NCBI GenBank assembly: GCA_947168935.1
Contig: CAMVNV010000004.1
Location: 1-58,302 of the forward strand
DNA: 58,302 bases
Direction: 5' to 3'
DNA from: an uncultured Butyrivibrio sp.
GTDB lineage: Bacteria; Bacillota; Clostridia; Lachnospirales; Lachnospiraceae
In this document: piece after piece, positions 1-58,302 of the stretch
Layout of the letters: every line of letters begins with the position of its first letter
How positions within the stretch are numbered: position 1 is the first letter of the stretch
Made by a program: the position numbers and the translations under genes
The notes under the pieces: model-generated
Told to the model about the DNA's origin: nothing
Database searches by the model: none
The model's input: the letters and a program-made list of their open reading frames with translations, nothing else

Positions 1-3000
1 TGATGAAGAGCTGAACCTCAGGTGTCGTACAAGCTGTAACTGCGCTGTGACCTACTCCTGAATAGGAGATATTGCCTCTGTTGTAGATATAGTAGTTGTT
101 CCTGACATCATGTGGAGATGATTCATATACGTCGTTCGTGCCGTTCTTGGTATAAGTTGATGTGAAGTTCTGAGTATGCTCGCCAGGCTCAACAAGACCA
201 TTACCGTTGGTATCCATATCACGGCTGTCTATTGTGTACCATACTGTAACATCACTTTCTCCATCTGAGTTATTGTCCATATCAAGGTTGAGCTGGAAAT
301 ACTGACCATGAGTATTCGCAACAAACATCTCATCCTCAAGATTGTATGGATACTTGGAGATAGTGCCTTCATTTACAAGTGATACATACGAAGCATTCTT
401 GTTAGAGTTTCTGTTAGAATACTTGCCTACCGCAAGGTTCTGATAGGTATTAGTACCAAATATGGAGTGGTTAGTAGTAGCAAGTCTGTATAATCCTGAA
501 AGTGGTTCCCCTGAGTTTGGCAAAAGAGGTGTAGGATCATATGCCGTACTATAAGCACTGCCATATACATTATTAGCGCCAACATATCCGAACCTGTCCA
601 TACCGCACAGATCTCTTATCGCATTACTAAGATAGGAACTAGCAAACCAGTCAGCCCACTGGGACTGTACTACGAACTGTTTGTAGGTGCTACCTGCAGT
701 ACTTGTGCCAAGGCCTGCCTGAGGATAAAGCGATGTGTCATATACCCATGAGGTTGTATCGTGGGTAAAGAGCATACTGCGTCCACTCTTACCGTAAGTT
801 ACCAGCGACTTGATCGAGTTCTCGTTAGGGATATTCGGGAACATGTCTGTAAAGCCTACAATGACCATGTCATAAGCTGAAAGCATGGTAGGACCAGTAG
901 GTCTTTCGTTGGCATCGTCGGTATCGCCATCTCCGTTTCTGTCTATAGCTTCATTGAAGTTACCTGCAATAGTTGTAGCAGATACAAGGTGTCCTCCTTC
1001 AAGCTCAACTTCAAGGATATCACTCTCCTCTAATATCTTGGACGGGTCATAGTTCTTTTCATAAGACATAGCAAACTCATAGGAGCTGATGGAGTAGATG
1101 TTAACATCATATCCCGGAATGTTCTCAAGCATTCCATACCAGTCGCTTGTCGGAACATAGTACTGCTGGTAGGAAAGGTCTCTGCTTACAGCTCCGGCAA
1201 TATCATAAGTCTGCGATATCGCTGAGTTGCCACCATCTCTAGAACTGTTCGGAATATAAGGGTAAATCTGCAGGATATTGATCTCTATCCTCTCTTCAAC
1301 ACCGGATGGAATAACAGCACAGATGCCTGTTATTGAATCATGTGAGCAAAGAGATGAATCTTCACTATTAGGTTTATTATTAGTAATCTTTAATTTCCAG
1401 GCAACGCTGCCATAATAGCCGTTAGGAAGCTGCCTTGTCAGGTGATAAGAAGTATATGGCATTAGAGATGTAGTAGAACCGCCAGTTATAGTCAGGTTCA
1501 TGATCTCTTCTGTAAATGTGCTGCTCTTCTGATCATCTGTCTTGGTCTCATCTGTTGATCCTGCAAAACGACCATCACCGTTACTGTCAAGGAAGAGCTG
1601 AACAGTATAGGTAGCATCCAGAAGATCCGGGTTAGCTACGTCTGTAATAGTAAAGTCAAAGTCAAGATAGTACTGACCATCTGATGCAGGTGATAAGAAG
1701 ACGCACTGATTAGGATCCAGTATATTACCATTAGTAACAGCTACGTACTCTGTAGGAGTGCCTGTTACATCCAGGGTAAGCTTGGATTCGTTAAGGCCTT
1801 CTGTTATAAGGTCTGTAAACTTAGAGCCAATAGACTCAGTTACAAAATTGGTATACTTTCTTTCACCCCAGCTATTATCCATTCCTTTCTTCATAAAGGC
1901 ATACATCTGGGAGTTTGTATCAAACTTGCCTGCAAAGGTTCCGCTAGATGTGATGAGCTTACCATATCCTGCGCTGATTCCTGTTGGAACAACGCTTGTA
2001 TCGTATCCGCTTCCGTACATGGTCGTATTATAGGTAAAAAGGTCGTCAGCTACGATGACAGGATATCCAAGTTCAAGGAAGTTCTCCATCTCTTTTTCCT
2101 GAATCTTGGTAATGTCATTACCGGAAAGTCTGAGACTTACGGAGCTTCTATGTGTTACTGCTGCGCTTCCAAAATCAGCGCCGTCAACGTACATGGCACT
2201 ATCATTCATGGAATCTCCGACATGGGTATAGATTATACCATTCATATCAGAACTGTTATAAACGCTATAGTTGGCAGACTTATACCAGTAATTGCCATCC
2301 CAGGTAAACACAGTGCCGTCATTAGCTGTATAGGTCAGCCATGAAGGCTTGCCCTGATTGGAATTATAATTACCATTTCTATTGCGCTTGCGCCAGCGTC
2401 CATAGCAGTCGTTGATCTTATTTTCTACATACCACTCCCAGACACCACCATAGCTGTCAGTAAGGCCAGTTACAGTCTCCATCATTCCGGTACACTGGAC
2501 TGTAGTATCCTTGATATTCATTATGTTAGTAGTGGTATTTTTGATGCCGTAATAATAGTTAGTGGTACTTGAAGTCTTGACTTCATAAGTGTAGATAGCT
2601 GTATCTACAGTCTGTGAACCGATGTAGATAACGTCATAGTCTTCGCAAGGATCACCAATTACACCTGCAAATTCAGAGGTGGTCATACCGGTAATCTTAA
2701 CCCTGTTAAGGATTGTCTCCTGCGCAGCACTACCCTTTTCAAAGGTTCCTGACATGTAGTCTTCGTCTTCAAGGAGTGATAAGTTAGGAGCAAACTTTTC
2801 TGCAAATACTTCTGCCCTTTGAGCCTGGCGGTACTCTACGTCGTCTCTGCCATCATCGTACTGATAGTACTTGAAGGCATAGCAAGGCTCAAGCTCAAGG
2901 ACTCTGATCGTTGACTTATAAAGATCAAGGTCGTTGGCTGCAAAGATGAGGATGTACTGAACTACAACTGAAGGCGAGATTGAATAGCTCATGCCGCCTA

Positions 3001-6000
3001 CATTCTTACGTCCTCTGTATACGTTTTCCTTAATTATGAATTCAAGGACTTCATCAAAGCCTGAAGAAATCATTGAATTAGTATATGTATAATTAAAGAA
3101 GCGGTTAAATACTGCAGGTACATTCTTGTATTCTCTGTCAGGACCTTTTGTAAAATCGCCGTTGTCATATTTTCCTACATATACATTTCTGAAATTGTAT
3201 GCACCTGTTTGCTTGGAAACTTCCTTTTTTGCTTCATAGTTGGTGCTTCCTGATGAAAAATAGGTGTAGTTACTAATTCCTGTAAGGGCACCTTTAAAGG
3301 TATTATCATCATCACTGGAAAGTCCGGCTGTATTAAGGATAATGCTGTCCTTAATATCAGTCATAAGGAGTCTTGCCAGGTAATAATAGTTCTTGGCTTT
3401 GGAATCAGCGCTCAATCCTGACGTCTCGATATCATCGAATATGCTCCTGTTAACAATGACAGCCTGAGGATAATAATCCGTAACACCAGAACCTGCATAA
3501 GAAGATGTAACTACTCCTCTTGCACAGGCAGTCGTAATGTCATGGATAGTCCTTGTATCATTTTCAGAAGCACCAATGGCCGCCTTTCCATCCTTGGTCA
3601 TGCCATCAGCAGACAGATATACAAGATCTGCCTCTGCGATATTGGTCTCTGCTTCCTTAATATTGTCATTATAGCCTTCGCTGTTCGGATCAAAAGTCTC
3701 GCACAGTGTGTATAGATACAGTGTGAGCTTTACGTTATTATCATCTTCTTTGGTCTCATCATCACCAAAGACGTAGTATTTGAGCCAGTCGTAGTTGATG
3801 GTTATGTAGTAGGCATAACCATATCCTTCAAAATAGTCACCGCTACTTGGCTTAGTCAGTGAGAAGTTATATCTGTCTGCAGCATCAACGCCTTCTAACA
3901 TCGATGCATCTTCAGCACAGCTAAGGACGTAGTAGTCGCCACCTTCTTCTTCGCTTTTAGCAGCATTCTTATACTTGGCACTGCCTCTGTCATCGGAATC
4001 AGTGTCTGTTCCTGTATCAGAGCCAGTTCCAGAACCGTTACCTGTATCTGTCCCAGTTCCACTACCAGAGCCGTTTCCTGGATCTCCACCTGCATTTGGG
4101 TCTCCTGGATTTGGATCAGCTGAAGCTACAATAATATTGCGATGTCTGACTCTTACAAAACCTGAGGCGTCTGGATCCGTCGGATTACCGCCACCATCAG
4201 AAGGAGGCTGTGCTCCACCGCCGGAATCTCCTGAACCTTCATTGCCGCCTGAACTTCCGTTATCTCCACCAGAACCTGAATCATTACCTGAACCTGTATC
4301 TGCTCCAGAATCTGTTCCAGCAGAATCAGAACCTCCAGAATCGCCACCTGATGGAGTTGACGACGAACTTGAAGATTCATCATTTGAAGATGTTCCACCT
4401 GATGTAGATGAACCACCAGATGTAGACGAACCGCCTGATGTTGAAGAGCCGCTCGATGTTGATGATCCACTTGAATTAGAAGATCCATCTGCACTTGATG
4501 CATTCTGAGAACCGGATGATCCTTCTGCGTTAGCAGCATCTTCATCTGCTGAACTCTCTGTAGATGCAGAATTAGCAGAATCTGCTTCATCACTAGCTGC
4601 TGTGCTTGCTGATGCAGCAGATGATGCCTTTGAAGATGACTTTGAATCATTCTTCTCACTATCATCTATGATGATAACTTTGATAGTTACATAGTCATCT
4701 TCATCTTCGCTTCCAACAGGCTTTAAGATAATTGTGTATATACCAGGTTCATCAGGAATAATAGGAAGAGTATATATGTATCTTTCCTCTTCTGCTGACT
4801 TTTCTTTTAAACTTGTATCTCCGGATATATCCTTGCCACCTGAGCTTCCGGAACCTTCATCTGATTCTTCATCTTCGTCTTCATCTGATTCACTGCTGTC
4901 ACTAACGTTAGAATCATCGCTTCCATTATCTGTAGTGTCGTTCTTGCCAGATTCGTCAGACTGATTATTACTACTATTATCGCTACTATTACTACTATTA
5001 TCGTTACTGTCATTACCATCTGAACTGCTGCCATTATCATTCGAACCATTATTATCAGATGAAGAATTATTGTCATTACCAGACGAATCATTATTGTCAT
5101 TATCATGTGAATCGTCACTGTTATCATTACTTCCAGAGCCGCTTCCACCTTCATCAGAAGCTGCTGCCGTCATATATAGTTTATCGTTTGAAGAATCGCC
5201 ATTTAAGTTAAGCCTTGTCTGATCAGAAGAACCATCACCATTGTCACCAGAATCTGTTCCCTGATCACCTGAGCCGCCCTGCTGACCTGGGTCATTGTTA
5301 TTCTGGTCTGAGCCGCCATTTTGGTCTGATCCACCGTTTTGGTTATCAGAGTTATTATTCTGATCACCAGAGCCGCCACTTTGCTGGTCTGAACCTGAGC
5401 CCTGATCTCCAGAACTGCCACTTGACTGATCATCATTATCACTGGTATTACTGGAATCGCCACTTTGCTGACTTGAACCATTCCCATGACTATCAGAGCC
5501 ATCGCTCGTGTCAGTGGCTTCAAATGACTCTTCTGTTTCTATTTCCATATTTGTCTCAAAGACAAAGTTACCAACTTCGTCAAGTGACAAGGTTACAGTA
5601 TACTCGTCACCGGCTTCCAAATCTTCAGACTCTTCATCTATAGAATTGGTTCTTTCAATATCATCTACGTCGCTGATGGCAGCTGCACTATAAGTTGAAT
5701 AGTACATGGATGTCATAAGTCTTGTCTTGTTTGCAGTTACTTTAAGTATCAAACAATTATAAGATGATAACTCGCCATTCGGATAAATTGTTATAGTGCA
5801 ATTTACTTCTGTTACTCCTTCTGGAAATGCGCCAAATGTTAAAGTAAGTGTATCTTCAAACTGAATATCAGGATCATCCGAAACGGATTTTTTAGTTTCA
5901 TCCGTATCCTTATTAATTATAGGAGTGCATACGGTATTATCGGATTCCGCTATAAGTGTTGTACTGATATTAGATCCGATTTTTAACTTTTTATTATATG

Positions 6001-6343
6001 TAGTGCCATAACCAACAGAATCAAGCGGATATCCTTTTCCAGCTTCTACCGAAACTCCATCCACTTTATAGATTGCAACAGACGAAAATACAAGTGTCAG
6101 ATAATCATCCGTATCATCGCTATTTTTGGGGCCTATAACAATCGTAAGAGTTCCACTTTCAGAAAGATTAACTGATAATTTCTTAGCTACTTTAATATTT
6201 GGATTTGGATCAGTAGTTTTACTATAAGCTATATCTACATTCTCCGTAACATAGCTACTATAAGCCTTCTCTTCTCCTGAACTGCTAACAAATTTAGAAA
6301 GTGTACTTTTAATCTCAAAATCAGAATTTGAGGAGCCGACATA
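1..6343 (-). pseudogene. C-terminal part of a giant secreted DUF5057-like protein, cut off from its start and running off the left edge
   Basis: The minus strand stays open from a TAG at 6344-6346 to the window edge, over 2100 codons, in the frame that follows a frameshift in the upstream ORF (6507-9002). No credible start or ribosome site follows the TAG, so I read this as the detached remainder of that gene. In order it encodes beta-rich Ig-like sequence, then a very long Ser/Asp/Asn/Gly-rich linker (about 5520 down to 3980), then globular sequence with a stretch reading MLFTHDTTSW near 760 that resembles DUF5057 proteins of Lachnospiraceae. Three Asp-rich loops (DSNGDG near 1580, DRNGDGD near 940, DMDTNGNG near 210) look like EF-hand-type calcium sites. 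It is last in the minor-pilin operon, so a pilus-tip or surface adhesin role is inferred. The family name is moderately certain; the disruption is directly visible. Confidence 0.75.
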
Positions 6344-6506
6344 CTATGTTCCTGTTGTAATCTTTGGAGAAGGATAATATGTTCCGCTAATCTCTTTTTC
6401 ATCAGAAAAATCGGAACTAGCAGAAATAGTATATACATTATAAAAAGAAAACTGAATATAATACAGGCTACTACTTTGAGATATAGACGTATCATTGACC
6501 GAAAGA

Positions 6507-9002
6507 TTAAAGGAATATAATCCTCTTAATTGGATTCTCTTTTCCATCCATATTAAGATCAGTTCTAACTGATGTGTCACTATTTAAAGTCCACGTATAA
6601 GTATATGAGCCAGCTTTTTTGACAAAGATTTCAGATCCGTCATCCTGATGCCATAAACATCCAACGCAGGCTGTTACAACTGCGCTATCTTCTTTATTAT
6701 TGACTTTTATCGGATTTGTTTTACTTATCTTGTCTTTTTCAACGTTATAGTATTTATCACCATATTTAACATATAGTCCTGGCGTCGAATTGCAATTAAA
6801 TACAACATAATACGTTGCTTCAAGTGCATCAATATAGCCAGTAGCCGAAGATGCACTTGGTATTCTAAGCGTGATCGGAATCTTTACCTCTTTATCAGTG
6901 GTACTGCCTGTATACTCAATCGTCACTGGATTACTAGTTGAAATGGCAGAACTGCTTTCTGATGAAGGCACATGTAATGTTACATCAGATGCTGTTGTCG
7001 TCCACTCATATGAAAATGATTTTTTTGATGTACGATTAAGAATATCTTCAGCATTAATAACGCTTGCTGTTAACTCAACACTATTTGTGCCTGAAGAAAC
7101 ACCTAGATAATCACCTGAGTCATAATAATTTCCGGCACCATCTTTTACATTTACCTTGTAATTCAGAACAAACTTTATATTGTTGGCAGCCGTCGAAGTA
7201 TCATTTTTAGGAGTAACTGTTGCGTGCTCTTGAATTTCTGCCCCGCCCGGGATCAGCTTAAGTGTATATGTATTATCCCCATTTGAAGTAAGGCTTGTAC
7301 TTTCCATGTTGTCATCAGTTACCTGTGTCGACAACTCAACATACTGCTTGGCCGTTCCATCCCATTTCAGATATTTAATAGTATAAATATATGAATCTGA
7401 TCCAGAATCACTTCCGCTTACAAGATCATCTTCTGACATAATAACAGTGGGAACTCCATCAATGGTAGTAACCGTCTTTAATTGACCCTTTTGGTTATAG
7501 ACAGCATAATATGAATCTACAACTTCCACATCAAAATATAATTTTTCTGGAAGATCATAATTCTTGTACTCATTATTTTCTGCATAAGAAGCTTCTATAC
7601 TTAATCCAACATACTTTTTAGCAGCATTGGGTTTTAAAATGATGCTATCATTTTTGATAGTCTGTGTCGTACCACTTTCTGTTGTACCCGCTGTTGTAAT
7701 ATCCAGATTGTCATAAAAAGGATTGGTCCACGTAAATTCAAAGCCAGAAGTTAAGGGCACAAATAGCTCTTTTGTTTTTCCTTCTTCATCTTCAATGGTT
7801 GTAACTTTTCCAATATAAGCATTTAATACTCTATCAGTGTCTCCAATATATAAATTTATGATCGGATCAGCTACTTCGCTGGTTTTTTTATAATAAAAAG
7901 TCTTTCCTCCATCATCACTGATAGCAAGATAATACACTATCTCTTCCGCAGGCTCTGCGCATGTAACCATACCGTTATATATCTTATAGTTACCACTGCC
8001 GTCCGATGCCACATAGCGGTTTTCGATATTATCAATATTACTTGTGGATATCTCAGAAGAGGTCATGTTAACAACCTTGGCAGACACAAATGTATTGCCA
8101 AATTCAAGACCTTTGATAGTAATCTCAGTCAGATCACTGCCTGTGAAGAAATAAAAATCATCTCTGCTTTTATCAATGCTAACAGCTGATGATGTTGGAT
8201 CAACAATATTTATAATCTTGGTACTTCCAATTGTCCAAATTACAGTCTGATTAGAACTATTAGAAATCGCATCGTCAGGAAGTTTGAATGTTATGGTATT
8301 ACCTTTACCAACAACAGTAGCCCTGATTCCCTTATTAATTGTGGTCATCTCAAGGCCCGTTATATCAGATGTTTTTGCATCTCGAATATCTATTACGCTT
8401 CTATCTTCATAGTAATATCCTGAGGAGCTAGGAACATAATATCCCTTTACAAGTTCCCTGCCAATAAGGCCTTTACCGGCATTAAGGATAAAATAGTCTT
8501 CGTCCGGTTCGCCATTTGCACCCATTACAGAAGACGGAGGCATATTAGGATCATATGCCTTGAGTTCGAAAGTCATTGGATAGTCTGTTTCGCCAGCATC
8601 AGGATCTATGGACATAATACTCTCGTCCTGGAGATCAGCTACAACATCACCTATACCAACTGTAGGATCATACTCATATCCGTCGGTCTGGTCAGTAACA
8701 GCTTCAAACTGCCTGAAAGGTTCATACCCTGAGGCAAAATAGCCCATTGATGCCTGTTCGTAGTCGTCTGCTATCTCAACAAGGCTAAAGTCTGACGTCT
8801 GGGATATGCGGTTATCCAGATCCATAAAGGTATCCGCTGCTGCCAGGGAATTACGCATAGAGGTAAAAGGAAGCGCAGCAACAACGGTACCTGCAACAGT
8901 TATAGCAAGTGCCTTGGCAGCTCTCCTTTTCATAACTCTCTTATTTCCTATCTTTTTAGTTATTGTTTTAATAATCTTATTAAAGGTATACTTCAATTCC
9001 AA
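6507..9002 (-). CDS. N-terminal fragment of the giant secreted pilus-locus protein (831 residues, ends by frameshift)
   Basis: The start is TTG at 9002, 4 bases after a GGGAGG ribosome site. Residues 24-56 form a signal peptide: KRR, a hydrophobic run, then LAAA before the mature protein. The rest is beta-rich, Thr/Ser/Asn/Asp-rich sequence typical of Ig-like surface domains, with no enzyme motif. The frame ends at TAA 6507-6509, where sensible sequence continues in another frame (GLYSFNLSVNDTSI), so one extra or missing base near 6520-6540 explains the end. A second lesion, an in-frame TAG, follows at 6344. If translated as it stands it would be a truncated secreted protein without anchor. 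It lies 32 bases downstream of the last pseudopilin gene, in the same operon. Confidence 0.75.
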   Translation of the reverse strand: MELKYTFNKIIKTITKKIGNKRVMKRRAAKALAITVAGTVVAALPFTSMRNSLAAADTFMDLDNRISQTSDFSLVEIADDYEQASMGYFASGYEPFRQFEAVTDQTDGYEYDPTVGIGDVVADLQDESIMSIDPDAGETDYPMTFELKAYDPNMPPSSVMGANGEPDEDYFILNAGKGLIGRELVKGYYVPSSSGYYYEDRSVIDIRDAKTSDITGLEMTTINKGIRATVVGKGNTITFKLPDDAISNSSNQTVIWTIGSTKIINIVDPTSSAVSIDKSRDDFYFFTGSDLTEITIKGLEFGNTFVSAKVVNMTSSEISTSNIDNIENRYVASDGSGNYKIYNGMVTCAEPAEEIVYYLAISDDGGKTFYYKKTSEVADPIINLYIGDTDRVLNAYIGKVTTIEDEEGKTKELFVPLTSGFEFTWTNPFYDNLDITTAGTTESGTTQTIKNDSIILKPNAAKKYVGLSIEASYAENNEYKNYDLPEKLYFDVEVVDSYYAVYNQKGQLKTVTTIDGVPTVIMSEDDLVSGSDSGSDSYIYTIKYLKWDGTAKQYVELSTQVTDDNMESTSLTSNGDNTYTLKLIPGGAEIQEHATVTPKNDTSTAANNIKFVLNYKVNVKDGAGNYYDSGDYLGVSSGTNSVELTASVINAEDILNRTSKKSFSYEWTTTASDVTLHVPSSESSSAISTSNPVTIEYTGSTTDKEVKIPITLRIPSASSATGYIDALEATYYVVFNCNSTPGLYVKYGDKYYNVEKDKISKTNPIKVNNKEDSAVVTACVGCLWHQDDGSEIFVKKAGSYTYTWTLNSDTSVRTDLNMDGKENPIKRIIFL

Positions 9003-9034
9003 CTAACCTCCCATACGATTATTACTGTATTTAA

Positions 9035-9757
9035 TTAATCAGATTCTTCTGAGCTCTTATTTGCGCCGTACAATGATGTGTCATTCCTGAGAGCTATAGT
9101 AAAATCATAGTTATATGTTCTTTCGGAATACTCCAGTGCCATCTGGATATTTACCGATTCATCTCCGCTTTCATAGTCAATCTTAAAATCAGAAACAAAG
9201 TCAGATAATACTGGCCATGTTGTTATATCCTCTGATGCTATGCCTCCTTCATCCGGGGTTACTGACTTGATGATCCCAGATTCAAAAACTGCTGTTACAG
9301 GAAGTCCGTCAGCTGCTCCGTTATATCCTGTAAAATAGTAAACTGACCCATTATCTTTGCTAAATGCGATCACGCTTGCCCTTGCATGTATTGTTCCACT
9401 TTCAATATCCTTATTGATGTCGGCCGTTCCCTGCCCCTGGTAGTAATCTTTATTTATAGTCAGCATCGCAAATATTTCAGTCACATTCTCGGAAGGAAAA
9501 AAAGCTGCATCACCTGTCCTTGGTGCATACACGCCAAGATCTGCATTGGTAATGTACGTAGTGATCTGGCTTTGCAACAGCTGCGACCTTGTCTGGAGGT
9601 TTAAGTCCTTGTTCTGGCGCTGATAGAGATTAACTCCTGTTGTTATAAGTGTTCCAAGGATAAGGCCCACGATGGACATAATAGCTATTACTATGATCAG
9701 CTCCACCAAGGTAAAACCTTTATTCAGTTCGTCTTTACCCTTCTCGTACTTCGACAT
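9035..9757 (-). CDS. Minor pseudopilin, GspJ-like
   Basis: A type III prepilin signal reads KDELNKG then FTLVELIIVIAIM, with cleavage after Gly14 and the conserved Glu at mature position 5. The hydrophobic alpha-1 helix is followed by about 200 residues of beta-rich ectodomain. I chose the ATG at 9757 because a TTG nine codons upstream would give an unusually long leader and has no better ribosome site. PilD must cleave and methylate it for insertion in the pilus. It is the fourth pseudopilin of the operon, between a GspH-like one and the giant secreted protein. The GspJ label comes from size and gene order only; prepilin status is clear. Confidence 0.85.
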   Translation of the reverse strand: MSKYEKGKDELNKGFTLVELIIVIAIMSIVGLILGTLITTGVNLYQRQNKDLNLQTRSQLLQSQITTYITNADLGVYAPRTGDAAFFPSENVTEIFAMLTINKDYYQGQGTADINKDIESGTIHARASVIAFSKDNGSVYYFTGYNGAADGLPVTAVFESGIIKSVTPDEGGIASEDITTWPVLSDFVSDFKIDYESGDESVNIQMALEYSERTYNYDFTIALRNDTSLYGANKSSEESD

Positions 9758-9823
9758 AGGTTCATCCCGGCTTTGAATCAACAATTAACATTCTTATAAA
9801 TATAACTTCAGGCCCATAAAGTT

Positions 9824-10393
9824 CTATTCAAGTTCCGATTTTCCCGTTGTAGGTGTCATCTTGATCGTATAAGTCTTGCCCTGGTCAAATGTAAGTGACG
9901 TCATATATCCAAGATCTGAATATTTCAAAAAAGCTCCTGTTGCCCTGTCGTAACCAAGTATTATGCTCTGACCAGTAAGATCGATCTCACTTCCGCCAAC
10001 AACGGCCCTTATCTCGATATTAGGTGCACTAACAGATATCTCATCAACAGTTTCTCCGTTTACAATCTGGCTGATGATGATGTGTCCTTTGCCGTCACCT
10101 GCTATCTTAAGATAGACATCAGCTGCAGAAGCAATCCCGCTTTCAGGGGCACCCTGGGACTTACTAAGTGTCAGAACCCTGATCCTTGATAAAGAAGACA
10201 AGGTATCCTGAGCACATTCTCTGGCTGCCCTTCCCGTCAGAAGACCTATCATAGAGATGAGTCCTGTAGAAAGGATCGCCATAATGGCAATGATCACAAT
10301 AAGCTCAACCAGAGATACTCCGAGATCATCAATCTTCTTTGTGATCTTACACTTATTCTTATTCGTATTCTTTTTAGTACGATAAGAATCCAT
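9824..10393 (-). CDS. Minor pseudopilin, GspH-like
   Basis: The 189-residue protein has a Lys/Asn-rich leader, cleavage after Gly25 (DDLG then VSLVELIVIIAIMAIL) and Glu at mature position 5. Val at position 1 replaces the usual Phe, a known tolerance. The ectodomain is short and beta-rich, consistent with the GspH/FimT class that sits beneath the pilus tip. A ribosome site TGAGGT lies 7 bases before the ATG. It follows the GspK-like gene by 41 bases and precedes the GspJ-like gene, in the usual compact minor-pilin cassette. Assignment to the H class is inference from length and order. Confidence 0.85.
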   Translation of the reverse strand: MDSYRTKKNTNKNKCKITKKIDDLGVSLVELIVIIAIMAILSTGLISMIGLLTGRAARECAQDTLSSLSRIRVLTLSKSQGAPESGIASAADVYLKIAGDGKGHIIISQIVNGETVDEISVSAPNIEIRAVVGGSEIDLTGQSIILGYDRATGAFLKYSDLGYMTSLTFDQGKTYTIKMTPTTGKSELE

Positions 10394-10434
10394 CTATACT
10401 ACCTCATGTCTATAGTATTTCTACATTGCCTGAT

Positions 10435-12810
10435 TTAATACTTCTTCCAGCCACTGTAAGTAATAAGGTCTGCTGTGTTAATGGTTGCTTCTCCAACGGA
10501 CTCAACATTAGTAGATGTTTCAAGGAGTGAGAAATCCTCACCTGACCTGAAAAGATTAGCTACGCAAAGTCCTGTTGATTTATCTTCAAGAGTAAAAATA
10601 CTACTAAGTGCATCCGGATCATTTGTGATATTGGCACCGCTTATGGTGATCTTGCCGTCGCATATTACTGTTCCTTCAAAGTTGGAAGTAATAGTAACAT
10701 CACCGTCAACGGTTATTATCATGTTGAGTCCCGCTGCAGAAGAACCTATCGTACAATCTCCGTAATAGACTCTGACTCTCTCTACGCCTTCTGCATCTTT
10801 AAAATAAACATAGTTACCGCTTCTATTGCTGCTGCCTTTAAGCTTTGCTATATTCTCTTCACTAATAAGATTCTGATATACGCTGTCCTTCTCATCTCCT
10901 GTAAGAGCCTCATAATTTACAGATAGATTAGTACAAAGGCTAAAATAGGACTGATCGTAAATCTTGGCTTCCGCATCTGTATCAATGCTCTTGTATTCTG
11001 TGGAAGTAGCATAAGATTCGTCAGCAAGCTGCCATGACACGTATCCTTTTTCATCTTTTAACACATTACCTGCAGCATCTGTCTGCGGTATCAGAATATT
11101 ACCTGCAAGGTTAAGTCTTACAAGACTACTGTTGATCGGGAACTTAAAGTCGGATATATATGCGCTAAGGTATCTGTCCATCCTCTCCGGATTAGCTTCA
11201 TAGTAAGCCTTAAAGAATTCGCCTGCTGCCTTCTGAGGGTCGCTTGCCAGTGACTTACTAAAGTCCATGTAAAAATACATCCAGCCATCCTGATTAATTA
11301 CTGATGCATAGGCGCTGTCTGTAAGTCCGTATACATCTGCTCCATCAGCGATAGAGGTTTCAAGACTCTTGACAGTTGCTCCATAGTAAACAGGAAGCAT
11401 AGTCTTACCCGCAGAATTACTATAATCGGTATAGTATTCATAGTAGTCCGCATAAGGAAGCGGATTACGCTGAAGTACAGGTGAATAGTAGGTTATACCC
11501 TTATCTACGTAGGAGTACCAGCCAACACACTCATAAGGAACCAGATAAGCAAGCTGTCCTGCCTTGGAAGTCAGGGACTCTCCCATTGGGAGGTTGTCTT
11601 TTTTGTCATCAAGGTATGAAAGACCTATGTAGGCGTTACCAAGGAGTACAAAGTTGGACAGGTCTGAGAAATCTGCTTTAACATTGGTTCCGTTAAAGAT
11701 GATCGCACTGCTGCCGGATGAATCGAAATCATCTGTCTGACCATATCCATAGTAGCCGCCACCAAGCTTAACTGATGTGCTGCGGCCTCCGATAGTAAGG
11801 TCATCTTTTACAAATGTATTGCCAAGGAGTTCAATGTTACTACCGCTAATCGAAGGAAAAGCTATTTTACTTCTGTCACCAATTCTGATATCGCCAGCCC
11901 AGACATTGGTTGATGTATCTGCATGGAAGTAGCCGCTTCCTTCCGTGATAATACCGCCTGCACTTATAATATATTCGCCATTTTCATCAAGTATCTTGTC
12001 GCCACCTGCTACAACATAGGGGCAGTTTTCAAAAGAAAGACCTGCTCCGCTGTCTACGATAATGGCGTAGTTCTTTTCATCAAGAGTCGAACTGCTTCCT
12101 GCTGCCTGACTGCCTGATACGCCAATATTTGCAGAATAGGTTTTTCCCGCATAAACGCTTACGTTTGATATCTTGCAGTTACCACTTTTAACCTCGATGG
12201 AGTTATCTGCGATAAGAGAATAACCTACAACGATCGGAAGCGAGAACTTAGTATTAAAGCCGATATCAGGGCATTTGATATTGATATCAGTCTCGATTAT
12301 CGATGTATCTCCTGTTTCATCCGTATATACAACTTTGACATTGGATATCCTGATGAAATCCTCGTATTCTGTGATAGTAGCTGACCTTGTAACCACTGCA
12401 TAAGGAGGATTTTTTTGATCACTTCTTGTTACATACTCGGTAAAGTCCTTGCCGCCAAGCTGCTGCATGAGCGTATCTTTATACTTCTGCCAGATCTGCT
12501 TTTCAGATGCTGCCTTTTCTTCTGCTGTTAATGATTTGGAATATTTCTGCATTATTGATATATATGCTTCGGAAAAGCAGGTTGAAGCTTCCATCTGGAG
12601 ACCTGCAGATATCTCGTTCATAGCCATTTCTGCAGAATAGTAGTTCTCCTGGAGTTTGAACTGCTGGCTCTTCATTTCAAAGTTATATAAAGCCATGTAC
12701 ATGATGACAGAAAGCAGTAGTCCTACAAAGGAAAGTACGACTATTGCCATTACCATGGACATACCATCATTATCCTTATGAAGTTTTGCAAGTAAGCATT
12801 TGTCTTTCAT
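10435..12810 (-). CDS. Large minor pseudopilin, GspK/PilX-like, without Glu5
   Basis: The 791-residue protein has a leader ending KDNDG followed by MSMVMAIVVLSFVGLLL, so it looks like a prepilin with cleavage after Gly16, but mature position 5 is Met rather than Glu. Lack of Glu5 and large size mark GspK and PilX, the tip subunits of type II secretion and type IV pilus systems. The early helix carries QENYYSAEMAMNE, typical of PilX N-terminal regions. The remaining 700 residues are beta-rich, with many Gly/Ser/Tyr and repeated short strands (VKLGGGYYGYG, NVKADFSDL) that suggest a beta-helix-like ectodomain. Ribosome site TGAGG sits 5 bases before the ATG. A role capping the pilus tip is inferred. 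Confidence 0.8.
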   Translation of the reverse strand: MKDKCLLAKLHKDNDGMSMVMAIVVLSFVGLLLSVIMYMALYNFEMKSQQFKLQENYYSAEMAMNEISAGLQMEASTCFSEAYISIMQKYSKSLTAEEKAASEKQIWQKYKDTLMQQLGGKDFTEYVTRSDQKNPPYAVVTRSATITEYEDFIRISNVKVVYTDETGDTSIIETDINIKCPDIGFNTKFSLPIVVGYSLIADNSIEVKSGNCKISNVSVYAGKTYSANIGVSGSQAAGSSSTLDEKNYAIIVDSGAGLSFENCPYVVAGGDKILDENGEYIISAGGIITEGSGYFHADTSTNVWAGDIRIGDRSKIAFPSISGSNIELLGNTFVKDDLTIGGRSTSVKLGGGYYGYGQTDDFDSSGSSAIIFNGTNVKADFSDLSNFVLLGNAYIGLSYLDDKKDNLPMGESLTSKAGQLAYLVPYECVGWYSYVDKGITYYSPVLQRNPLPYADYYEYYTDYSNSAGKTMLPVYYGATVKSLETSIADGADVYGLTDSAYASVINQDGWMYFYMDFSKSLASDPQKAAGEFFKAYYEANPERMDRYLSAYISDFKFPINSSLVRLNLAGNILIPQTDAAGNVLKDEKGYVSWQLADESYATSTEYKSIDTDAEAKIYDQSYFSLCTNLSVNYEALTGDEKDSVYQNLISEENIAKLKGSSNRSGNYVYFKDAEGVERVRVYYGDCTIGSSAAGLNMIITVDGDVTITSNFEGTVICDGKITISGANITNDPDALSSIFTLEDKSTGLCVANLFRSGEDFSLLETSTNVESVGEATINTADLITYSGWKKY

Positions 12811-12838
12811 AGAAACCTCATTTAGGAACTGCTATCTA

Positions 12839-14200
12839 TCAGCTTTCTTCTTCATCACTTGTCATTGACAGAAGTGGTTCTTCCGTCTTACTGTAATTCT
12901 CTGTAAACTTGCCGTAGGTATCATCTTCATAAAACTCAATTGTAGTATCGTATACCACATTGCCTATCACCATACTGCCATCAAGTGGCAGAACTTCCAT
13001 CAGATCCATATCTGCAAGCCAGCAGTTTAGGTTCATGGACCCTGAATTGTAGTAGTATTCAAGGAAGGCCTGGTTGTTGTCCTTACAGCTGTCAATGCTG
13101 GTATTCTTGCCTTTATCACGAAGCTTAATGATATTAAAACCAAGGTTTGTTCTGACTGTAACATTTGGAGAAGCAGCTGATGGTGCCTTACAATTTGGGT
13201 CATTAACTACAAGGTGAACCCAGTAATCATCTACATTATTAACAGATAGATTTACGTTATCCTGCTCCTGCATTGCTACAACTAAAGACATCTTGTTACC
13301 TGTATTATTGTTAACGTATATATAATCCAGTAGATTTCTGTCAGAATAGTCTGAGAAGTAGTCAGGATAATAACAGATAAAAATGTTCCTTGGGAAAGGA
13401 GTCCCTGGAATTGCCTTATCATCTTTATAATAGGTTCCGCCTGCATAGGTCAGCACTGAAAGAGGCTCCGTAGCATCCGCAGGATAAAAATACTGGATGT
13501 TGGCTGTAACTGTCGCACTATTACCATCCGGATTTTCCTCAACAGTGATAGTTATCTCTCTTCTGACATCAGATTTGAGCTCTTCATCAGAAATAGTACT
13601 GTCGTTTAAAAGAACTCGGATAGCTTCATAAGCATCCTCGTCATCATCCTCATTCATAAGGAACATGTAATCGACGTTTTCATCATAGATAGCTGCAGTA
13701 CTGTATTCAAAAGCATTATAACTATATGATGAAGCATCTCTTGCAGCTGATGTAGACTCATCTCCCATGTAGTGACTGGCATCGTATCTGACTATGACAT
13801 CATATTTTTTGTTAGTATCAGAAGATACTACAAAATCATCTATGGCAAACTCATAGATGTTACTGTCACTTCCTATGAAATTGCCGTTTTCATCATAGTA
13901 ATTGCCAAGGGGCTTATATGAAGAAAACTGGGATCTGGGAATTATAAAGGAAGATGATGAAGGGTCATTAAACATAAGAGCGATATCTTCAACGGAATAA
14001 TTCCAACTTCCTTCAAAGATAGTCTGGGACAGGGTTTCATACTCTTCCAGTTCGCCTGCTCTTGAGTTCAATTTCTGCGTGACAACAAAGCCCCTCATAA
14101 GAGGAACTGCGAGAATTGCGAGTATAATAACAGCTATAATAACTTCTATAAGGGAAAAGCCCCTGCTGTCATCACGTAAACAATTTCTCCTGCCGCTCAT
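12839..14200 (-). CDS. Minor pseudopilin, GspI/PilV-like, with a large ectodomain
   Basis: A prepilin signal reads CLRDDSRG then FSLIEVIIAVIILAIL with Glu5 present. I chose the ATG at 14200 because TGAGG lies 6 bases upstream; a GTG at 14239 has its purine stretch touching the start codon and would lengthen the leader. The mature protein (about 440 residues) is much larger than typical GspI (about 120), so a C-terminal ectodomain rich in Asp, Tyr and Asn has been added. It is the first pseudopilin after PilO. An initiator role with the GspK- and GspJ-like subunits is inferred from family knowledge. Confidence 0.82.
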   Translation of the reverse strand: MSGRRNCLRDDSRGFSLIEVIIAVIILAILAVPLMRGFVVTQKLNSRAGELEEYETLSQTIFEGSWNYSVEDIALMFNDPSSSSFIIPRSQFSSYKPLGNYYDENGNFIGSDSNIYEFAIDDFVVSSDTNKKYDVIVRYDASHYMGDESTSAARDASSYSYNAFEYSTAAIYDENVDYMFLMNEDDDEDAYEAIRVLLNDSTISDEELKSDVRREITITVEENPDGNSATVTANIQYFYPADATEPLSVLTYAGGTYYKDDKAIPGTPFPRNIFICYYPDYFSDYSDRNLLDYIYVNNNTGNKMSLVVAMQEQDNVNLSVNNVDDYWVHLVVNDPNCKAPSAASPNVTVRTNLGFNIIKLRDKGKNTSIDSCKDNNQAFLEYYYNSGSMNLNCWLADMDLMEVLPLDGSMVIGNVVYDTTIEFYEDDTYGKFTENYSKTEEPLLSMTSDEEES

Positions 14201-14250
14201 TATTGTCCTCATTTCACTAAAAAACTTCCCGAAAAGCACCCTGCAAGCTC

Positions 14251-15006
14251 TTAGTTATTACTACCGCCAGAAACATTGGTCACATCACCAAATACGTTGT
14301 CTGTTCCATGATTGATAAGACCAGGATTAGGCTCTACGTATTCTTTATCTGTTCCTTCAAGGTAGAAATAATCTATTGTCATATCTCCGGAGAGCCTGCC
14401 TGTTGATGAATCGTAACTTACGTTAAGCTCTGAGATATTCTTAAAATCTTCGTGAGCAACAATGTTGAGGATGATCTGCTTAAGTCCGTTATAGGTCGTA
14501 TCAAAGGTCATAACTTCAACTGAATCATAGAACATAAGTACGTCAACATCAGGTATTGTTCCATCCGTTTCATACTGATACTGGGCTATAAGACCTGTAA
14601 CATCTGCTCCTGCATTGGCAAGCTGATCTTCTCTTTCAGGAACCGTTATATTCATGGCAACAGGTTCAGAAAGAGCTGCCTCATAGACATAGGTTGGTGT
14701 CAGTATGTTGGCAAGAGTCTCTGTATACAGGATCTTATCTGCTGTTGTTACAAGACAAGGATATCCGGCCATTATTCTATTTGTATCAATAATGTACTTA
14801 TCAGTATCCTTGACGTAAGTATCCTTATTGGCAGAAACAGAAGTCAGCATCTGGACCTGGGTTCTTAAAGTCGTATTCTCAGAATCAAGAGCTTCTGTCT
14901 TTTTATTAAGTCCTGAAAAGCCGTAATAATACGTAAGACCTGCTACTGCAATACCGCCAAGTATCATCAGTAATGCTTTATCTCTATCTGTGATTTTTAA
15001 TTCCAT
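14251..15006 (-). CDS. pilO: Type IV pilus alignment protein PilO
   Basis: The 251-residue protein has a short cytoplasmic start, one transmembrane helix (residues 10-30, ALLMILGGIAVAGLTYYYGF), a coiled-coil stretch with repeated Leu/Thr (residues 33-60) and a C-terminal alpha/beta domain. This is the standard PilO architecture: bitopic and dimerising with PilN. Ribosome site AGGAGG lies 5 bases before the ATG. It follows the PilM-PilN fusion by 23 bases, as in the pilMNO order of other species. PilP and the secretin PilQ are absent here, as expected for a cell without an outer membrane. The call relies on topology plus gene order, since PilO sequences are poorly conserved. Confidence 0.82.
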   Translation of the reverse strand: MELKITDRDKALLMILGGIAVAGLTYYYGFSGLNKKTEALDSENTTLRTQVQMLTSVSANKDTYVKDTDKYIIDTNRIMAGYPCLVTTADKILYTETLANILTPTYVYEAALSEPVAMNITVPEREDQLANAGADVTGLIAQYQYETDGTIPDVDVLMFYDSVEVMTFDTTYNGLKQIILNIVAHEDFKNISELNVSYDSSTGRLSGDMTIDYFYLEGTDKEYVEPNPGLINHGTDNVFGDVTNVSGGSNN

Positions 15007-15029
15007 TAAAGCCTCCTGCGTCTACTCTT

Positions 15030-17174
15030 TTAATTATCTGACTCTTCTGTTTCTTCTGTTTCCTCAGTTGTTTCCTCAGCTGTTACATCTTCTGATTCTT
15101 CATCCGTTGAGCCATTACCTGCATCACTTGATCCTGCTTCTGTTGTCTCCTCAGTAGTAACAGATGTTTCTTCACCAGTTTCTGAAGTTTCTTCAGATTC
15201 CTGCATCTCAGAATTATCTATCTCGCCTTCTTCTCCTTCAACATCTTCTTCACTGGGTTCTGCATATGTGCCAACGAGCGTGAAGGTTACAAGGCCGTCT
15301 CCTGCATCTGTTGTCTCATCCGTGAGATTTTCAATTGTTACATATTCAAGTGACTCGAATGTACAGAACTGCTGATAAACATCTGCAGCTTCTTCCTTGG
15401 TACTTACTGACATTGTGATGGATATGCTGTCATTATCACTATTGATAGTTGATACCAGTACATCTGCCGGCATCTTCTCTTCCATCTCTTCAAGGAACTC
15501 AACTATATGAGCCGTTGGTTCATCTTTTAATGAATATGCATCATTCACAAATTCATATGCCTGTTTTGACAAAGTATACTTTTGATATATCGGAATGATC
15601 GTCACAACAGACTGAAGCTGCGACCGCAAGGTCTTGTTGTTGTTCTTTGCATCGAGATATGGAGGCACTGACATAGCCAGCATAACTACCGATGCTCCAA
15701 CGCAACCTATAAATACAAGTCTTCCTATGGATACAATGTCTGTTCCGGCTGTCTTAACCTTCTTTTCCTTAACAATAAGGTCTACAGGCTTAACAGTTGC
15801 ACCGATACATCCAATGTATTCGCCAAAGATTCCAGTCTTGAAAACCTTGCCAAGCTGAATTCCTTCAAGGGCACCGATCTGCTGTGCAGGAATATCAAGA
15901 GTATTGGTTATAAGTTCTGCCATACCCTGAATGGTTCCACCGATACCTGTAAGGAGTACTCTGTCAACCTTCTGGCCTTTAGTTCTTGAATAGTAAAGGT
16001 CAAGAACTGTTGAAAGACCGCTTACAAGATTTTCAAATGAGAAGGTTACATGTTCGCGGATCTCAAGAAGCTGAGGATTAACACCTTCCTCATCTTCTTC
16101 TGAGGTTGCGATTTCCATAGAAGCTACGTCTGTGATAGGCGCGCCGGCGCTGTTATCAGCACTTCCGCCAAAAGTATCACCTTCGCCAAAGGATCCATCA
16201 ATATCACCACTAGCAGGCACAGAATCTTCATTCTGATTTTCAGAGTTTTCTGAAGCATCTGCGTTAAATCCAAAGAAATCCATGCCCTGACCAAAGCCGT
16301 CTATGTTCTGATCAGAACCTTCCGGATTCTCATTATCAGAAGGTTCCCCTTCTCCTGCCATGGCTTCAGCCTGAGCCTGTTCCAACGCCTTAGCCTTTTC
16401 TTCTGCCTTGGCCTGGCGATATGCTTCCATATCAAAGGCTGGATTTACGCACTTAACAGTTCTAAGGTAGCTGATCGCCTCAGAATGTGTCGTGTTTTCA
16501 GAATAGATGTGGCTGTAGATGATAGTATCTACTGCTTCCTCGATTCCATATGGAACTGTTCTTGTAAGGAACTGAACACCATCCTTCATTACTGTTACGA
16601 TAGTGTTCTTTTCATCAATCTTGATTACTATCTGGCTTCCTACTCCGCATTCCTTTTTGACAGCCTGGAAGAGAGAGTTGCCATCGTAGTCAATGGCTTC
16701 CAGCTCAAGTCCTGCTGCCTTGGCAAATTCCTGATAGCTCTCAATAAGGTCTGTAGGCACAGCAATCGCATTGATCCTGATTGCCTTGCCTCCTTCATCA
16801 TTCTGAAGATGCTCTAAAATCGAATAAGAGATGCTGTACTCAGCTATATCCACAGGAAAATAATCAGAAGCATTGGCAAGTACATAATCCCTTATCTGAT
16901 TATCCTTAAGATGAGGGATCTCAACTTCCCTTGATGCGATCCTGTTGGATGAAACTGAGAAGATTACTTTCTTGGCTTTAAAGCCTTTTAGCTTTAGCAT
17001 CTTCTTGAGAGCGTCAGCAAAATGCTCATAGCCATAAAGCATTCCTTCATCAAGAACGCCCTCCGGTGTGGAGATCATAAGGCTCTTGTAAACCTTAGGA
17101 TTCCTTACCTTGTAATCCATTTCAACAATTTCTGTTAATGTAGTTCCGACCTCGATACTTAGGACTTTAGCCAT
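15030..17174 (-). CDS. pilM: PilM-PilN fusion with acidic linker and tail
   Basis: Residues 1-250 and about 365-470 are a split actin-like ATPase of the PilM family: MAKVLSIEVGTTLTEIVEM at the phosphate-1 loop and LLTGIGGTIQGM near the adenosine loop. A linker of roughly 100 residues rich in Glu, Asn, Gly and Ser interrupts the fold. After residue 480 a transmembrane helix (RLVFIGCVGASVVMLAM) and a ferredoxin-like region with NSDNDSISITMSV match PilN. The last 75 residues are almost all Glu, Thr, Ser and Asp. PilM and PilN are usually separate, with PilN's cytoplasmic tail docking on PilM; here they are covalently joined. A GGAGG ribosome site lies upstream of the ATG. Partners are PilO and PilC. 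Confidence 0.88.
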   Translation of the reverse strand: MAKVLSIEVGTTLTEIVEMDYKVRNPKVYKSLMISTPEGVLDEGMLYGYEHFADALKKMLKLKGFKAKKVIFSVSSNRIASREVEIPHLKDNQIRDYVLANASDYFPVDIAEYSISYSILEHLQNDEGGKAIRINAIAVPTDLIESYQEFAKAAGLELEAIDYDGNSLFQAVKKECGVGSQIVIKIDEKNTIVTVMKDGVQFLTRTVPYGIEEAVDTIIYSHIYSENTTHSEAISYLRTVKCVNPAFDMEAYRQAKAEEKAKALEQAQAEAMAGEGEPSDNENPEGSDQNIDGFGQGMDFFGFNADASENSENQNEDSVPASGDIDGSFGEGDTFGGSADNSAGAPITDVASMEIATSEEDEEGVNPQLLEIREHVTFSFENLVSGLSTVLDLYYSRTKGQKVDRVLLTGIGGTIQGMAELITNTLDIPAQQIGALEGIQLGKVFKTGIFGEYIGCIGATVKPVDLIVKEKKVKTAGTDIVSIGRLVFIGCVGASVVMLAMSVPPYLDAKNNNKTLRSQLQSVVTIIPIYQKYTLSKQAYEFVNDAYSLKDEPTAHIVEFLEEMEEKMPADVLVSTINSDNDSISITMSVSTKEEAADVYQQFCTFESLEYVTIENLTDETTDAGDGLVTFTLVGTYAEPSEEDVEGEEGEIDNSEMQESEETSETGEETSVTTEETTEAGSSDAGNGSTDEESEDVTAEETTEETEETEESDN

Positions 17175-17249
17175 CCTGTTTATCCTCCGGATTAGTACTG
17201 TTAACGATTACGCTTATATTACTTCAGGTACATATTTCCATGAAAAAAG

Positions 17250-18008
17250 TTAACCCAGCATCCCAAAATACCAGTCAATGATCTCTTTTCCCACAAGGAC
17301 TGCTGTCATAACGCCGGCTGCAAGGTAGGGGCCCAGGGCCAGTACGTGACCTTTGCCGCTTATCTTCATACGGATGATATGGATCACACTTCCATAAATA
17401 CATCCCAGGAAAAAAGCCAGTATGTTAAGCTTCCACCCTATGAGAAGCCCCGTAGCTGCCATAAGCTTTATATCTCCGCCGCCTATCCATCTTCCTTTTG
17501 AGATCATGTACAGTATCAAAAGAAATCCTGAAACAGCTGCAAATCCAACCAGGTAAGTAGTAAAGTTTTTCAAGTCAAATATCATTCGTATAATTCCAAG
17601 AACCCCGATGGCTATATTAAGCCCCGGCGGAATTATCATGGTCCTGAAGTCGATCACTGATATTGCTACTAGTATTGAAGAAGCAAGACACAGTAAAACA
17701 GTGTCTATACTAATTCCATATACAAGTCCTACAAGTACGTACAGTATTCCATTTAAAGCTTCTATAAGTGGGTATTGTGCTGATATTTTCTGACCACATT
17801 TTCTGCACTTTCCCCCGTATATAACCCAAGATACTATGGGTATCAGATCAAACCACCGAAGCTGATACCCGCAATTCATACAATGCGAACGTATCCTGAC
17901 AAAGTCTTCATGCTTTGGAAGTCTGTATATGAGTACATTTACAAAGCTTCCTATGACTATGCCATATATGAACAATAAAATGTAAAATACTACAGACAAA
18001 TCTGGCAT
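17250..18008 (-). CDS. pilD: Prepilin peptidase/N-methyltransferase PilD
   Basis: This bifunctional membrane aspartyl protease cleaves type III leaders after Gly and N-methylates the new first residue. The 252-residue sequence has the N-terminal GSFVNVLIYRLP motif, a four-cysteine zinc site (CMNC and CRKC), catalytic Asp in SVIDFRTMIIP and in GGGDIKLM, and about seven membrane helices. Both halves, methylase and peptidase, look complete. AGGAG lies 5 bases before the ATG. It sits between the EAL gene (72 bases upstream) and the PilM-PilN gene, so it is probably in the same transcript. Five prepilins in this window are likely substrates. Confidence 0.95.
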   Translation of the reverse strand: MPDLSVVFYILLFIYGIVIGSFVNVLIYRLPKHEDFVRIRSHCMNCGYQLRWFDLIPIVSWVIYGGKCRKCGQKISAQYPLIEALNGILYVLVGLVYGISIDTVLLCLASSILVAISVIDFRTMIIPPGLNIAIGVLGIIRMIFDLKNFTTYLVGFAAVSGFLLILYMISKGRWIGGGDIKLMAATGLLIGWKLNILAFFLGCIYGSVIHIIRMKISGKGHVLALGPYLAAGVMTAVLVGKEIIDWYFGMLG

Positions 18009-18080
18009 GGCTGCTCCTTGTTGTTCGTTATAGTTCTTTATCTTTATTGTTCTTTATCGTTTTTATCTTTTCTTATCGAT

Positions 18081-20030
18081 TTACTTCTTTTTGCTAAAAT
18101 AGTTCCTCAGTTCACTGATAGGTACAGGTTTTGCATAATGGAATCCCTGAATATATTCAAAGCCGTGTGTGATACTGTAGTCGTTCTGATCATCAGACTC
18201 TACGCCTTCTACCAAGGTCATGATGCCGCTATTTTTAAGCGTATCGATCATATTTGATACGATGCCGTCCATGCGCTCATCTTCAATCGACTGATACAAA
18301 AGAGTCTTATCAAACTTGATGGTTCTAAATGGCAGATCGATAACTCTGGCGATTGCAGAGTAGCCAGTTCCAAAATCATCAAGATAAAATGAAACGCCGC
18401 ATTCTCTGAGCTGATACATATTTTTCTTGAGCTTGTTGTTATCATCTGCTACTGCGCTCTCGGTAAGCTCAAGGCGAATTCTCTTAGGATCAATTCCGTA
18501 TTTACTGATTATGCCAAGTACTTCTTCTGAAAGTCCCGGAAGTGTAAACTCTTTGGCTGAGCAGTTGATACTGATACATTCAAACTCATATTCTTTGTCC
18601 AGTTCCTTGATTTCCTTGCAGACCTTCTCCAGCATGATAAGTGTAATGGCATGTATGCAGTTAGTTTCTTCTGCGATCGGAATAAAGAGTCCCGGACTTA
18701 CCATTTCTCCATCAATCTCAAGTCTCATAAGAGCTTCAGCTGTTCTGAAGGACTGGCTTTCAACCTCAAATATTGGCTGAGCATAGCACACAACTCTTGG
18801 ATCATCGGGATCTTTTCTAAGTCTGATATCAAAAAGTTCCATCTCTATCCTGTATCTTTCCTGGAACTTCTTGTTGTCTTCTTCAGTCGCCATGTATCTG
18901 AAGTTATCAAGAGGATTAACATGCTTTTTGGAAAGAAGGTTAACCATCTCTCTAGCCATGGCAATAGTTTTAATTTCCTTGAAACAAGGAAGTACTATCA
19001 TTACGATGGTTGCAAGATCATCAACTTTGTGAAGGACATTTTCTGCTACATTGCCAAGTTCATCAAGAACCTTGTTGTTATCTTCACTTTTTTCAGCTTC
19101 ATAGATAAAAGTGAAGGTTCCCGCACTTTGCTTGTAGATATGAAGATTAGGATACTTGTCTTCAACCATTCTGCAGTAAGACACAATTGCTTCAAAAGCC
19201 CTGGCCATCTGGGGTGTTGGTTTGGACAGATCCAGTCTGTTAAAAGATGGAATGATCAAATAGCCCAGATAGAAGGGCTTTTTCATGAAAACATTGTCTT
19301 CGAACCTGCTCTCCAAGGAGTAGGCATTTTGAAGACCCAGTATCTCATCATATGGGTTGGAATGGAACAAAATGAAGAATACAGCCATAGGAATAACATA
19401 GGTCATGGCCAGTATTATGTGTGATGTGTTAGTTCTCTGGAGTAAAAGCAAAAGGACATCCAAAGGATACACTGTAAAAATGATCGTTCTTACAACCTTG
19501 GGCATATCTTTGGTAACTGTCAGTGCAAAAACCAGAGAAAATGTACTGCTTACAAGGCCACAGTGATTCATCTTAACAATGAAAGAACTAATGTCTGCTA
19601 TCTCTCCACCGGTATAGGTTATCATACTGCCACTAAAAAGACCTGTTATACAGTAAATATCCATAATGGCAACAAATCCAAAGCATATAACCCTGTACCA
19701 GTTTTCCTTATTTCTGTTTCTGTAAGGAAGAGTACAAAGATACATTGAGACATCAAATAAAATAACTGAGTAAACAATGATGTAGAAAAGCATGCAGACT
19801 CTTAATGTCGACATTTTTTCGATCGTCATGTGTGATGCGATAAAAGCTATTACGATTGAGAGAAATGGAGCGATAATACTAAACAGCATTCCAAAGAAAA
19901 CATACACAAAGCTGGCTGTTCTCCTGGGTTTAGTCCCGATCATAAATATAAAGAATATTAACGATACAACAAAGAATGCAACTTCTACATCAATATTGTA
20001 TGCTGAGTATCCTACTATATTTGTCAACAT
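18081..20030 (-). CDS. Membrane-bound EAL-domain c-di-GMP phosphodiesterase with degenerate GGDEF
   Basis: The 649-residue protein has seven to eight predicted N-terminal membrane helices (to about residue 235). A middle domain follows in which QSAGTFTFIYEA stands where a GGDEF motif would be, so cyclase activity is unlikely. The C-terminal EAL domain keeps its key residues: EALMRLE, LELTES, DDFGTGYSA, a Lys in TIKFDKTLL and VEGVES. It should hydrolyse c-di-GMP. It is probably the first gene of the pilD operon, so c-di-GMP turnover may be tied to pilus assembly. A GCCGATAT element 46 bases upstream hints at sigma-28 control. Confidence 0.92.
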   Translation of the reverse strand: MLTNIVGYSAYNIDVEVAFFVVSLIFFIFMIGTKPRRTASFVYVFFGMLFSIIAPFLSIVIAFIASHMTIEKMSTLRVCMLFYIIVYSVILFDVSMYLCTLPYRNRNKENWYRVICFGFVAIMDIYCITGLFSGSMITYTGGEIADISSFIVKMNHCGLVSSTFSLVFALTVTKDMPKVVRTIIFTVYPLDVLLLLLQRTNTSHIILAMTYVIPMAVFFILFHSNPYDEILGLQNAYSLESRFEDNVFMKKPFYLGYLIIPSFNRLDLSKPTPQMARAFEAIVSYCRMVEDKYPNLHIYKQSAGTFTFIYEAEKSEDNNKVLDELGNVAENVLHKVDDLATIVMIVLPCFKEIKTIAMAREMVNLLSKKHVNPLDNFRYMATEEDNKKFQERYRIEMELFDIRLRKDPDDPRVVCYAQPIFEVESQSFRTAEALMRLEIDGEMVSPGLFIPIAEETNCIHAITLIMLEKVCKEIKELDKEYEFECISINCSAKEFTLPGLSEEVLGIISKYGIDPKRIRLELTESAVADDNNKLKKNMYQLRECGVSFYLDDFGTGYSAIARVIDLPFRTIKFDKTLLYQSIEDERMDGIVSNMIDTLKNSGIMTLVEGVESDDQNDYSITHGFEYIQGFHYAKPVPISELRNYFSKKK

Positions 20031-20075
20031 CTTTCACCTCTTCAGATAACCCAAAGCGTCATATCTTACGTAAAT

Positions 20076-20102
20076 ATATCGGCATAAATTGCGTAAAACT
20101 CA
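20076..20102 (-). promoter_or_regulatory. Possible sigma-28-type promoter of the EAL-pilD operon
   Basis: On the minus strand GCCGATAT (20083 to 20076) matches the sigma-28 -10 box. Fifteen bases upstream is TGAG, which matches only two of four bases of the TAAA -35 consensus. The predicted transcript would start about 36 bases before the EAL gene ATG. Confidence 0.45.
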
Positions 20103-20153
20103 ATAGATATTGATTAAATATACGAGAAATCCCCAAATTATAATAAAAGTATA

Positions 20154-20193
20154 TAAAAAAGTATACACCAAGTACGCCTTAGTGTATACTTTC
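20154..20193 (-). terminator. Intrinsic terminator after the lexA operon
   Basis: The minus strand has AAAGTATACAC, a 13-base loop, then GTGTATACTTTTTTAT. The stem and T-run fit Rho-independent termination after the small membrane-protein gene. Confidence 0.8.
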
Positions 20194-20271
20194 AGACTAT
20201 TTTCCGTTATATGTAATGTATTATTATCCCGTTTTCTGACTATATATAATGCTTATGAATAACTGTATTCA

Positions 20272-20487
20272 TCAATAATTCAAGTCTTCGGCAAGGTATA
20301 TTCCCTGCTGCGCATAATAGCTGTTAAGACTGTCTCTGCAGGTTTCGATGCTGCTATTGATATGATGAATGCCCAATGACGCAACAAAAAGGTTGCGGAT
20401 CGTGAAAATAAGAAGTGTTAATGTAAGGATCATGATTATACGCATTGCAAGTCTATAAGTTCTTCTTGGTATAAATACATTTCTCAT
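20272..20487 (-). CDS. Small membrane protein downstream of lexA
   Basis: The 71-residue protein has a basic N-terminus (RRTYRLAMR), one strong transmembrane helix (about residues 15-35) and a polar 35-residue tail with one Cys. AGGGG lies 9 bases before the ATG and a terminator follows, so it looks real. It starts 67 bases after lexA and is probably co-transcribed. In Bacillus and relatives the gene beside lexA is yneA, an SOS division inhibitor with one transmembrane segment and a LysM domain; this protein has the membrane segment but no LysM. I recognise no family. An SOS-induced role is inferred from position only. Confidence 0.7.
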   Translation of the reverse strand: MRNVFIPRRTYRLAMRIIMILTLTLLIFTIRNLFVASLGIHHINSSIETCRDSLNSYYAQQGIYLAEDLNY

Positions 20488-20554
20488 AATCTAATACCCC
20501 TCTTTTGGGAGATCTGGTCGCCACCAGCAACTATATCTCAAAAAAACACATGTT

Positions 20555-21169
20555 TCAGGAAAATCTTTTGATCACTGAAGAAAGGACACCTTGAATGATG
20601 ATCTTGTCGGGTATTATGTCGTCGTATCCTCTCTGAATATTCTCTGGATGCAGAACCAGTCTTCCAAGACCGGCGTCATATTTAAGCCTCTTAAGAGTGT
20701 TCTCTCCGTCTTCGTTAAGTGCTACTACTATGTCTCCCTGTCTGGCAGTCTCAGCTTTTCTTATAACAAGGAGGTCTCCGGAATCAATGCCGGCATCTGT
20801 CATGGAATCTCCAACTGCATGTAGTATGAAAAGTTCTCCGGATCCAAACAGCGCTGTTGGGAGCTGTACGTAGCTGTCTATGTCACTACTCTCCGTCTCA
20901 GGTGCTCCGCACGTGATACCATCCTGCATAAGGGGAGCCGAGGTCATATTCTCATCCATCTTCAAGGTGGAGTCTGTACTGATACGACCTTCACTATAAT
21001 CCAGCATTCCCTCTTTGTTCATGGCAACGAGATATCTGTAGGCTGTACTCTTATCTATCGAAAGTCCTCTTCCAATTTCTGCAGTGGAAGGATCACGCAT
21101 ATTGTCTTTATGGAATTTTATGATGAATTCTTTGATCTTCTCTTTTAGTTCAGGACTCTTGGATCTCAT
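20555..21169 (-). CDS. lexA: LexA repressor (SOS regulator, S24 peptidase)
   Basis: Residues 1-65 are a winged helix-turn-helix ([20 protein letters not shown]). Residues 75-204 are the S24 autoprotease with catalytic Ser122 in GDSMTDAG and Lys160 in NTLKRL. The self-cleavage dipeptide appears to be Cys87-Gly88 (GITCGAPE) instead of the usual Ala-Gly; UmuD also uses Cys-Gly. AGGAG lies 8 bases before the ATG. The recognition helix differs from Bacillus LexA, and the promoter lacks a CGAAC-type SOS box but carries a near-perfect palindrome at 21241-21269. Length (204) is normal. Divergent from the MATE gene. Confidence 0.92.
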
Positions 21170-21240
21170 ATCCTTGTCTCCTGTATTCGAGTAATATTGG
21201 CGGCTTCCTGCGCTTTTGATGTCAGGTCATTTTTTTAAAT

Positions 21241-21269
21241 TCTATCTGCAACGACCCGTTGCTGATAGA
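21241..21269. promoter_or_regulatory. Palindromic operator candidate in the lexA promoter
   Basis: TCTATC, then GCAACG, ACC, CGTTGC and GATAGA form a 29-base inverted repeat with a single mismatched pair. It starts just after the lexA -10 region, around the expected transcription start, the classic place for a self-repressor. No T-run follows on either strand, so it is not a terminator. LexA is the obvious candidate binder; this is inference. Confidence 0.6.
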
Positions 21270-21271
21270 AT

Positions 21272-21300
21272 AATAATAACATATTTCCTTATAATGTCAA
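21272..21300 (-). promoter_or_regulatory. Sigma-A promoter of lexA
   Basis: TTGACA lies at 21300-21295 on the minus strand. ATTATT lies 17 bases downstream, or TATTAT at 19. The palindrome at 21241-21269 follows directly. Confidence 0.65.
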
Positions 21301-21315
21301 CATTTTCTTTTAGTA

Positions 21316-21344
21316 TTGAGTTAATATGGGACAACACGTATAAT
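21316..21344 (+). promoter_or_regulatory. Sigma-A promoter of the MATE gene
   Basis: TTGAGT (21316-21321), a 17-base spacer and a consensus TATAAT (21339-21344) point to the MATE gene. Confidence 0.75.
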
Positions 21345-21357
21345 GTTTCTTGCCCCC

Positions 21358-21374
21358 GTTTCCGAAAAGGAAAC
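21358..21374 (+). promoter_or_regulatory. Inverted repeat in the MATE leader
   Basis: GTTTCC-GAAAA-GGAAAC lies about 7 bases after the predicted MATE transcription start. It could be an operator or a small RNA hairpin. No local regulator gene other than lexA is adjacent. Confidence 0.5.
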
Positions 21375-21427
21375 ATGTGACCCATTTAAACTCGTAAACT
21401 TAGCACTAAAAACATAGGGATTTTGAT

Positions 21428-22849
21428 ATGAACAACACAGTAATGAACCAAAAAGACTCCTCCAGATCGCTGATAGCACCAGTATCTTTCTATTTCCATG
21501 TAATGGCTATCGCTCTTCCCATCATGATCCAGAACGGTATCACCAACGTTGTTGGTATGCTTGATAACCTCATGGTTGGTCAGCTCAGTACCGAAGCCAT
21601 GTCCGGAGTTTCCATCGTCAACCAGCTTCTTTTTGTATTTTATCTTTGTATTTTTGGAGGTCTTGCCGGAATCGGCATTTTCAGCGCCCAGTTCTGGGGC
21701 AAAAAAGACTTCAAGGGAATGCAGTATACTGTTCGTGCCAAGATGGTACTGGCACTGCTTCTTACTCTTGCAGGACTTTTGATACTATATTTTTTCAGAA
21801 CTCAGCTTATCGGAATGTTCCTTCATGAAGGCGGAGATACCGGCGATCTGGAACTTACAATGCGCTTTGCCATATCCTATCTTTTTGTTATGTACATTGG
21901 ACTCCTTCCAATGGCTATCACCAACGTTTATGCATCAACTCTTCGTGAGACCGGTCAGACTCTTTTACCCATGGTTGCCGGAATCATCGCTGTATTTGTA
22001 AATCTTATCGGCAACTACATCCTTATCTATGGTAAGTTTGGAGCACCTACCCTTGGAGTTACAGGTGCTGCCCTTGCAACCGTCATCTCAAGATTTGTAG
22101 AGATGATCATAGTAGTTACCTGGACTCATGCTAATCCTGATAAGAATCCTTATATCAAGGGATGCTATAGAAGCTACTATGTTCCAAGGAACCTTGTTAT
22201 TAACTTCATAAAAAAAGGAGCCCCGCTTCTTGCTAATGAGGCTCTCTGGTCCATGGGTATGACAATGCTGGTTCAGTGCTACTCTGTAAGAGGTCTTGAA
22301 TCTATCGCAGCTTTTAATATCAATAATTCACTTTCCAATGTTTTTAATATTGTTTTTATAGCATTGGGAAGTGCAACATCTATACTCCTTGGTCAGGAGC
22401 TGGGTGCAGGAAGACTAAAAGGAGCAAAGCTTTATGCTCTTCGTCTCACAGCCTTTTCTGTAGCACTTAGTACACTTTCAGGTCTTATGCTCTTTATAAT
22501 TGCACCTGTATTTCCTGATCTTTACAACACAACAGACCAGATCAAGCATATAGCTCTTGGCCTTCTGCGAGTAAACGCTTTATGCATGCCACTGTATGCC
22601 TTTACCAACTCAGCGTACTTTACTATCAGATCAGGTGGAAAGACCTTTATTACTTTCCTTTTCGACAGCTGCTTTTGCTGGATAGTGTCTTTCCCTGTTG
22701 CATTCGTTCTTTCAAGATATACCAACATGCCGCTTGTATGGATGTTCCTTACAGTTCAGTCCATGGATCTCATTAAGTCAGTGATCGGTTTCATTATCGT
22801 GATCCGAGGCAAGTGGATACACGATCTTACATCTTACGCAAACAACTAA
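21428..22849 (+). CDS. MATE-family multidrug/cation antiporter
   Basis: The 473-residue protein has about twelve membrane helices in two homologous halves. The first half contains MLDNLMVGQLSTEAMSGVSIVNQ, a MATE signature, and the second contains the matching FNINNSLSNVFNIVFIALGSA. Family members export organic cations or drugs using Na+ or H+. AGGGA lies 7 bases before the ATG. The gene is monocistronic: its own promoter upstream and a strong terminator straight after. Substrate cannot be told from sequence. Confidence 0.92.
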   Translation: MNNTVMNQKDSSRSLIAPVSFYFHVMAIALPIMIQNGITNVVGMLDNLMVGQLSTEAMSGVSIVNQLLFVFYLCIFGGLAGIGIFSAQFWGKKDFKGMQYTVRAKMVLALLLTLAGLLILYFFRTQLIGMFLHEGGDTGDLELTMRFAISYLFVMYIGLLPMAITNVYASTLRETGQTLLPMVAGIIAVFVNLIGNYILIYGKFGAPTLGVTGAALATVISRFVEMIIVVTWTHANPDKNPYIKGCYRSYYVPRNLVINFIKKGAPLLANEALWSMGMTMLVQCYSVRGLESIAAFNINNSLSNVFNIVFIALGSATSILLGQELGAGRLKGAKLYALRLTAFSVALSTLSGLMLFIIAPVFPDLYNTTDQIKHIALGLLRVNALCMPLYAFTNSAYFTIRSGGKTFITFLFDSCFCWIVSFPVAFVLSRYTNMPLVWMFLTVQSMDLIKSVIGFIIVIRGKWIHDLTSYANN

Positions 22850-22893
22850 TAAAAAGACATCCCGTACCTTGTAACGTATGGGATGTCTTTTTT
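22850..22893 (+). terminator. Terminator between MATE and the histidine kinase
   Basis: AAAAAGACATCCC and GGGATGTCTTTTTT pair across a short loop. A-runs and T-runs on both sides make it likely to work in both directions, for the converging MATE and kinase genes. Confidence 0.88.
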
Positions 22894-22922
22894 ATCTGAA
22901 CTAATTATGATCTGAAATTCTT

Positions 22923-25334
22923 TTATTTGAAATGTCTGACTATCTTATCCTGTGGCAGTAGTTTTAGTAGCAGCTTCTCAAGCTTCTTGGAGTCTACAGG
23001 CTTACTCATGTAAGCTGCAAAGCCTTCATTCAGATACATCTTCTCTGCACCTGGAGTTGCATTTGCGGTAAGGGCAACAACCGGAGTAGCATAGCTCATG
23101 GCCATGTAATTGTTCTTAAGAAGGTGGAGTGTCTGTATTCCATCAGGCTCAGGCATCATATGATCCATGAATATAAGATCATACTTGTTGGTACGTGCCT
23201 TTTCATAAGCCTCATCTCCGCCACCTGCGCTATCTATCTGAATCTGTGTCTCTTTGAGAAGGCCTATGAATACTTCGATATTCATCCTGTTATCATCAAC
23301 AACAAGTACCTTTGCATCCGGAGCATGGAACAGCTCTTTATAGGTTACGTTCTTCTGAGTATACTTTCTGATAGCTTCGTCCAGGTCTCCAATAGGTTCT
23401 TCATTTATTACCTTTTGTGGAATTATTATAGTAAAAGCAGAGCCTTTACCATATTCACTTTCAACCTTGATCTCACCTCCCATAGCATCTACAAGCTTCT
23501 TGGTAATGGAAAGTCCAAGACCTGTTCCTTCTATATGGCGGTTTTCTTTTTCATCAACTCTGTTATAAGAACTGAAGATCTCTCCTATATCTTCAGGCTT
23601 AATTCCAATTCCTGTATCCTTAACTGTGATGCAAAGATTAAATTCTCCGTCAGTATATGTCTTATCTGCAATAAAGGTGACTGTACCTCTGCTTGTATAC
23701 TTGACGGCATTGGACAAAAGGTTTGTAATGATCTGCATCATTCTTACCGGATCACCATACAAAACTGAAGGCAGATCATGGCTTACATTTGTAACAAACT
23801 CAAGTCCGTCCTGTCTTGCTCTTGATATAAGAAGAGTTACGCAGTCTACAAGGAGGGGTGCAAGATTATATTCTTTAATATCCAGCTCGATCTTCTGATT
23901 CTCTGACTTTTCTACATCCAGCATGTCATTGATAAGTGACATGAGCATACGAACTGCATTTCTGATACTGCTGGCATAGGCCTTGATATCCTGATTGCCT
24001 GTCTCTCTTTCTATGAGTTCTGCCATTCCGGATATGGTATTAACAGGAGTCCTTATCCTGTGGGACATAAGTGAAAGGAATTCAGTCTTTCTTTCTCCTG
24101 ATGCCACAGCAATTATCTTCTGGCTATGTGTCCTGACCATACCAAGAACAGCTTCAGCAACAACTGAAACCAAAAGGATAAGCATTCCAATGACATATAT
24201 GAGTGATGATACAGCTCTTATATCTGAATACAGTCTTATAAGCTCGATTATCATCAGCATCATGAAGATAATAAGACCTATTGATACAGCTTTATTATCT
24301 TTGACCCTTCCACTTACGATATCAACTATGGATACAACAAGCACAAGTGCAAGTGCACCCAGGATAACAACAAAGGTATACTTCAAGGTACCTGCAAAAT
24401 AAGCCACATCACTATAATGCAGATATGAAACGACCACTGCGTATACTATACAGAAGTCCTCTGTTACTTTATATATAAGTTTGTATCTTCCGGCGTGAAG
24501 ACAGTCAGCAAATAACAGGAACGGAACAGGTGCAAATACAATGATCTGACATGCAGCCTCAAATAGTCCTGCCAGATCAGAGACCTCGTACTGCATGAAA
24601 GTGTTACTTGTAGGTGTTGAACCAAGCCTCCAAAGACATATGCACTGAATTCCAAGCGCAAGATACAGTACTGTAGAAGGCTTTTTGGTCACAAACAAAA
24701 AGTAAGACGAAATGATAATTGTTATTATTGAAACCGATCCAAGAACAAGGGTAATCATGGACGATCTCATTGTGTTATAAGCATAATAACCCCAGATTCC
24801 GCCCTGAGATCCTATCAGCACTTCTCCAAGCCAGCCTTTGAACATTGATTCTGATTCAACTTCTATCCTGACTTCTTTGCCATTATCTTCCAAGTAGAGT
24901 TTGGCAAAAACGTGTGCAGATGGACTTGTTCTCGAGCCATACCCCGACTCTCCGGGACGAAGGGAATACAAGGCTCTTAGTTCGTCGCCAACGTAGATCC
25001 TAACTATTGCCGTATATCCTGTAACTGCCAGCCAGCTTCCTTCTTCAATTTCATTCGGCAAGGTATTATATATTGTGATCCTGCCATTATCAGTTTCAAC
25101 TTTTGCTGGAAATGTTTCTATTTCAGTGGTTGTTCCATCTTCAAGTTTCTGGACCCAGCCTTCATTAAACTTATAATAGCTGTATTCCTTTTCACCAAAG
25201 TCATTGAATCTTTCCTTCTGACCAAATGCAAGCATGCAAAATACAGATACGACTGCGACAACGCATCCTATCATGATGAACTGATATATACTTGGTCTTT
25301 TTACAGGCTTGCAATCGGGACTGAACATCATCAA
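22923..25334 (-). CDS. Hybrid sensor histidine kinase with receiver domain (paralogue 2)
   Basis: Order: one membrane helix (residues 19-39), an extracytoplasmic beta-rich sensor (about 45-185), a bundle of about seven helices (190-400), HisKA with His425 in FLSLMSHRIRTPVN, HATPase with DTGIGIKPEDIG and GTGLGLSITKKL, and a receiver with Asp724 in LIFMDHMMP. The helix-bundle design resembles 7TMR-type sensors. Its ATG overlaps the stop of the upstream kinase by four bases (ATGA), so the pair is translationally coupled. No DNA-binding domain is present, so output must pass through another protein. It lacks the Hpt domain of its partner. Confidence 0.93.
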   Translation of the reverse strand: MMMFSPDCKPVKRPSIYQFIMIGCVVAVVSVFCMLAFGQKERFNDFGEKEYSYYKFNEGWVQKLEDGTTTEIETFPAKVETDNGRITIYNTLPNEIEEGSWLAVTGYTAIVRIYVGDELRALYSLRPGESGYGSRTSPSAHVFAKLYLEDNGKEVRIEVESESMFKGWLGEVLIGSQGGIWGYYAYNTMRSSMITLVLGSVSIITIIISSYFLFVTKKPSTVLYLALGIQCICLWRLGSTPTSNTFMQYEVSDLAGLFEAACQIIVFAPVPFLLFADCLHAGRYKLIYKVTEDFCIVYAVVVSYLHYSDVAYFAGTLKYTFVVILGALALVLVVSIVDIVSGRVKDNKAVSIGLIIFMMLMIIELIRLYSDIRAVSSLIYVIGMLILLVSVVAEAVLGMVRTHSQKIIAVASGERKTEFLSLMSHRIRTPVNTISGMAELIERETGNQDIKAYASSIRNAVRMLMSLINDMLDVEKSENQKIELDIKEYNLAPLLVDCVTLLISRARQDGLEFVTNVSHDLPSVLYGDPVRMMQIITNLLSNAVKYTSRGTVTFIADKTYTDGEFNLCITVKDTGIGIKPEDIGEIFSSYNRVDEKENRHIEGTGLGLSITKKLVDAMGGEIKVESEYGKGSAFTIIIPQKVINEEPIGDLDEAIRKYTQKNVTYKELFHAPDAKVLVVDDNRMNIEVFIGLLKETQIQIDSAGGGDEAYEKARTNKYDLIFMDHMMPEPDGIQTLHLLKNNYMAMSYATPVVALTANATPGAEKMYLNEGFAAYMSKPVDSKKLEKLLLKLLPQDKIVRHFK

Positions 25335-28300
25335 ACCTCTTCTTTGTTACCAGTTACTGCTTCTATGATCCTTGCACTATCTGCTGCCGCAAGGCCCTTC
25401 TTAATAAGCTTTATCCTCTTTTTATCTTCTTCTGAAAGCTTATATCCCATAAGCTCTCCAAGGATTCCTTCAACGCTGTCATAATCAAGACTCTTAGCAC
25501 ATTCTTCAATTGCAGAGTATGCATCCAAAAGCTCTTCCTCTGATATCTCAGGAAGGTTCTCGTCATCGCTTTCACTATCATTTTCCTTTGCGAAAAGAGC
25601 ATCAAGTTTTGAAAAAGCATCTTTGTACTCATCAAGAAGCTTTGGAACCTTTTCAAAGAATTCTTCCTCTTTGCCCTGATCACCGCATTCTTCAAGATAT
25701 GCTGCGTGTTGTGAAAGCTCCTGAATTCCTATAACTCTTGCATTAGATTTAAGTGCATGGACCTTGATGACACCATTATGAAGATCCTTGTCATCAATTA
25801 TCTTCTGAAGAGTATCTATGTTGTCTTCTGCTGTTTCAACAAAAGTCTTTATTGCATTGATAAAGAGCTCTTTACTTCCACAATTCTTTATTCCACTATC
25901 AGTATTAATCTCTTTGATCTGTCTTATACTCTTAAACAGGTCTTTATAGACATCATTTTCTTCCTGTTCGCCTTCCTGTTCGCCTTCTTGTGGAATCTCC
26001 ATGGCCTTATCTTCAAAGTAGGTCCAGAGAGTTCTTTCAAGTTCGAAGGTCTTAACAGGTTTTGAAAGGTAATTGTCAAAGCCCATCTTCTGATATTCCC
26101 TCTTGGCACCTTCATATTCATTGGCAGTAAGGGCTATTATGACAACCTTTTTATGGACCTTGGCATAATGCTTTCTTATGACTTTCATGGCCTTTTCGCC
26201 GCTCATACCAGGCATCCTGTGATCCATAAATATGATGTCAAAATCTTCTTTTTGAGATATCTCTATAGCTTCCTGGCCGGATGATGAGTTGGTGATAATG
26301 GCACCTGTTCTCTTTAACAGACCGTCTATTACTGAAAGGTTCATAGTGTTATCATCAACGCACAGTACCTTAAGCTTGTCAGAATAAAAACGTCCCTTTT
26401 CGTTAAGGATACTTAAGTCTGGTTCAACAGGCTTGGTCTTCCAGCTTGCTATTTCTTTTTCATTAGCAAGTTTTTGGATTATATCAAAAGAAAACTCAGA
26501 TCCTTTGCCAAGTCTGGATCTAACATTAAGCTTACTTCCCAGAATTTCAAGAAGTCTGTTAATTACAACCAGGGTCATTCCGCTCTGGCCATCTTTTTCT
26601 CCGGTGTTTTCAAATGGATCGAATAATTTTTCCAGATCAGCCGGACTTATTCCAACACCGGTATCTGTGATAACTATGGAGAACATAACAAGTTCATGTC
26701 CTGTATCATCTGTCTGGCCAAAGTTTTCAATATATGCGCCAAGGGTTACCTTGCCTTTTTCTGTATAGGTTATGGCATTATTAAGAATTTCTCCTATCAT
26801 CTTGCAGATCTTTTCATTATCACCAACAAGAAGTCTTTCCTTTATGCCGTGCTCCTTAAGTTCTAACATAAGACCTTTTTTCTCAGCTATTGGTTCAAAT
26901 ATTCTGTACAAGGATGTGATGGCAATTTCAGCGTCGTATGTCTCTTCTATGATGTTGACTTTGCCTGACTCAAGCCTTGAATAGTCAAGGATCTCATTGA
27001 TAAGTCTAAGGAGAGACTTACCATAATCTCTGATCTTCTTGGCATATGACGTTATGGTATCTTCCTGGGATTCACGAAGGATCAGCTCATCCATTCCAAG
27101 GATGGAATTAACGGGGGTTCTGATCTCATGGGACATGCTGGCAATAAACTGGGACTTGGCAGAGGATACCTCTTCTGCAACTACCCTGTCTCTTCTATCC
27201 ACAACATATGTAAGGATCATGTCTATGACGCCGCATATCATGATCAGGATCATTCCAAGATTAACTATAGGAGTTGCCGGGGAATCAGGATTTATTGCAT
27301 ATAATATGCCCGCAATTATGCTTGATAAAGCAAATCCGATATATCCCGAGAATGTGATATGGTTCTCTGTGATGCGCTTTTTATACACATCAATGATAAT
27401 AGTTGCAACCATATAGATAGTGGATATAACTGACACTGCAACCAGATATGGCATTGAAAAAGCAAACGGAAGAATACCTTCGTCGTTAAACCAGGTCGTA
27501 AAGAAGCACCCCGCCGCAACCAAAAGAGCAAAGAGCAGATTGGATTTGTGATATCTCTTATTCTGAAGGTTATCAAGACTATATAAAAAAGGTATTGGGA
27601 TCAGGGAAAAGAGCATGTAGCCGGCATCAGATGCAATGCTGACGTTATAGAAAATGAGCTGTCTTAGATGGGATACGAAAACTTCCCATGACGAATACAA
27701 CAAAACGCCCACTCCGAGGAATACGAACCTTCTGGCACTCTTATTATAAATGCCTACGATAAGTAGAACACCAAGAGCTGCCACAGCTATGATCATAACG
27801 ATAACAGGCAGAACAAATCCTGAATAATCCTTAGTGGCATAGTAATACCATATTCCCATCTGATTACCTATTACCACTTCATTGATGGTATAAGTATAGA
27901 TCTCATTATCTGACGCTCCGACTATCTTGATAGTCTTGCCTATGTCTTCTTTACTAAGCTGGACAAAGAGGTAGAAGCTTGGGACTGTGGTCCTGCCGTA
28001 TTCTTCAAAGTTTCGGTAATAAGCCTTTCTAAGCTCTCCGTCAATATAAATATACATACTCTGGCGGGTACTTCTGATAGAAAGCCAGGAATGCTCGTTA
28101 AGGGTGCGGGGGAGAGTTCTTTCGATCGTGAACTGTTTGCGGCCTGTTTTATTGGCTTTTCCAGGAACTTCAACGGGAACTCTTTCCCCATTTTCAAGGA
28201 CCTGAACCCAGCCTTCAGACAGCACACTATAAGAAAGCTCTTTTTTCACATACTCATTGGTATGGAGGATGTTGCCGGAAAAGAGCTTTATTGCTACAAA

Positions 28301-28357
28301 TAAGAGCACCAGATAGCATAAAATTAATTCAAAACTTATTTTAGCCTCTCGCATCAT
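25331..28357 (-). CDS. Hybrid sensor histidine kinase with receiver and Hpt domains (paralogue 1)
   Basis: It shares the layout of the downstream kinase: a membrane helix, a sensor with SEGWVQVLENGE (the partner has NEGWVQKLEDGT), a seven-helix bundle, HisKA (His410, SMSHEIRTPVN), HATPase (DTGVGISPADLE), receiver (Asp712, IIFMDHRMPG), plus an Hpt domain with His867 in VHALKSN. The HATPase G2 box is weak (SGMTLVVIN where GxGLGL is usual). The ORF is open to an ATG at 28393, but that start has no ribosome site and lies inside a long inverted repeat, upstream of the possible promoter; I prefer ATG 28357. That leaves almost no leader, so the start is uncertain. Confidence 0.88.
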   Translation of the reverse strand: MMREAKISFELILCYLVLLFVAIKLFSGNILHTNEYVKKELSYSVLSEGWVQVLENGERVPVEVPGKANKTGRKQFTIERTLPRTLNEHSWLSIRSTRQSMYIYIDGELRKAYYRNFEEYGRTTVPSFYLFVQLSKEDIGKTIKIVGASDNEIYTYTINEVVIGNQMGIWYYYATKDYSGFVLPVIVMIIAVAALGVLLIVGIYNKSARRFVFLGVGVLLYSSWEVFVSHLRQLIFYNVSIASDAGYMLFSLIPIPFLYSLDNLQNKRYHKSNLLFALLVAAGCFFTTWFNDEGILPFAFSMPYLVAVSVISTIYMVATIIIDVYKKRITENHITFSGYIGFALSSIIAGILYAINPDSPATPIVNLGMILIMICGVIDMILTYVVDRRDRVVAEEVSSAKSQFIASMSHEIRTPVNSILGMDELILRESQEDTITSYAKKIRDYGKSLLRLINEILDYSRLESGKVNIIEETYDAEIAITSLYRIFEPIAEKKGLMLELKEHGIKERLLVGDNEKICKMIGEILNNAITYTEKGKVTLGAYIENFGQTDDTGHELVMFSIVITDTGVGISPADLEKLFDPFENTGEKDGQSGMTLVVINRLLEILGSKLNVRSRLGKGSEFSFDIIQKLANEKEIASWKTKPVEPDLSILNEKGRFYSDKLKVLCVDDNTMNLSVIDGLLKRTGAIITNSSSGQEAIEISQKEDFDIIFMDHRMPGMSGEKAMKVIRKHYAKVHKKVVIIALTANEYEGAKREYQKMGFDNYLSKPVKTFELERTLWTYFEDKAMEIPQEGEQEGEQEENDVYKDLFKSIRQIKEINTDSGIKNCGSKELFINAIKTFVETAEDNIDTLQKIIDDKDLHNGVIKVHALKSNARVIGIQELSQHAAYLEECGDQGKEEEFFEKVPKLLDEYKDAFSKLDALFAKENDSESDDENLPEISEEELLDAYSAIEECAKSLDYDSVEGILGELMGYKLSEEDKKRIKLIKKGLAAADSARIIEAVTGNKEEV

Positions 28358-28367
28358 ATCGAAAAAT

Positions 28368-28395
28368 ATATCGGCTAAAACGGACCAGGTCATTA
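28368..28395 (-). promoter_or_regulatory. Possible sigma-28-type promoter of the kinase pair
   Basis: On the minus strand TAAT, 16 bases, then GCCGATAT (28375 to 28368). Spacing is one base longer than optimal. Transcription would begin close to the ATG at 28357, implying a leaderless or nearly leaderless mRNA. Confidence 0.4.
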
Positions 28396-28619
28396 TAGTT
28401 TTTGGGGATGTTGAAGATGTTGAGGACTGGGGACTGGCAGAATATAATCATAAGCCTCAATTAAAATAACCCGGAGTTTTCTAAGTGTCTTATCCGCTTA
28501 CGTAAACACGCTGTACTCACGCTTCTAAGACACTAAGAAAACTCCGGATCATTTTAAAATCGGCTTATGATTATATTCTGCCAGTCTCCCTGTCCAACAA
28601 CCTTCTAAAAAACTATAAT
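28392..28619. repeat. Long imperfect inverted repeat 1 (228 bases)
   Basis: Outer 12-base ends are ATTATAGTTTTT (28392) and its complement (28608-28619). Inside are a 25-base perfect arm (28432-28455 with 28562-28586) and a 22-base arm with one mismatch (28471-28492 with 28526-28547), around a loop of about 33 bases. It fills the gap between the radical-SAM-like gene and the kinase start. No coding sense. It could be a small mobile element or a very long mRNA hairpin. Confidence 0.85.
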
Positions 28620-28663
28620 AATCTGGGTCTTTGTCCTGTTTTGAGGTGATTATTTGCACAAAA

Positions 28664-29407
28664 TTAGTTGTCGTGGCCTACGGTGTGATCGTTGGTCTCG
28701 TCCCATTCGTCGAAGATGTCTACTCTGGAACTGGTAATGAGGTCATGGTAGAAATCTGAGTTATAAAAGGCTTTGATCTGGTCGTTGTCGCGGGCTGGGC
28801 CGCTGGGGATTGAGGTATAGATGCTAAGATTAATGCGGTCGAAATGAGCTAAAGCTATTTCGAAATCCTTCTTAAGCTGGTCAAAGGTCTGACCTTCCAT
28901 TCCGTACATGAGGTTTATCCAGGAGAAGTATTTGCTTATGTCTTCAGGGGTAGCTCCTGGTAAACCCTTTCTTAAGATATCTTCTCTCAGGTGTTCATCG
29001 AAGGTTTCTATTCCGCATCTATAGATTACTTTTATTCCGTACTGTTCAAAGAACTCTGTGTAATATTTATTAGATTCTCTAAAGAGGTAGTGACCTTCTA
29101 AGATTACAGTCTCTATTCCCTTATCTTTGCAGGTCTGTCTTATGTAGTTCATGGTTGTAAAGGGAAGTTCTGTATATGAGGCTGAGCAGGTTATGTCGAG
29201 CACAGTTGAACCTATCTCCTTACCTCTTACGCTTTCCAAGACTTTTTTATTAACAGCGTCGCACTTAAGGACTGAAGAAGACTTATCATCCTGATAGTCG
29301 CAGAAGGCGCACTTGCCCCAGGAACAGCCAAGGGATACGAGGAGGACTGTTTCTCTTTTGAGGGCGCTTTTATTATCGAATTGGTATCTTATAAGATCGT
29401 GTATCAT
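28664..29407 (-). CDS. Radical-SAM-like protein with CX4CX2C cluster motif
   Basis: Residues 23-38 read LVSLGCSWGKCAFCDY, so three cysteines (28, 33, 36) are arranged CX4CX2C rather than the canonical CX3CX2C. The protein continues with a TIM-barrel-like pattern: ITCSASYTELPF, VILEGHYLF, YRCGIETFDEHLR (a radical-SAM-type GIES/GIET strand) and GMEGQTFDQLKKDF. A 4Fe-4S cluster binding S-adenosylmethionine is likely. At 247 residues there is little room for an auxiliary domain. AGAGGA precedes the ATG. The substrate is unknown and no neighbour hints at one. Confidence 0.7.
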   Translation of the reverse strand: MIHDLIRYQFDNKSALKRETVLLVSLGCSWGKCAFCDYQDDKSSSVLKCDAVNKKVLESVRGKEIGSTVLDITCSASYTELPFTTMNYIRQTCKDKGIETVILEGHYLFRESNKYYTEFFEQYGIKVIYRCGIETFDEHLREDILRKGLPGATPEDISKYFSWINLMYGMEGQTFDQLKKDFEIALAHFDRINLSIYTSIPSGPARDNDQIKAFYNSDFYHDLITSSRVDIFDEWDETNDHTVGHDN

Positions 29408-29449
29408 ATATATTTCCTCTTTGGGTGTATTTCACATATATGATAGCAG

Positions 29450-29484
29450 AAAAAAATGGCCCTGCGTGATATACACGCAGAGCC
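29450..29484 (-). terminator. Terminator of the M13 peptidase gene
   Basis: On the minus strand GGCTCTGCGTG pairs with CACGCAGGGCC, followed by ATTTTTTT. Confidence 0.88.
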
Positions 29485-29499
29485 AAAATAAATCGAGGA

Positions 29500-31557
29500 T
29501 TATTTCCAGATACCTACACGGTCTTCAGGAGCTACGTACATTCCGTCGCCTTCCTGAATATCGAATGCTTCATAGAATGCATCCATACTGGAAACAACTG
29601 CATTTACTCTTGCACGTCCTGGTGAGTGAACGTCCATCATGAGGAGCATGCTTGCATACTCATAAGTCATCTTCTCAGCCCACATGTTAGCATAAGAAAT
29701 GAACATTTCCTGAAGGGCTTCCTTATCATGACCGACGATCTGTGTTACTGCATACATACCACCAAGGTCAGCGATGTTCTCTGTGATTGTAAGAGCACCG
29801 TCAACTGTTGAACCAGTCTCTACTGATGGGAATACATCATAGTAGTCGATGATCTTCTGGCACATCTCTGTGTATGTGATGTACTCATCTTCTGTCCACC
29901 ATGGATTGTAGTTACCATTAGCATCATACTGTGATCCTGATGAATCGAATGCGTGGCTGATCTCGTGACCAATTACAACACCAATAGCACCGAGGTTTGT
30001 AGCTTCAGAAGCGTCTGGATCATAGAAAGGCTTCTGCATGATACCTGCAAGGATTGAGATACCATTGTTTGAAGGATCATAGAATGCGTTAATTGTCTGA
30101 GGTGTAGCGATCCACTTTGTCTTATCAACTGGCTTTCCAAGAAGTGAAAGCTCATATGCTTTGTACATGTTGTGCATGTCAATTACGTTAGATGTAAGTG
30201 TACCGCCGTCCTTCTTGCTTGTGATAGGAGCTTCAAGGCTGAGGTAGTAGCTGAAATCATCAGGATATCCAACCTTGATCTGCATTGTATCAAGCTTAGC
30301 GATAGCAGCCTGCTTGGTTGTATCGCTCATCCATGTCTGTGAATTGATGATGTTCTTGTACTCAGCAATGATCTCGTGGATCATCTTTGTAACTTCTTCT
30401 TTAGCTTCCTTTGAGCAGTAGTTCTCTGTATAAAGAACACCATAGTTCCAGTTAAGAGAACCAGCTGTCTGGCTCATCCAGTAGTACTCGCTAGGTCTAG
30501 CCTCTGAGATACCGTTGAACTTATTGCTAAGTTCGATAGCAAGATCATAAGCTGTCTGAGTTGTTACAGATGCAAGATCTGCGCAAAGAACTGTTGCTGA
30601 ATAATCCTTAAGAGCCTGAAGGTTATCTGCTGTAAGGAGGCTACTACATGTTGCAAACTTCTCTTCATCAGGAACAAGATACATATCCTGTCCTGCAAAT
30701 CCTTCAGCCTGCATGTAGCTTGCCATGTCGATTCCAGGGAATGCAGCGATAAGATCTGCTTCTGAATAAACATTGTAAACCTTCTCAACATCATAATAAT
30801 CTGTTGTATCAAGCTCTGCAGATGCGATCTTTCTAGCGATAGCATCTGTATTCTCAACCATTCTTAAAGCATCTTCTTCTGTGAAGCCGTTTACTACGAG
30901 AAGGTTAGCAAGATACTGGTTGTAAAGCTGAATGTAAGGCTCGTAAGCTTCGTTTTCATAGTAGTCCTTGCCCATAAGTGAATCACCGGCAGAAACTGAT
31001 ACTACGTATCTTGTAGAATCAAGCTCATCCTGAGATACACCAAACATAGGAAGGATTGAACCATAACCTGTGTCAACGCTAAGGCTCATTACAGCAGTAA
31101 CATACTCTGTAAGGTCACTTGCATTAACGATAGCATCCATGTATTTCTGGAACTCACCAAGTCCATCAGCATTTCTAGCCTCTGTATCGCTGTAAAGAGC
31201 GTACAGATCGTGAAGCTTCTGTTCCGGTGTTCCCTTTCCATAATTGTCCTTGGAATTGATTTCTTTGAAGATCTCTTCCATCTGAACATCCTGTTCATCT
31301 GAAAGTTCTCCGAACCATGACCACTGAGCATCTGTTGCAGGGATCTCATGTGTAGCAAATGTTGTAGCGTTTGCAACATCATAGAAGTTATCCTTGTAGC
31401 TTGTGCCAGTAGCCTGAGACAGAGTTTCGAGCTGAGTCTCAATGCTGGTTGTTGCAACTTCGTCAGCGAAAGCTGTAATTGATGCCTGAGGTACAATTAC
31501 CATAGAAGCTGCGATCATCACTGATAAAAGTGATTTAGATTTAGATAATCTGAGCAT
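29500..31557 (-). CDS. pepO: Secreted M13-family zinc metallopeptidase (PepO/neprilysin-like)
   Basis: A Sec signal peptide covers residues 1-31 (basic start, hydrophobic core, ITAFA before DEV). The catalytic zinc motif HEISH is at 531-535, the third ligand lies in ENIADLGG and NAFYDP is the usual upstream motif of the family. Length (685) is normal. It should cleave oligopeptides outside the membrane. AAAGGA lies 9 bases before the ATG, and a small inverted repeat, TAACAC/GTGTTA (31586-31603), is in the leader. Monocistronic with its own terminator. Many M13 relatives in gut bacteria are cytoplasmic; this one is exported, but I see no anchor. Confidence 0.93.
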   Translation of the reverse strand: MLRLSKSKSLLSVMIAASMVIVPQASITAFADEVATTSIETQLETLSQATGTSYKDNFYDVANATTFATHEIPATDAQWSWFGELSDEQDVQMEEIFKEINSKDNYGKGTPEQKLHDLYALYSDTEARNADGLGEFQKYMDAIVNASDLTEYVTAVMSLSVDTGYGSILPMFGVSQDELDSTRYVVSVSAGDSLMGKDYYENEAYEPYIQLYNQYLANLLVVNGFTEEDALRMVENTDAIARKIASAELDTTDYYDVEKVYNVYSEADLIAAFPGIDMASYMQAEGFAGQDMYLVPDEEKFATCSSLLTADNLQALKDYSATVLCADLASVTTQTAYDLAIELSNKFNGISEARPSEYYWMSQTAGSLNWNYGVLYTENYCSKEAKEEVTKMIHEIIAEYKNIINSQTWMSDTTKQAAIAKLDTMQIKVGYPDDFSYYLSLEAPITSKKDGGTLTSNVIDMHNMYKAYELSLLGKPVDKTKWIATPQTINAFYDPSNNGISILAGIMQKPFYDPDASEATNLGAIGVVIGHEISHAFDSSGSQYDANGNYNPWWTEDEYITYTEMCQKIIDYYDVFPSVETGSTVDGALTITENIADLGGMYAVTQIVGHDKEALQEMFISYANMWAEKMTYEYASMLLMMDVHSPGRARVNAVVSSMDAFYEAFDIQEGDGMYVAPEDRVGIWK

Positions 31558-31600
31558 ATATCTTTGTCCTTTCTAAATAATGTCATAACACCTAAAAGTG

Positions 31601-31801
31601 TTAAGTGATAATAGCTACTAATACAGTGTAGCAAAGTGTAAAAATGCTTGCAAGCAGTGTAATAAAAGATAATATAATTTTAAAGATTTTAATTATATTT
31701 TTAATATATTTACTCTTTTTTTGTCTCATCCAAGGCATAAAAATCCATCTAATGAACATCTGTAAGCTTATACTAGCTTCACCCTTATTTTTTCCCTTCA
31801 T
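31601..31801 (-). CDS. Possible small membrane protein (66 residues)
   Basis: The ORF begins with a basic, Trp-containing N-terminus and ends in a 28-residue hydrophobic helix (IILSFITLLASIFTLCYTVLV). It lies upstream of the M13 peptidase gene. No convincing ribosome site precedes the ATG and the region is AT-rich, so chance is quite possible. The rest of the 330-base gap between the peptidase and GGDEF genes holds their divergent promoters. Confidence 0.25.
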   Translation of the reverse strand: MKGKNKGEASISLQMFIRWIFMPWMRQKKSKYIKNIIKIFKIILSFITLLASIFTLCYTVLVAIIT

Positions 31802-31832
31802 AATGTCGATATACTTTGATGATGATTGAGTT

Positions 31833-31862
31833 TTGTAACATCACATACCAGTCATATATAAT
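31833..31862 (+). promoter_or_regulatory. Sigma-A promoter of the GGDEF gene
   Basis: TTGTAA (31833-31838), 18 bases, TATAAT (31857-31862), with transcription start about 20 bases before the ATG at 31888. Confidence 0.65.
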
Positions 31863-31887
31863 CTGGAAATCTTAAAGGACATAGCAA

Positions 31888-33573
31888 ATGAGAATTTGGA
31901 AAAAAGACATTTCCATTTCCATGTCAAGGTTCTTTGCATGCTGCATCTTGATAGCATGTCTTTTTGCTATGCCATTTGTTCAGCAACATTCTAATAAGTA
32001 TATAAATGCTCATGCTGAAGATTATACTGATGCGATCACTCCTTTTAATATCCTGTGTATCTGTTCTTACAACTATTCCTATCAGACTGTCCCCCAGCAT
32101 ATAGAGGGGCTGGAAAAGGGGCTTGGTAATCTTTCTTATGAGATCACCTATGAGAACATGGATACCAAGCGCTATTATGAGGCTGAAGATATCGAGAAAT
32201 TCCATGACTATCTTGTTTACAAGATGGAAAAGATAAATATAACTTATGATCTTATCATTCTTATTGATGATTCTGCTCTTCGCTTTGGTATTAACTACAG
32301 AGACGAGCTTTTTGGAGATACTCCTATTGTATTTATGGGTATCAATTCTATTTCTGATGCTACTACATCTTCTGCTCTTCCTAATGTTACGGGTATCGCT
32401 GAAACCCTGGATTTTGAAGCCAATTATGATCTTATGAGATCTCTTTTCCCGGAAAGAGATGAGATCGTGGTACTGTGCGATGCAAGTAATACTAGTACGG
32501 GCGAATACGTGGAATTCCTTAAGTTCACAGATAATCATCCTGATCTAAACTATTCTGTTCTGAATGCTTCGTATTACACGCAGAAGGGTTTGAAGAGAGC
32601 CTTAAATGAGCTTGACGACAACAAGATCATCTACTATCTTGACTTCTCTCAGGATGGTGATGGGAACCTTTATACTATCAAGTCCGCAGCTGCTTTTATC
32701 AATGAAAATACTAATCACGTTCCTATCATCAAGCTTACCATGGCTAATTGCACGGATAACATTTTAGGCGGTATATCTTATTCGTATACTGCTGCGGGAG
32801 AAGTTGCGGGTAATATGGCCGCTAAGATCTTAAACGGTGTTGATGCCGATAATATCCCGCTTGTAACTGAGACTATAACTGAGAGCTATTTTTACCAGGA
32901 TGCACTGGATGAATTTGGCATCTCATCTGCAAAGCTTCCTCTTGACACTACTATCGCCGATGAGCATTTCAATCTGATACGCTACTATGAGGAAAATGCT
33001 CTGATCCTGAACCTGATATTACTTATTATCGTACTTTTATTCGTAATAATAGCTATCCAGGCAAGCTCCAACAGGCAGCATGAACGTATGCTCAACAACG
33101 ACTACCTGACTCAGATTCCGAACCGTCACTATATCAATCAGAAGGTTCATCAGCTTAACAGCACATATACTCCTTATGGACTTTGCATGATCGACGTTGA
33201 CCACTTCAAGTACATCAACGATACCTATGGACATCTTATGGGAGATGCTGTGTTAAAAGAGGTTGGAAGCAGGTTCAGTAGTATCGCAACTAAAAACATC
33301 ACCTTCGCAAGAATCGGAGGTGATGAGTTTATGATGCTTATAACCGGTCATGAAATAGATAATGCCGACGCGATATGCCAGAAGATACGCAAGGTTTTTG
33401 AATTCCCGCTTACTATCGACGGACAAAAGATACAGATAACTCTTAGTATGGGATGCGCTCTGTATCCTTCTGATATCAATGATCCTGCACAGATTATGGC
33501 TCTTGCAGATCAGGCTCTTTACTATGTCAAAGAAAATGGAAGAGACGGTTACAAGTTATTCAGCGACCTTTAA
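31888..33573 (+). CDS. Membrane diguanylate cyclase with an extracytoplasmic binding-protein-like sensor
   Basis: After a signal anchor (residues 10-32), residues 50-345 resemble the ABC_sub_bind type of periplasmic binding fold (NILCICSYNYSYQTVPQHIEG, LIILIDDSALRFG, DTPIVFMGIN). A transmembrane helix follows at about 372-392, then a GGDEF domain with NDYLTQIPNR, DVDHFKYINDTYGH and intact ARIGGDEF. The RxxD inhibitory site is not seen in front of GGDEF. It should make c-di-GMP in response to an external ligand. AAAGGA precedes the ATG. It is tail-to-tail with the lipoprotein gene, overlapping by 18 bases. Confidence 0.92.
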   Translation: MRIWKKDISISMSRFFACCILIACLFAMPFVQQHSNKYINAHAEDYTDAITPFNILCICSYNYSYQTVPQHIEGLEKGLGNLSYEITYENMDTKRYYEAEDIEKFHDYLVYKMEKINITYDLIILIDDSALRFGINYRDELFGDTPIVFMGINSISDATTSSALPNVTGIAETLDFEANYDLMRSLFPERDEIVVLCDASNTSTGEYVEFLKFTDNHPDLNYSVLNASYYTQKGLKRALNELDDNKIIYYLDFSQDGDGNLYTIKSAAAFINENTNHVPIIKLTMANCTDNILGGISYSYTAAGEVAGNMAAKILNGVDADNIPLVTETITESYFYQDALDEFGISSAKLPLDTTIADEHFNLIRYYEENALILNLILLIIVLLFVIIAIQASSNRQHERMLNNDYLTQIPNRHYINQKVHQLNSTYTPYGLCMIDVDHFKYINDTYGHLMGDAVLKEVGSRFSSIATKNITFARIGGDEFMMLITGHEIDNADAICQKIRKVFEFPLTIDGQKIQITLSMGCALYPSDINDPAQIMALADQALYYVKENGRDGYKLFSDL

Positions 33574-34746
33574 ACTTCCATCATCAGATATTACGTAGGT
33601 TCCATAAGTATCTACGAGCTGTTCTATAGCATTTTCCTTTGTAATTGCAACAGGCTCAAGAAGGAAGGCTGGTACTACTATCTTTCCATTATCATAGGTC
33701 GTAGTATCATATACGCATGTATAGCCAAGATTCCATCCATCTGCCAGTTCCTGGGACATCTCCTGTCCGTGATAAAGAGAATCCACCAGTTTAACTGTAA
33801 CATAGGCTTCATAAGACAGGTTTTTGTATACGTCCATTGACTGGCTGCCATTCATGAGTCTTTTAAGATTTTCTTCGTCGCAGTCCTGTCCTGTTATAAC
33901 GACACTATTTTTTTCCTGATAATTATTGGATATGGCATCCTGAACGCCAAGGGATGTGGAATCATTGGAGCACACTACTGCATCAAGAGTATTTGTGCCT
34001 GAATAATAGGAGCCTATGAGTATCTCAAATCTTGTATGAGCAGATTCTGTGGACCACTGGGGAGTTGAAACTGAGTAAAAGTCGTACTGCCCCGAAGGAA
34101 TCTTTAGATTACCTTTTTCTATATAAGGGCTAAGTACATCCATTGCTCCGTCAAAAAAGTATCTGGCGTTGTTATCAACGGAATCTCCTGCTGTGAATTC
34201 TATGTTGTAGGACTTTCGGCCTGCATTTTTAAGATCAAGAGCTTCTTCAACATACTCTCCCTGAAGTCTTCCAACCTGATAATTGTCAAAAGAAACATAG
34301 GCGCTTACATACTCTGTATTACAGATAAGTCTGTCGTAGGCAACAATGGGGATTCCTGCATAATAAGCCCTTTCGATAACTTTGGTAAGGGACAGCCCAT
34401 CAACAGCGCCAATGACTAGAATGTCAACGCCGCTGTCTATCATCTCATCTATTATATCGATCTGGGTGTCTATCATGTTGCCTGCAAACTGAAGGTCAAC
34501 TTCATATCCCATCTCCTCAAAAAGGTTTTTGAGATACTGGCCGTCACGGTTCCACCTTTCAAGGTACTGTGATGGCATACTAAGTCCAATCAGATCTTTG
34601 CCGTCGTCAGAATGGGTATCAACGATCTGTTCATTCTCTGCTTCCTTGGTTTTGTTTTGGGCGGCATTGGTGCAGGCTGATAAGAAAAGAGCTGCTGTTA
34701 TGGGTGCTATGAGAAGTCTTTTATAACGCAGATTTTTAATAGCCAT
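33556..34746 (-). CDS. Sugar-binding lipoprotein (ChvE/XylF-type), orphan
   Basis: The lipobox LSAC with Cys25 follows a basic, hydrophobic signal. The mature protein has the periplasmic binding protein fold for sugars: IGLSMPSQYLERWNRD, a VDILVIGAVDG strand, GIPIVAYDRL, and CSNDSTSLGVQDAI. The family feeds ABC sugar transporters, such as xylose or multiple-sugar systems, but no permease or ATPase gene is next to it. Its 3' end overlaps the GGDEF gene. The ribosome site AAAGGA is buried in the arm of a hairpin (34746-34818), so expression may be controlled at translation. An accessory sensing role is possible. Confidence 0.88.
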   Translation of the reverse strand: MAIKNLRYKRLLIAPITAALFLSACTNAAQNKTKEAENEQIVDTHSDDGKDLIGLSMPSQYLERWNRDGQYLKNLFEEMGYEVDLQFAGNMIDTQIDIIDEMIDSGVDILVIGAVDGLSLTKVIERAYYAGIPIVAYDRLICNTEYVSAYVSFDNYQVGRLQGEYVEEALDLKNAGRKSYNIEFTAGDSVDNNARYFFDGAMDVLSPYIEKGNLKIPSGQYDFYSVSTPQWSTESAHTRFEILIGSYYSGTNTLDAVVCSNDSTSLGVQDAISNNYQEKNSVVITGQDCDEENLKRLMNGSQSMDVYKNLSYEAYVTVKLVDSLYHGQEMSQELADGWNLGYTCVYDTTTYDNGKIVVPAFLLEPVAITKENAIEQLVDTYGTYVISDDGSLKVAE

Positions 34747-34818
34747 AAAAAGGTCATCCTTTCCTTAGTTGGTGATAAACTACCACTATGGATATCGGAT
34801 GACCTTTACTTTTTCTAT
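34746..34818 (-). terminator. Terminator hairpin that also masks the ribosome site of the next gene
   Basis: AAAGGTCATCC pairs with GGATGACCTTT on the minus strand across a loop of about 40 bases, followed by TTTTTATG. It ends the surface-protein transcript. The distal arm contains the AAAGGA site of the lipoprotein gene and the T-run abuts its ATG. Confidence 0.7.
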
Positions 34819-34840
34819 AGACTCTATATTATGAGCTTAT

Positions 34841-37453
34841 TTATTTGTTGTTTAAGTTGTCGTTGTACTCGTTAACTCTGTCAGCGTACTTCTTTGCTCC
34901 TGTAAGTGCTGCGATGATAAGTAACCACCACCACCAGAAGTTATTTTCATTATCTTTATTTTCTGTATATGGTGTTGCAGCCTTTGATGCTTCATCATCT
35001 TCTATAGCCTTGGATGCTCTGGGAACTGCCTGGTCTGAAATTTCTGCGGCTGTGTTATCTTCCTTAGGCTGCACCGGAACATTCTGTAATGTATCTATTT
35101 CGGATACAAGTGCTACTTCACCATCACCTATTGATACAGGATCTGTATTACCAAATGTCTGAACTGCTGCTCCGTCTCCTGTGAGGATCATTGGTGTTAC
35201 TATTCCGGTATTCTGGGTAGCGCCGGTATTTGGAAGAACTTCAAGGTCTATGATTCCTGCATTTGATGCTACTAAATCCTGGGCTGTTATTTCTTCGAAT
35301 GCACTCTGGATCGAATCTACTTCGGATACAAGGGCTACTTCGCTATCTTCAATTGTAACTGTATCTGTAAGAACAGCTACTTCTGTAGAAGCTATAGGAT
35401 CTGCCTGTGCTACTTCTTCTGTAGGAGCTGTAGGATCTGCCTGTGCTACTTCTTCTGTAGGAGCTGTAGGATCTGCCTGTGTTACTTCTTCTTCAGGAGC
35501 TGCAGAAGCTGCAGGTACTTCTCCAACTGCTGGTTCTACTTCGTCTGCAGGCTGTTCATCTTCGCCTTCATATGCTACGTTTGCTTCTCCGTCTTCTACA
35601 CCAAGGTTCTGTCCTATCTCATCAAGTTTGGTGTTAAGAGCATCTAATGTAGCTGTTGCATTTTCTACCTGAGCGTTAGCTGTTGCAAGTAATGCATCGA
35701 GATATTCAACTGCCTGCTGAACTGTCATTGTATTAAGAAGATCTGCCTGCTCCTGAGTTACTGTAATTCCAAGATATGTAGCTACGTCGCTTACTCCGAG
35801 AGCGTCAACTGCTTTAAGTACAGGATTTCCATGCTTATTCTTAAGTGTTCCTATTGCATCACCGAGTTTTTCAACTTCTCCCTGAGCATCTTCTACAGCT
35901 TCTTTGGTATCAGATACTACTGAAGTAAGTGCCACGTACTGCTGGTAGGTAGCATCTGCATTTTCAAGGAAGGTGTCAAGGTCGGGTGCGTTTGATATGT
36001 CAATTGTGTACTCGCCGCCGTGAACCTTGCTGTTAGCGTTCTGAACTACTTCTGTAACAGGTGTGCCGTCTGCAAGTTCATATGTTCCGTTTTCTGTCTT
36101 AACGATATCGCCATTAGCTATTGCTGCATCGAGTTCTTCTTTTACCATGAAGGTCTTATTATTGTCTTCATCTGTATATACGAATACTGCGAAATCGCCT
36201 TTGTTTGCCTTTGATGTAAGTTCGTTTCTTGTAAATGTCACGCCTTCGTAATACTCGAACAGGTAGTCATTGGCCAGGATCTCATCAAGTTCTTTTTCAA
36301 AAACTACGATCTGTGCGCTGCTTCCGAGATTTCCATAACGGTTACTTGAGAGCTTTTTGTCAACACGGTCGTAATTGAAATATCTTGTTACCTGATCGCC
36401 ATTTGAATCTGTGTAGGTAAAAGTATAGTAATTGCAATCCTGTGTATCGAATCCATCCGGTCTATCGATAACTACTGAATTTGGATCTATCTCTTCGCCT
36501 TCCATCTGAGGGATGATGTAGTTAACAACGAGGAGTTTCATGTATGCTCTCTGGGATTCCCAGTTGTTCTTAAGCTGTGCATTATTCAGAGTTTCTGCTG
36601 CCTTCTGCTCGTATTCAAGTTTCTCCTGTGCATCTACTAATGCGCTTTCGATTTCTGCAACTTCCTGCTGTGCAAGTTCAAGCTGCTCGGCTACTTCGTC
36701 TATATTGTCTTCTGCATTCTGGATTGCGGTTTCGTATTTTTGTTCTGCATCTAAGAGTTTTTGCTTAGCATCAGTATACTTTTCTGTCATTTCTTCTATG
36801 TGCTGCTGCTGAAGTTCTACTGTTTCCTGAGTCTGTACTACAAGTTCCTGAAGTTCTGAATAAGTCTCAATTGCTTCATCCGGATCTTCTGTATTTTCTA
36901 TTGTCTGGATGAGCTCTTCTGCCTTTTCTTCAGTGTCTTCTACGAGACCTGTCATGTTGTCTGCTGTAGTTACTATGTCATCTACTGCTTCTACTGCCTG
37001 TGTTGCTGTTTCCTGTACGATCTCGCTTTGCTCTACTGCAACTTCTACTTCAGCTACAACTTCTTCTATTGCAGAGGTTGTTTCCTGGATGTCTTCTACG
37101 ATCTGATCGTTAGATGCTTCTTCGACTTCGGCTGCAAGAGCTTCTATATAAGGCTCTGCGATTGTTCCGCCATCTTCTGCATCTACTGTTTCAGTAAGTT
37201 CTGTCATCATTGCATCAGCATTTGATACTGCATCGTCGATAGCTGAAACTGTTTCCTGCGCCTGCTGCTCTACCTGCTGTCCTGCTTCCTGAACTTCTGT
37301 AGGTGCTGCCGGAGCTGCTTCTTCAATATTTTCGCTTGGGGTGTTTTCTAAAGCTGCTTCGTCACCTTCAGCAAAGGCTACCATTGAAGAATTCATAGCC
37401 ATCATAGCTGAGATGCCGATTGTAATTGCGTTAATGATCTTATCTTTTTTCAT
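34841..37453 (-). CDS. Coiled-coil surface protein with internal LPNTG and C-terminal membrane anchor
   Basis: I place the start at ATG 37453 (AAAGGAG 7 bases upstream), 15 codons inside the longest ORF. A signal peptide (MKKDKIINAITIGIS to VAFA) leads into long Glu/Gln/Ala/Val-rich coiled coils (about 25-310), a globular part (about 310-460), more coiled coil, a Pro/Thr/Ala region with a 12-residue repeat, LPNTG about 140 residues before the end, and a final helix NFWWWWLLIIAALTGAKK. The sortase-like motif is thus not next to the C-terminal hydrophobic segment. Probably a wall-spanning, membrane-anchored protein. The PilZ gene lies 83 bases upstream, same strand. Confidence 0.82.
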   Translation of the reverse strand: MKKDKIINAITIGISAMMAMNSSMVAFAEGDEAALENTPSENIEEAAPAAPTEVQEAGQQVEQQAQETVSAIDDAVSNADAMMTELTETVDAEDGGTIAEPYIEALAAEVEEASNDQIVEDIQETTSAIEEVVAEVEVAVEQSEIVQETATQAVEAVDDIVTTADNMTGLVEDTEEKAEELIQTIENTEDPDEAIETYSELQELVVQTQETVELQQQHIEEMTEKYTDAKQKLLDAEQKYETAIQNAEDNIDEVAEQLELAQQEVAEIESALVDAQEKLEYEQKAAETLNNAQLKNNWESQRAYMKLLVVNYIIPQMEGEEIDPNSVVIDRPDGFDTQDCNYYTFTYTDSNGDQVTRYFNYDRVDKKLSSNRYGNLGSSAQIVVFEKELDEILANDYLFEYYEGVTFTRNELTSKANKGDFAVFVYTDEDNNKTFMVKEELDAAIANGDIVKTENGTYELADGTPVTEVVQNANSKVHGGEYTIDISNAPDLDTFLENADATYQQYVALTSVVSDTKEAVEDAQGEVEKLGDAIGTLKNKHGNPVLKAVDALGVSDVATYLGITVTQEQADLLNTMTVQQAVEYLDALLATANAQVENATATLDALNTKLDEIGQNLGVEDGEANVAYEGEDEQPADEVEPAVGEVPAASAAPEEEVTQADPTAPTEEVAQADPTAPTEEVAQADPIASTEVAVLTDTVTIEDSEVALVSEVDSIQSAFEEITAQDLVASNAGIIDLEVLPNTGATQNTGIVTPMILTGDGAAVQTFGNTDPVSIGDGEVALVSEIDTLQNVPVQPKEDNTAAEISDQAVPRASKAIEDDEASKAATPYTENKDNENNFWWWWLLIIAALTGAKKYADRVNEYNDNLNNK
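35385..35492 (-). repeat. Three tandem 36-base repeats in the surface-protein gene
   Basis: Three in-frame copies encode EEVAQADPTAPT with slight variation; the last two differ by one base over most of their length. Such repeats change number by slippage and would alter the wall-spanning length. Confidence 0.85.
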
Positions 37454-37479
37454 ACCGTGTCTCCTTTCATAATCAGCGA

Positions 37480-37502
37480 CATAATGAACTTTCGTCATTA
37501 TG
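37480..37502. promoter_or_regulatory. Inverted repeat upstream of the surface-protein gene
   Basis: CATAATGA, 7 bases, TCATTATG: perfect 8-base arms between the PilZ stop and the surface-protein ribosome site. It may be an operator or a leader hairpin. Confidence 0.5.
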
Positions 37503-37536
37503 AAAAGAATATTTGTTACTAAACCGATCTGGTGAG

Positions 37537-37848
37537 TTACGTTGTTATATGTTCAAACAAGTACTGGAGGACTTCCTGTGTGAATTTCCTGGCTGTGAAG
37601 GCTATGAGTTTTTGGTCATTATCAGCAGGATCTTCTCTTACAGCGTCCGCATACATGATGAGGGTTTCTGCTACTATGATCACGCTTTGTCCAAGTAGTG
37701 AAGGAGTATCTTTAGGAACACATATCGCTATACCAAGGGGAGAGATGTTTTTAGTTGTTCCTACGAACTTTTCAGCTGAATCCGGAAGAACTATTACACT
37801 TTTACTCTGATAATCTACTCTGTTTAGCTGCCTGCGCTCTTTTATCAT
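37537..37848 (-). CDS. PilZ-domain c-di-GMP receptor
   Basis: The 103-residue protein has the two PilZ signatures: RQLNR (RxxxR) at the start and NISPLG (NxSxxG) about 28 residues later, followed by a beta-barrel pattern. PilZ proteins bind c-di-GMP and switch partners in motility, exopolysaccharide or pilus function. AAGGAGG lies 9 bases before the ATG. It is a stand-alone domain upstream of the surface-protein gene and may be co-transcribed with it. Together with the EAL and GGDEF proteins of this window it completes a c-di-GMP circuit. Confidence 0.8.
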   Translation of the reverse strand: MIKERRQLNRVDYQSKSVIVLPDSAEKFVGTTKNISPLGIAICVPKDTPSLLGQSVIIVAETLIMYADAVREDPADNDQKLIAFTARKFTQEVLQYLFEHITT

Positions 37849-37969
37849 AGGTGAATGCCTCCTTAAAACTCTTTTTTAAGTTGCCCTCGTTTTGTTTTAT
37901 CATATTTCGGTAAGTTTTTGTTTTTTATTAGCGTTATTTTGATATTTTTTAAAAATTTTAAAAAATAAT

Positions 37970-38262
37970 CCGCCAACCCACAAAATCATGGGGGTATCGC
38001 TGGAAGATTTCTGAGGGGCGGCAGTTTATAAAGGATATGCGTGTCATAAAAGAATTTCTAACTTCAAGGCATGATAGCTGGATTTTAAAATTCCGGGATT
38101 CAAACTCGCTTCGCTCAAACAGGTGAATCCCAAACAGAATTTTAAATTCCATCTATCAAGCTCTTGAAGTTTAGAAATTCTTTTAAAGACACGCATATCC
38201 TTTATAAACTGCCGCCCCTCAGGAATCTTCAAGGGATAGTTATCTTTTTTATGTGGGAAGGC
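37970..38262. repeat. Long imperfect inverted repeat 2 (about 290 bases)
   Basis: This fills most of the 449-base gap between the PilZ gene and the small secreted protein gene. Arms around 38003-38058 and 38176-38232 share CTGAGGGGCGGCAGTTTATA and further matches. Inner arms continue to an apical stem GGGATTCA (38095-38102)/TGAATCCC (38124-38131) over a loop containing CTCGCTTCGCTC. Outer ends CCCACA/TGTGGG extend it. ORFs inside look like chance. Confidence 0.85.
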
Positions 38263-38296
38263 TGGATATATTTAGAATGAAGTAAAAAAATTTTTA

Positions 38297-38524
38297 TCAG
38301 CCATCGAATTCATTACTATGGCCACAATGAGGGCAGATTGCGTGGGAAGCGCTTATGTCTGCGTCAAAGTTTTCGTGGCAATCGTGGCAGGAGATTGTCA
38401 TGATCTGCTCACAAGCGGAAGAATTATAAGCAAGGGTATCTGTTGTAGTAACTGTAGCAGAATTAGCTGCGATTGATTCTGAAATAATAAGTGCCATAAC
38501 CTTAACTAATAATAAGCTTTTCAT
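38297..38524 (-). CDS. Small secreted zinc-ribbon-like protein
   Basis: The 75-residue protein has a signal-like N-terminus (MKSLLLVKVMALIISESIA), a Ser/Thr-rich middle, then CHDCHENF, a 13-residue gap and CPHCGHSN, forming a four-cysteine zinc-ribbon or rubredoxin-type knuckle. AGAGG lies 7 bases before the ATG, which supports a real gene. Zinc ribbons outside the membrane are uncommon; the signal may instead be a membrane anchor. It lies between long inverted repeat 2 and pilA, on the same strand as both. No family recognised. Confidence 0.65.
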   Translation of the reverse strand: MKSLLLVKVMALIISESIAANSATVTTTDTLAYNSSACEQIMTISCHDCHENFDADISASHAICPHCGHSNEFDG

Positions 38525-38621
38525 AACTGTTTCCTCTCCCTTTTTCTAAATAATAACCTCGTTTGTTTTATCTTGAGTTTATTTTATAAAAAGAAGTATC
38601 ACAGAAATGTCACACCGAAAT

Positions 38622-38669
38622 ATAAAAAACGAGCCCCTGAAAATAAATGATCATTTTCAAGGACTCGTT
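38622..38669 (-). terminator. Terminator of pilA
   Basis: On the minus strand AACGAGTCCTTGAAAAT pairs with ATTTTCAGGGGCTCGTT (loop between), then TTTTTTAT. It isolates pilA as a single-gene transcript. Confidence 0.88.
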
Positions 38670-38713
38670 ATGAGATTAGCAAATTTTTAATCTAAATTCT
38701 GTATAAAGAGGGA

Positions 38714-39202
38714 TTACTCAGTAGTCTTAACAGCACCGTTCTGCATATATGCGCCGAATGTATCTGCTGGACCATATGTTACATTAAGGCTTCCCTTTTC
38801 ATATTTAAATTCAATAGTATAGCTTTCCCAAGCAGATGTGCTCTTACACTTGATATCTGCAGGATCATCATATCCAGCTACCTTAAGAGCTTCTTTGATT
38901 GTATCATCTGCTTCAAATCCAGTAGATTTAACGGTAATTGTTCCGCCATTATATCCAGCAACTTTATCTGTATAAGCAGGATCTGCAAGATATGTCTGAA
39001 CAGCTGAAACAATGCTTGTAGCATTAGAAGCGTCTGTTGAATTTCTTGATCTCTCTACATACTGTAAGAACTGAGGTGCAAGTACAGCTACGAGAATAGC
39101 CATAATAGCGATTACGATAATAAGCTCAACAAGTGAAAATCCTTTGTTATCTTCCTGATTTTCTTCTGCGTTGTTTCTGTAATTACGAAGGAACTTGATC
39201 AT
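38714..39202 (-). CDS. pilA: Major type IV pilin
   Basis: The 162-residue prepilin has leader NAEENQEDNKG and cleavage after Gly21, followed by FSLVELIIVIAIMAILVAVLA with Glu5. The helix continues as APQFLQYVERSRNSTDASN, very like Gram-positive and GspG-type major pilins. The ectodomain is small, with the only mature Cys (in IKCKS) unpaired. GGAG lies 8 bases before the ATG. It has its own strong promoter, a leader of about 200 bases and a terminator, which fits a subunit made in large excess over the assembly machine. Processed by PilD. Confidence 0.92.
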   Translation of the reverse strand: MIKFLRNYRNNAEENQEDNKGFSLVELIIVIAIMAILVAVLAPQFLQYVERSRNSTDASNATSIVSAVQTYLADPAYTDKVAGYNGGTITVKSTGFEADDTIKEALKVAGYDDPADIKCKSTSAWESYTIEFKYEKGSLNVTYGPADTFGAYMQNGAVKTTE

Positions 39203-39405
39203 TTATTTTTCTCCTTTTCTCACAGCCTCGTGCTGTGATCTGAATCCGCCCGCTTATCTCTTCCTCGGGCTCGCTTCTTACTTCTGCGACACTACCATGT
39301 GTCCGTCACTATAAACTCCAACTGGAATCTTTACAAAAATATTGAAAAGCGAATTATCATATTTTCTATCATATTTTCAATATTTTTTGTCTTCGCGCAA
39401 GATTT
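39203..39405 (-). promoter_or_regulatory. Structured 5' leader of pilA mRNA
   Basis: About 197 bases lie between the predicted start and the ATG. Inverted repeats: CAAAAATATTGAAAA (39334-39348) with its complement at 39374-39389; GACAC/GTGTC (39288-39303); GCCCG/CGGGC (39248-39270); CACAGC/GCTGTG (39221-39237), the last about 8 bases before AAAAGGAG. It does not match the c-di-GMP riboswitch consensus I know. Confidence 0.6.
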
Positions 39406-39434
39406 ATATTATTACCTCCCTTCTGTTTTGTCAA
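39406..39434 (-). promoter_or_regulatory. Strong sigma-A promoter of pilA
   Basis: TTGACA (39434-39429), exactly 17 bases, TAATAT (39411-39406) on the minus strand. The best promoter match in the window. Confidence 0.85.
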
Positions 39435-39509
39435 TACTATTTTTTGGAAACTTTTAAATGTTATTTAGTTTACTTTTTAAAACCTACATTTTACGCATGT
39501 TTTGAGCCA

Positions 39510-40721
39510 TTATAAGTTGTCCAGAGACTGATACATGGTAACCATCGGGGACATTACAGCCGCTATCAAAAAACCGACAATTCCGGCCAGAACGATTATG
39601 ATCATGGGTTCCATGGCTGCCATAAGGGCAGCAGTTGCAGATTCTACTTCCTGGTCATAATACTCTGCCAGCTTTTCAAGCATTTCATCCGTAGAACCGG
39701 ACTCTTCACCTATTCTGATCATGTGATACATCATAGGCGGGAACATCTTGGTATTTTCAAGGGCCAGGGACATTGGCTGACCTGCGATTACTTCGTCCTT
39801 GGTCTCGGTAAGAGCGTTCTTATAAAGGACGTTGTCCATGGTCTTAGCTGTTATCTCAAGTGAATCTACTATAGAAACACCTGATGCAAAGAGGGTGGAC
39901 ATGGTTCTTGAAAGGTTGGAGCAGGCTTTTTTCTGAGTCAGGTCTCCTACTATAGGAAGTTTCATCTGCAGTCTTCCAAGAGTAAGCTGACCAACAGGGG
40001 TTGAACTAAACCACTTAAATAAGATGATGGCAGCCACAGCTACAGCCAGTATCAGGTACCACTTGGCTATTACAAAATCACTCATCCGCACAACGAGCTT
40101 TGTGATAGCAGGAAGCTCTGTTCCCAGCTGATCAAACATATCTGTATAGGAAGGAATAACTACAACCAGCATTACGCCTACAACTGCGATTGCTACTAAC
40201 AAAACAATGATCGGGTAGACCATGGCCTTTTTGACCATGTCTTCGACCATGGCAGTTTTTTCTAGCTGAATAGCCATTCTTTCAAATGCCATATCAAGGT
40301 TACCGGAAGCTTCACCGGAGCCTACTGTTGTAATAAGAAGATTCGGGAATATCTTCTTATGTTTTTCCATTGAAGAGGTAAGGGTCTCACCCTTTTCAAT
40401 ATCTGTTACTATCTCTTTGATAGCACTTGCCAGAACTTTATTTTCGGTCTGTTCGGAAAGGAGCTGCATGTTCTGAATAATGGGAACGCCGGCTTTGGAT
40501 ATACTTACGAACTGACGGCAGAACATAGCAAGTTCCTTGGTCTTGACTCCGCCAAGCTCAAAGTTTAAATCTCTTGTAAGGAGATTCTGACTTTCAACTT
40601 TAACCGGGGTCAGGCCCTTGATCTTAAGTTCTCTTATGACAAATTCACGGCTGTCGCCGTCCATACTGCCCCTGATCTGCTTACCGGAAGGATCAAAAGC
40701 AACATATCCAAATGAAGCCAT
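39510..40721 (-). CDS. pilC: Type IV pilus platform protein PilC
   Basis: The GspF/PilC inner-membrane platform couples the PilB motor to pilin insertion. I chose ATG 40721 (AAAGGA upstream); the longer ORF begins inside a hairpin array. The protein of 403 residues opens with the family motif MASFGYVAFDPSGKQIRGSM, then two homologous halves with the GEASGNLD and GEESGSTDEM motifs, and three long membrane helices. It ends LAGIVGFLIAAVMSPMVTMYQSLDNL, the typical C-terminus. It follows pilB by 133 bases, a gap filled with three hairpins, and lies 307 bases before pilA. Confidence 0.95.
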   Translation of the reverse strand: MASFGYVAFDPSGKQIRGSMDGDSREFVIRELKIKGLTPVKVESQNLLTRDLNFELGGVKTKELAMFCRQFVSISKAGVPIIQNMQLLSEQTENKVLASAIKEIVTDIEKGETLTSSMEKHKKIFPNLLITTVGSGEASGNLDMAFERMAIQLEKTAMVEDMVKKAMVYPIIVLLVAIAVVGVMLVVVIPSYTDMFDQLGTELPAITKLVVRMSDFVIAKWYLILAVAVAAIILFKWFSSTPVGQLTLGRLQMKLPIVGDLTQKKACSNLSRTMSTLFASGVSIVDSLEITAKTMDNVLYKNALTETKDEVIAGQPMSLALENTKMFPPMMYHMIRIGEESGSTDEMLEKLAEYYDQEVESATAALMAAMEPMIIIVLAGIVGFLIAAVMSPMVTMYQSLDNL

Positions 40722-40752
40722 GGCTGTCCTTTCTTCATTTTCTAATTTGTAG

Positions 40753-40853
40753 ACATGAAGCATCTTGATGCTTTCATGTTCACTAATCCCGGACATAAAG
40801 CATTTTAATGCTTTATGTCCAGCGATAGGAAGTGCCTTGGCATTTCCTATCGC
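40753..40853 (-). repeat. Three consecutive hairpins between pilB and pilC
   Basis: Hairpin A 40753-40779 (ACATGAA GCATC/GATGC TTTCATGT), B 40791-40820 (perfect 14-base arms, GGACATAAAGCATT and complement), C 40822-40853 (GCGATAGGAA and complement, wobble inside). C abuts the pilB stop. A and B look like diverged copies. No T-run follows, so they are unlikely to be plain terminators. Confidence 0.85.
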
Positions 40854-40854
40854 C

Positions 40855-42546
40855 TTATTCTTCGTAGGAAACCTTCTTCATCTCATCTACTGTAGATATG
40901 CCTTCAAGAACATATTTAGTGGCACTCATTCTAAGAGTCTTCATTCCCTCTTTTAGCGCCTGGTTCTTGATCTCATCAGCGGTTCCTTTTCTTTCTATAA
41001 TAAGCTTAAGGTCATGAGTAACTTCCATGATCTCGTATACACCCGTTCGTCCGGCAAAGCCGGTATTAGCGCACTTAGGGCATCCCACCTTTTTGTAGAG
41101 GGTAAGCGGCTCATTTTCAGGGACTCCAAGAAGCCTCTTTTCCTCAGGAGAAGCTTCATAAGCCTGCTTACAGTCCGGGCAAAGGCGTCGTATAAGTCTC
41201 TGCGCTATGATGCCTACTACAGAATCTGCTATAAGATAGGCTTCAAGGCCCATGTCTTCAAGTCTTGTTACGGTGCTGGCTGCAGAGTTGGTATGAAGAG
41301 TTGATACAACAAGGTGACCTGTGATAGATGCCTGTACCGCGATTGATGCTGTCTCCTGGTCTCTTATCTCACCGATCATGATGATATCAGGGTCCTGACG
41401 AAGGATAGACCTAAGGGCTGATGCAAAGGACAGCTCTGCCTTAGGGTTAACCTGAACCTGATTTATACCATTAATATTGGCTTCGACAGGATCTTCAACC
41501 GTTACGATATTAACGTCTTCTCTGTTGAGCTCTGACAGTGCCGTGTAAAGGGTCGTCGATTTACCGGATCCTGTAGGTCCTGTAACAAGGAGGATTCCGT
41601 TAGGATTGGATATGATCCTGTCAAAAACAGCCATCTCTTCAGGACGAAGACCCAGCTGATCCTTACTTCTATTAAGGGCGGACTTGGATGCAAGTCTCAT
41701 AACGACTTTTTCGCCATAAACCGTAGGAAGTGTAGATACACGGATATCGTACTCAAGCTTATCTACGATCTGGGTCATACGACCGTCCAGAGGTTTTCTC
41801 TTTTCAGAGATATCCATTCCGCTGACGATCTTGATACGTGTAACTATGGCACCAAGAAGGTTATTGTTATAAACAGCTCTTTCGTACAGGGCGCCGTCAA
41901 TTCTGAACCTTATGCGAAGATTCCTTGCGCCTGGCTCAATGTGAATATCAGAAGCGCGCTGACGAACAGCAGATTCAATCATGGTCGTAACGAGCTGTAC
42001 GATAGGAGAATTGGTAACCTCGGCCGTTTCCTGGGCTGATTCTTCCTGAACGTGGGTCCTTTCTCTTGCATACTGCTCTGCTGCATCCTTGAGATCTGTA
42101 TTGCCATAATACTTATCAAGGGCCAGCATGATACTCTGGGATGTGGACAGAACCGGCTCAATGGACAGATTGGTAACGATACCGATATCATCGATCGCTA
42201 CCGTATCCATAGGGTCTGACATTGCCAGATGCAGTGTATTGGGCGCACCGGGCTTATATTCAAATGGTAATACCTTGTGTTTTCTCAGAATCTGGGCCGG
42301 TACCATGTTCAGAATATCATCAGGGATCTCGATAACCTGAAGATTGACGATACCAAGTCCAAGCTGACGGCTTAGTGCTGTAGCAAGCTGTTCACCTGTA
42401 ACAAATCCGTTCTCAACAAGCAGCTCACCAAGACGCTTACCACTACTTTTTTGAAGTGCAAGCGCTTCGTCAAGTTTTTCCTGTGTTATGAAGTTTTCAT
42501 TTAAAAGACATTCGCCGATCCTGATACGTTTTCTAGTGAAGGCCAT
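40855..42546 (-). CDS. pilB: Type IV pilus assembly ATPase PilB
   Basis: The GspE/PilB hexameric motor drives pilus extension. Residues 1-150 are the N-terminal MshEN-like domain with repeated GELLVENGFVTGEQLATALS and DPMDTVAIDDI; in other bacteria such domains bind c-di-GMP. The C-terminal ATPase has Walker A GPTGSGKST, an Asp box (TVEDPVE), Walker B (DPDIIMIGEIRD), a His box (STLHTN) and the zinc tetracysteine CPDC and CPKC. Length 563 is normal. No retraction ATPase PilT is in the window. A sigma-28-like promoter lies 72 bases upstream. Confidence 0.96.
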   Translation of the reverse strand: MAFTRKRIRIGECLLNENFITQEKLDEALALQKSSGKRLGELLVENGFVTGEQLATALSRQLGLGIVNLQVIEIPDDILNMVPAQILRKHKVLPFEYKPGAPNTLHLAMSDPMDTVAIDDIGIVTNLSIEPVLSTSQSIMLALDKYYGNTDLKDAAEQYARERTHVQEESAQETAEVTNSPIVQLVTTMIESAVRQRASDIHIEPGARNLRIRFRIDGALYERAVYNNNLLGAIVTRIKIVSGMDISEKRKPLDGRMTQIVDKLEYDIRVSTLPTVYGEKVVMRLASKSALNRSKDQLGLRPEEMAVFDRIISNPNGILLVTGPTGSGKSTTLYTALSELNREDVNIVTVEDPVEANINGINQVQVNPKAELSFASALRSILRQDPDIIMIGEIRDQETASIAVQASITGHLVVSTLHTNSAASTVTRLEDMGLEAYLIADSVVGIIAQRLIRRLCPDCKQAYEASPEEKRLLGVPENEPLTLYKKVGCPKCANTGFAGRTGVYEIMEVTHDLKLIIERKGTADEIKNQALKEGMKTLRMSATKYVLEGISTVDEMKKVSYEE

Positions 42547-42617
42547 TACTTAGTCCATCCTCCGTGCCAAGTGGCAGGTTTATTAACGTATTTTTGATAG
42601 AAAAAACTCCAATATGT

Positions 42618-42644
42618 ATATCGGCAACCTCTGCTGTATTCTTA
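42618..42644 (-). promoter_or_regulatory. Sigma-28-type promoter of pilB
   Basis: TAAG (42644-42641), exactly 15 bases, GCCGATAT (42625-42618) on the minus strand; consensus is TAAA-N15-GCCGATAA. One of the two best matches in the window. Confidence 0.65.
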
Positions 42645-42654
42645 AACACTTGCA

Positions 42655-42702
42655 ACAAAAAAAGAGCCAGAAAAAATGATCTTACATTTTTTCACAGCTC
42701 TT
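42655..42702 (-). terminator. Terminator of the 97-residue protein gene
   Basis: On the minus strand AAGAGC and AAAAAATG pair with CATTTTTT and GCTCTT, followed by TTTTTTTG. It separates this gene from the pilB promoter just downstream. Confidence 0.85.
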
Positions 42703-42720
42703 ATAAACGCTTTAGGTCTT

Positions 42721-43014
42721 TTACCAACTGATCGTAAGGTTCTGAGGCTCGCTGTTATGGATCTCGCCCTTACGACAACGGAATATGACGCCGTTCTTGA
42801 TATAGATAAGCTGATGTTCATTCATGGCTTTGGCCAGTTCATCCACAAACTGCTCATATTTGGTCTCAGTCATGGGAACGATATAATCGTGATTCTCGTG
42901 CTCTGTTGATATAACAGCCGTTTTGTAACGATTATCATATCTTATTCCTCTGAATTCACAAATCTCAGTCGTTGTCTTTTCAGTATTGTCCTGACATGAC
43001 ATGCAGATAAACAT
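42721..43014 (-). CDS. Small conserved-looking protein of unknown function (97 residues)
   Basis: It starts MFICMSCQ, with a CMSC knuckle in the first seven residues and further Cys at 19 and 80. The remainder is a soluble alpha/beta pattern (KTAVISTEHENHDYIVPMTE, YEQFVDELAKAMNEHQLIYI). AGGAGG lies 4 bases before the ATG and a strong terminator follows, so it is a real single-gene unit. I recognise no family. It lies between the K+ channel (divergent) and pilB, but the terminator argues against a link to pilB. Confidence 0.7.
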   Translation of the reverse strand: MFICMSCQDNTEKTTTEICEFRGIRYDNRYKTAVISTEHENHDYIVPMTETKYEQFVDELAKAMNEHQLIYIKNGVIFRCRKGEIHNSEPQNLTISW

Positions 43015-43282
43015 ATGCCCTCCTGCCGTATTACGGTCATAGCGTATTTATTTAGCCACAATCAAACGATAATCAGTTAATTATCAATCTTTATTATAAC
43101 CTATTATCGGTATTTTGGAAACTTTTCGTAAGTTTATTTGCGTATTTATCTGGGATGAGGGCTTGTTTATCTATGTATCAGCCAGTAAGTATATGGAATT
43201 TTAGCTCTTATTGTCGAAACATGAGTTTAAAAATGATAAACTAAATTCAAGGGTTTTATTATTTTAATTGTTGGGGACATTG

Positions 43283-43315
43283 GTCTTATATCACTGCGCT
43301 TTTCGCGCTTAAGAC
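43283..43315 (+). promoter_or_regulatory. Hairpin next to the K+ channel ribosome site
   Basis: GTCTTA..GCGC-TTTTC-GCGC..TAAGAC folds with an inner and an outer stem and ends one base before the AGAGG site of the channel gene. The remaining 270 bases of the gap to 43015 are AT-rich and hold weak divergent promoters (minus-strand TATAAT near 43098); nothing else is seen. Confidence 0.45.
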
Positions 43316-43327
43316 AAGAGGTTTAGT

Positions 43328-44533
43328 GTGAAAAAAAATAATTCCAAAAACAGTAATTTAAAATTCAGAAACAGAGTTTTTAAGATGATATCCGTTGGTG
43401 TCGTGGATGAGCCCGTAAACCAGATGTATGATATCATCAGCATTTCATCTCTGATTCTTAATCTTGGCGCCGCTATCATGGCCACTTTCGACAATCTGCA
43501 GGCGAAATATGGAAGCATCTTCCATATCATTGAGGTCATAACGGTAGCTTTTTTTGCTATAGATTTTATTCTAAGAGTATACACGGCCAAGTGCCACTTC
43601 CCGGAGAAAACGGAAGCTGGTGCAATCAAAAAGTATATCTTTTCCCTGGACGGAATAGTTGATATTCTATCCTTCCTTCCCTATTATCTGCCATTTATGT
43701 TCCCGACAGGGGCTGCTGCCTTCAAGATGTTCAGGGTTGCAAGAATCCTAAGGCTCTTCAGGATCAACGCTTACTACGATTCTCTTAATGTTATAACCGA
43801 TGTTATCAAAAGTAAGAGCCAGCAGCTTATGTCATCAGTTTTCATCATCGTAGTGCTGATGGTAGGTTCAAGCCTTTGTATGTATTCAATCGAGCATGAC
43901 GCACAGCCGGAGGTCTTCTCCAATGCCTTCTCAGGTATCTGGTGGTCAATGTCGACGCTTCTGACTGTAGGATACGGCGATATCTATCCCATAACTGCAA
44001 TGGGTAAGTTCTTTGGAATAATAATAGCTTTTCTGGGTGTCGGTATAGTCGCTATCCCTACCGGTATCATAAGCGCCGGATTCGTTGAACAGTATACGCA
44101 TTTGGCTACAGTTGGTTCATCTACAGATACAGAGCTTAACTTTATTCAGGTTAAGATCGATGTTGACGATTCCTGGAGCGGTATGTATGTCAAGGATCTG
44201 AAGCTCCCTGCAAACATCATAATCGCTGCTCTTCACAGGGATAACAAAACCATTGTTCCTAAAGGAAATACGCTGATTCAGGAAGGCGACCAGCTTGTAC
44301 TTGGGTCTGAGCCGCTTCAGAAGGATAAGTTCATTAACTTTAAGGAGATGAAGCTTGAGTATGGTCACTCCTGGATTGGACAGAGAATTGATGAACTTGA
44401 TATATCAAGACACACATTTATTGTTATGATACGAAGAAAGAATAAACCACTGGTGCCCAGAGGGAATTTGATACTGATGGAAGGGGATATTTTATTCCTT
44501 TATAGTGTTACTAAGGCGGGGATTGATCTATAA
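43328..44533 (+). CDS. Voltage-gated-type K+ channel with two RCK C-terminal domains
   Basis: The start is GTG at 43328 with AGAGG 6 bases upstream. Six membrane helices: S4 is the positively charged RVARILRLFRI, the pore loop has STLLTVGYGDIYP with the K+ selectivity filter TVGYGD, and S6 is GVGIVAIPTGIISAGF. Two TrkA_C (RCK_C) domains follow (about 270-330, 340-400; each with a VPKG/VPRG and EGD motif), without an NAD-binding TrkA_N. TrkA_C domains can bind c-di-AMP or other nucleotides in related channels. Own terminator; monocistronic. Confidence 0.92.
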   Translation: MKKNNSKNSNLKFRNRVFKMISVGVVDEPVNQMYDIISISSLILNLGAAIMATFDNLQAKYGSIFHIIEVITVAFFAIDFILRVYTAKCHFPEKTEAGAIKKYIFSLDGIVDILSFLPYYLPFMFPTGAAAFKMFRVARILRLFRINAYYDSLNVITDVIKSKSQQLMSSVFIIVVLMVGSSLCMYSIEHDAQPEVFSNAFSGIWWSMSTLLTVGYGDIYPITAMGKFFGIIIAFLGVGIVAIPTGIISAGFVEQYTHLATVGSSTDTELNFIQVKIDVDDSWSGMYVKDLKLPANIIIAALHRDNKTIVPKGNTLIQEGDQLVLGSEPLQKDKFINFKEMKLEYGHSWIGQRIDELDISRHTFIVMIRRKNKPLVPRGNLILMEGDILFLYSVTKAGIDL

Positions 44534-44551
44534 ACATATCCTTATATAAAT

Positions 44552-44579
44552 CGTCCACAACTTGTGGACGATTTTTTTA
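44552..44579 (+). terminator. Terminator of the K+ channel gene
   Basis: CGTCCACAA and TTGTGGACG pair across one base, then ATTTTTTTA. Confidence 0.9.
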
Positions 44580-44663
44580 TGAAAGAAACAAAAATACATT
44601 GTAATTCGTTACTTTATCTGCTATCATTATTTTCGGTTCAAAAAACGATCTGGCCACTTTCTG

Positions 44664-44694
44664 TAGCCAAACAACTTCGAACCATCGTTGGCTA
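44664..44694 (+). repeat. Inverted repeat in the leader of the Rpn-family gene
   Basis: TAGCCAA, CAAC, an inner loop, GTTG and GGCTA pair with one bulge, about 70 bases before the ATG. It may be an mRNA hairpin or a remnant of a mobile-element end. Confidence 0.45.
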
Positions 44695-44764
44695 ATCGCC
44701 AATTATTTCCTACAGCAGCTTGCAAGCATTGTAGAACAAACGAAAGGAAACACTATTATATTTT

Positions 44765-45685
44765 ATGTCAATTGAAAATAAGAACTACAAGGACACCGTC
44801 TTCAGGATGCTGTTCAATAATAAAGTTCGCCTTCTTGAACTTTACAACGCCATCAATGGTACTTCTTACCATAATCCTGACGATCTCACTATAACCACCT
44901 TAAACGGAGAGACTTTTCTTAAGATGAAAAATGATCTTTCATTTATCATCAACTTTGAACTAAATCTCTTTGAACACCAATCAACTCCATGTCCAAATAT
45001 TCCTTTAAGGGATTTATACTATTTGGCGGCTAATCTTAAAGAGTTATATCCTACAGAAAAGATCTATAGCCCCACAAAATTAAAAATACCTACTCCAAAA
45101 TTTATCATGTTTTATAACGGTACATCCCTGATGGAAGATGTAGAAACATACCGCCTATCAGATATGTTTGCCCGCCAAGTAGAATCACCCGCAGTTGAAC
45201 TTATTGTAACTGCTCTCAACGTCAATAGCGGCCACAATAAAGAGCTTATGGAAGCCTGCGAAACTCTAAAAGGTTATTCCCTTTTTGTTGCAAAAGTGCG
45301 ACAATATAAGCAAGAAGCAGAGAAGGATTACGACTCATCACATGCTACTCCTCTTAAGCTTCTAGTTGATTCCAAAGAAGTTATGACTGGAATTGTTTCA
45401 TCCTCCGTAAATAAGGCAATTGATGAATGTATACAAGAGGGCATTCTTAAGGATTTCTTCAGTGAATATAGAAAGGAGATAATAGAAGTGGGTGTACTCG
45501 AATACTCTTATGAGCGACATATGCAGATTCTTCAGGATGAAAGCTTCGATGCAGGCGTTCAAAATACCACAGCTTTATTCTCCTGGCTAAAATCTGTGGG
45601 CCGTAAGGAAGATATTTTCAAAGCCATTGATGATCCGGAATATCTGTCTAAATTATTTATCGAATACAATAATAAAAAAATATAA
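44765..45685 (+). CDS. Rpn/PD-(D/E)XK nuclease-family transposase-like protein
   Basis: The 306-residue protein starts YKDTVFRMLFNNKVRLLELYNAI, the typical beginning of the PDDEXK_2 family. KNDLSFIINFELNLFEHQST carries the Asp and the ExQ active site pattern, followed by NIPLRDLYYLA. The C-terminal half is helical (AIDECIQEGILKDFF). Rpn proteins promote RecA-independent recombination in E. coli, and the family is abundant in Lachnospiraceae. The ribosome site GAAAGGA is unusually far (about 16 bases) from the ATG. Flanked by terminators on both sides; no inverted-repeat element ends seen. Confidence 0.85.
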   Translation: MSIENKNYKDTVFRMLFNNKVRLLELYNAINGTSYHNPDDLTITTLNGETFLKMKNDLSFIINFELNLFEHQSTPCPNIPLRDLYYLAANLKELYPTEKIYSPTKLKIPTPKFIMFYNGTSLMEDVETYRLSDMFARQVESPAVELIVTALNVNSGHNKELMEACETLKGYSLFVAKVRQYKQEAEKDYDSSHATPLKLLVDSKEVMTGIVSSSVNKAIDECIQEGILKDFFSEYRKEIIEVGVLEYSYERHMQILQDESFDAGVQNTTALFSWLKSVGRKEDIFKAIDDPEYLSKLFIEYNNKKI

Positions 45686-45688
45686 CGC

Positions 45689-45722
45689 AACAGGGGCTGT
45701 CCTAAGACCGCCCCTGTTTTTA
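45689..45722 (+). terminator. Terminator of the Rpn-family gene
   Basis: AACAGGGGC pairs with GCCCCTGTT, followed by TTTA. It lies between the converging Rpn-family and DUF6033-like genes. Confidence 0.85.
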
Positions 45723-45723
45723 C

Positions 45724-46512
45724 TCATACGTTAAAATCAAAGTTTTGACCAACCATCTTTTCTTCTTCGGTCATGACGCTGTTGCTTCTAAAAAGCATTA
45801 CCTGATCTGTGATCTTCTTAAGAAGCTCATCTGCGGTATTGGCTGTTACGGTCACGTACTCGCCATCATCATCGGGAAGCTTCTCAGCTTCTTTTGCTTT
45901 TTCTTTCTTCTCAGCCCGCTTTTCTTCAAGCTTCTTCTCCTGGGCTTTCTTTTCTTCTTTTTTCTCTGCAGCTTTTTTCTCAATACGAGCTTTCTGAGCT
46001 TTTGAAGAATCTTTTAATACTGCAAAGAGTGTTGCTGTTCCGTCGTCGTTGATCTTCATGCCGTAGCCCTGAACATCAGCTCCTGTTCCGAACAAGCCGC
46101 TTCCTACTGCTTTGAGCTGAGCTTCTGCGTTTGTAATGATCGCTTCAACTTTGCCCGCATACTTCTCGTCACCTGCCATCTTCTCGATCTTTTCATCATC
46201 GATAAGAACAACTGTCTTATTGGCCTGGCCGTAAGCTGCTGCATTAGCTTCTACCTTATCCTTCTGATCTGCGGCAACAAGGACAAAATCCATTCCGGGA
46301 TATTTAGCTTTCAGCTTCTCATAGTACTTGGCAGCTTTTTCACTGAGCTTAACATCACCAACAGTTCTGCCTGAAATCTTAGAAGCAGACTTTGTTTCAG
46401 TGGGCGCAGCTTTATTTGTTGCATCTTCTTTTTTTACGGATTTATTGTATGACGAAGTATCATACATAGACTGAGCAGCGGTGATCCGCGCGATATCATT
46501 TGATAATGCCAT
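45724..46512 (-). CDS. DUF6033-like protein
   Basis: The 262-residue soluble protein has a Ser/Lys-rich N-terminus (MALSNDIARITAAQSMYD), a conserved-looking core (VKLSEKAAKYYEKLKAKYPGMDFVLVAADQ; then VVLIDDEKIEKMA, VQGYGMKINDDGTATLFAVL), a 45-residue Lys/Glu helix (KKEEKKAQEKKLEEKRAEKKEK) and a short acidic tail. It resembles proteins annotated DUF6033 in Lachnospiraceae; function unknown. AAAGGAG lies 6 bases before the ATG. A close sigma-28-type promoter suggests a motility-linked role. It follows ribU but a terminator separates them. Confidence 0.75.
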   Translation of the reverse strand: MALSNDIARITAAQSMYDTSSYNKSVKKEDATNKAAPTETKSASKISGRTVGDVKLSEKAAKYYEKLKAKYPGMDFVLVAADQKDKVEANAAAYGQANKTVVLIDDEKIEKMAGDEKYAGKVEAIITNAEAQLKAVGSGLFGTGADVQGYGMKINDDGTATLFAVLKDSSKAQKARIEKKAAEKKEEKKAQEKKLEEKRAEKKEKAKEAEKLPDDDGEYVTVTANTADELLKKITDQVMLFRSNSVMTEEEKMVGQNFDFNV

Positions 46513-46536
46513 ATCAGACTCCTTTCCGAATGTATG

Positions 46537-46560
46537 TAGAAATACATCCTTGTATTTCTA
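46537..46560. promoter_or_regulatory. Perfect palindrome in the DUF6033-like leader
   Basis: TAGAAATACA-TCCT-TGTATTTCTA, 10-base arms, about 25 bases before the ATG and 50 after the promoter. Confidence 0.6.
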
Positions 46561-46609
46561 AGCGAATATTCGTGCAACTACCTACAAAAACTAGACTATC
46601 TCAGATTGT

Positions 46610-46636
46610 ATATCGGCTTATTGCTTCAAATGATTA
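46610..46636 (-). promoter_or_regulatory. Sigma-28-type promoter of the DUF6033-like gene
   Basis: TAAT (46636-46633), exactly 15 bases, GCCGATAT (46617-46610) on the minus strand. Confidence 0.65.
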
Positions 46637-46674
46637 ACTGCTGCTTTCACGAAATTCAATGATCGTATTACTAT

Positions 46675-46721
46675 AAAAACAGGACAGCCCTTGCTTTTAA
46701 TGCATGGACTGTCCTGTTTTA
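46675..46721 (-). terminator. Terminator of ribU
   Basis: AAAACAGGACAG pairs with CTGTCCTGTTTT across a loop of about 22 bases, followed by TATAG. It precedes the DUF6033-like promoter. Confidence 0.85.
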
Positions 46722-46756
46722 GGCTTTTTTCTTTAGTTTCTTATAATCTTTTCTCT

Positions 46757-47524
46757 TTATCTAGTCTTAACTTTGGTCTTGGATCCTGAATACTCAAAAG
46801 AGATATTCTTTAGAACCACGCTGATTCTCTTATAGATCAAAACAGTGATGATAGAATCAATGCCGCCTTTGATAAGGTTAAGAGGAACTACGCAATAAAA
46901 TACAAGTGACCAGACGCTTGTAACATTGGCATTAGCTTCATGTCCCATCTGAACGAATGCATCAACAGGCATGCCATAAAGTGCGCCATATGCAGGAAGA
47001 AGATAGAATGCATTCATAAGACTTCCTACGATTGTGATAGTCAGTGTTCCAATAAGGCAGGAAATAAGGGCCATTGTACGAGTCTTTTTAAATGTATAGA
47101 TGATAGATGAAGGAAGGATCAGGCAGCAGCCGATAACGAAGTTAGCAAGTTCTCCGACAAATGCTGTCTGTGTTCCTCTGATAACAAGTTCCAAAAGGAT
47201 CTTGATGAACTCTATCATGACACCTGCCATCGGGCCAAATGCAAATGCTCCAATAAGAGCAGGAAGATCAGAAAGATCCAGCTTATAAAAACTTGGTGCA
47301 AAAGGAAGTGCTATCTCAAACATCATGAGAATAACTGAAATAGCTGAAAATGTACCGATAACAACCATCTTTCTGGTGGTAAACATCGGCTCACTTTTCT
47401 TGTTGATCATCTGAGATAACTTCTCGCAAGAGATCGATATAAAAAAGGCAATTGCGATTATGATCACAAAGCCGGCTACATATGCAGCGTTATCTGCAAT
47501 ACTTGTAAATAATCCATTAGTCAT
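46757..47524 (-). CDS. ribU: Riboflavin ECF transporter substrate-binding subunit RibU
   Basis: The 255-residue membrane protein has about six helices. The region TRKMVVIGTFSAISVILMMFE and DLSDLPALIGAFAFGPMAG is the RibU/ECF S-component signature, including the helix that contacts EcfT. It brings in riboflavin with the shared EcfAA'T module encoded elsewhere. An extra N-terminal helix (residues 15-35) makes it longer than the usual 190-200 residues. The FMN riboswitch and two terminators upstream confirm flavin regulation. Own terminator; monocistronic. Confidence 0.93.
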   Translation of the reverse strand: MTNGLFTSIADNAAYVAGFVIIIAIAFFISISCEKLSQMINKKSEPMFTTRKMVVIGTFSAISVILMMFEIALPFAPSFYKLDLSDLPALIGAFAFGPMAGVMIEFIKILLELVIRGTQTAFVGELANFVIGCCLILPSSIIYTFKKTRTMALISCLIGTLTITIVGSLMNAFYLLPAYGALYGMPVDAFVQMGHEANANVTSVWSLVFYCVVPLNLIKGGIDSIITVLIYKRISVVLKNISFEYSGSKTKVKTR

Positions 47525-47590
47525 TTCTTTTTCCCTCTTTCTATACTTTTGTATTTGTTGGGGAAGGTAATTGGCAGTAATATTCTCTGC

Positions 47591-47658
47591 TAAAAAAGAG
47601 ATAAACGAGTGAAATATCTCTTTTTTGCAATAAAAAAGCTCCGGACTAATCCGGGGCT
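47591..47658 (-). terminator. Two tandem terminators, expression platform of the FMN riboswitch
   Basis: On the minus strand AGCCCCGG/CCGGAGCT then TTTTTTA (47637-47658), followed by AAAAGAGATA/TATCTCTTTTTT (47591-47627). The first is probably controlled by the riboswitch; the second reinforces it. Confidence 0.8.
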
Positions 47659-47693
47659 ACAATTTACCATCAATTCTGCAAGCGTAGTGCCTG

Positions 47694-47806
47694 CTCATCC
47701 TTCTTCCATCCAGACTTTACTGTCGGTACCGGAATCACACCGGTTCATGCTGCCATGCAGCTCGCGGACTATACCGCCGGTAGGGAATTACACCCAACCC
47801 CGAAGT
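47694..47806 (-). ncRNA. FMN riboswitch (RFN element)
   Basis: The minus strand carries the conserved RFN blocks in order: CTTCGGGG, GGGTG, AATTCCC, ACCGGCGGTA, GTCCGCGAGC, a variable arm, CCGGTGTGATTCCGGTACCG, ACAGTAAAGTCTGGATGG and GAAGAAGGATG. It binds flavin mononucleotide and lowers ribU expression by termination. The rest of the 518-base gap between ribU and the dehydrogenase holds the two divergent promoters. Confidence 0.96.
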
Positions 47807-47828
47807 AATATTTATTTATCAATGGATA

Positions 47829-47857
47829 TGTTAATACGCTTTCTGTATATGTGTCAA
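47829..47857 (-). promoter_or_regulatory. Promoter of the ribU riboswitch transcript
   Basis: TTGACA (47857-47852) on the minus strand, then TATTAA at 15 bases or TTAACA at 17, about 25 bases before the riboswitch. Confidence 0.6.
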
Positions 47858-47977
47858 TAGCTACATGAAACATTTTTGTGGTGTATGGGCTCAAAGTTCT
47901 AGCCTTAGTTTTTTACAGATTTTACTTAAATATCTTGAATCAGCGCCTTTGTGGATTTATGATGATGGTGTGACTTA

Positions 47978-48005
47978 TTGACATATCTAGTAACCTATCT
48001 ATAGT
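47978..48005 (+). promoter_or_regulatory. Promoter of the dehydrogenase-dus operon
   Basis: TTGACA (47978-47983), 16 bases, TATAGT (48000-48005). Confidence 0.7.
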
Positions 48006-48042
48006 CAATTAATTCTTTTTCCAAAAGACGGAGGAAAACATA

Positions 48043-48975
48043 ATGAAAATCGTATTTCTTGATCGCAAGACAATTGGTGAAGATATAGATCTTAGTTCTT
48101 TTAACAGATTTGGAGAAGTTGTGATCTATGACTTTTCTAAGCCTGAGGAGGTTCCTTCCAGGGTTGAAGATGCTGATATCATCGTCCTTAACAAGGTTCC
48201 GATCAATGAAAAGACAATCGGCACAGCTAAGAACTTAAAGCTTGTCTGCGTAACAGCAACAGGTGTCAACAACCTTGATCTTGATTATCTTGCAGCTAAG
48301 AACATCGAGTGGCGCAACGTAGCAGGATACTCAACTCAGACAGTAACTCAGCACACTTTCGCTCTCCTGTTCTATCTGTTCGAGAACCTGGCTTATTATG
48401 ATAACTATGTTAAGACAGATGGCTACACCAAAGACTTCATGTTCACACATTTTGAAAAAAGATTTGGTGAGCTTTATGGAAAGACCTACGGAATCATCGG
48501 TCTTGGTGCTATCGGAAGACAGGTAGCTGCTGTTGCCAAGGCATTTGGTTGTAACGTTCAGTACTTCTCAACATCAGGTAAAAACCATGATTCAGAGTAT
48601 AAGGAAGTTTCTTTTGACGAGCTCCTTGCTACATCTGATATCATATCTATCCACGCACCTCTTAACGATGCTACAAACAACCTCATCAACAAGGAAGCTC
48701 TTTCCAAGATGAAGAAGTCTGCTATCCTTTTAAACCTTGGCCGCGGACCTATCGTTAATGAAAAAGACCTTGCTGATGCCCTTGATAACGGTACTATCAG
48801 AGCTGCAGGTCTTGATGTTCTGTCTGTTGAGCCTATTGAAGAGTCCAATCCTCTTCTCAGAATCAAGGACAGCACTAAGCTTCTCATCACTCCTCATATC
48901 GCTTGGGCAAGTGTTGAGGCCAGAACAAGACTTATGAAGACTATTGATGGTCAGATTGAGGAATTTTTAGGATGA
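48043..48975 (+). CDS. D-2-hydroxyacid dehydrogenase (NAD-binding)
   Basis: The 310-residue enzyme belongs to the D-isomer specific family: Rossmann motif GLGAIGRQVAAVAKAFG, catalytic Arg in NLGRGPIVNE, Glu in PIEESNPLL and His in TPHIAWAS. It interconverts a 2-keto acid and a D-2-hydroxy acid, possibly glycerate, hydroxypyruvate or a branched-chain analogue; the exact substrate is not readable. CGGAGG precedes the ATG. The next gene (tRNA-dihydrouridine synthase) overlaps by four bases (ATGA), an odd metabolic/RNA pairing that may simply reflect compaction. Confidence 0.92.
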   Translation: MKIVFLDRKTIGEDIDLSSFNRFGEVVIYDFSKPEEVPSRVEDADIIVLNKVPINEKTIGTAKNLKLVCVTATGVNNLDLDYLAAKNIEWRNVAGYSTQTVTQHTFALLFYLFENLAYYDNYVKTDGYTKDFMFTHFEKRFGELYGKTYGIIGLGAIGRQVAAVAKAFGCNVQYFSTSGKNHDSEYKEVSFDELLATSDIISIHAPLNDATNNLINKEALSKMKKSAILLNLGRGPIVNEKDLADALDNGTIRAAGLDVLSVEPIEESNPLLRIKDSTKLLITPHIAWASVEARTRLMKTIDGQIEEFLG

Positions 48976-50048
48976 ACATTTATTACGCGCCCATGGAGGG
49001 CATCACAACATATCTTTATAGACAGCTTCATAATGAGTATTTTGGAGGGGTGGATAAGTATTTCACCCCTTTTATTAGTGTGTTCCCGGATCATTATATT
49101 AAAAAGCGTGATGAGCGCGAGATAGATCCTGCCAACAACGAAGGAATGAAGACTGTCCCTCAGGTTCTTGCTAACAGTTCCAAAGAGCTTGTATGGATTT
49201 TTAAAAAGCTCATAGCTATGGGCTATGACGAGGTAAACCTTAATCTTGGATGTCCTTCAGGCACTGTTACAGCAAAGGGTCGAGGCTCAGGATTCCTTAA
49301 GGACCCTCAGATGCTGGACGTATTCTTTGATGAAGTATTTGATAAGCTGGGCGATGATGCCAGGATGCTATCTGTAAAGACCAGGATCGGATATCTTGAT
49401 GCATCAGAAATGGAACACCTGTCAGAGATATATGCCAAGTACCCTATCAAGGAACTGACTATCCATCCGAGGATCAGAAAGCAGTTCTATAAGGGTCTTC
49501 CTGATATGGACGTATTTGAAAAGGCTCTTGTGGCAAGCTCATGTCCTGTGTGCTACAACGGCAATGTGTTCACTCTTAGTGATTATAATAATATAAATCA
49601 AAAGTATGGATATATTTCTAATAATAATATTCCAAAAGAATCTAATGATGATTTAAAAACAAATGATATTATAGGTATATATCACCAAAACACATCCGGT
49701 TGTGCTGATAATAAGATATCTTCTGTTATGCTTGGAAGAGGCATAGTTGCTGATCCATCCCTTGGTCGTCAGATCAAAGGTGGCGACAAGATGACTAAGG
49801 CTGAGTTCAGGGAATTCAGACGAGCTCTTGAGAATATGTACAAAGAGCACTTAAAAGATAGTCACAACGTTCATAACAAGATGAAGGAGATGTGGTTCTA
49901 TATGTCACAATCCTTTGAAGGAACAGATAAATATATCAAAAACATACTTAAGTCTAAATCATTTTCTGAGTACCAGGCAGCAGTCAATACGTTGGAAGGT
50001 AACTGCGAGATCAAAAGTGGACCTAATGCAACACCTGTATCCTTTTAA
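48972..50048 (+). CDS. tRNA-dihydrouridine synthase with an unusual AT-rich insertion
   Basis: This FMN enzyme reduces uridine in tRNA D-loops. It has APMEGIT (FMN loop), VNLNLGCPSGTVTAKGRGSGFL with catalytic Cys, KTRIG, ELTIHPR and MLGRGIVADPSL (phosphate site). Between CYNGNVFTLSDY and SVMLGRG, where relatives have about 20 residues, there are roughly 50, encoded by very AT-rich DNA (49570-49724) with an Asn/Ile/Lys-rich sequence unlike the rest. The frame stays open. The stop codon lies inside the terminator loop. Translationally coupled to the dehydrogenase. Confidence 0.92.
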   Translation: MNIYYAPMEGITTYLYRQLHNEYFGGVDKYFTPFISVFPDHYIKKRDEREIDPANNEGMKTVPQVLANSSKELVWIFKKLIAMGYDEVNLNLGCPSGTVTAKGRGSGFLKDPQMLDVFFDEVFDKLGDDARMLSVKTRIGYLDASEMEHLSEIYAKYPIKELTIHPRIRKQFYKGLPDMDVFEKALVASSCPVCYNGNVFTLSDYNNINQKYGYISNNNIPKESNDDLKTNDIIGIYHQNTSGCADNKISSVMLGRGIVADPSLGRQIKGGDKMTKAEFREFRRALENMYKEHLKDSHNVHNKMKEMWFYMSQSFEGTDKYIKNILKSKSFSEYQAAVNTLEGNCEIKSGPNATPVSF

Positions 50049-50066
50049 GGATACAGGTGTTATTTT
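50030..50066 (+). terminator. Terminator overlapping the dus stop codon
   Basis: AACACCTGTATCC pairs with GGATACAGGTGTT, then ATTTTTA. The TAA stop is in the loop. Confidence 0.9.
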
Positions 50067-50145
50067 TAGGCTATTGTATAGTTCTTTTTTGGTTATTGTC
50101 TGGTTATTTTTTTCACTCGTGAAAGCTTTTTTCTTAAAAATCCAA

Positions 50146-50568
50146 TCACAATTTGAGAAGAGATACTCCCTGTTCTATCGCATCATTTACTTTTCCCAAT
50201 GCCTCTACAGCTTCTAATTCAGATTCAAAAGAACACAATGGTCTCCACGCTGTTGCTCTTTCCTGAATCTGCAAAGTCTTACCATCTATTCTAAGACCGC
50301 CGTAGCAGACAAGCACTCTCTTGCCATCAGGGCTCATTACCTTTGTTCTATTACGGGATTGAACAGTAGTTCCATCAGGGAGCACAAACTGATGATTCTC
50401 CAAAAAGGTTTCAATACTATCCTCAACCGCTCCGGAAATCAGATCACTGGTACACTCTTCTATTCTTTCCTGAATACCATCAGCCAGCTCTTCCAGCTTT
50501 TCCTCCATAGTGTTTTCAATTGCGTCCTCAAGAAAGGATTTAATTTCTTCTAATTTGTCGTCTTCCAT
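50146..50568 (-). CDS. Unknown soluble protein with N-terminal acidic coiled coil
   Basis: The 140-residue protein begins with 58 residues of Glu-rich helix (EEIKSFLEDAIENTMEEKLEEL) and continues with a small beta domain: FVLPDGTTVQSRNRTKVMSP, DGKRVLVCYGGLRIDGKTLQIQ, then WRPLCSFESELEAVEAL. No recognised family. The ribosome site is weak. Codon use is like its neighbours. The gap to the MocR gene (50569-50761) is AT-rich and holds nothing clear. Confidence 0.65.
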   Translation of the reverse strand: MEDDKLEEIKSFLEDAIENTMEEKLEELADGIQERIEECTSDLISGAVEDSIETFLENHQFVLPDGTTVQSRNRTKVMSPDGKRVLVCYGGLRIDGKTLQIQERATAWRPLCSFESELEAVEALGKVNDAIEQGVSLLKL

Positions 50569-50761
50569 ATGTCTCGTTTTCCCCTTTGTTGTGTTTAGGT
50601 AGATAGTTTGTGATTATTCTTTTAGTATATTTACTACCTGTTCATTATAACACTTTACTCAGCGTACAAAGTCATTTTCAAAATTTTCAAAACACAACTT
50701 AGTAACATATGATTTTTTAGTTTGTACATTTTTGTTTAGTTTATTTTTATTTATGTTTTTA

Positions 50762-52183
50762 TTATGCTTTTGTCCTACAATTCGTGGCAACTTCATCCAT
50801 TACTGATAAAGCCTTTCTGAAAACCTCTTCATCAGCTTCACCGAAGCTTAACAAAAGCAAGTGCTCGTATTCTCTTTTATGGCTATAGCAGTAGTCATTC
50901 ATACAGCTCAACTTGATGCCCTTCTCTGTTATCTCTCTTAAAAACTTATCATCATCCAGCCAATCCGGTCCCTTTAGTATCAGTCGTAGTCCTGCATTAT
51001 CTTTGACAGGTGTAAAGGTGTTGTCTCCCTTTTTATCTTCGAATATCTTTAGAATATTTTCTCTTCTCTTGCTATAGTAGTTCCTCATTCTGGATAGGTG
51101 ACGTTCATAATAGCCTCCGTTGATGAACTCAGCAAGCACAAGCTGATCAAAGGATGAAACTGTTCCAGAATAAAAGCTAAGCTTCTCCCTGTATTTCTCC
51201 ATAAGCTTATCCGGAAGGACCATAAAAGCAATTCTTATTGAAGGCGCCAAGGTCCTCGTAAAAGTATTCATGTAGATAACTCTCTCAGGAGAAGATGCTG
51301 ATATCGGAGGGATAGGTCTACCTGCAAATCTAAACTCCGAATCATAATCATCTTCTGCTATATAGGCGTCTTCTCTCTCCGCCCAGTCAAGAAGCTGGGC
51401 CCTTCTAACAGCTGACATGACAGCTCCTGTCGGGAACTGATGGGATGGTGATATATTTACAAGCCTTACACTTGTTCCTTCCAGGGAAAAAACATCAAGG
51501 CCGTCCTTATTAACAGGAATATGAAGGCACTTATGTCCTGCTCTTTCGCATACAAGGCCAATCTTCTTGTATCCCGGGTCTTCTACTGCCGTCAGAGCGC
51601 CACCGCCTGATAATACCAAAAGTATATTTTCTAAATATTCAGTACCGGGACCAACGATTATGTTATCAGGGTCCGCCTCTATTCCTCTGCTTCTCATAAG
51701 ATAACCAGCGATTGCATATCTTAATACTTCAAGCCCGCAAGGATCAGGCGGAGCAAGGCATTCCGGGTTCCTGTCTGATAATACCTTACGCATAAGTTTG
51801 GACCAGATATCAAAGGGAAATGCATCATCATGAAGACGCTGGGATACAAAATCGGCAATCTCCGGAACATCTTTTTTCACATCGCTCGATATTTTATAAT
51901 GTCTTGAAATAGCAGTTTTTGAGCCGCTGGCTCCTGCAAATCTGCCTGCGTCCATTACCGCATAATATCCGCTTCTCTCCCTGCTCTCGATATAACCTTC
52001 CACCAGGAGCTGAGCGTAGGCATTCTCAACTGTAATAAGAGCAACACCCTCCTGCTGGGCAAGGCGTCTTTTGGAAAGGAGCTTCTCTCCGCCCTTGATC
52101 CTGCCGCTGACAATATCATCGCGGATACACATGTATAGGTATTCATAAATCGGCTTGTCACCACGCTTTTCGACATCGTACAT
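50762..52183 (-). CDS. MocR/GntR-type regulator with aminotransferase-like domain, PLP lysine replaced by Arg
   Basis: Residues 1-75 are a GntR winged helix (LLSKRRLAQQEGVALITVENAYAQL). Residues 110-473 are a fold-type I aminotransferase domain with the expected EDDYDSEFRF and an Asn/Pro-rich active site (NISPSHQFPTG). The Schiff-base lysine of the TFSKTLAP motif is Arg310 here (NTFTRTLAPS). TGAGGA precedes the ATG. Divergent from a pyridoxal/pyridoxamine kinase gene, the arrangement of PdxR-type regulators of vitamin B6 genes. It probably controls that kinase and itself; without the lysine it cannot form the usual covalent link to PLP. Confidence 0.9.
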   Translation of the reverse strand: MYDVEKRGDKPIYEYLYMCIRDDIVSGRIKGGEKLLSKRRLAQQEGVALITVENAYAQLLVEGYIESRERSGYYAVMDAGRFAGASGSKTAISRHYKISSDVKKDVPEIADFVSQRLHDDAFPFDIWSKLMRKVLSDRNPECLAPPDPCGLEVLRYAIAGYLMRSRGIEADPDNIIVGPGTEYLENILLVLSGGGALTAVEDPGYKKIGLVCERAGHKCLHIPVNKDGLDVFSLEGTSVRLVNISPSHQFPTGAVMSAVRRAQLLDWAEREDAYIAEDDYDSEFRFAGRPIPPISASSPERVIYMNTFTRTLAPSIRIAFMVLPDKLMEKYREKLSFYSGTVSSFDQLVLAEFINGGYYERHLSRMRNYYSKRRENILKIFEDKKGDNTFTPVKDNAGLRLILKGPDWLDDDKFLREITEKGIKLSCMNDYCYSHKREYEHLLLLSFGEADEEVFRKALSVMDEVATNCRTKA

Positions 52184-52249
52184 TTTTAGTCCTCACATTG
52201 CCTGATTTCTTTAACAACTGAATTTTCAATTGATGAGTTTCAATCTGGT

Positions 52250-52320
52250 CTTATTGATTTTTATAAAAATGGTTATAATAATAGTTCCAAATTCATATTA
52301 TACTCTTTAATCAGTGATGA
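52250..52320. promoter_or_regulatory. Divergent promoters of the MocR regulator and B6 kinase
   Basis: TATAATA (52274-52280, plus strand) and its complement TATTATA (52296-52302) are placed as facing -10 boxes 15 bases apart, so the two transcripts would overlap. A minus-strand TTGTCA lies 15 bases before its -10. MocR regulators usually bind direct repeats in such regions; I could not identify one with confidence. Confidence 0.4.
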
Positions 52321-52400
52321 CAATATAAAACAGCTGCATGAATCACTATCTTACGAAATCAGCAAAATAAACTATATAGACCAGATCGGAGACTGACATT

Positions 52401-53240
52401 ATGAAAAGAATCGTATCAATCCAGGACATTTCCTGCGTAGGCAAATGCTCACTTACAGTTGCACTTCCCATCATAAGCTCAATGGGCGTTGAGACATCAA
52501 TCGTGCCTACCGCAGTTCTTTCTACCCACACACAGTTCAAGGGTTTCACTTTCAGAGACCTTACTGACGACATGCTCCCAATCCTTGACCACTGGAAGAA
52601 GGAAGGCTTCAAGTTCGACGCCATCTACACAGGCTACCTTGGAAGCATCCGCCAGATAGATATAGTTAAAGAATACTTTGACGCCCTTAAAGGCAAAAAT
52701 ACAGCCATCGTAGTCGATCCTGCAATGGCTGATAATGGAAAACTATATGTTGGTTTTGATGAAGCTTTCGCAAAAGAAATGCTCAACCTCTGCGTCAAAG
52801 CTGATATCACACTTCCAAACATCTCAGAAGCCTGCCTCATGCTCGGCGAAGAGTACCCCGGCGAAGAAGCTTCAGATGACGTGATCTGCGATCTTCTCAA
52901 AAAGCTCGTTAAAGCCGGCTGCAAGTTCCCAGTAATAACAGGTGTTACTCTTGATAACGGCACCTTCGGCTTTATTGGCCTTAACTCAGAAAGCGGCGAG
53001 TTTATAAGCTACGGCACCACCAAGGTTCCATATAAGTCCCACGGAACAGGCGACGTCTACGCAAGCGCATTCACAGGCGCTCTCACTTTGGGAAAAGACG
53101 TATATACTGCCCTCAAGATTGCTACAGACTTCACAGCTGCCAGCATCCGCAATACATACGAAGATCCTGACAGCGTAAACTATGCTGTTAATTTCGAAGC
53201 TGAGATACCTTATCTTCTGAAGCTTATTAATGAAAAATAA
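52401..53240 (+). CDS. Pyridoxal/pyridoxamine kinase
   Basis: The 279-residue PfkB/ThiD-fold kinase (PdxK/PdxY group) has SIQDISCVGKCSLTVALPI near its start, TGYLGS and the Lid-side Asp (VVDPAMADNG), and the catalytic anion-hole motif HGTGDVYASAFTGAL. It phosphorylates B6 vitamers in salvage. CGGAG lies 9 bases before the ATG. A weak hairpin (AAACTCC/GGAGTTT) directly follows the stop. Divergence from the MocR regulator suggests B6-responsive control. The ThiD alternative (HMP kinase) is less likely because its usual thiamine-gene neighbours are absent. Confidence 0.9.
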   Translation: MKRIVSIQDISCVGKCSLTVALPIISSMGVETSIVPTAVLSTHTQFKGFTFRDLTDDMLPILDHWKKEGFKFDAIYTGYLGSIRQIDIVKEYFDALKGKNTAIVVDPAMADNGKLYVGFDEAFAKEMLNLCVKADITLPNISEACLMLGEEYPGEEASDDVICDLLKKLVKAGCKFPVITGVTLDNGTFGFIGLNSESGEFISYGTTKVPYKSHGTGDVYASAFTGALTLGKDVYTALKIATDFTAASIRNTYEDPDSVNYAVNFEAEIPYLLKLINEK

Positions 53241-53292
53241 ACTCCCCGATAGAAATCTACCAAGGAGTTTATATACAAAACCATATTCTTAC

Positions 53293-53327
53293 GAACTCTG
53301 CAGATAATGCGGAGTTCTATTTTTATA
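53293..53327 (+). terminator. Terminator between the B6 kinase and cdd
   Basis: GAACTCTGCA and TGCGGAGTTC pair around a short loop, then TATTTTTAT. Confidence 0.75.
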
Positions 53328-53345
53328 TCACAATTTTTGTAAGAG

Positions 53346-53765
53346 TTACAGATTCTCCGGGCCGAAGCTGTTAGGAAGCATCTCTGAAAGAGTCTGAACA
53401 GTAACCTTGCCGTCAGCACCTTCAAGTACAATCTCAAAATCTGGTCCGCAGAACTCTCTCATAACCTGTCTGCAGATTCCGCAGGGCTGAGCATCTGTCA
53501 GCTTATCAAAGTTGCCATTCTCATCCTCAGGACCTCCAACTATGGCAATTGCCTGAAAATCCTTTTCCCCCTGAGCTACAGCACTAAAAAATGCAGTACG
53601 CTCCGCACAATTAGTCGCACCGTAAGATGCATTCTCTACGTTACATCCTCCGATAATCTTGCCATCCTTAGTAAGAAGCGCTGCGCCTACATGAAAATGT
53701 GAATACGGCACATATGACATCTTACGCATCTCTTTGGCCTTATCTAAAAGCTTTGTGTAATCCAT
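53346..53765 (-). CDS. cdd: Cytidine deaminase
   Basis: The zinc-dependent enzyme converts (deoxy)cytidine to uridine. Motifs: YVPYSHFHVGAAL, GCNVENASYG, CAERTA with catalytic Glu, and PCGICRQ with the other two zinc Cys. This is the tetrameric three-cysteine type. I chose ATG 53765 because AAAGG touches the upstream ATG (53777) and the family starts near MDYTKLL. Length 139 is normal. Monocistronic. No other nucleoside salvage gene is adjacent. Confidence 0.95.
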   Translation of the reverse strand: MDYTKLLDKAKEMRKMSYVPYSHFHVGAALLTKDGKIIGGCNVENASYGATNCAERTAFFSAVAQGEKDFQAIAIVGGPEDENGNFDKLTDAQPCGICRQVMREFCGPDFEIVLEGADGKVTVQTLSEMLPNSFGPENL

Positions 53766-53808
53766 ACCTATTTCCATCCTTTACTACTGATATTACCTGA
53801 CTGAGAGT

Positions 53809-53904
53809 AAGCCTTTCTTAACTAAGGCTTCGCTTTGTCTAAAGGACAATTTGTCTTTCAAGTCAGCAATAGGTGCCAAATGACAACCCTGTCATTTTGA
53901 CACC
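53809..53904. repeat. Two inverted repeats between cdd and the DUF2971 gene
   Basis: AAGCCT/AGGCTT (53809-53830) and GGTGCCAAATGACA with TGTCATTTTGACACC (53872-53904, one mismatch). They occupy the 315-base gap together with a plus-strand GCCGATAT (54044-54051) that lacks a -35 match. No further gene seen. Confidence 0.65.
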
Positions 53905-54080
53905 CACCTATATAATAACAGATATATCGAATTATTGCCAATTTATATTTAGCCCCCTCATATCACAGCCTGTTTTCTGATCCAAAAATCGTCATCCAAA
54001 TCCCCGCATTTAAGCTCCACATCTATGTTTTTGCCTAATTCTGGCCGATATAGTAAGTGAGGGTTATTGGCGAGGCGAAC

Positions 54081-54983
54081 ATGAAAAAACAAAAGAATAT
54101 TGGGTATTATTACTGCTCTCTATCAACATTCTTCAACATTATCAAGAATCACTCAGTTTTTCTCTCAGATCCATTGCAGATGAACGATACTGACGAGATT
54201 ACCTGGGTTTGTAAACATATGCCCAGATCAGACGACGAGTCATTAAAGCACGTTAAGGCAGAATCTGAAAAGGCTTCAAAGTATATCCACGAGCACGGTC
54301 AGAATAACATCTTCATCGGAAGCTACTCAAAAGGCGACGATATCCTCAGCCAGTGGCGCGGATATGGCAATGACGGCAGAGGCGTATCCATAGGCTTTGA
54401 TCTTCCCCTCATGTGCGAAAGGAATGCAAGACTCACATTAAAAGATGTCAGATATAGGACTACACTCAAAAGATCTGACATGCTCAACTGGGCATCAATA
54501 CTCCATTTCGCAGAAGAAATGGGTCGCTCTGCAAGACATATAGACAATCCGCCTACTCTCTACGCCTGCAATGAAGCTGCCGCCCTTGCAAGTGCCAACG
54601 ACAACATGTCTGACTCTGACCCATATAAGCCTATCCTCAACCGCATGCTTCCTGAACTTGCCACCTATAAAAGTGCCTGCTTCAAGGAAGAAATGGAAAT
54701 GAGACTTATCTACAAAGAAGATATAAGACTGGAACGCCTCATATCAAGAGTAAACGGCGATGAGCAAAAATACCTGGATTCTGCTCTATACCACGACTTT
54801 AGAACAGTATCAGCAGACTTCGTAACTGAATACGTCATCCTCCCATTCCAAACAGACGAAATCGTAAGCGTCTGCACCGGCCCCAAATGCGGTTGGTCAA
54901 TCGACGATATTAAAAAATGGCTCGAAGTCTTCTTCCCAAATAACAAGATCAAAGTACACAAATCAAAGGCAAGCTATAGGTAA
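54081..54983 (+). CDS. DUF2971 domain protein
   Basis: I chose ATG 54081 (GAGG 5 bases upstream) over a GTG at 54057. The family signs are YYYCSLSTFFNIIKNHSVFLSDPLQMNDTDE near the start and LSQWRGYGNDGRGVSIGFD in the middle, where the family has a WxxYxxxxxGxxIGF pattern. Function is unknown; members are widely scattered and sometimes sit in defence or mobile regions, but the neighbours here do not show such a setting. GC and codon use fit the neighbours. Single gene, between cdd and carB (converging). Confidence 0.85.
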   Translation: MKKQKNIGYYYCSLSTFFNIIKNHSVFLSDPLQMNDTDEITWVCKHMPRSDDESLKHVKAESEKASKYIHEHGQNNIFIGSYSKGDDILSQWRGYGNDGRGVSIGFDLPLMCERNARLTLKDVRYRTTLKRSDMLNWASILHFAEEMGRSARHIDNPPTLYACNEAAALASANDNMSDSDPYKPILNRMLPELATYKSACFKEEMEMRLIYKEDIRLERLISRVNGDEQKYLDSALYHDFRTVSADFVTEYVILPFQTDEIVSVCTGPKCGWSIDDIKKWLEVFFPNNKIKVHKSKASYR

Positions 54984-55128
54984 CTCTTTAAAACAAGCCA
55001 TATATAAATCCCAAACTCTATAGCTTACCCTAATTACCAACTACTTATAACTTACCACCACTTATCCGCTTCCTAACCTGCGCTCACTCTCTACTCCTCA
55101 TCCAAGCATAAGTGCCCCTTCAGCGATA

Positions 55129-55261
55129 CTTGCTAACCTAAAGGCACAATCGTTCCCGCCAAAATAAAATAAGATCCAAAAGCGCCGTCCGGACGAAGTG
55201 TAAGGCAAGCTTTTGGATCTTATTTCATTTTGGCAAAAACGACAACCTTTAAGTCAGCAAC
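55129..55261. repeat. Long imperfect inverted repeat 3 (133 bases) after carB
   Basis: The arms 55129-55183 and 55209-55261 pair over about 53 bases; the inner 11 bases (AGATCCAAAAGC and complement) and GCCAAAAT/ATTTTGGC are perfect, the outer part has bulges. The loop is about 25 bases and contains CCGTCCGGACG. It begins 10 bases after the carB stop. No T-run follows it. The remaining gap (54984-55128) shows nothing clear. Confidence 0.8.
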
Positions 55262-55270
55262 ATTCGCGCA

Positions 55271-58200
55271 TCATCCCACGATGCTTGCATGATACTCCTG
55301 CAGTGAGCGCACAGGCGTTCCTTCGCCGAGCTTTTCGGCTCCGATTCCCTCCGCCGAAGCCCTTGCTGCAGCCATTGTCGTAATGTAAGGAATGTGATGC
55401 TTGATCGCGTTCTTACGGATATAAGCGTCGCTCACATCTCCCTTTTTGTCTGTAGGAGTATCCACGATAAGGTCAATCTCGCCATTAGTTATGGCATCAA
55501 CGATATCAGGTCTTCCCTCGAATATCTTATTGATACGCTTTGCAGGAATTCCTGCCTCAATTATCATCTCATAGGTTCTGCCTGTTGCCAGGATATTGAA
55601 ACCATCGTTGTAGTATTTCTGTGCAATCTCAACAAGCTCCGGCTTATCTCTGTCATTGACACTGATAAGTACAGTACCCTCTGTTGGAAGCTCTGTCTTA
55701 GTTCCTTCCTGAGCCTTGAAGAAAGCTCTTCCCCAGTCTTCTGAAAGTCCAAGTGCTTCACCTGTTGATCTCATTTCCGGTCCAAGGACAGGGTCAACCT
55801 CAGGGAACATGTTGAATGGGAATACAGCCTCTTTTACCCCGTAGTAAGGAATCTTTCTATCGCGAAGATCGCCAACAGGTGACTTACCTCCTGTTATTGG
55901 AAGTGTCATGATGTTAGTAGCTTCTTTGACCATGTTGATATCGCAGACTTTGGATACAAGCGGCACTGTACGGGATGCTCTCGGGTTAGCTTCAAGAACA
56001 TATACTACGTTGTTCTCGATGGCGTACTGCATGTTCATAAGACCTACTACGTGCATCTCTTTAGCTATACGTTTTGTATAGTCTTTGATAGTTGCAACGA
56101 TGTTGTCACTAAGGTGCTTGGATGGAAGTACACATGCAGAGTCGCCTGAGTGGATACCTGCAAGCTCGATGTGTTCCATAACAGCTGGTACGAATACATT
56201 CTCACCATCGCTGATAGCATCTGCTTCGCACTCGATCGCGTGGTTAAGGAATCTATCTATTAGTATAGGTCTGTCAGGTGTAACGCCTACTGCCTGAGCC
56301 ATGTATATGTTCATCTGCTCGTCTGAGTGAACAACTTCCATTCCGCGGCCACCAAGGACGTAAGAAGGACGAACCATTACAGGATAGCCGATTCTTCCAG
56401 CTATCTCCTTAGCTTCTTCTACGTTTGAAGCCATTCCGGACTCTGCCATCGGAATTCCAAGTCTTTCCATCATATCACGGAAAAGATCTCTGTCCTCAGC
56501 CATGTCTATTGTCTCAGGACTTGTTCCGAGGATGTTTACACCATTTTTCTTAAGGTCTGATGCAAGGTTAAGAGGTGTCTGTCCGCCGAACTGAGCGATA
56601 ACTCCAACAGGCTTTTCTTTCTTGTATATGCTAAGTACATCTTCAAGTGTAAGTGGCTCAAAGTAGAGCTTATCAGATGTATCATAGTCTGTTGAAACTG
56701 TCTCAGGGTTACAGTTAACGATTACTGTTTCAAAGCCAAGCTTCTTAAGGGCAAAAGCGGCATGTACGCAGCAGTAGTCAAACTCGATACCCTGTCCTAT
56801 TCTGTTAGGACCGCCGCCAAGGATCATAACCTTGGGCTTATCTGTATTAACAGGGTTATTATCTTTTATATTATAACTTGAGAAATAGTATGCACTGTCT
56901 TTAGTACCACTTACATGGATTCCTTCCCAGCATTCAGTAATACCGGCGTTTTCACGTGCATTTCTGATCTCATCTTCAGATACGTGACAGATCTGTGAAA
57001 GATACTTATCAGAGAATCCGTCTTTCTTGGCTTTTTCAAGAACGGAGATTTCAGGAACTATACCATTTGAAGACTTGATGATCTCCTCTTCTTCATCAAC
57101 AAGTTCTTTCATCTGCTCGATAAAATAACGCTTGATCTTGGTAAGTTCGTAGAGTCTGTCTATATCTGCGCCTTTACGAAGTGCTTCATACATTATGAAC
57201 TGGCGCTCACTTGTAGGAGTTACAAGCATTGCATAAAGCTCGTCAAGGCTCTTTTCATTAAAGTCCTTAACAAAGCCAAGGCCGTAGCGGCTCTTTTCAA
57301 GTGAACGGATTGCCTTCTGGAAGGCCTCTTTGTAGGTCTTACCGATGGACATAACTTCGCCGACTGCTCTCATCTGTGTTCCAAGGTGATCTTCTACGCC
57401 CTTGAACTTCTCGAAAGCCCATCTTGCGAATTTGATTACGATGTAGTCTCCGCCCGGAACATACTTATCAAGTGTTCCGTACTTGCCGCACTCGATATCA
57501 TCAAGGTCAAGACCGCAAGCCAGCATAGCAGAAACAAGAGCAATAGGGAAACCTGTTGCCTTGGAAGCAAGTGCTGATGAACGTGATGTACGGGGATTGA
57601 TCTCGATTACGATGATACGGTCTGTCTTAGGATCGTGAGCGAACTGACAGTTACAGCCGCCGATAACCTGAACCTTATCAACGATCTTATAAGCCTGCTC
57701 CTGAAGTCTGTCCTGAACTTCCTGAGAGATTGTGAGCATTGGTGCTGAGCAGAAAGAGTCACCTGTGTGAACGCCCATAGGATCGATATTCTCGATGAAA
57801 CATACTGTGATCATCTGGCCCTTAGAGTCTCTTACAACTTCAAGTTCTAGCTCTTCCCAGCCGATAACTGACTCTTCTACAAGAACCTGATGAACCATAG
57901 AAGCCTGAAGGCCGCGAGCGCAGACTGTCTTCAACTCTTCTACGTTATATACAAGGCCGCCGCCTGAACCGCCCATGGTATAAGCGGGACGAAGTACTAC
58001 AGGATATCCAAGTCTTGATGCGATCTCTACAGCTTCATCTACAGAATAAGCAACCTGGCTTCTTGCCATCTCGATTCCGAGTTCATCCATAGTCTTCTTG
58101 AACTCAATTCTGTCCTCGCCACGCTCGATGGCATCAATCTGAACGCCGATAACCTTTACGCCATACTTCTCAAGTACGCCTGCCTCTGCAAGCTCTGAAG

Positions 58201-58302
58201 CAAGATTAAGACCTGACTGTCCACCAAGATTTGGAAGAAGGGCATCTGGGCGCTCTTTTTCAATGATCTGGGTAAGTCTCTTAACATTAAGTGGCTCGAT
58301 GT
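55271..58302 (-). CDS. carB: Carbamoyl-phosphate synthase large subunit (5' end outside window)
   Basis: About 1010 codons are present and the first roughly 60 residues lie beyond the right edge. CarB makes carbamoyl phosphate for pyrimidine and arginine synthesis from bicarbonate, ATP and ammonia passed from CarA. Both ATP-grasp halves are seen: RPAYTMGGSGGGLVYN with EINPRTSRSSALASKATG, and RPSYVLGGRGMEVV with EANPRASRTVPLVSKV. GGGPNRIGQGIEFDYCCVHA starts the second half. The C-terminal MGS-like allosteric domain (NILATGRTYEMIIEAGIPAKRI, LIVDTPTDKKG) is complete. No truncation or unusual substitution noticed. Confidence 0.96.
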   Translation of the reverse strand, partial: IEPLNVKRLTQIIEKERPDALLPNLGGQSGLNLASELAEAGVLEKYGVKVIGVQIDAIERGEDRIEFKKTMDELGIEMARSQVAYSVDEAVEIASRLGYPVVLRPAYTMGGSGGGLVYNVEELKTVCARGLQASMVHQVLVEESVIGWEELELEVVRDSKGQMITVCFIENIDPMGVHTGDSFCSAPMLTISQEVQDRLQEQAYKIVDKVQVIGGCNCQFAHDPKTDRIIVIEINPRTSRSSALASKATGFPIALVSAMLACGLDLDDIECGKYGTLDKYVPGGDYIVIKFARWAFEKFKGVEDHLGTQMRAVGEVMSIGKTYKEAFQKAIRSLEKSRYGLGFVKDFNEKSLDELYAMLVTPTSERQFIMYEALRKGADIDRLYELTKIKRYFIEQMKELVDEEEEIIKSSNGIVPEISVLEKAKKDGFSDKYLSQICHVSEDEIRNARENAGITECWEGIHVSGTKDSAYYFSSYNIKDNNPVNTDKPKVMILGGGPNRIGQGIEFDYCCVHAAFALKKLGFETVIVNCNPETVSTDYDTSDKLYFEPLTLEDVLSIYKKEKPVGVIAQFGGQTPLNLASDLKKNGVNILGTSPETIDMAEDRDLFRDMMERLGIPMAESGMASNVEEAKEIAGRIGYPVMVRPSYVLGGRGMEVVHSDEQMNIYMAQAVGVTPDRPILIDRFLNHAIECEADAISDGENVFVPAVMEHIELAGIHSGDSACVLPSKHLSDNIVATIKDYTKRIAKEMHVVGLMNMQYAIENNVVYVLEANPRASRTVPLVSKVCDINMVKEATNIMTLPITGGKSPVGDLRDRKIPYYGVKEAVFPFNMFPEVDPVLGPEMRSTGEALGLSEDWGRAFFKAQEGTKTELPTEGTVLISVNDRDKPELVEIAQKYYNDGFNILATGRTYEMIIEAGIPAKRINKIFEGRPDIVDAITNGEIDLIVDTPTDKKGDVSDAYIRKNAIKHHIPYITTMAAARASAEGIGAEKLGEGTPVRSLQEYHASIVG

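Follow-up and report, generated by a model that had tools for sequence, protein, structure and literature searches.

Three of the four GCCGATAT octamers that a first-pass annotation had placed in the promoters of an EAL-pilD operon, a sensor kinase pair, pilB and a DUF6033 gene are likely, at a probability of about three in four, to be -10 boxes of promoters for the flagellar sigma factor SigD (FliA). If this prediction from the DNA sequence is right, the pilus assembly operons and DUF6033 would be made together with flagellin and chemotaxis proteins in the same cells. The window, that is, the whole 58,302-nt stretch analysed, carries these octamers upstream of the EAL gene, pilB and the DUF6033 gene in promoter position, as had been proposed, but the copy assigned to the kinase pair lies inside a reading frame and has no -35 element. 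The features concerned are as follows.

6507..17174, minus strand: pilM and minor pilin/pseudopilin genes of the EAL-pilD operon (PilM_2, two N_methyl proteins; gaps between reading frames 11-75 nt)
17250..18008, minus strand: pilD, prepilin peptidase (A24_N_bact 114 bits, Peptidase_A24 63.9 bits)
18081..20030, minus strand: gene whose product carries an EAL (c-di-GMP phosphodiesterase) domain at its C-terminus (EAL 176 bits)
20076..20103, minus strand: TTGAG-N15-GCCGATAT (score 16.5), a predicted SigD promoter 45 nt 5' of the EAL start codon, which would serve the EAL-pilD-pilM-minor pilin operon
20140..20205, minus strand: terminator-like hairpin 5' of the EAL promoter (-20.9 kcal/mol, z -5.28)
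38714..39202, minus strand: pilA-like pilin gene (N_methyl)
39406..39434, minus strand: sigma-A-like promoter before pilA, TTGACA-N17-TAATAT (a consensus match only, 10/12 positions)
39510..40796, minus strand: pilC (T2SSF 205 bits)
40855..42546, minus strand: pilB, coding for the assembly ATPase, whose N-terminus bears a domain of the MshEN type, a c-di-GMP-binding family (T2SSE 458.6 bits, MshEN 59.7 bits)
42618..42645, minus strand: predicted SigD promoter of pilB-pilC, TTAAG-N15-GCCGATAT, 71 nt before the pilB start codon (score 21.1)
42648..42712, minus strand: terminator-like hairpin and U-run just 5' of the pilB promoter (-19.5 kcal/mol, z -3.96)
45724..46512, minus strand: DUF6033 gene (PF19498 250 bits, cut-off 25), protein C-terminus VGQNFDFNV
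46610..46637, minus strand: TTAAT-N15-GCCGATAT (score 18.5), a predicted SigD promoter 97 nt 5' of the DUF6033 start codon
46676..46732, minus strand: terminator-like hairpin 5' of the DUF6033 promoter (-28 kcal/mol, z -7.84)

The octamer was found six times on the two strands of the window, at 12259(+), 20076(-), 28368(-), 42618(-), 46610(-) and 54044(+), against a mean of 1.11 expected, and none of 100 shuffles reached six; the shorter form GCCGATAW occurs 12 times against 3.4 expected from its genome rate (205 in 3.515 Mb). The -10 element (MCGATAW/GCCGATAW) is perfect at 20076, 42618 and 46610. At pilB and DUF6033 a TAA-containing -35 element lies 14-16 nt from it, while that of EAL has one mismatch and the copies at 28368 and 54044 have none. 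The first-pass annotation had given the -35 element as TAAA, which does not hold here: literal TAAA-N13..17-GCCGATA has no match within the window (genome-wide it has 18, against 8 for the reversed pattern), and the -35 elements are TTAA-like, resembling those of flagellin promoters of the same genus.

The genome encodes a FliA/SigD protein (259 bits, cut-off 189.6) and seven flagellin-domain genes. The motif is present upstream of flagellins, FlaG, FlgM, Mbl and YjfB, upstream of a CheY-like gene and a flagellar rod-type gene (both named by eye) and, in matrix-scored forms, upstream of three MCPs. As the octamer exceeded its frequency in shuffled DNA and the motif precedes flagellar genes, two checks proposed with the first-pass annotation, the SigD reading is a good one for pilB, EAL-pilD and DUF6033. 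The sigma-28 consensus reported for B. fibrisolvens, -35 TAAA and -10 MCGATAa (PMC3720852), is alike in its -10 MCGATA(A/T), in its TAA-type -35 and in its flagellin and chemotaxis targets; relative to the system described in the available part of that paper, the targets predicted here add type IV pilus operons and DUF6033, and the -35 is mostly TTAAG. That the octamer instead binds a different regulator, an activator or a repressor and perhaps a c-di-GMP-responsive one, is very improbable, since a -35 element accompanies it at a nearly constant distance upstream of flagellins, of FlgM and of an MCP, and since it fits the B. fibrisolvens flagellar consensus.

A two-box model was trained on 14 flagellin promoters, 11 from among 28 flagellin loci in relatives and three from the same genome, with the boxes chosen by eye and loci without a visible box left out. 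It was applied to a sample of 731,742 bases comprising the window and, besides large contigs, others that matched flagellins, sigma factors or the literal motif; because contigs were picked partly by such matches, the motif count may be inflated, and the comparison of upstream with coding DNA is unaffected by this choice. The pilB site had the highest score of all promoter-position sites, flagellins included; the DUF6033 site is one of eight scoring at least 18, and the EAL-pilD site falls within the 14 scoring at least 16; its spacer exceeds that of 11 of the 14 training promoters by one base. These 14 sites in 452 upstream regions compare with 0.32 expected at the coding-strand rate (5 sites per 1.29 Mb). 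Further members include two flagellins that had also been used for training, one MCP, FlaG and a DUF6240 gene whose end lies directly 5' of a flagellin gene. Antisense hits of at least 16 in the upstream regions numbered six, some being divergent promoters, and one hit of at least 20 fell in coding DNA. Within the same regions, CCGATAT ranked first of 630 7-mers of the same composition (24 sense, 10 antisense), and GCCGATAT first of 2520 in the corresponding comparison.

The remaining octamers and the kinase genes are listed below.

12259..12266, plus strand: GCCGATAT, antisense within the pilus-operon gene 10435-12810, likely chance (score 7.3)
22923..28393, minus strand: hybrid sensor kinase pair (HisKA, HATPase_c, Response_reg, Hpt), outside the predicted regulon
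28368..28375, minus strand: GCCGATAT inside the kinase reading frame, no promoter accepted (best -35 ATAAT)
54044..54051, plus strand: GCCGATAT, a weak site 29 nt 5' of a DUF2971 gene (score 10.9, -35 CTATG)

The copy at 54044 had been singled out as the only other one in promoter position and as being without a -35 match, and so it proved. The kinase pair was rejected as a SigD target. Its reading frame begins at ATG 28393, so the octamer translates as Ala-Asp-Ile, and the N-terminus counted from there spans 61 residues to a shared GWVQ, close to the 59 of a similar neighbouring kinase (by eye). A kinase start at 28357 would turn the perfect -10 at 28368 into the promoter of a nearly leaderless mRNA; no ribosome-binding site was seen before either candidate start. 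With this octamer lying within the frame behind an ATAAT, the earlier proposal as a whole, in which a single SigD regulon takes in both kinases and all of the pilus genes, is very improbable. It also fails at the pilus itself, where pilA has its sigma-A-like promoter and the pilT-like gene, missing from the cluster, lies on a separate contig (C175), where the 5 kb examined contain no CCGATAW; the motility-sigma part of the proposal stands for pilB, EAL-pilD and DUF6033.

A more serious alternative, though still an improbable one, holds that the DUF6033 box alone is a functional SigD promoter, that the pilB and EAL octamers arose by chance and that the pilus operons are expressed from sigma-A promoters or by read-through. 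Recurrence speaks for it: the box recurs upstream of DUF6033 in relatives, and the pilus sites do not recur in the relatives examined. Before DUF6033, 16 of 30 loci score at least 14 on the sense strand and none on the antisense strand; seven of the 16 boxes share the flank of the upstream reading frame's 3' end and one more (L112) reads as coding and was excluded from the strict count, which leaves 8/30. The pilB box and the EAL box each reach 14 in only one of 30 loci, the window's own copy, the best of the other 29 scoring 9.9 for pilB and 13.6 (two loci) for EAL; these loci are homologs rather than the same cluster, with identities mostly of 41-55% (PilB) and 26-40% (EAL). In 79 further pilB loci CCGATA was found in sense orientation in six (five being CCGATAW) and antisense in seven, that is, without sense excess. 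Against chance stand the score of pilB, unmatched by any other promoter-position site in the sample, the presence at both pilus operon heads of a site scoring at least 16 where about 0.3 would be expected in all sampled upstream DNA (hypergeometric 9e-4 for both heads among 14 of 452 regions, computed after the sites were known), and the terminator-like hairpins 5' of both pilB and EAL. All three accepted sites stand 3' of such a hairpin, and for pilB and EAL the consensus scans listed nothing sigma-A-like in the stretch from hairpin to gene.

With SigD promoters retained as the preferred reading, the occurrence of the pilB and EAL boxes in their own copy only points to a lineage-specific wiring of the pilus. 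Among 20 pilus clusters (17 of the same genus, several ended by contig edges) a box above 13.6 was found only in G020, of the same genus, where TTAAG-N14-TCCGATAT lies 67 nt before the pilA gene (score 19.7) as an independent case; TAAA-N16-GCCGATAA before pilB in L237 is a weaker independent case, below 14.5 on the matrix. This suggests that the flagellar regulon took up pilus genes on more than one occasion: pilB and EAL-pilD here, pilA in G020. A perfect TTAAG-N15-GCCGATAT before pilB in L258 was discarded as in-frame IKGAQEKADIVV of a small same-strand reading frame. In 92 loci, eight sites of at least 14.5 lie near pil-like genes, five of them deep within coding DNA; those in L299 and L303 point to starts within genes, and L194 alone was accepted.

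Pfam matches to PilB, PilC, PilD, PilM and N-methylated pilins disclosed a type IV (type IVa-like) pilus set. PilB scores 71.7 bits against NF053729 (cut-off 38) and 603.2 bits against TIGR02538 (type IV-A PilB), which is its best-scoring NCBIfam model although the equivalog cut-off is 675.65. Since flagellin-like promoters precede two type IV pilus operons and DUF6033, the flagellar sigma factor likely turns on pili with flagella. SigD would act on these sites after completion of the hook-basal body and exit of FlgM from the cell; its RNA polymerase would transcribe pilB-pilC and, from the second promoter, the EAL-pilD-pilM-minor pilin operon over about 13.5 kb, down to 6507. PilA may be supplied by its own promoter, either alone or together with read-through from pilC. 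While the EAL protein would lower c-di-GMP, PilB would sense it via the MshEN-type domain, such that motile cells may build pili and c-di-GMP may govern how these are used. No c-di-GMP riboswitch was found in the window at the Rfam gathering score.

DUF6033 has 2537 relatives by sequence. Its AlphaFold model has a mean pLDDT of 57 and gave no meaningful Foldseek match to the PDB (best E 1.1); the sole PDB-sequence profile matches, of residues 143-214 to proteasome Rpn8 chains (E 5e-4), were taken as a putative charged-coil match. DUF6033 has its C-terminal tail, G-x-x-[FI]-D-x-x-[VI], in common with the motility family YjfB and with three others. YjfB (PF14070) also has SigD-type boxes upstream, weaker ones (9.3 for its own copy; 2/20 loci at least 14 and 8/20 at least 12), and belongs to a different Pfam family. 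We tentatively raise the possibility, itself rather doubtful, that DUF6033 represents an undescribed class of Butyrivibrio flagellar-regulon proteins sharing an address tag, G-x-x-[FI]-D-x-x-[VI]-COOH, with YjfB and three apparently unrelated families, that the tag directs all of them to one shared partner of the flagellar machine, and that in this lineage type IV pili are built under the flagellar sigma factor as well. A literature search of limited reach found no paper naming DUF6033 and none linking a flagellar sigma factor to type IV pili in Lachnospiraceae or Firmicutes; among the matches listed for the B. fibrisolvens type IV pilus, no title or abstract opening concerned such a link.

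A pilus operon under the flagellar sigma factor has a precedent in the predator Bdellovibrio, where FliA controls a TAD (type IVb) operon in an E. coli reporter test and pilA is among the genes it does not regulate (PMC5430801, in the part available); the pilus here is of the PilB/PilM/PilD type, in Lachnospiraceae, and its control is predicted from sequence. Pili, flagella and c-di-GMP are likewise linked in the clostridial C. difficile, in which, according to the portion of the report available, c-di-GMP raises pilA1 via a riboswitch and lowers flagellar genes (PMC6200980), whereas in the wiring predicted here pili and flagella go together. For DUF6033, the recurring SigD box would offer a first clue to function, and the shared tail makes a possible partner searchable. 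If the SigD reading is true, one sigma factor would commit a Butyrivibrio-like cell to swimming and type IV pili at once, in contrast to the trade of flagella for pili by c-di-GMP described for C. difficile.

The octamer GCCGATAT, around which the first-pass annotation had drawn a promoter family, was found six times in the window versus 1.11 expected, and none of 100 shuffles had as many. B. subtilis SigD (FliA, sigma-28), the flagellar sigma factor, reads TAAA-N15-GCCGATAT. The source genome, a 3.5 Mb draft in 201 contigs that is 81% complete (the window is contig C4), encodes FliA (259 bits) and has seven genes with flagellin domains. The B. fibrisolvens sigma-28 flagellin promoter, as given in PMC3720852, has TAAA at -35 and MCGATAa at -10. 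Genome-wide, GCCGATAW occurs 205 times and its reversed pattern 139 times; the bulk of the copies are therefore background, and what counts is where a copy lies. The TAAA form with 13–17 nt spacing, as originally proposed, has 18 matches in the genome versus 8 for its reversed pattern, and none in the window.

Position was assessed in a sample of the window plus 40 stretches (large contigs, and contigs with flagellin, sigma-factor or TAAA-form motif matches), comprising 607 genes called in 731,742 bases. In its 452 upstream regions, CCGATAT ranked first of its 630 permutations (24 copies versus a mean of 3.2; 10 on the antisense strand) and GCCGATAT first of 2520 (12, including the window's own four, versus 0.55; 5 antisense). 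Genes behind upstream CCGATAW sites included, by Pfam, three flagellins, FlgM, FlaG, Mbl, an MCP and YjfB, together with a CheY-like and a flagellar rod-type gene, both named by eye; many of the remainder have no evident motility link.

Flagellin loci of relatives displayed a recurring promoter form, GGGTTAAG-N14-NMCGATAW, and a two-box matrix built from 14 flagellin promoters was used to scan the sample on both strands. At scores of at least 16 it found 14 promoter-position sites, where the frequency on the coding strand (5 sites in 1.29 Mb) predicts 0.32 for the same area; a further 6 hits lay antisense in upstream regions, and some of those are divergent promoters. The octamer sites of the window scored as follows.

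42618, minus strand, before pilB: 21.1, the highest of the 14
46610, minus strand, before the DUF6033 gene: 18.5, within the 14
20076, minus strand, before EAL-pilD: 16.5, within the 14
28368, minus strand, kinase pair: 12.9, rejected
54044, plus strand, before a DUF2971 gene: 10.9
12259, plus strand, antisense within a gene: 7.3

The motility-sigma regulon proposed at first pass is retained as likely for pilB, EAL-pilD and DUF6033 and is not supported for the kinase pair, whose site lies inside its ORF and lacks a TTAA-type -35. Four of the other 11 sites precede plain motility genes (two flagellins, both training members, an MCP and FlaG), and a fifth, at a DUF6240 gene, precedes one; the rest belong to an unnamed 217-aa gene, a PAP2 gene, a glycosyltransferase, a DUF5722 gene, an HDOD gene and a response regulator. 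The DUF6240 gene (G000:C30:26441-29443; strong SigD-type box, 16.5) ends directly upstream of a flagellin gene, and DUF6240 would be a second function-unknown family in the predicted regulon.

A hairpin with a U-run precedes all three accepted predicted promoters (z -3.96 for pilB, -7.84 for DUF6033, -5.28 for EAL), and for pilB and EAL consensus scans listed no sigma-A-like promoter in the stretch from hairpin to gene. From the EAL gene the operon extends into pilD, pilM and minor pilins, its ORFs 11–75 nt apart. Downstream of pilC, pilA is preceded by the sigma-A-like TTGACA-N17-TAATAT. In other Lachnospiraceae, pilB, pilC, pilA, pilD and pilM are consecutive in 9 of the 17 loci examined, whereas in the window about 18.7 kb, containing kinases, a GGDEF protein and a PilZ-like gene, separates pilA from the EAL gene, which precedes pilD. 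The pilus genes thus look like two halves of a formerly single cluster, each with a predicted SigD box. Neighbouring features in the window are:

37537-37848, PilZ-like protein scoring slightly below the Pfam cut-off, between the cluster halves
34841-37498, 885-aa protein with a weak SMC-model match, beside the PilZ-like gene
38000-38250, long and imperfect inverted repeat spotted by eye, flanked by the PilZ-like and zinc-ribbon-like genes
28440-28630, long and imperfect inverted repeat spotted by eye, flanked by the kinase pair and the gene at 28664, which may be a terminator or a small mobile element
47694-47811, FMN riboswitch of 107 bits, upstream of the ECF transporter gene (46757-47524)

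Conservation was scored in 350 nt upstream of 30 loci per gene, drawn from genomes with matches (DUF6033 35/61, PilB 60/61, EAL 50/61). At 90% identity, the window's DUF6033 protein matches a protein of Butyrivibrio fibrisolvens DSM 3071, which makes a Butyrivibrio relative the likely source. Boxes of at least 14 preceded DUF6033 at 16 of 30 loci, its own included (antisense 0/30), and only the window's own copy for pilB and for EAL (1/30 each), two further EAL loci reaching 13.6. In seven of the 16 the flank is the same one, the 3' end of an upstream ORF (read in L101, L104 and L109; the same flank in L108, L113 and L119; ORF broken in L106), and the L112 box reads as coding; with these dropped, 8/30 remain, own included, versus 1 each for pilB and EAL. 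Another 80 pilB loci were found, 79 with sufficient upstream DNA, and CCGATA showed no sense excess there (6 sense, 7 antisense); L237 has the only convincing box, and that of L258 was rejected. Over a longer range, 20 pilus clusters were viewed (17 from the same genus, several cut by contig ends): same-genus genome G020 has TTAAG-N14-TCCGATAT 67 nt before pilA (19.7), and the others showed no box above 13.6. This scarcity argues that the predicted SigD–pilus link is sporadic rather than ancestral.

DUF6033, YjfB and a third, unnamed family have in common the tail G-x-x-[FI]-D-x-x-[VI]-COOH, which was noticed post hoc. It is encoded at:

window 45724-45750, DUF6033 (VGQNFDFNV)
G000:C1:47013-47039, YjfB of the source genome, L335 (VGSSFDASV)
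G000:C109:1627-1653, third family, L350

The strict tail occurs in 2 of the 607 sampled genes; its coded pattern has 7 matches genome-wide versus 3 for a reversed control, and these three genes are the ones in frame at a stop codon. Slightly wider patterns place it in 18/20 YjfB loci and in 107/120 among the DUF6033 relatives listed. In 14 further genomes 68 matches stood against 55 for the control, so most are chance; among 13 recurring-looking regions chosen from them by eye, 11 held an in-frame ORF with a start, belonging to the C109 family and two more (L379, L380, L385; and L383, L384, L390), the latter adjoining DUF6033 in three genomes. The C109 gene is third in a run headed by TTAAC-N15-TCCGATAT (17.6). 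A box of at least 16 lies within 2.6 kb upstream at 3/6 C109-family loci versus 0/6 of the other two families; tail and SigD box thus have no constant pairing.

FliA, once released from FlgM, would transcribe the pilB and EAL-pilD operons and the DUF6033 gene alongside late flagellar genes. PilB exceeds the cut-off of the c-di-GMP-binding family NF053729 and has an MshEN domain, and the EAL protein, encoded first in its operon, would lower c-di-GMP. In Bdellovibrio, PMC5430801 reports tested FliA control of a TAD pilus and names pilA among non-FliA genes, and in C. difficile, according to PMC6200980, c-di-GMP turns pili up and flagella down. SigD-type boxes also accompany a GGDEF/EAL gene (G000:C15:26276-27958; 14.5) and a GGDEF gene (G000:C3:2871-3959; 14.1) of the source genome, and SigD may therefore be tied to c-di-GMP turnover at more than one locus.
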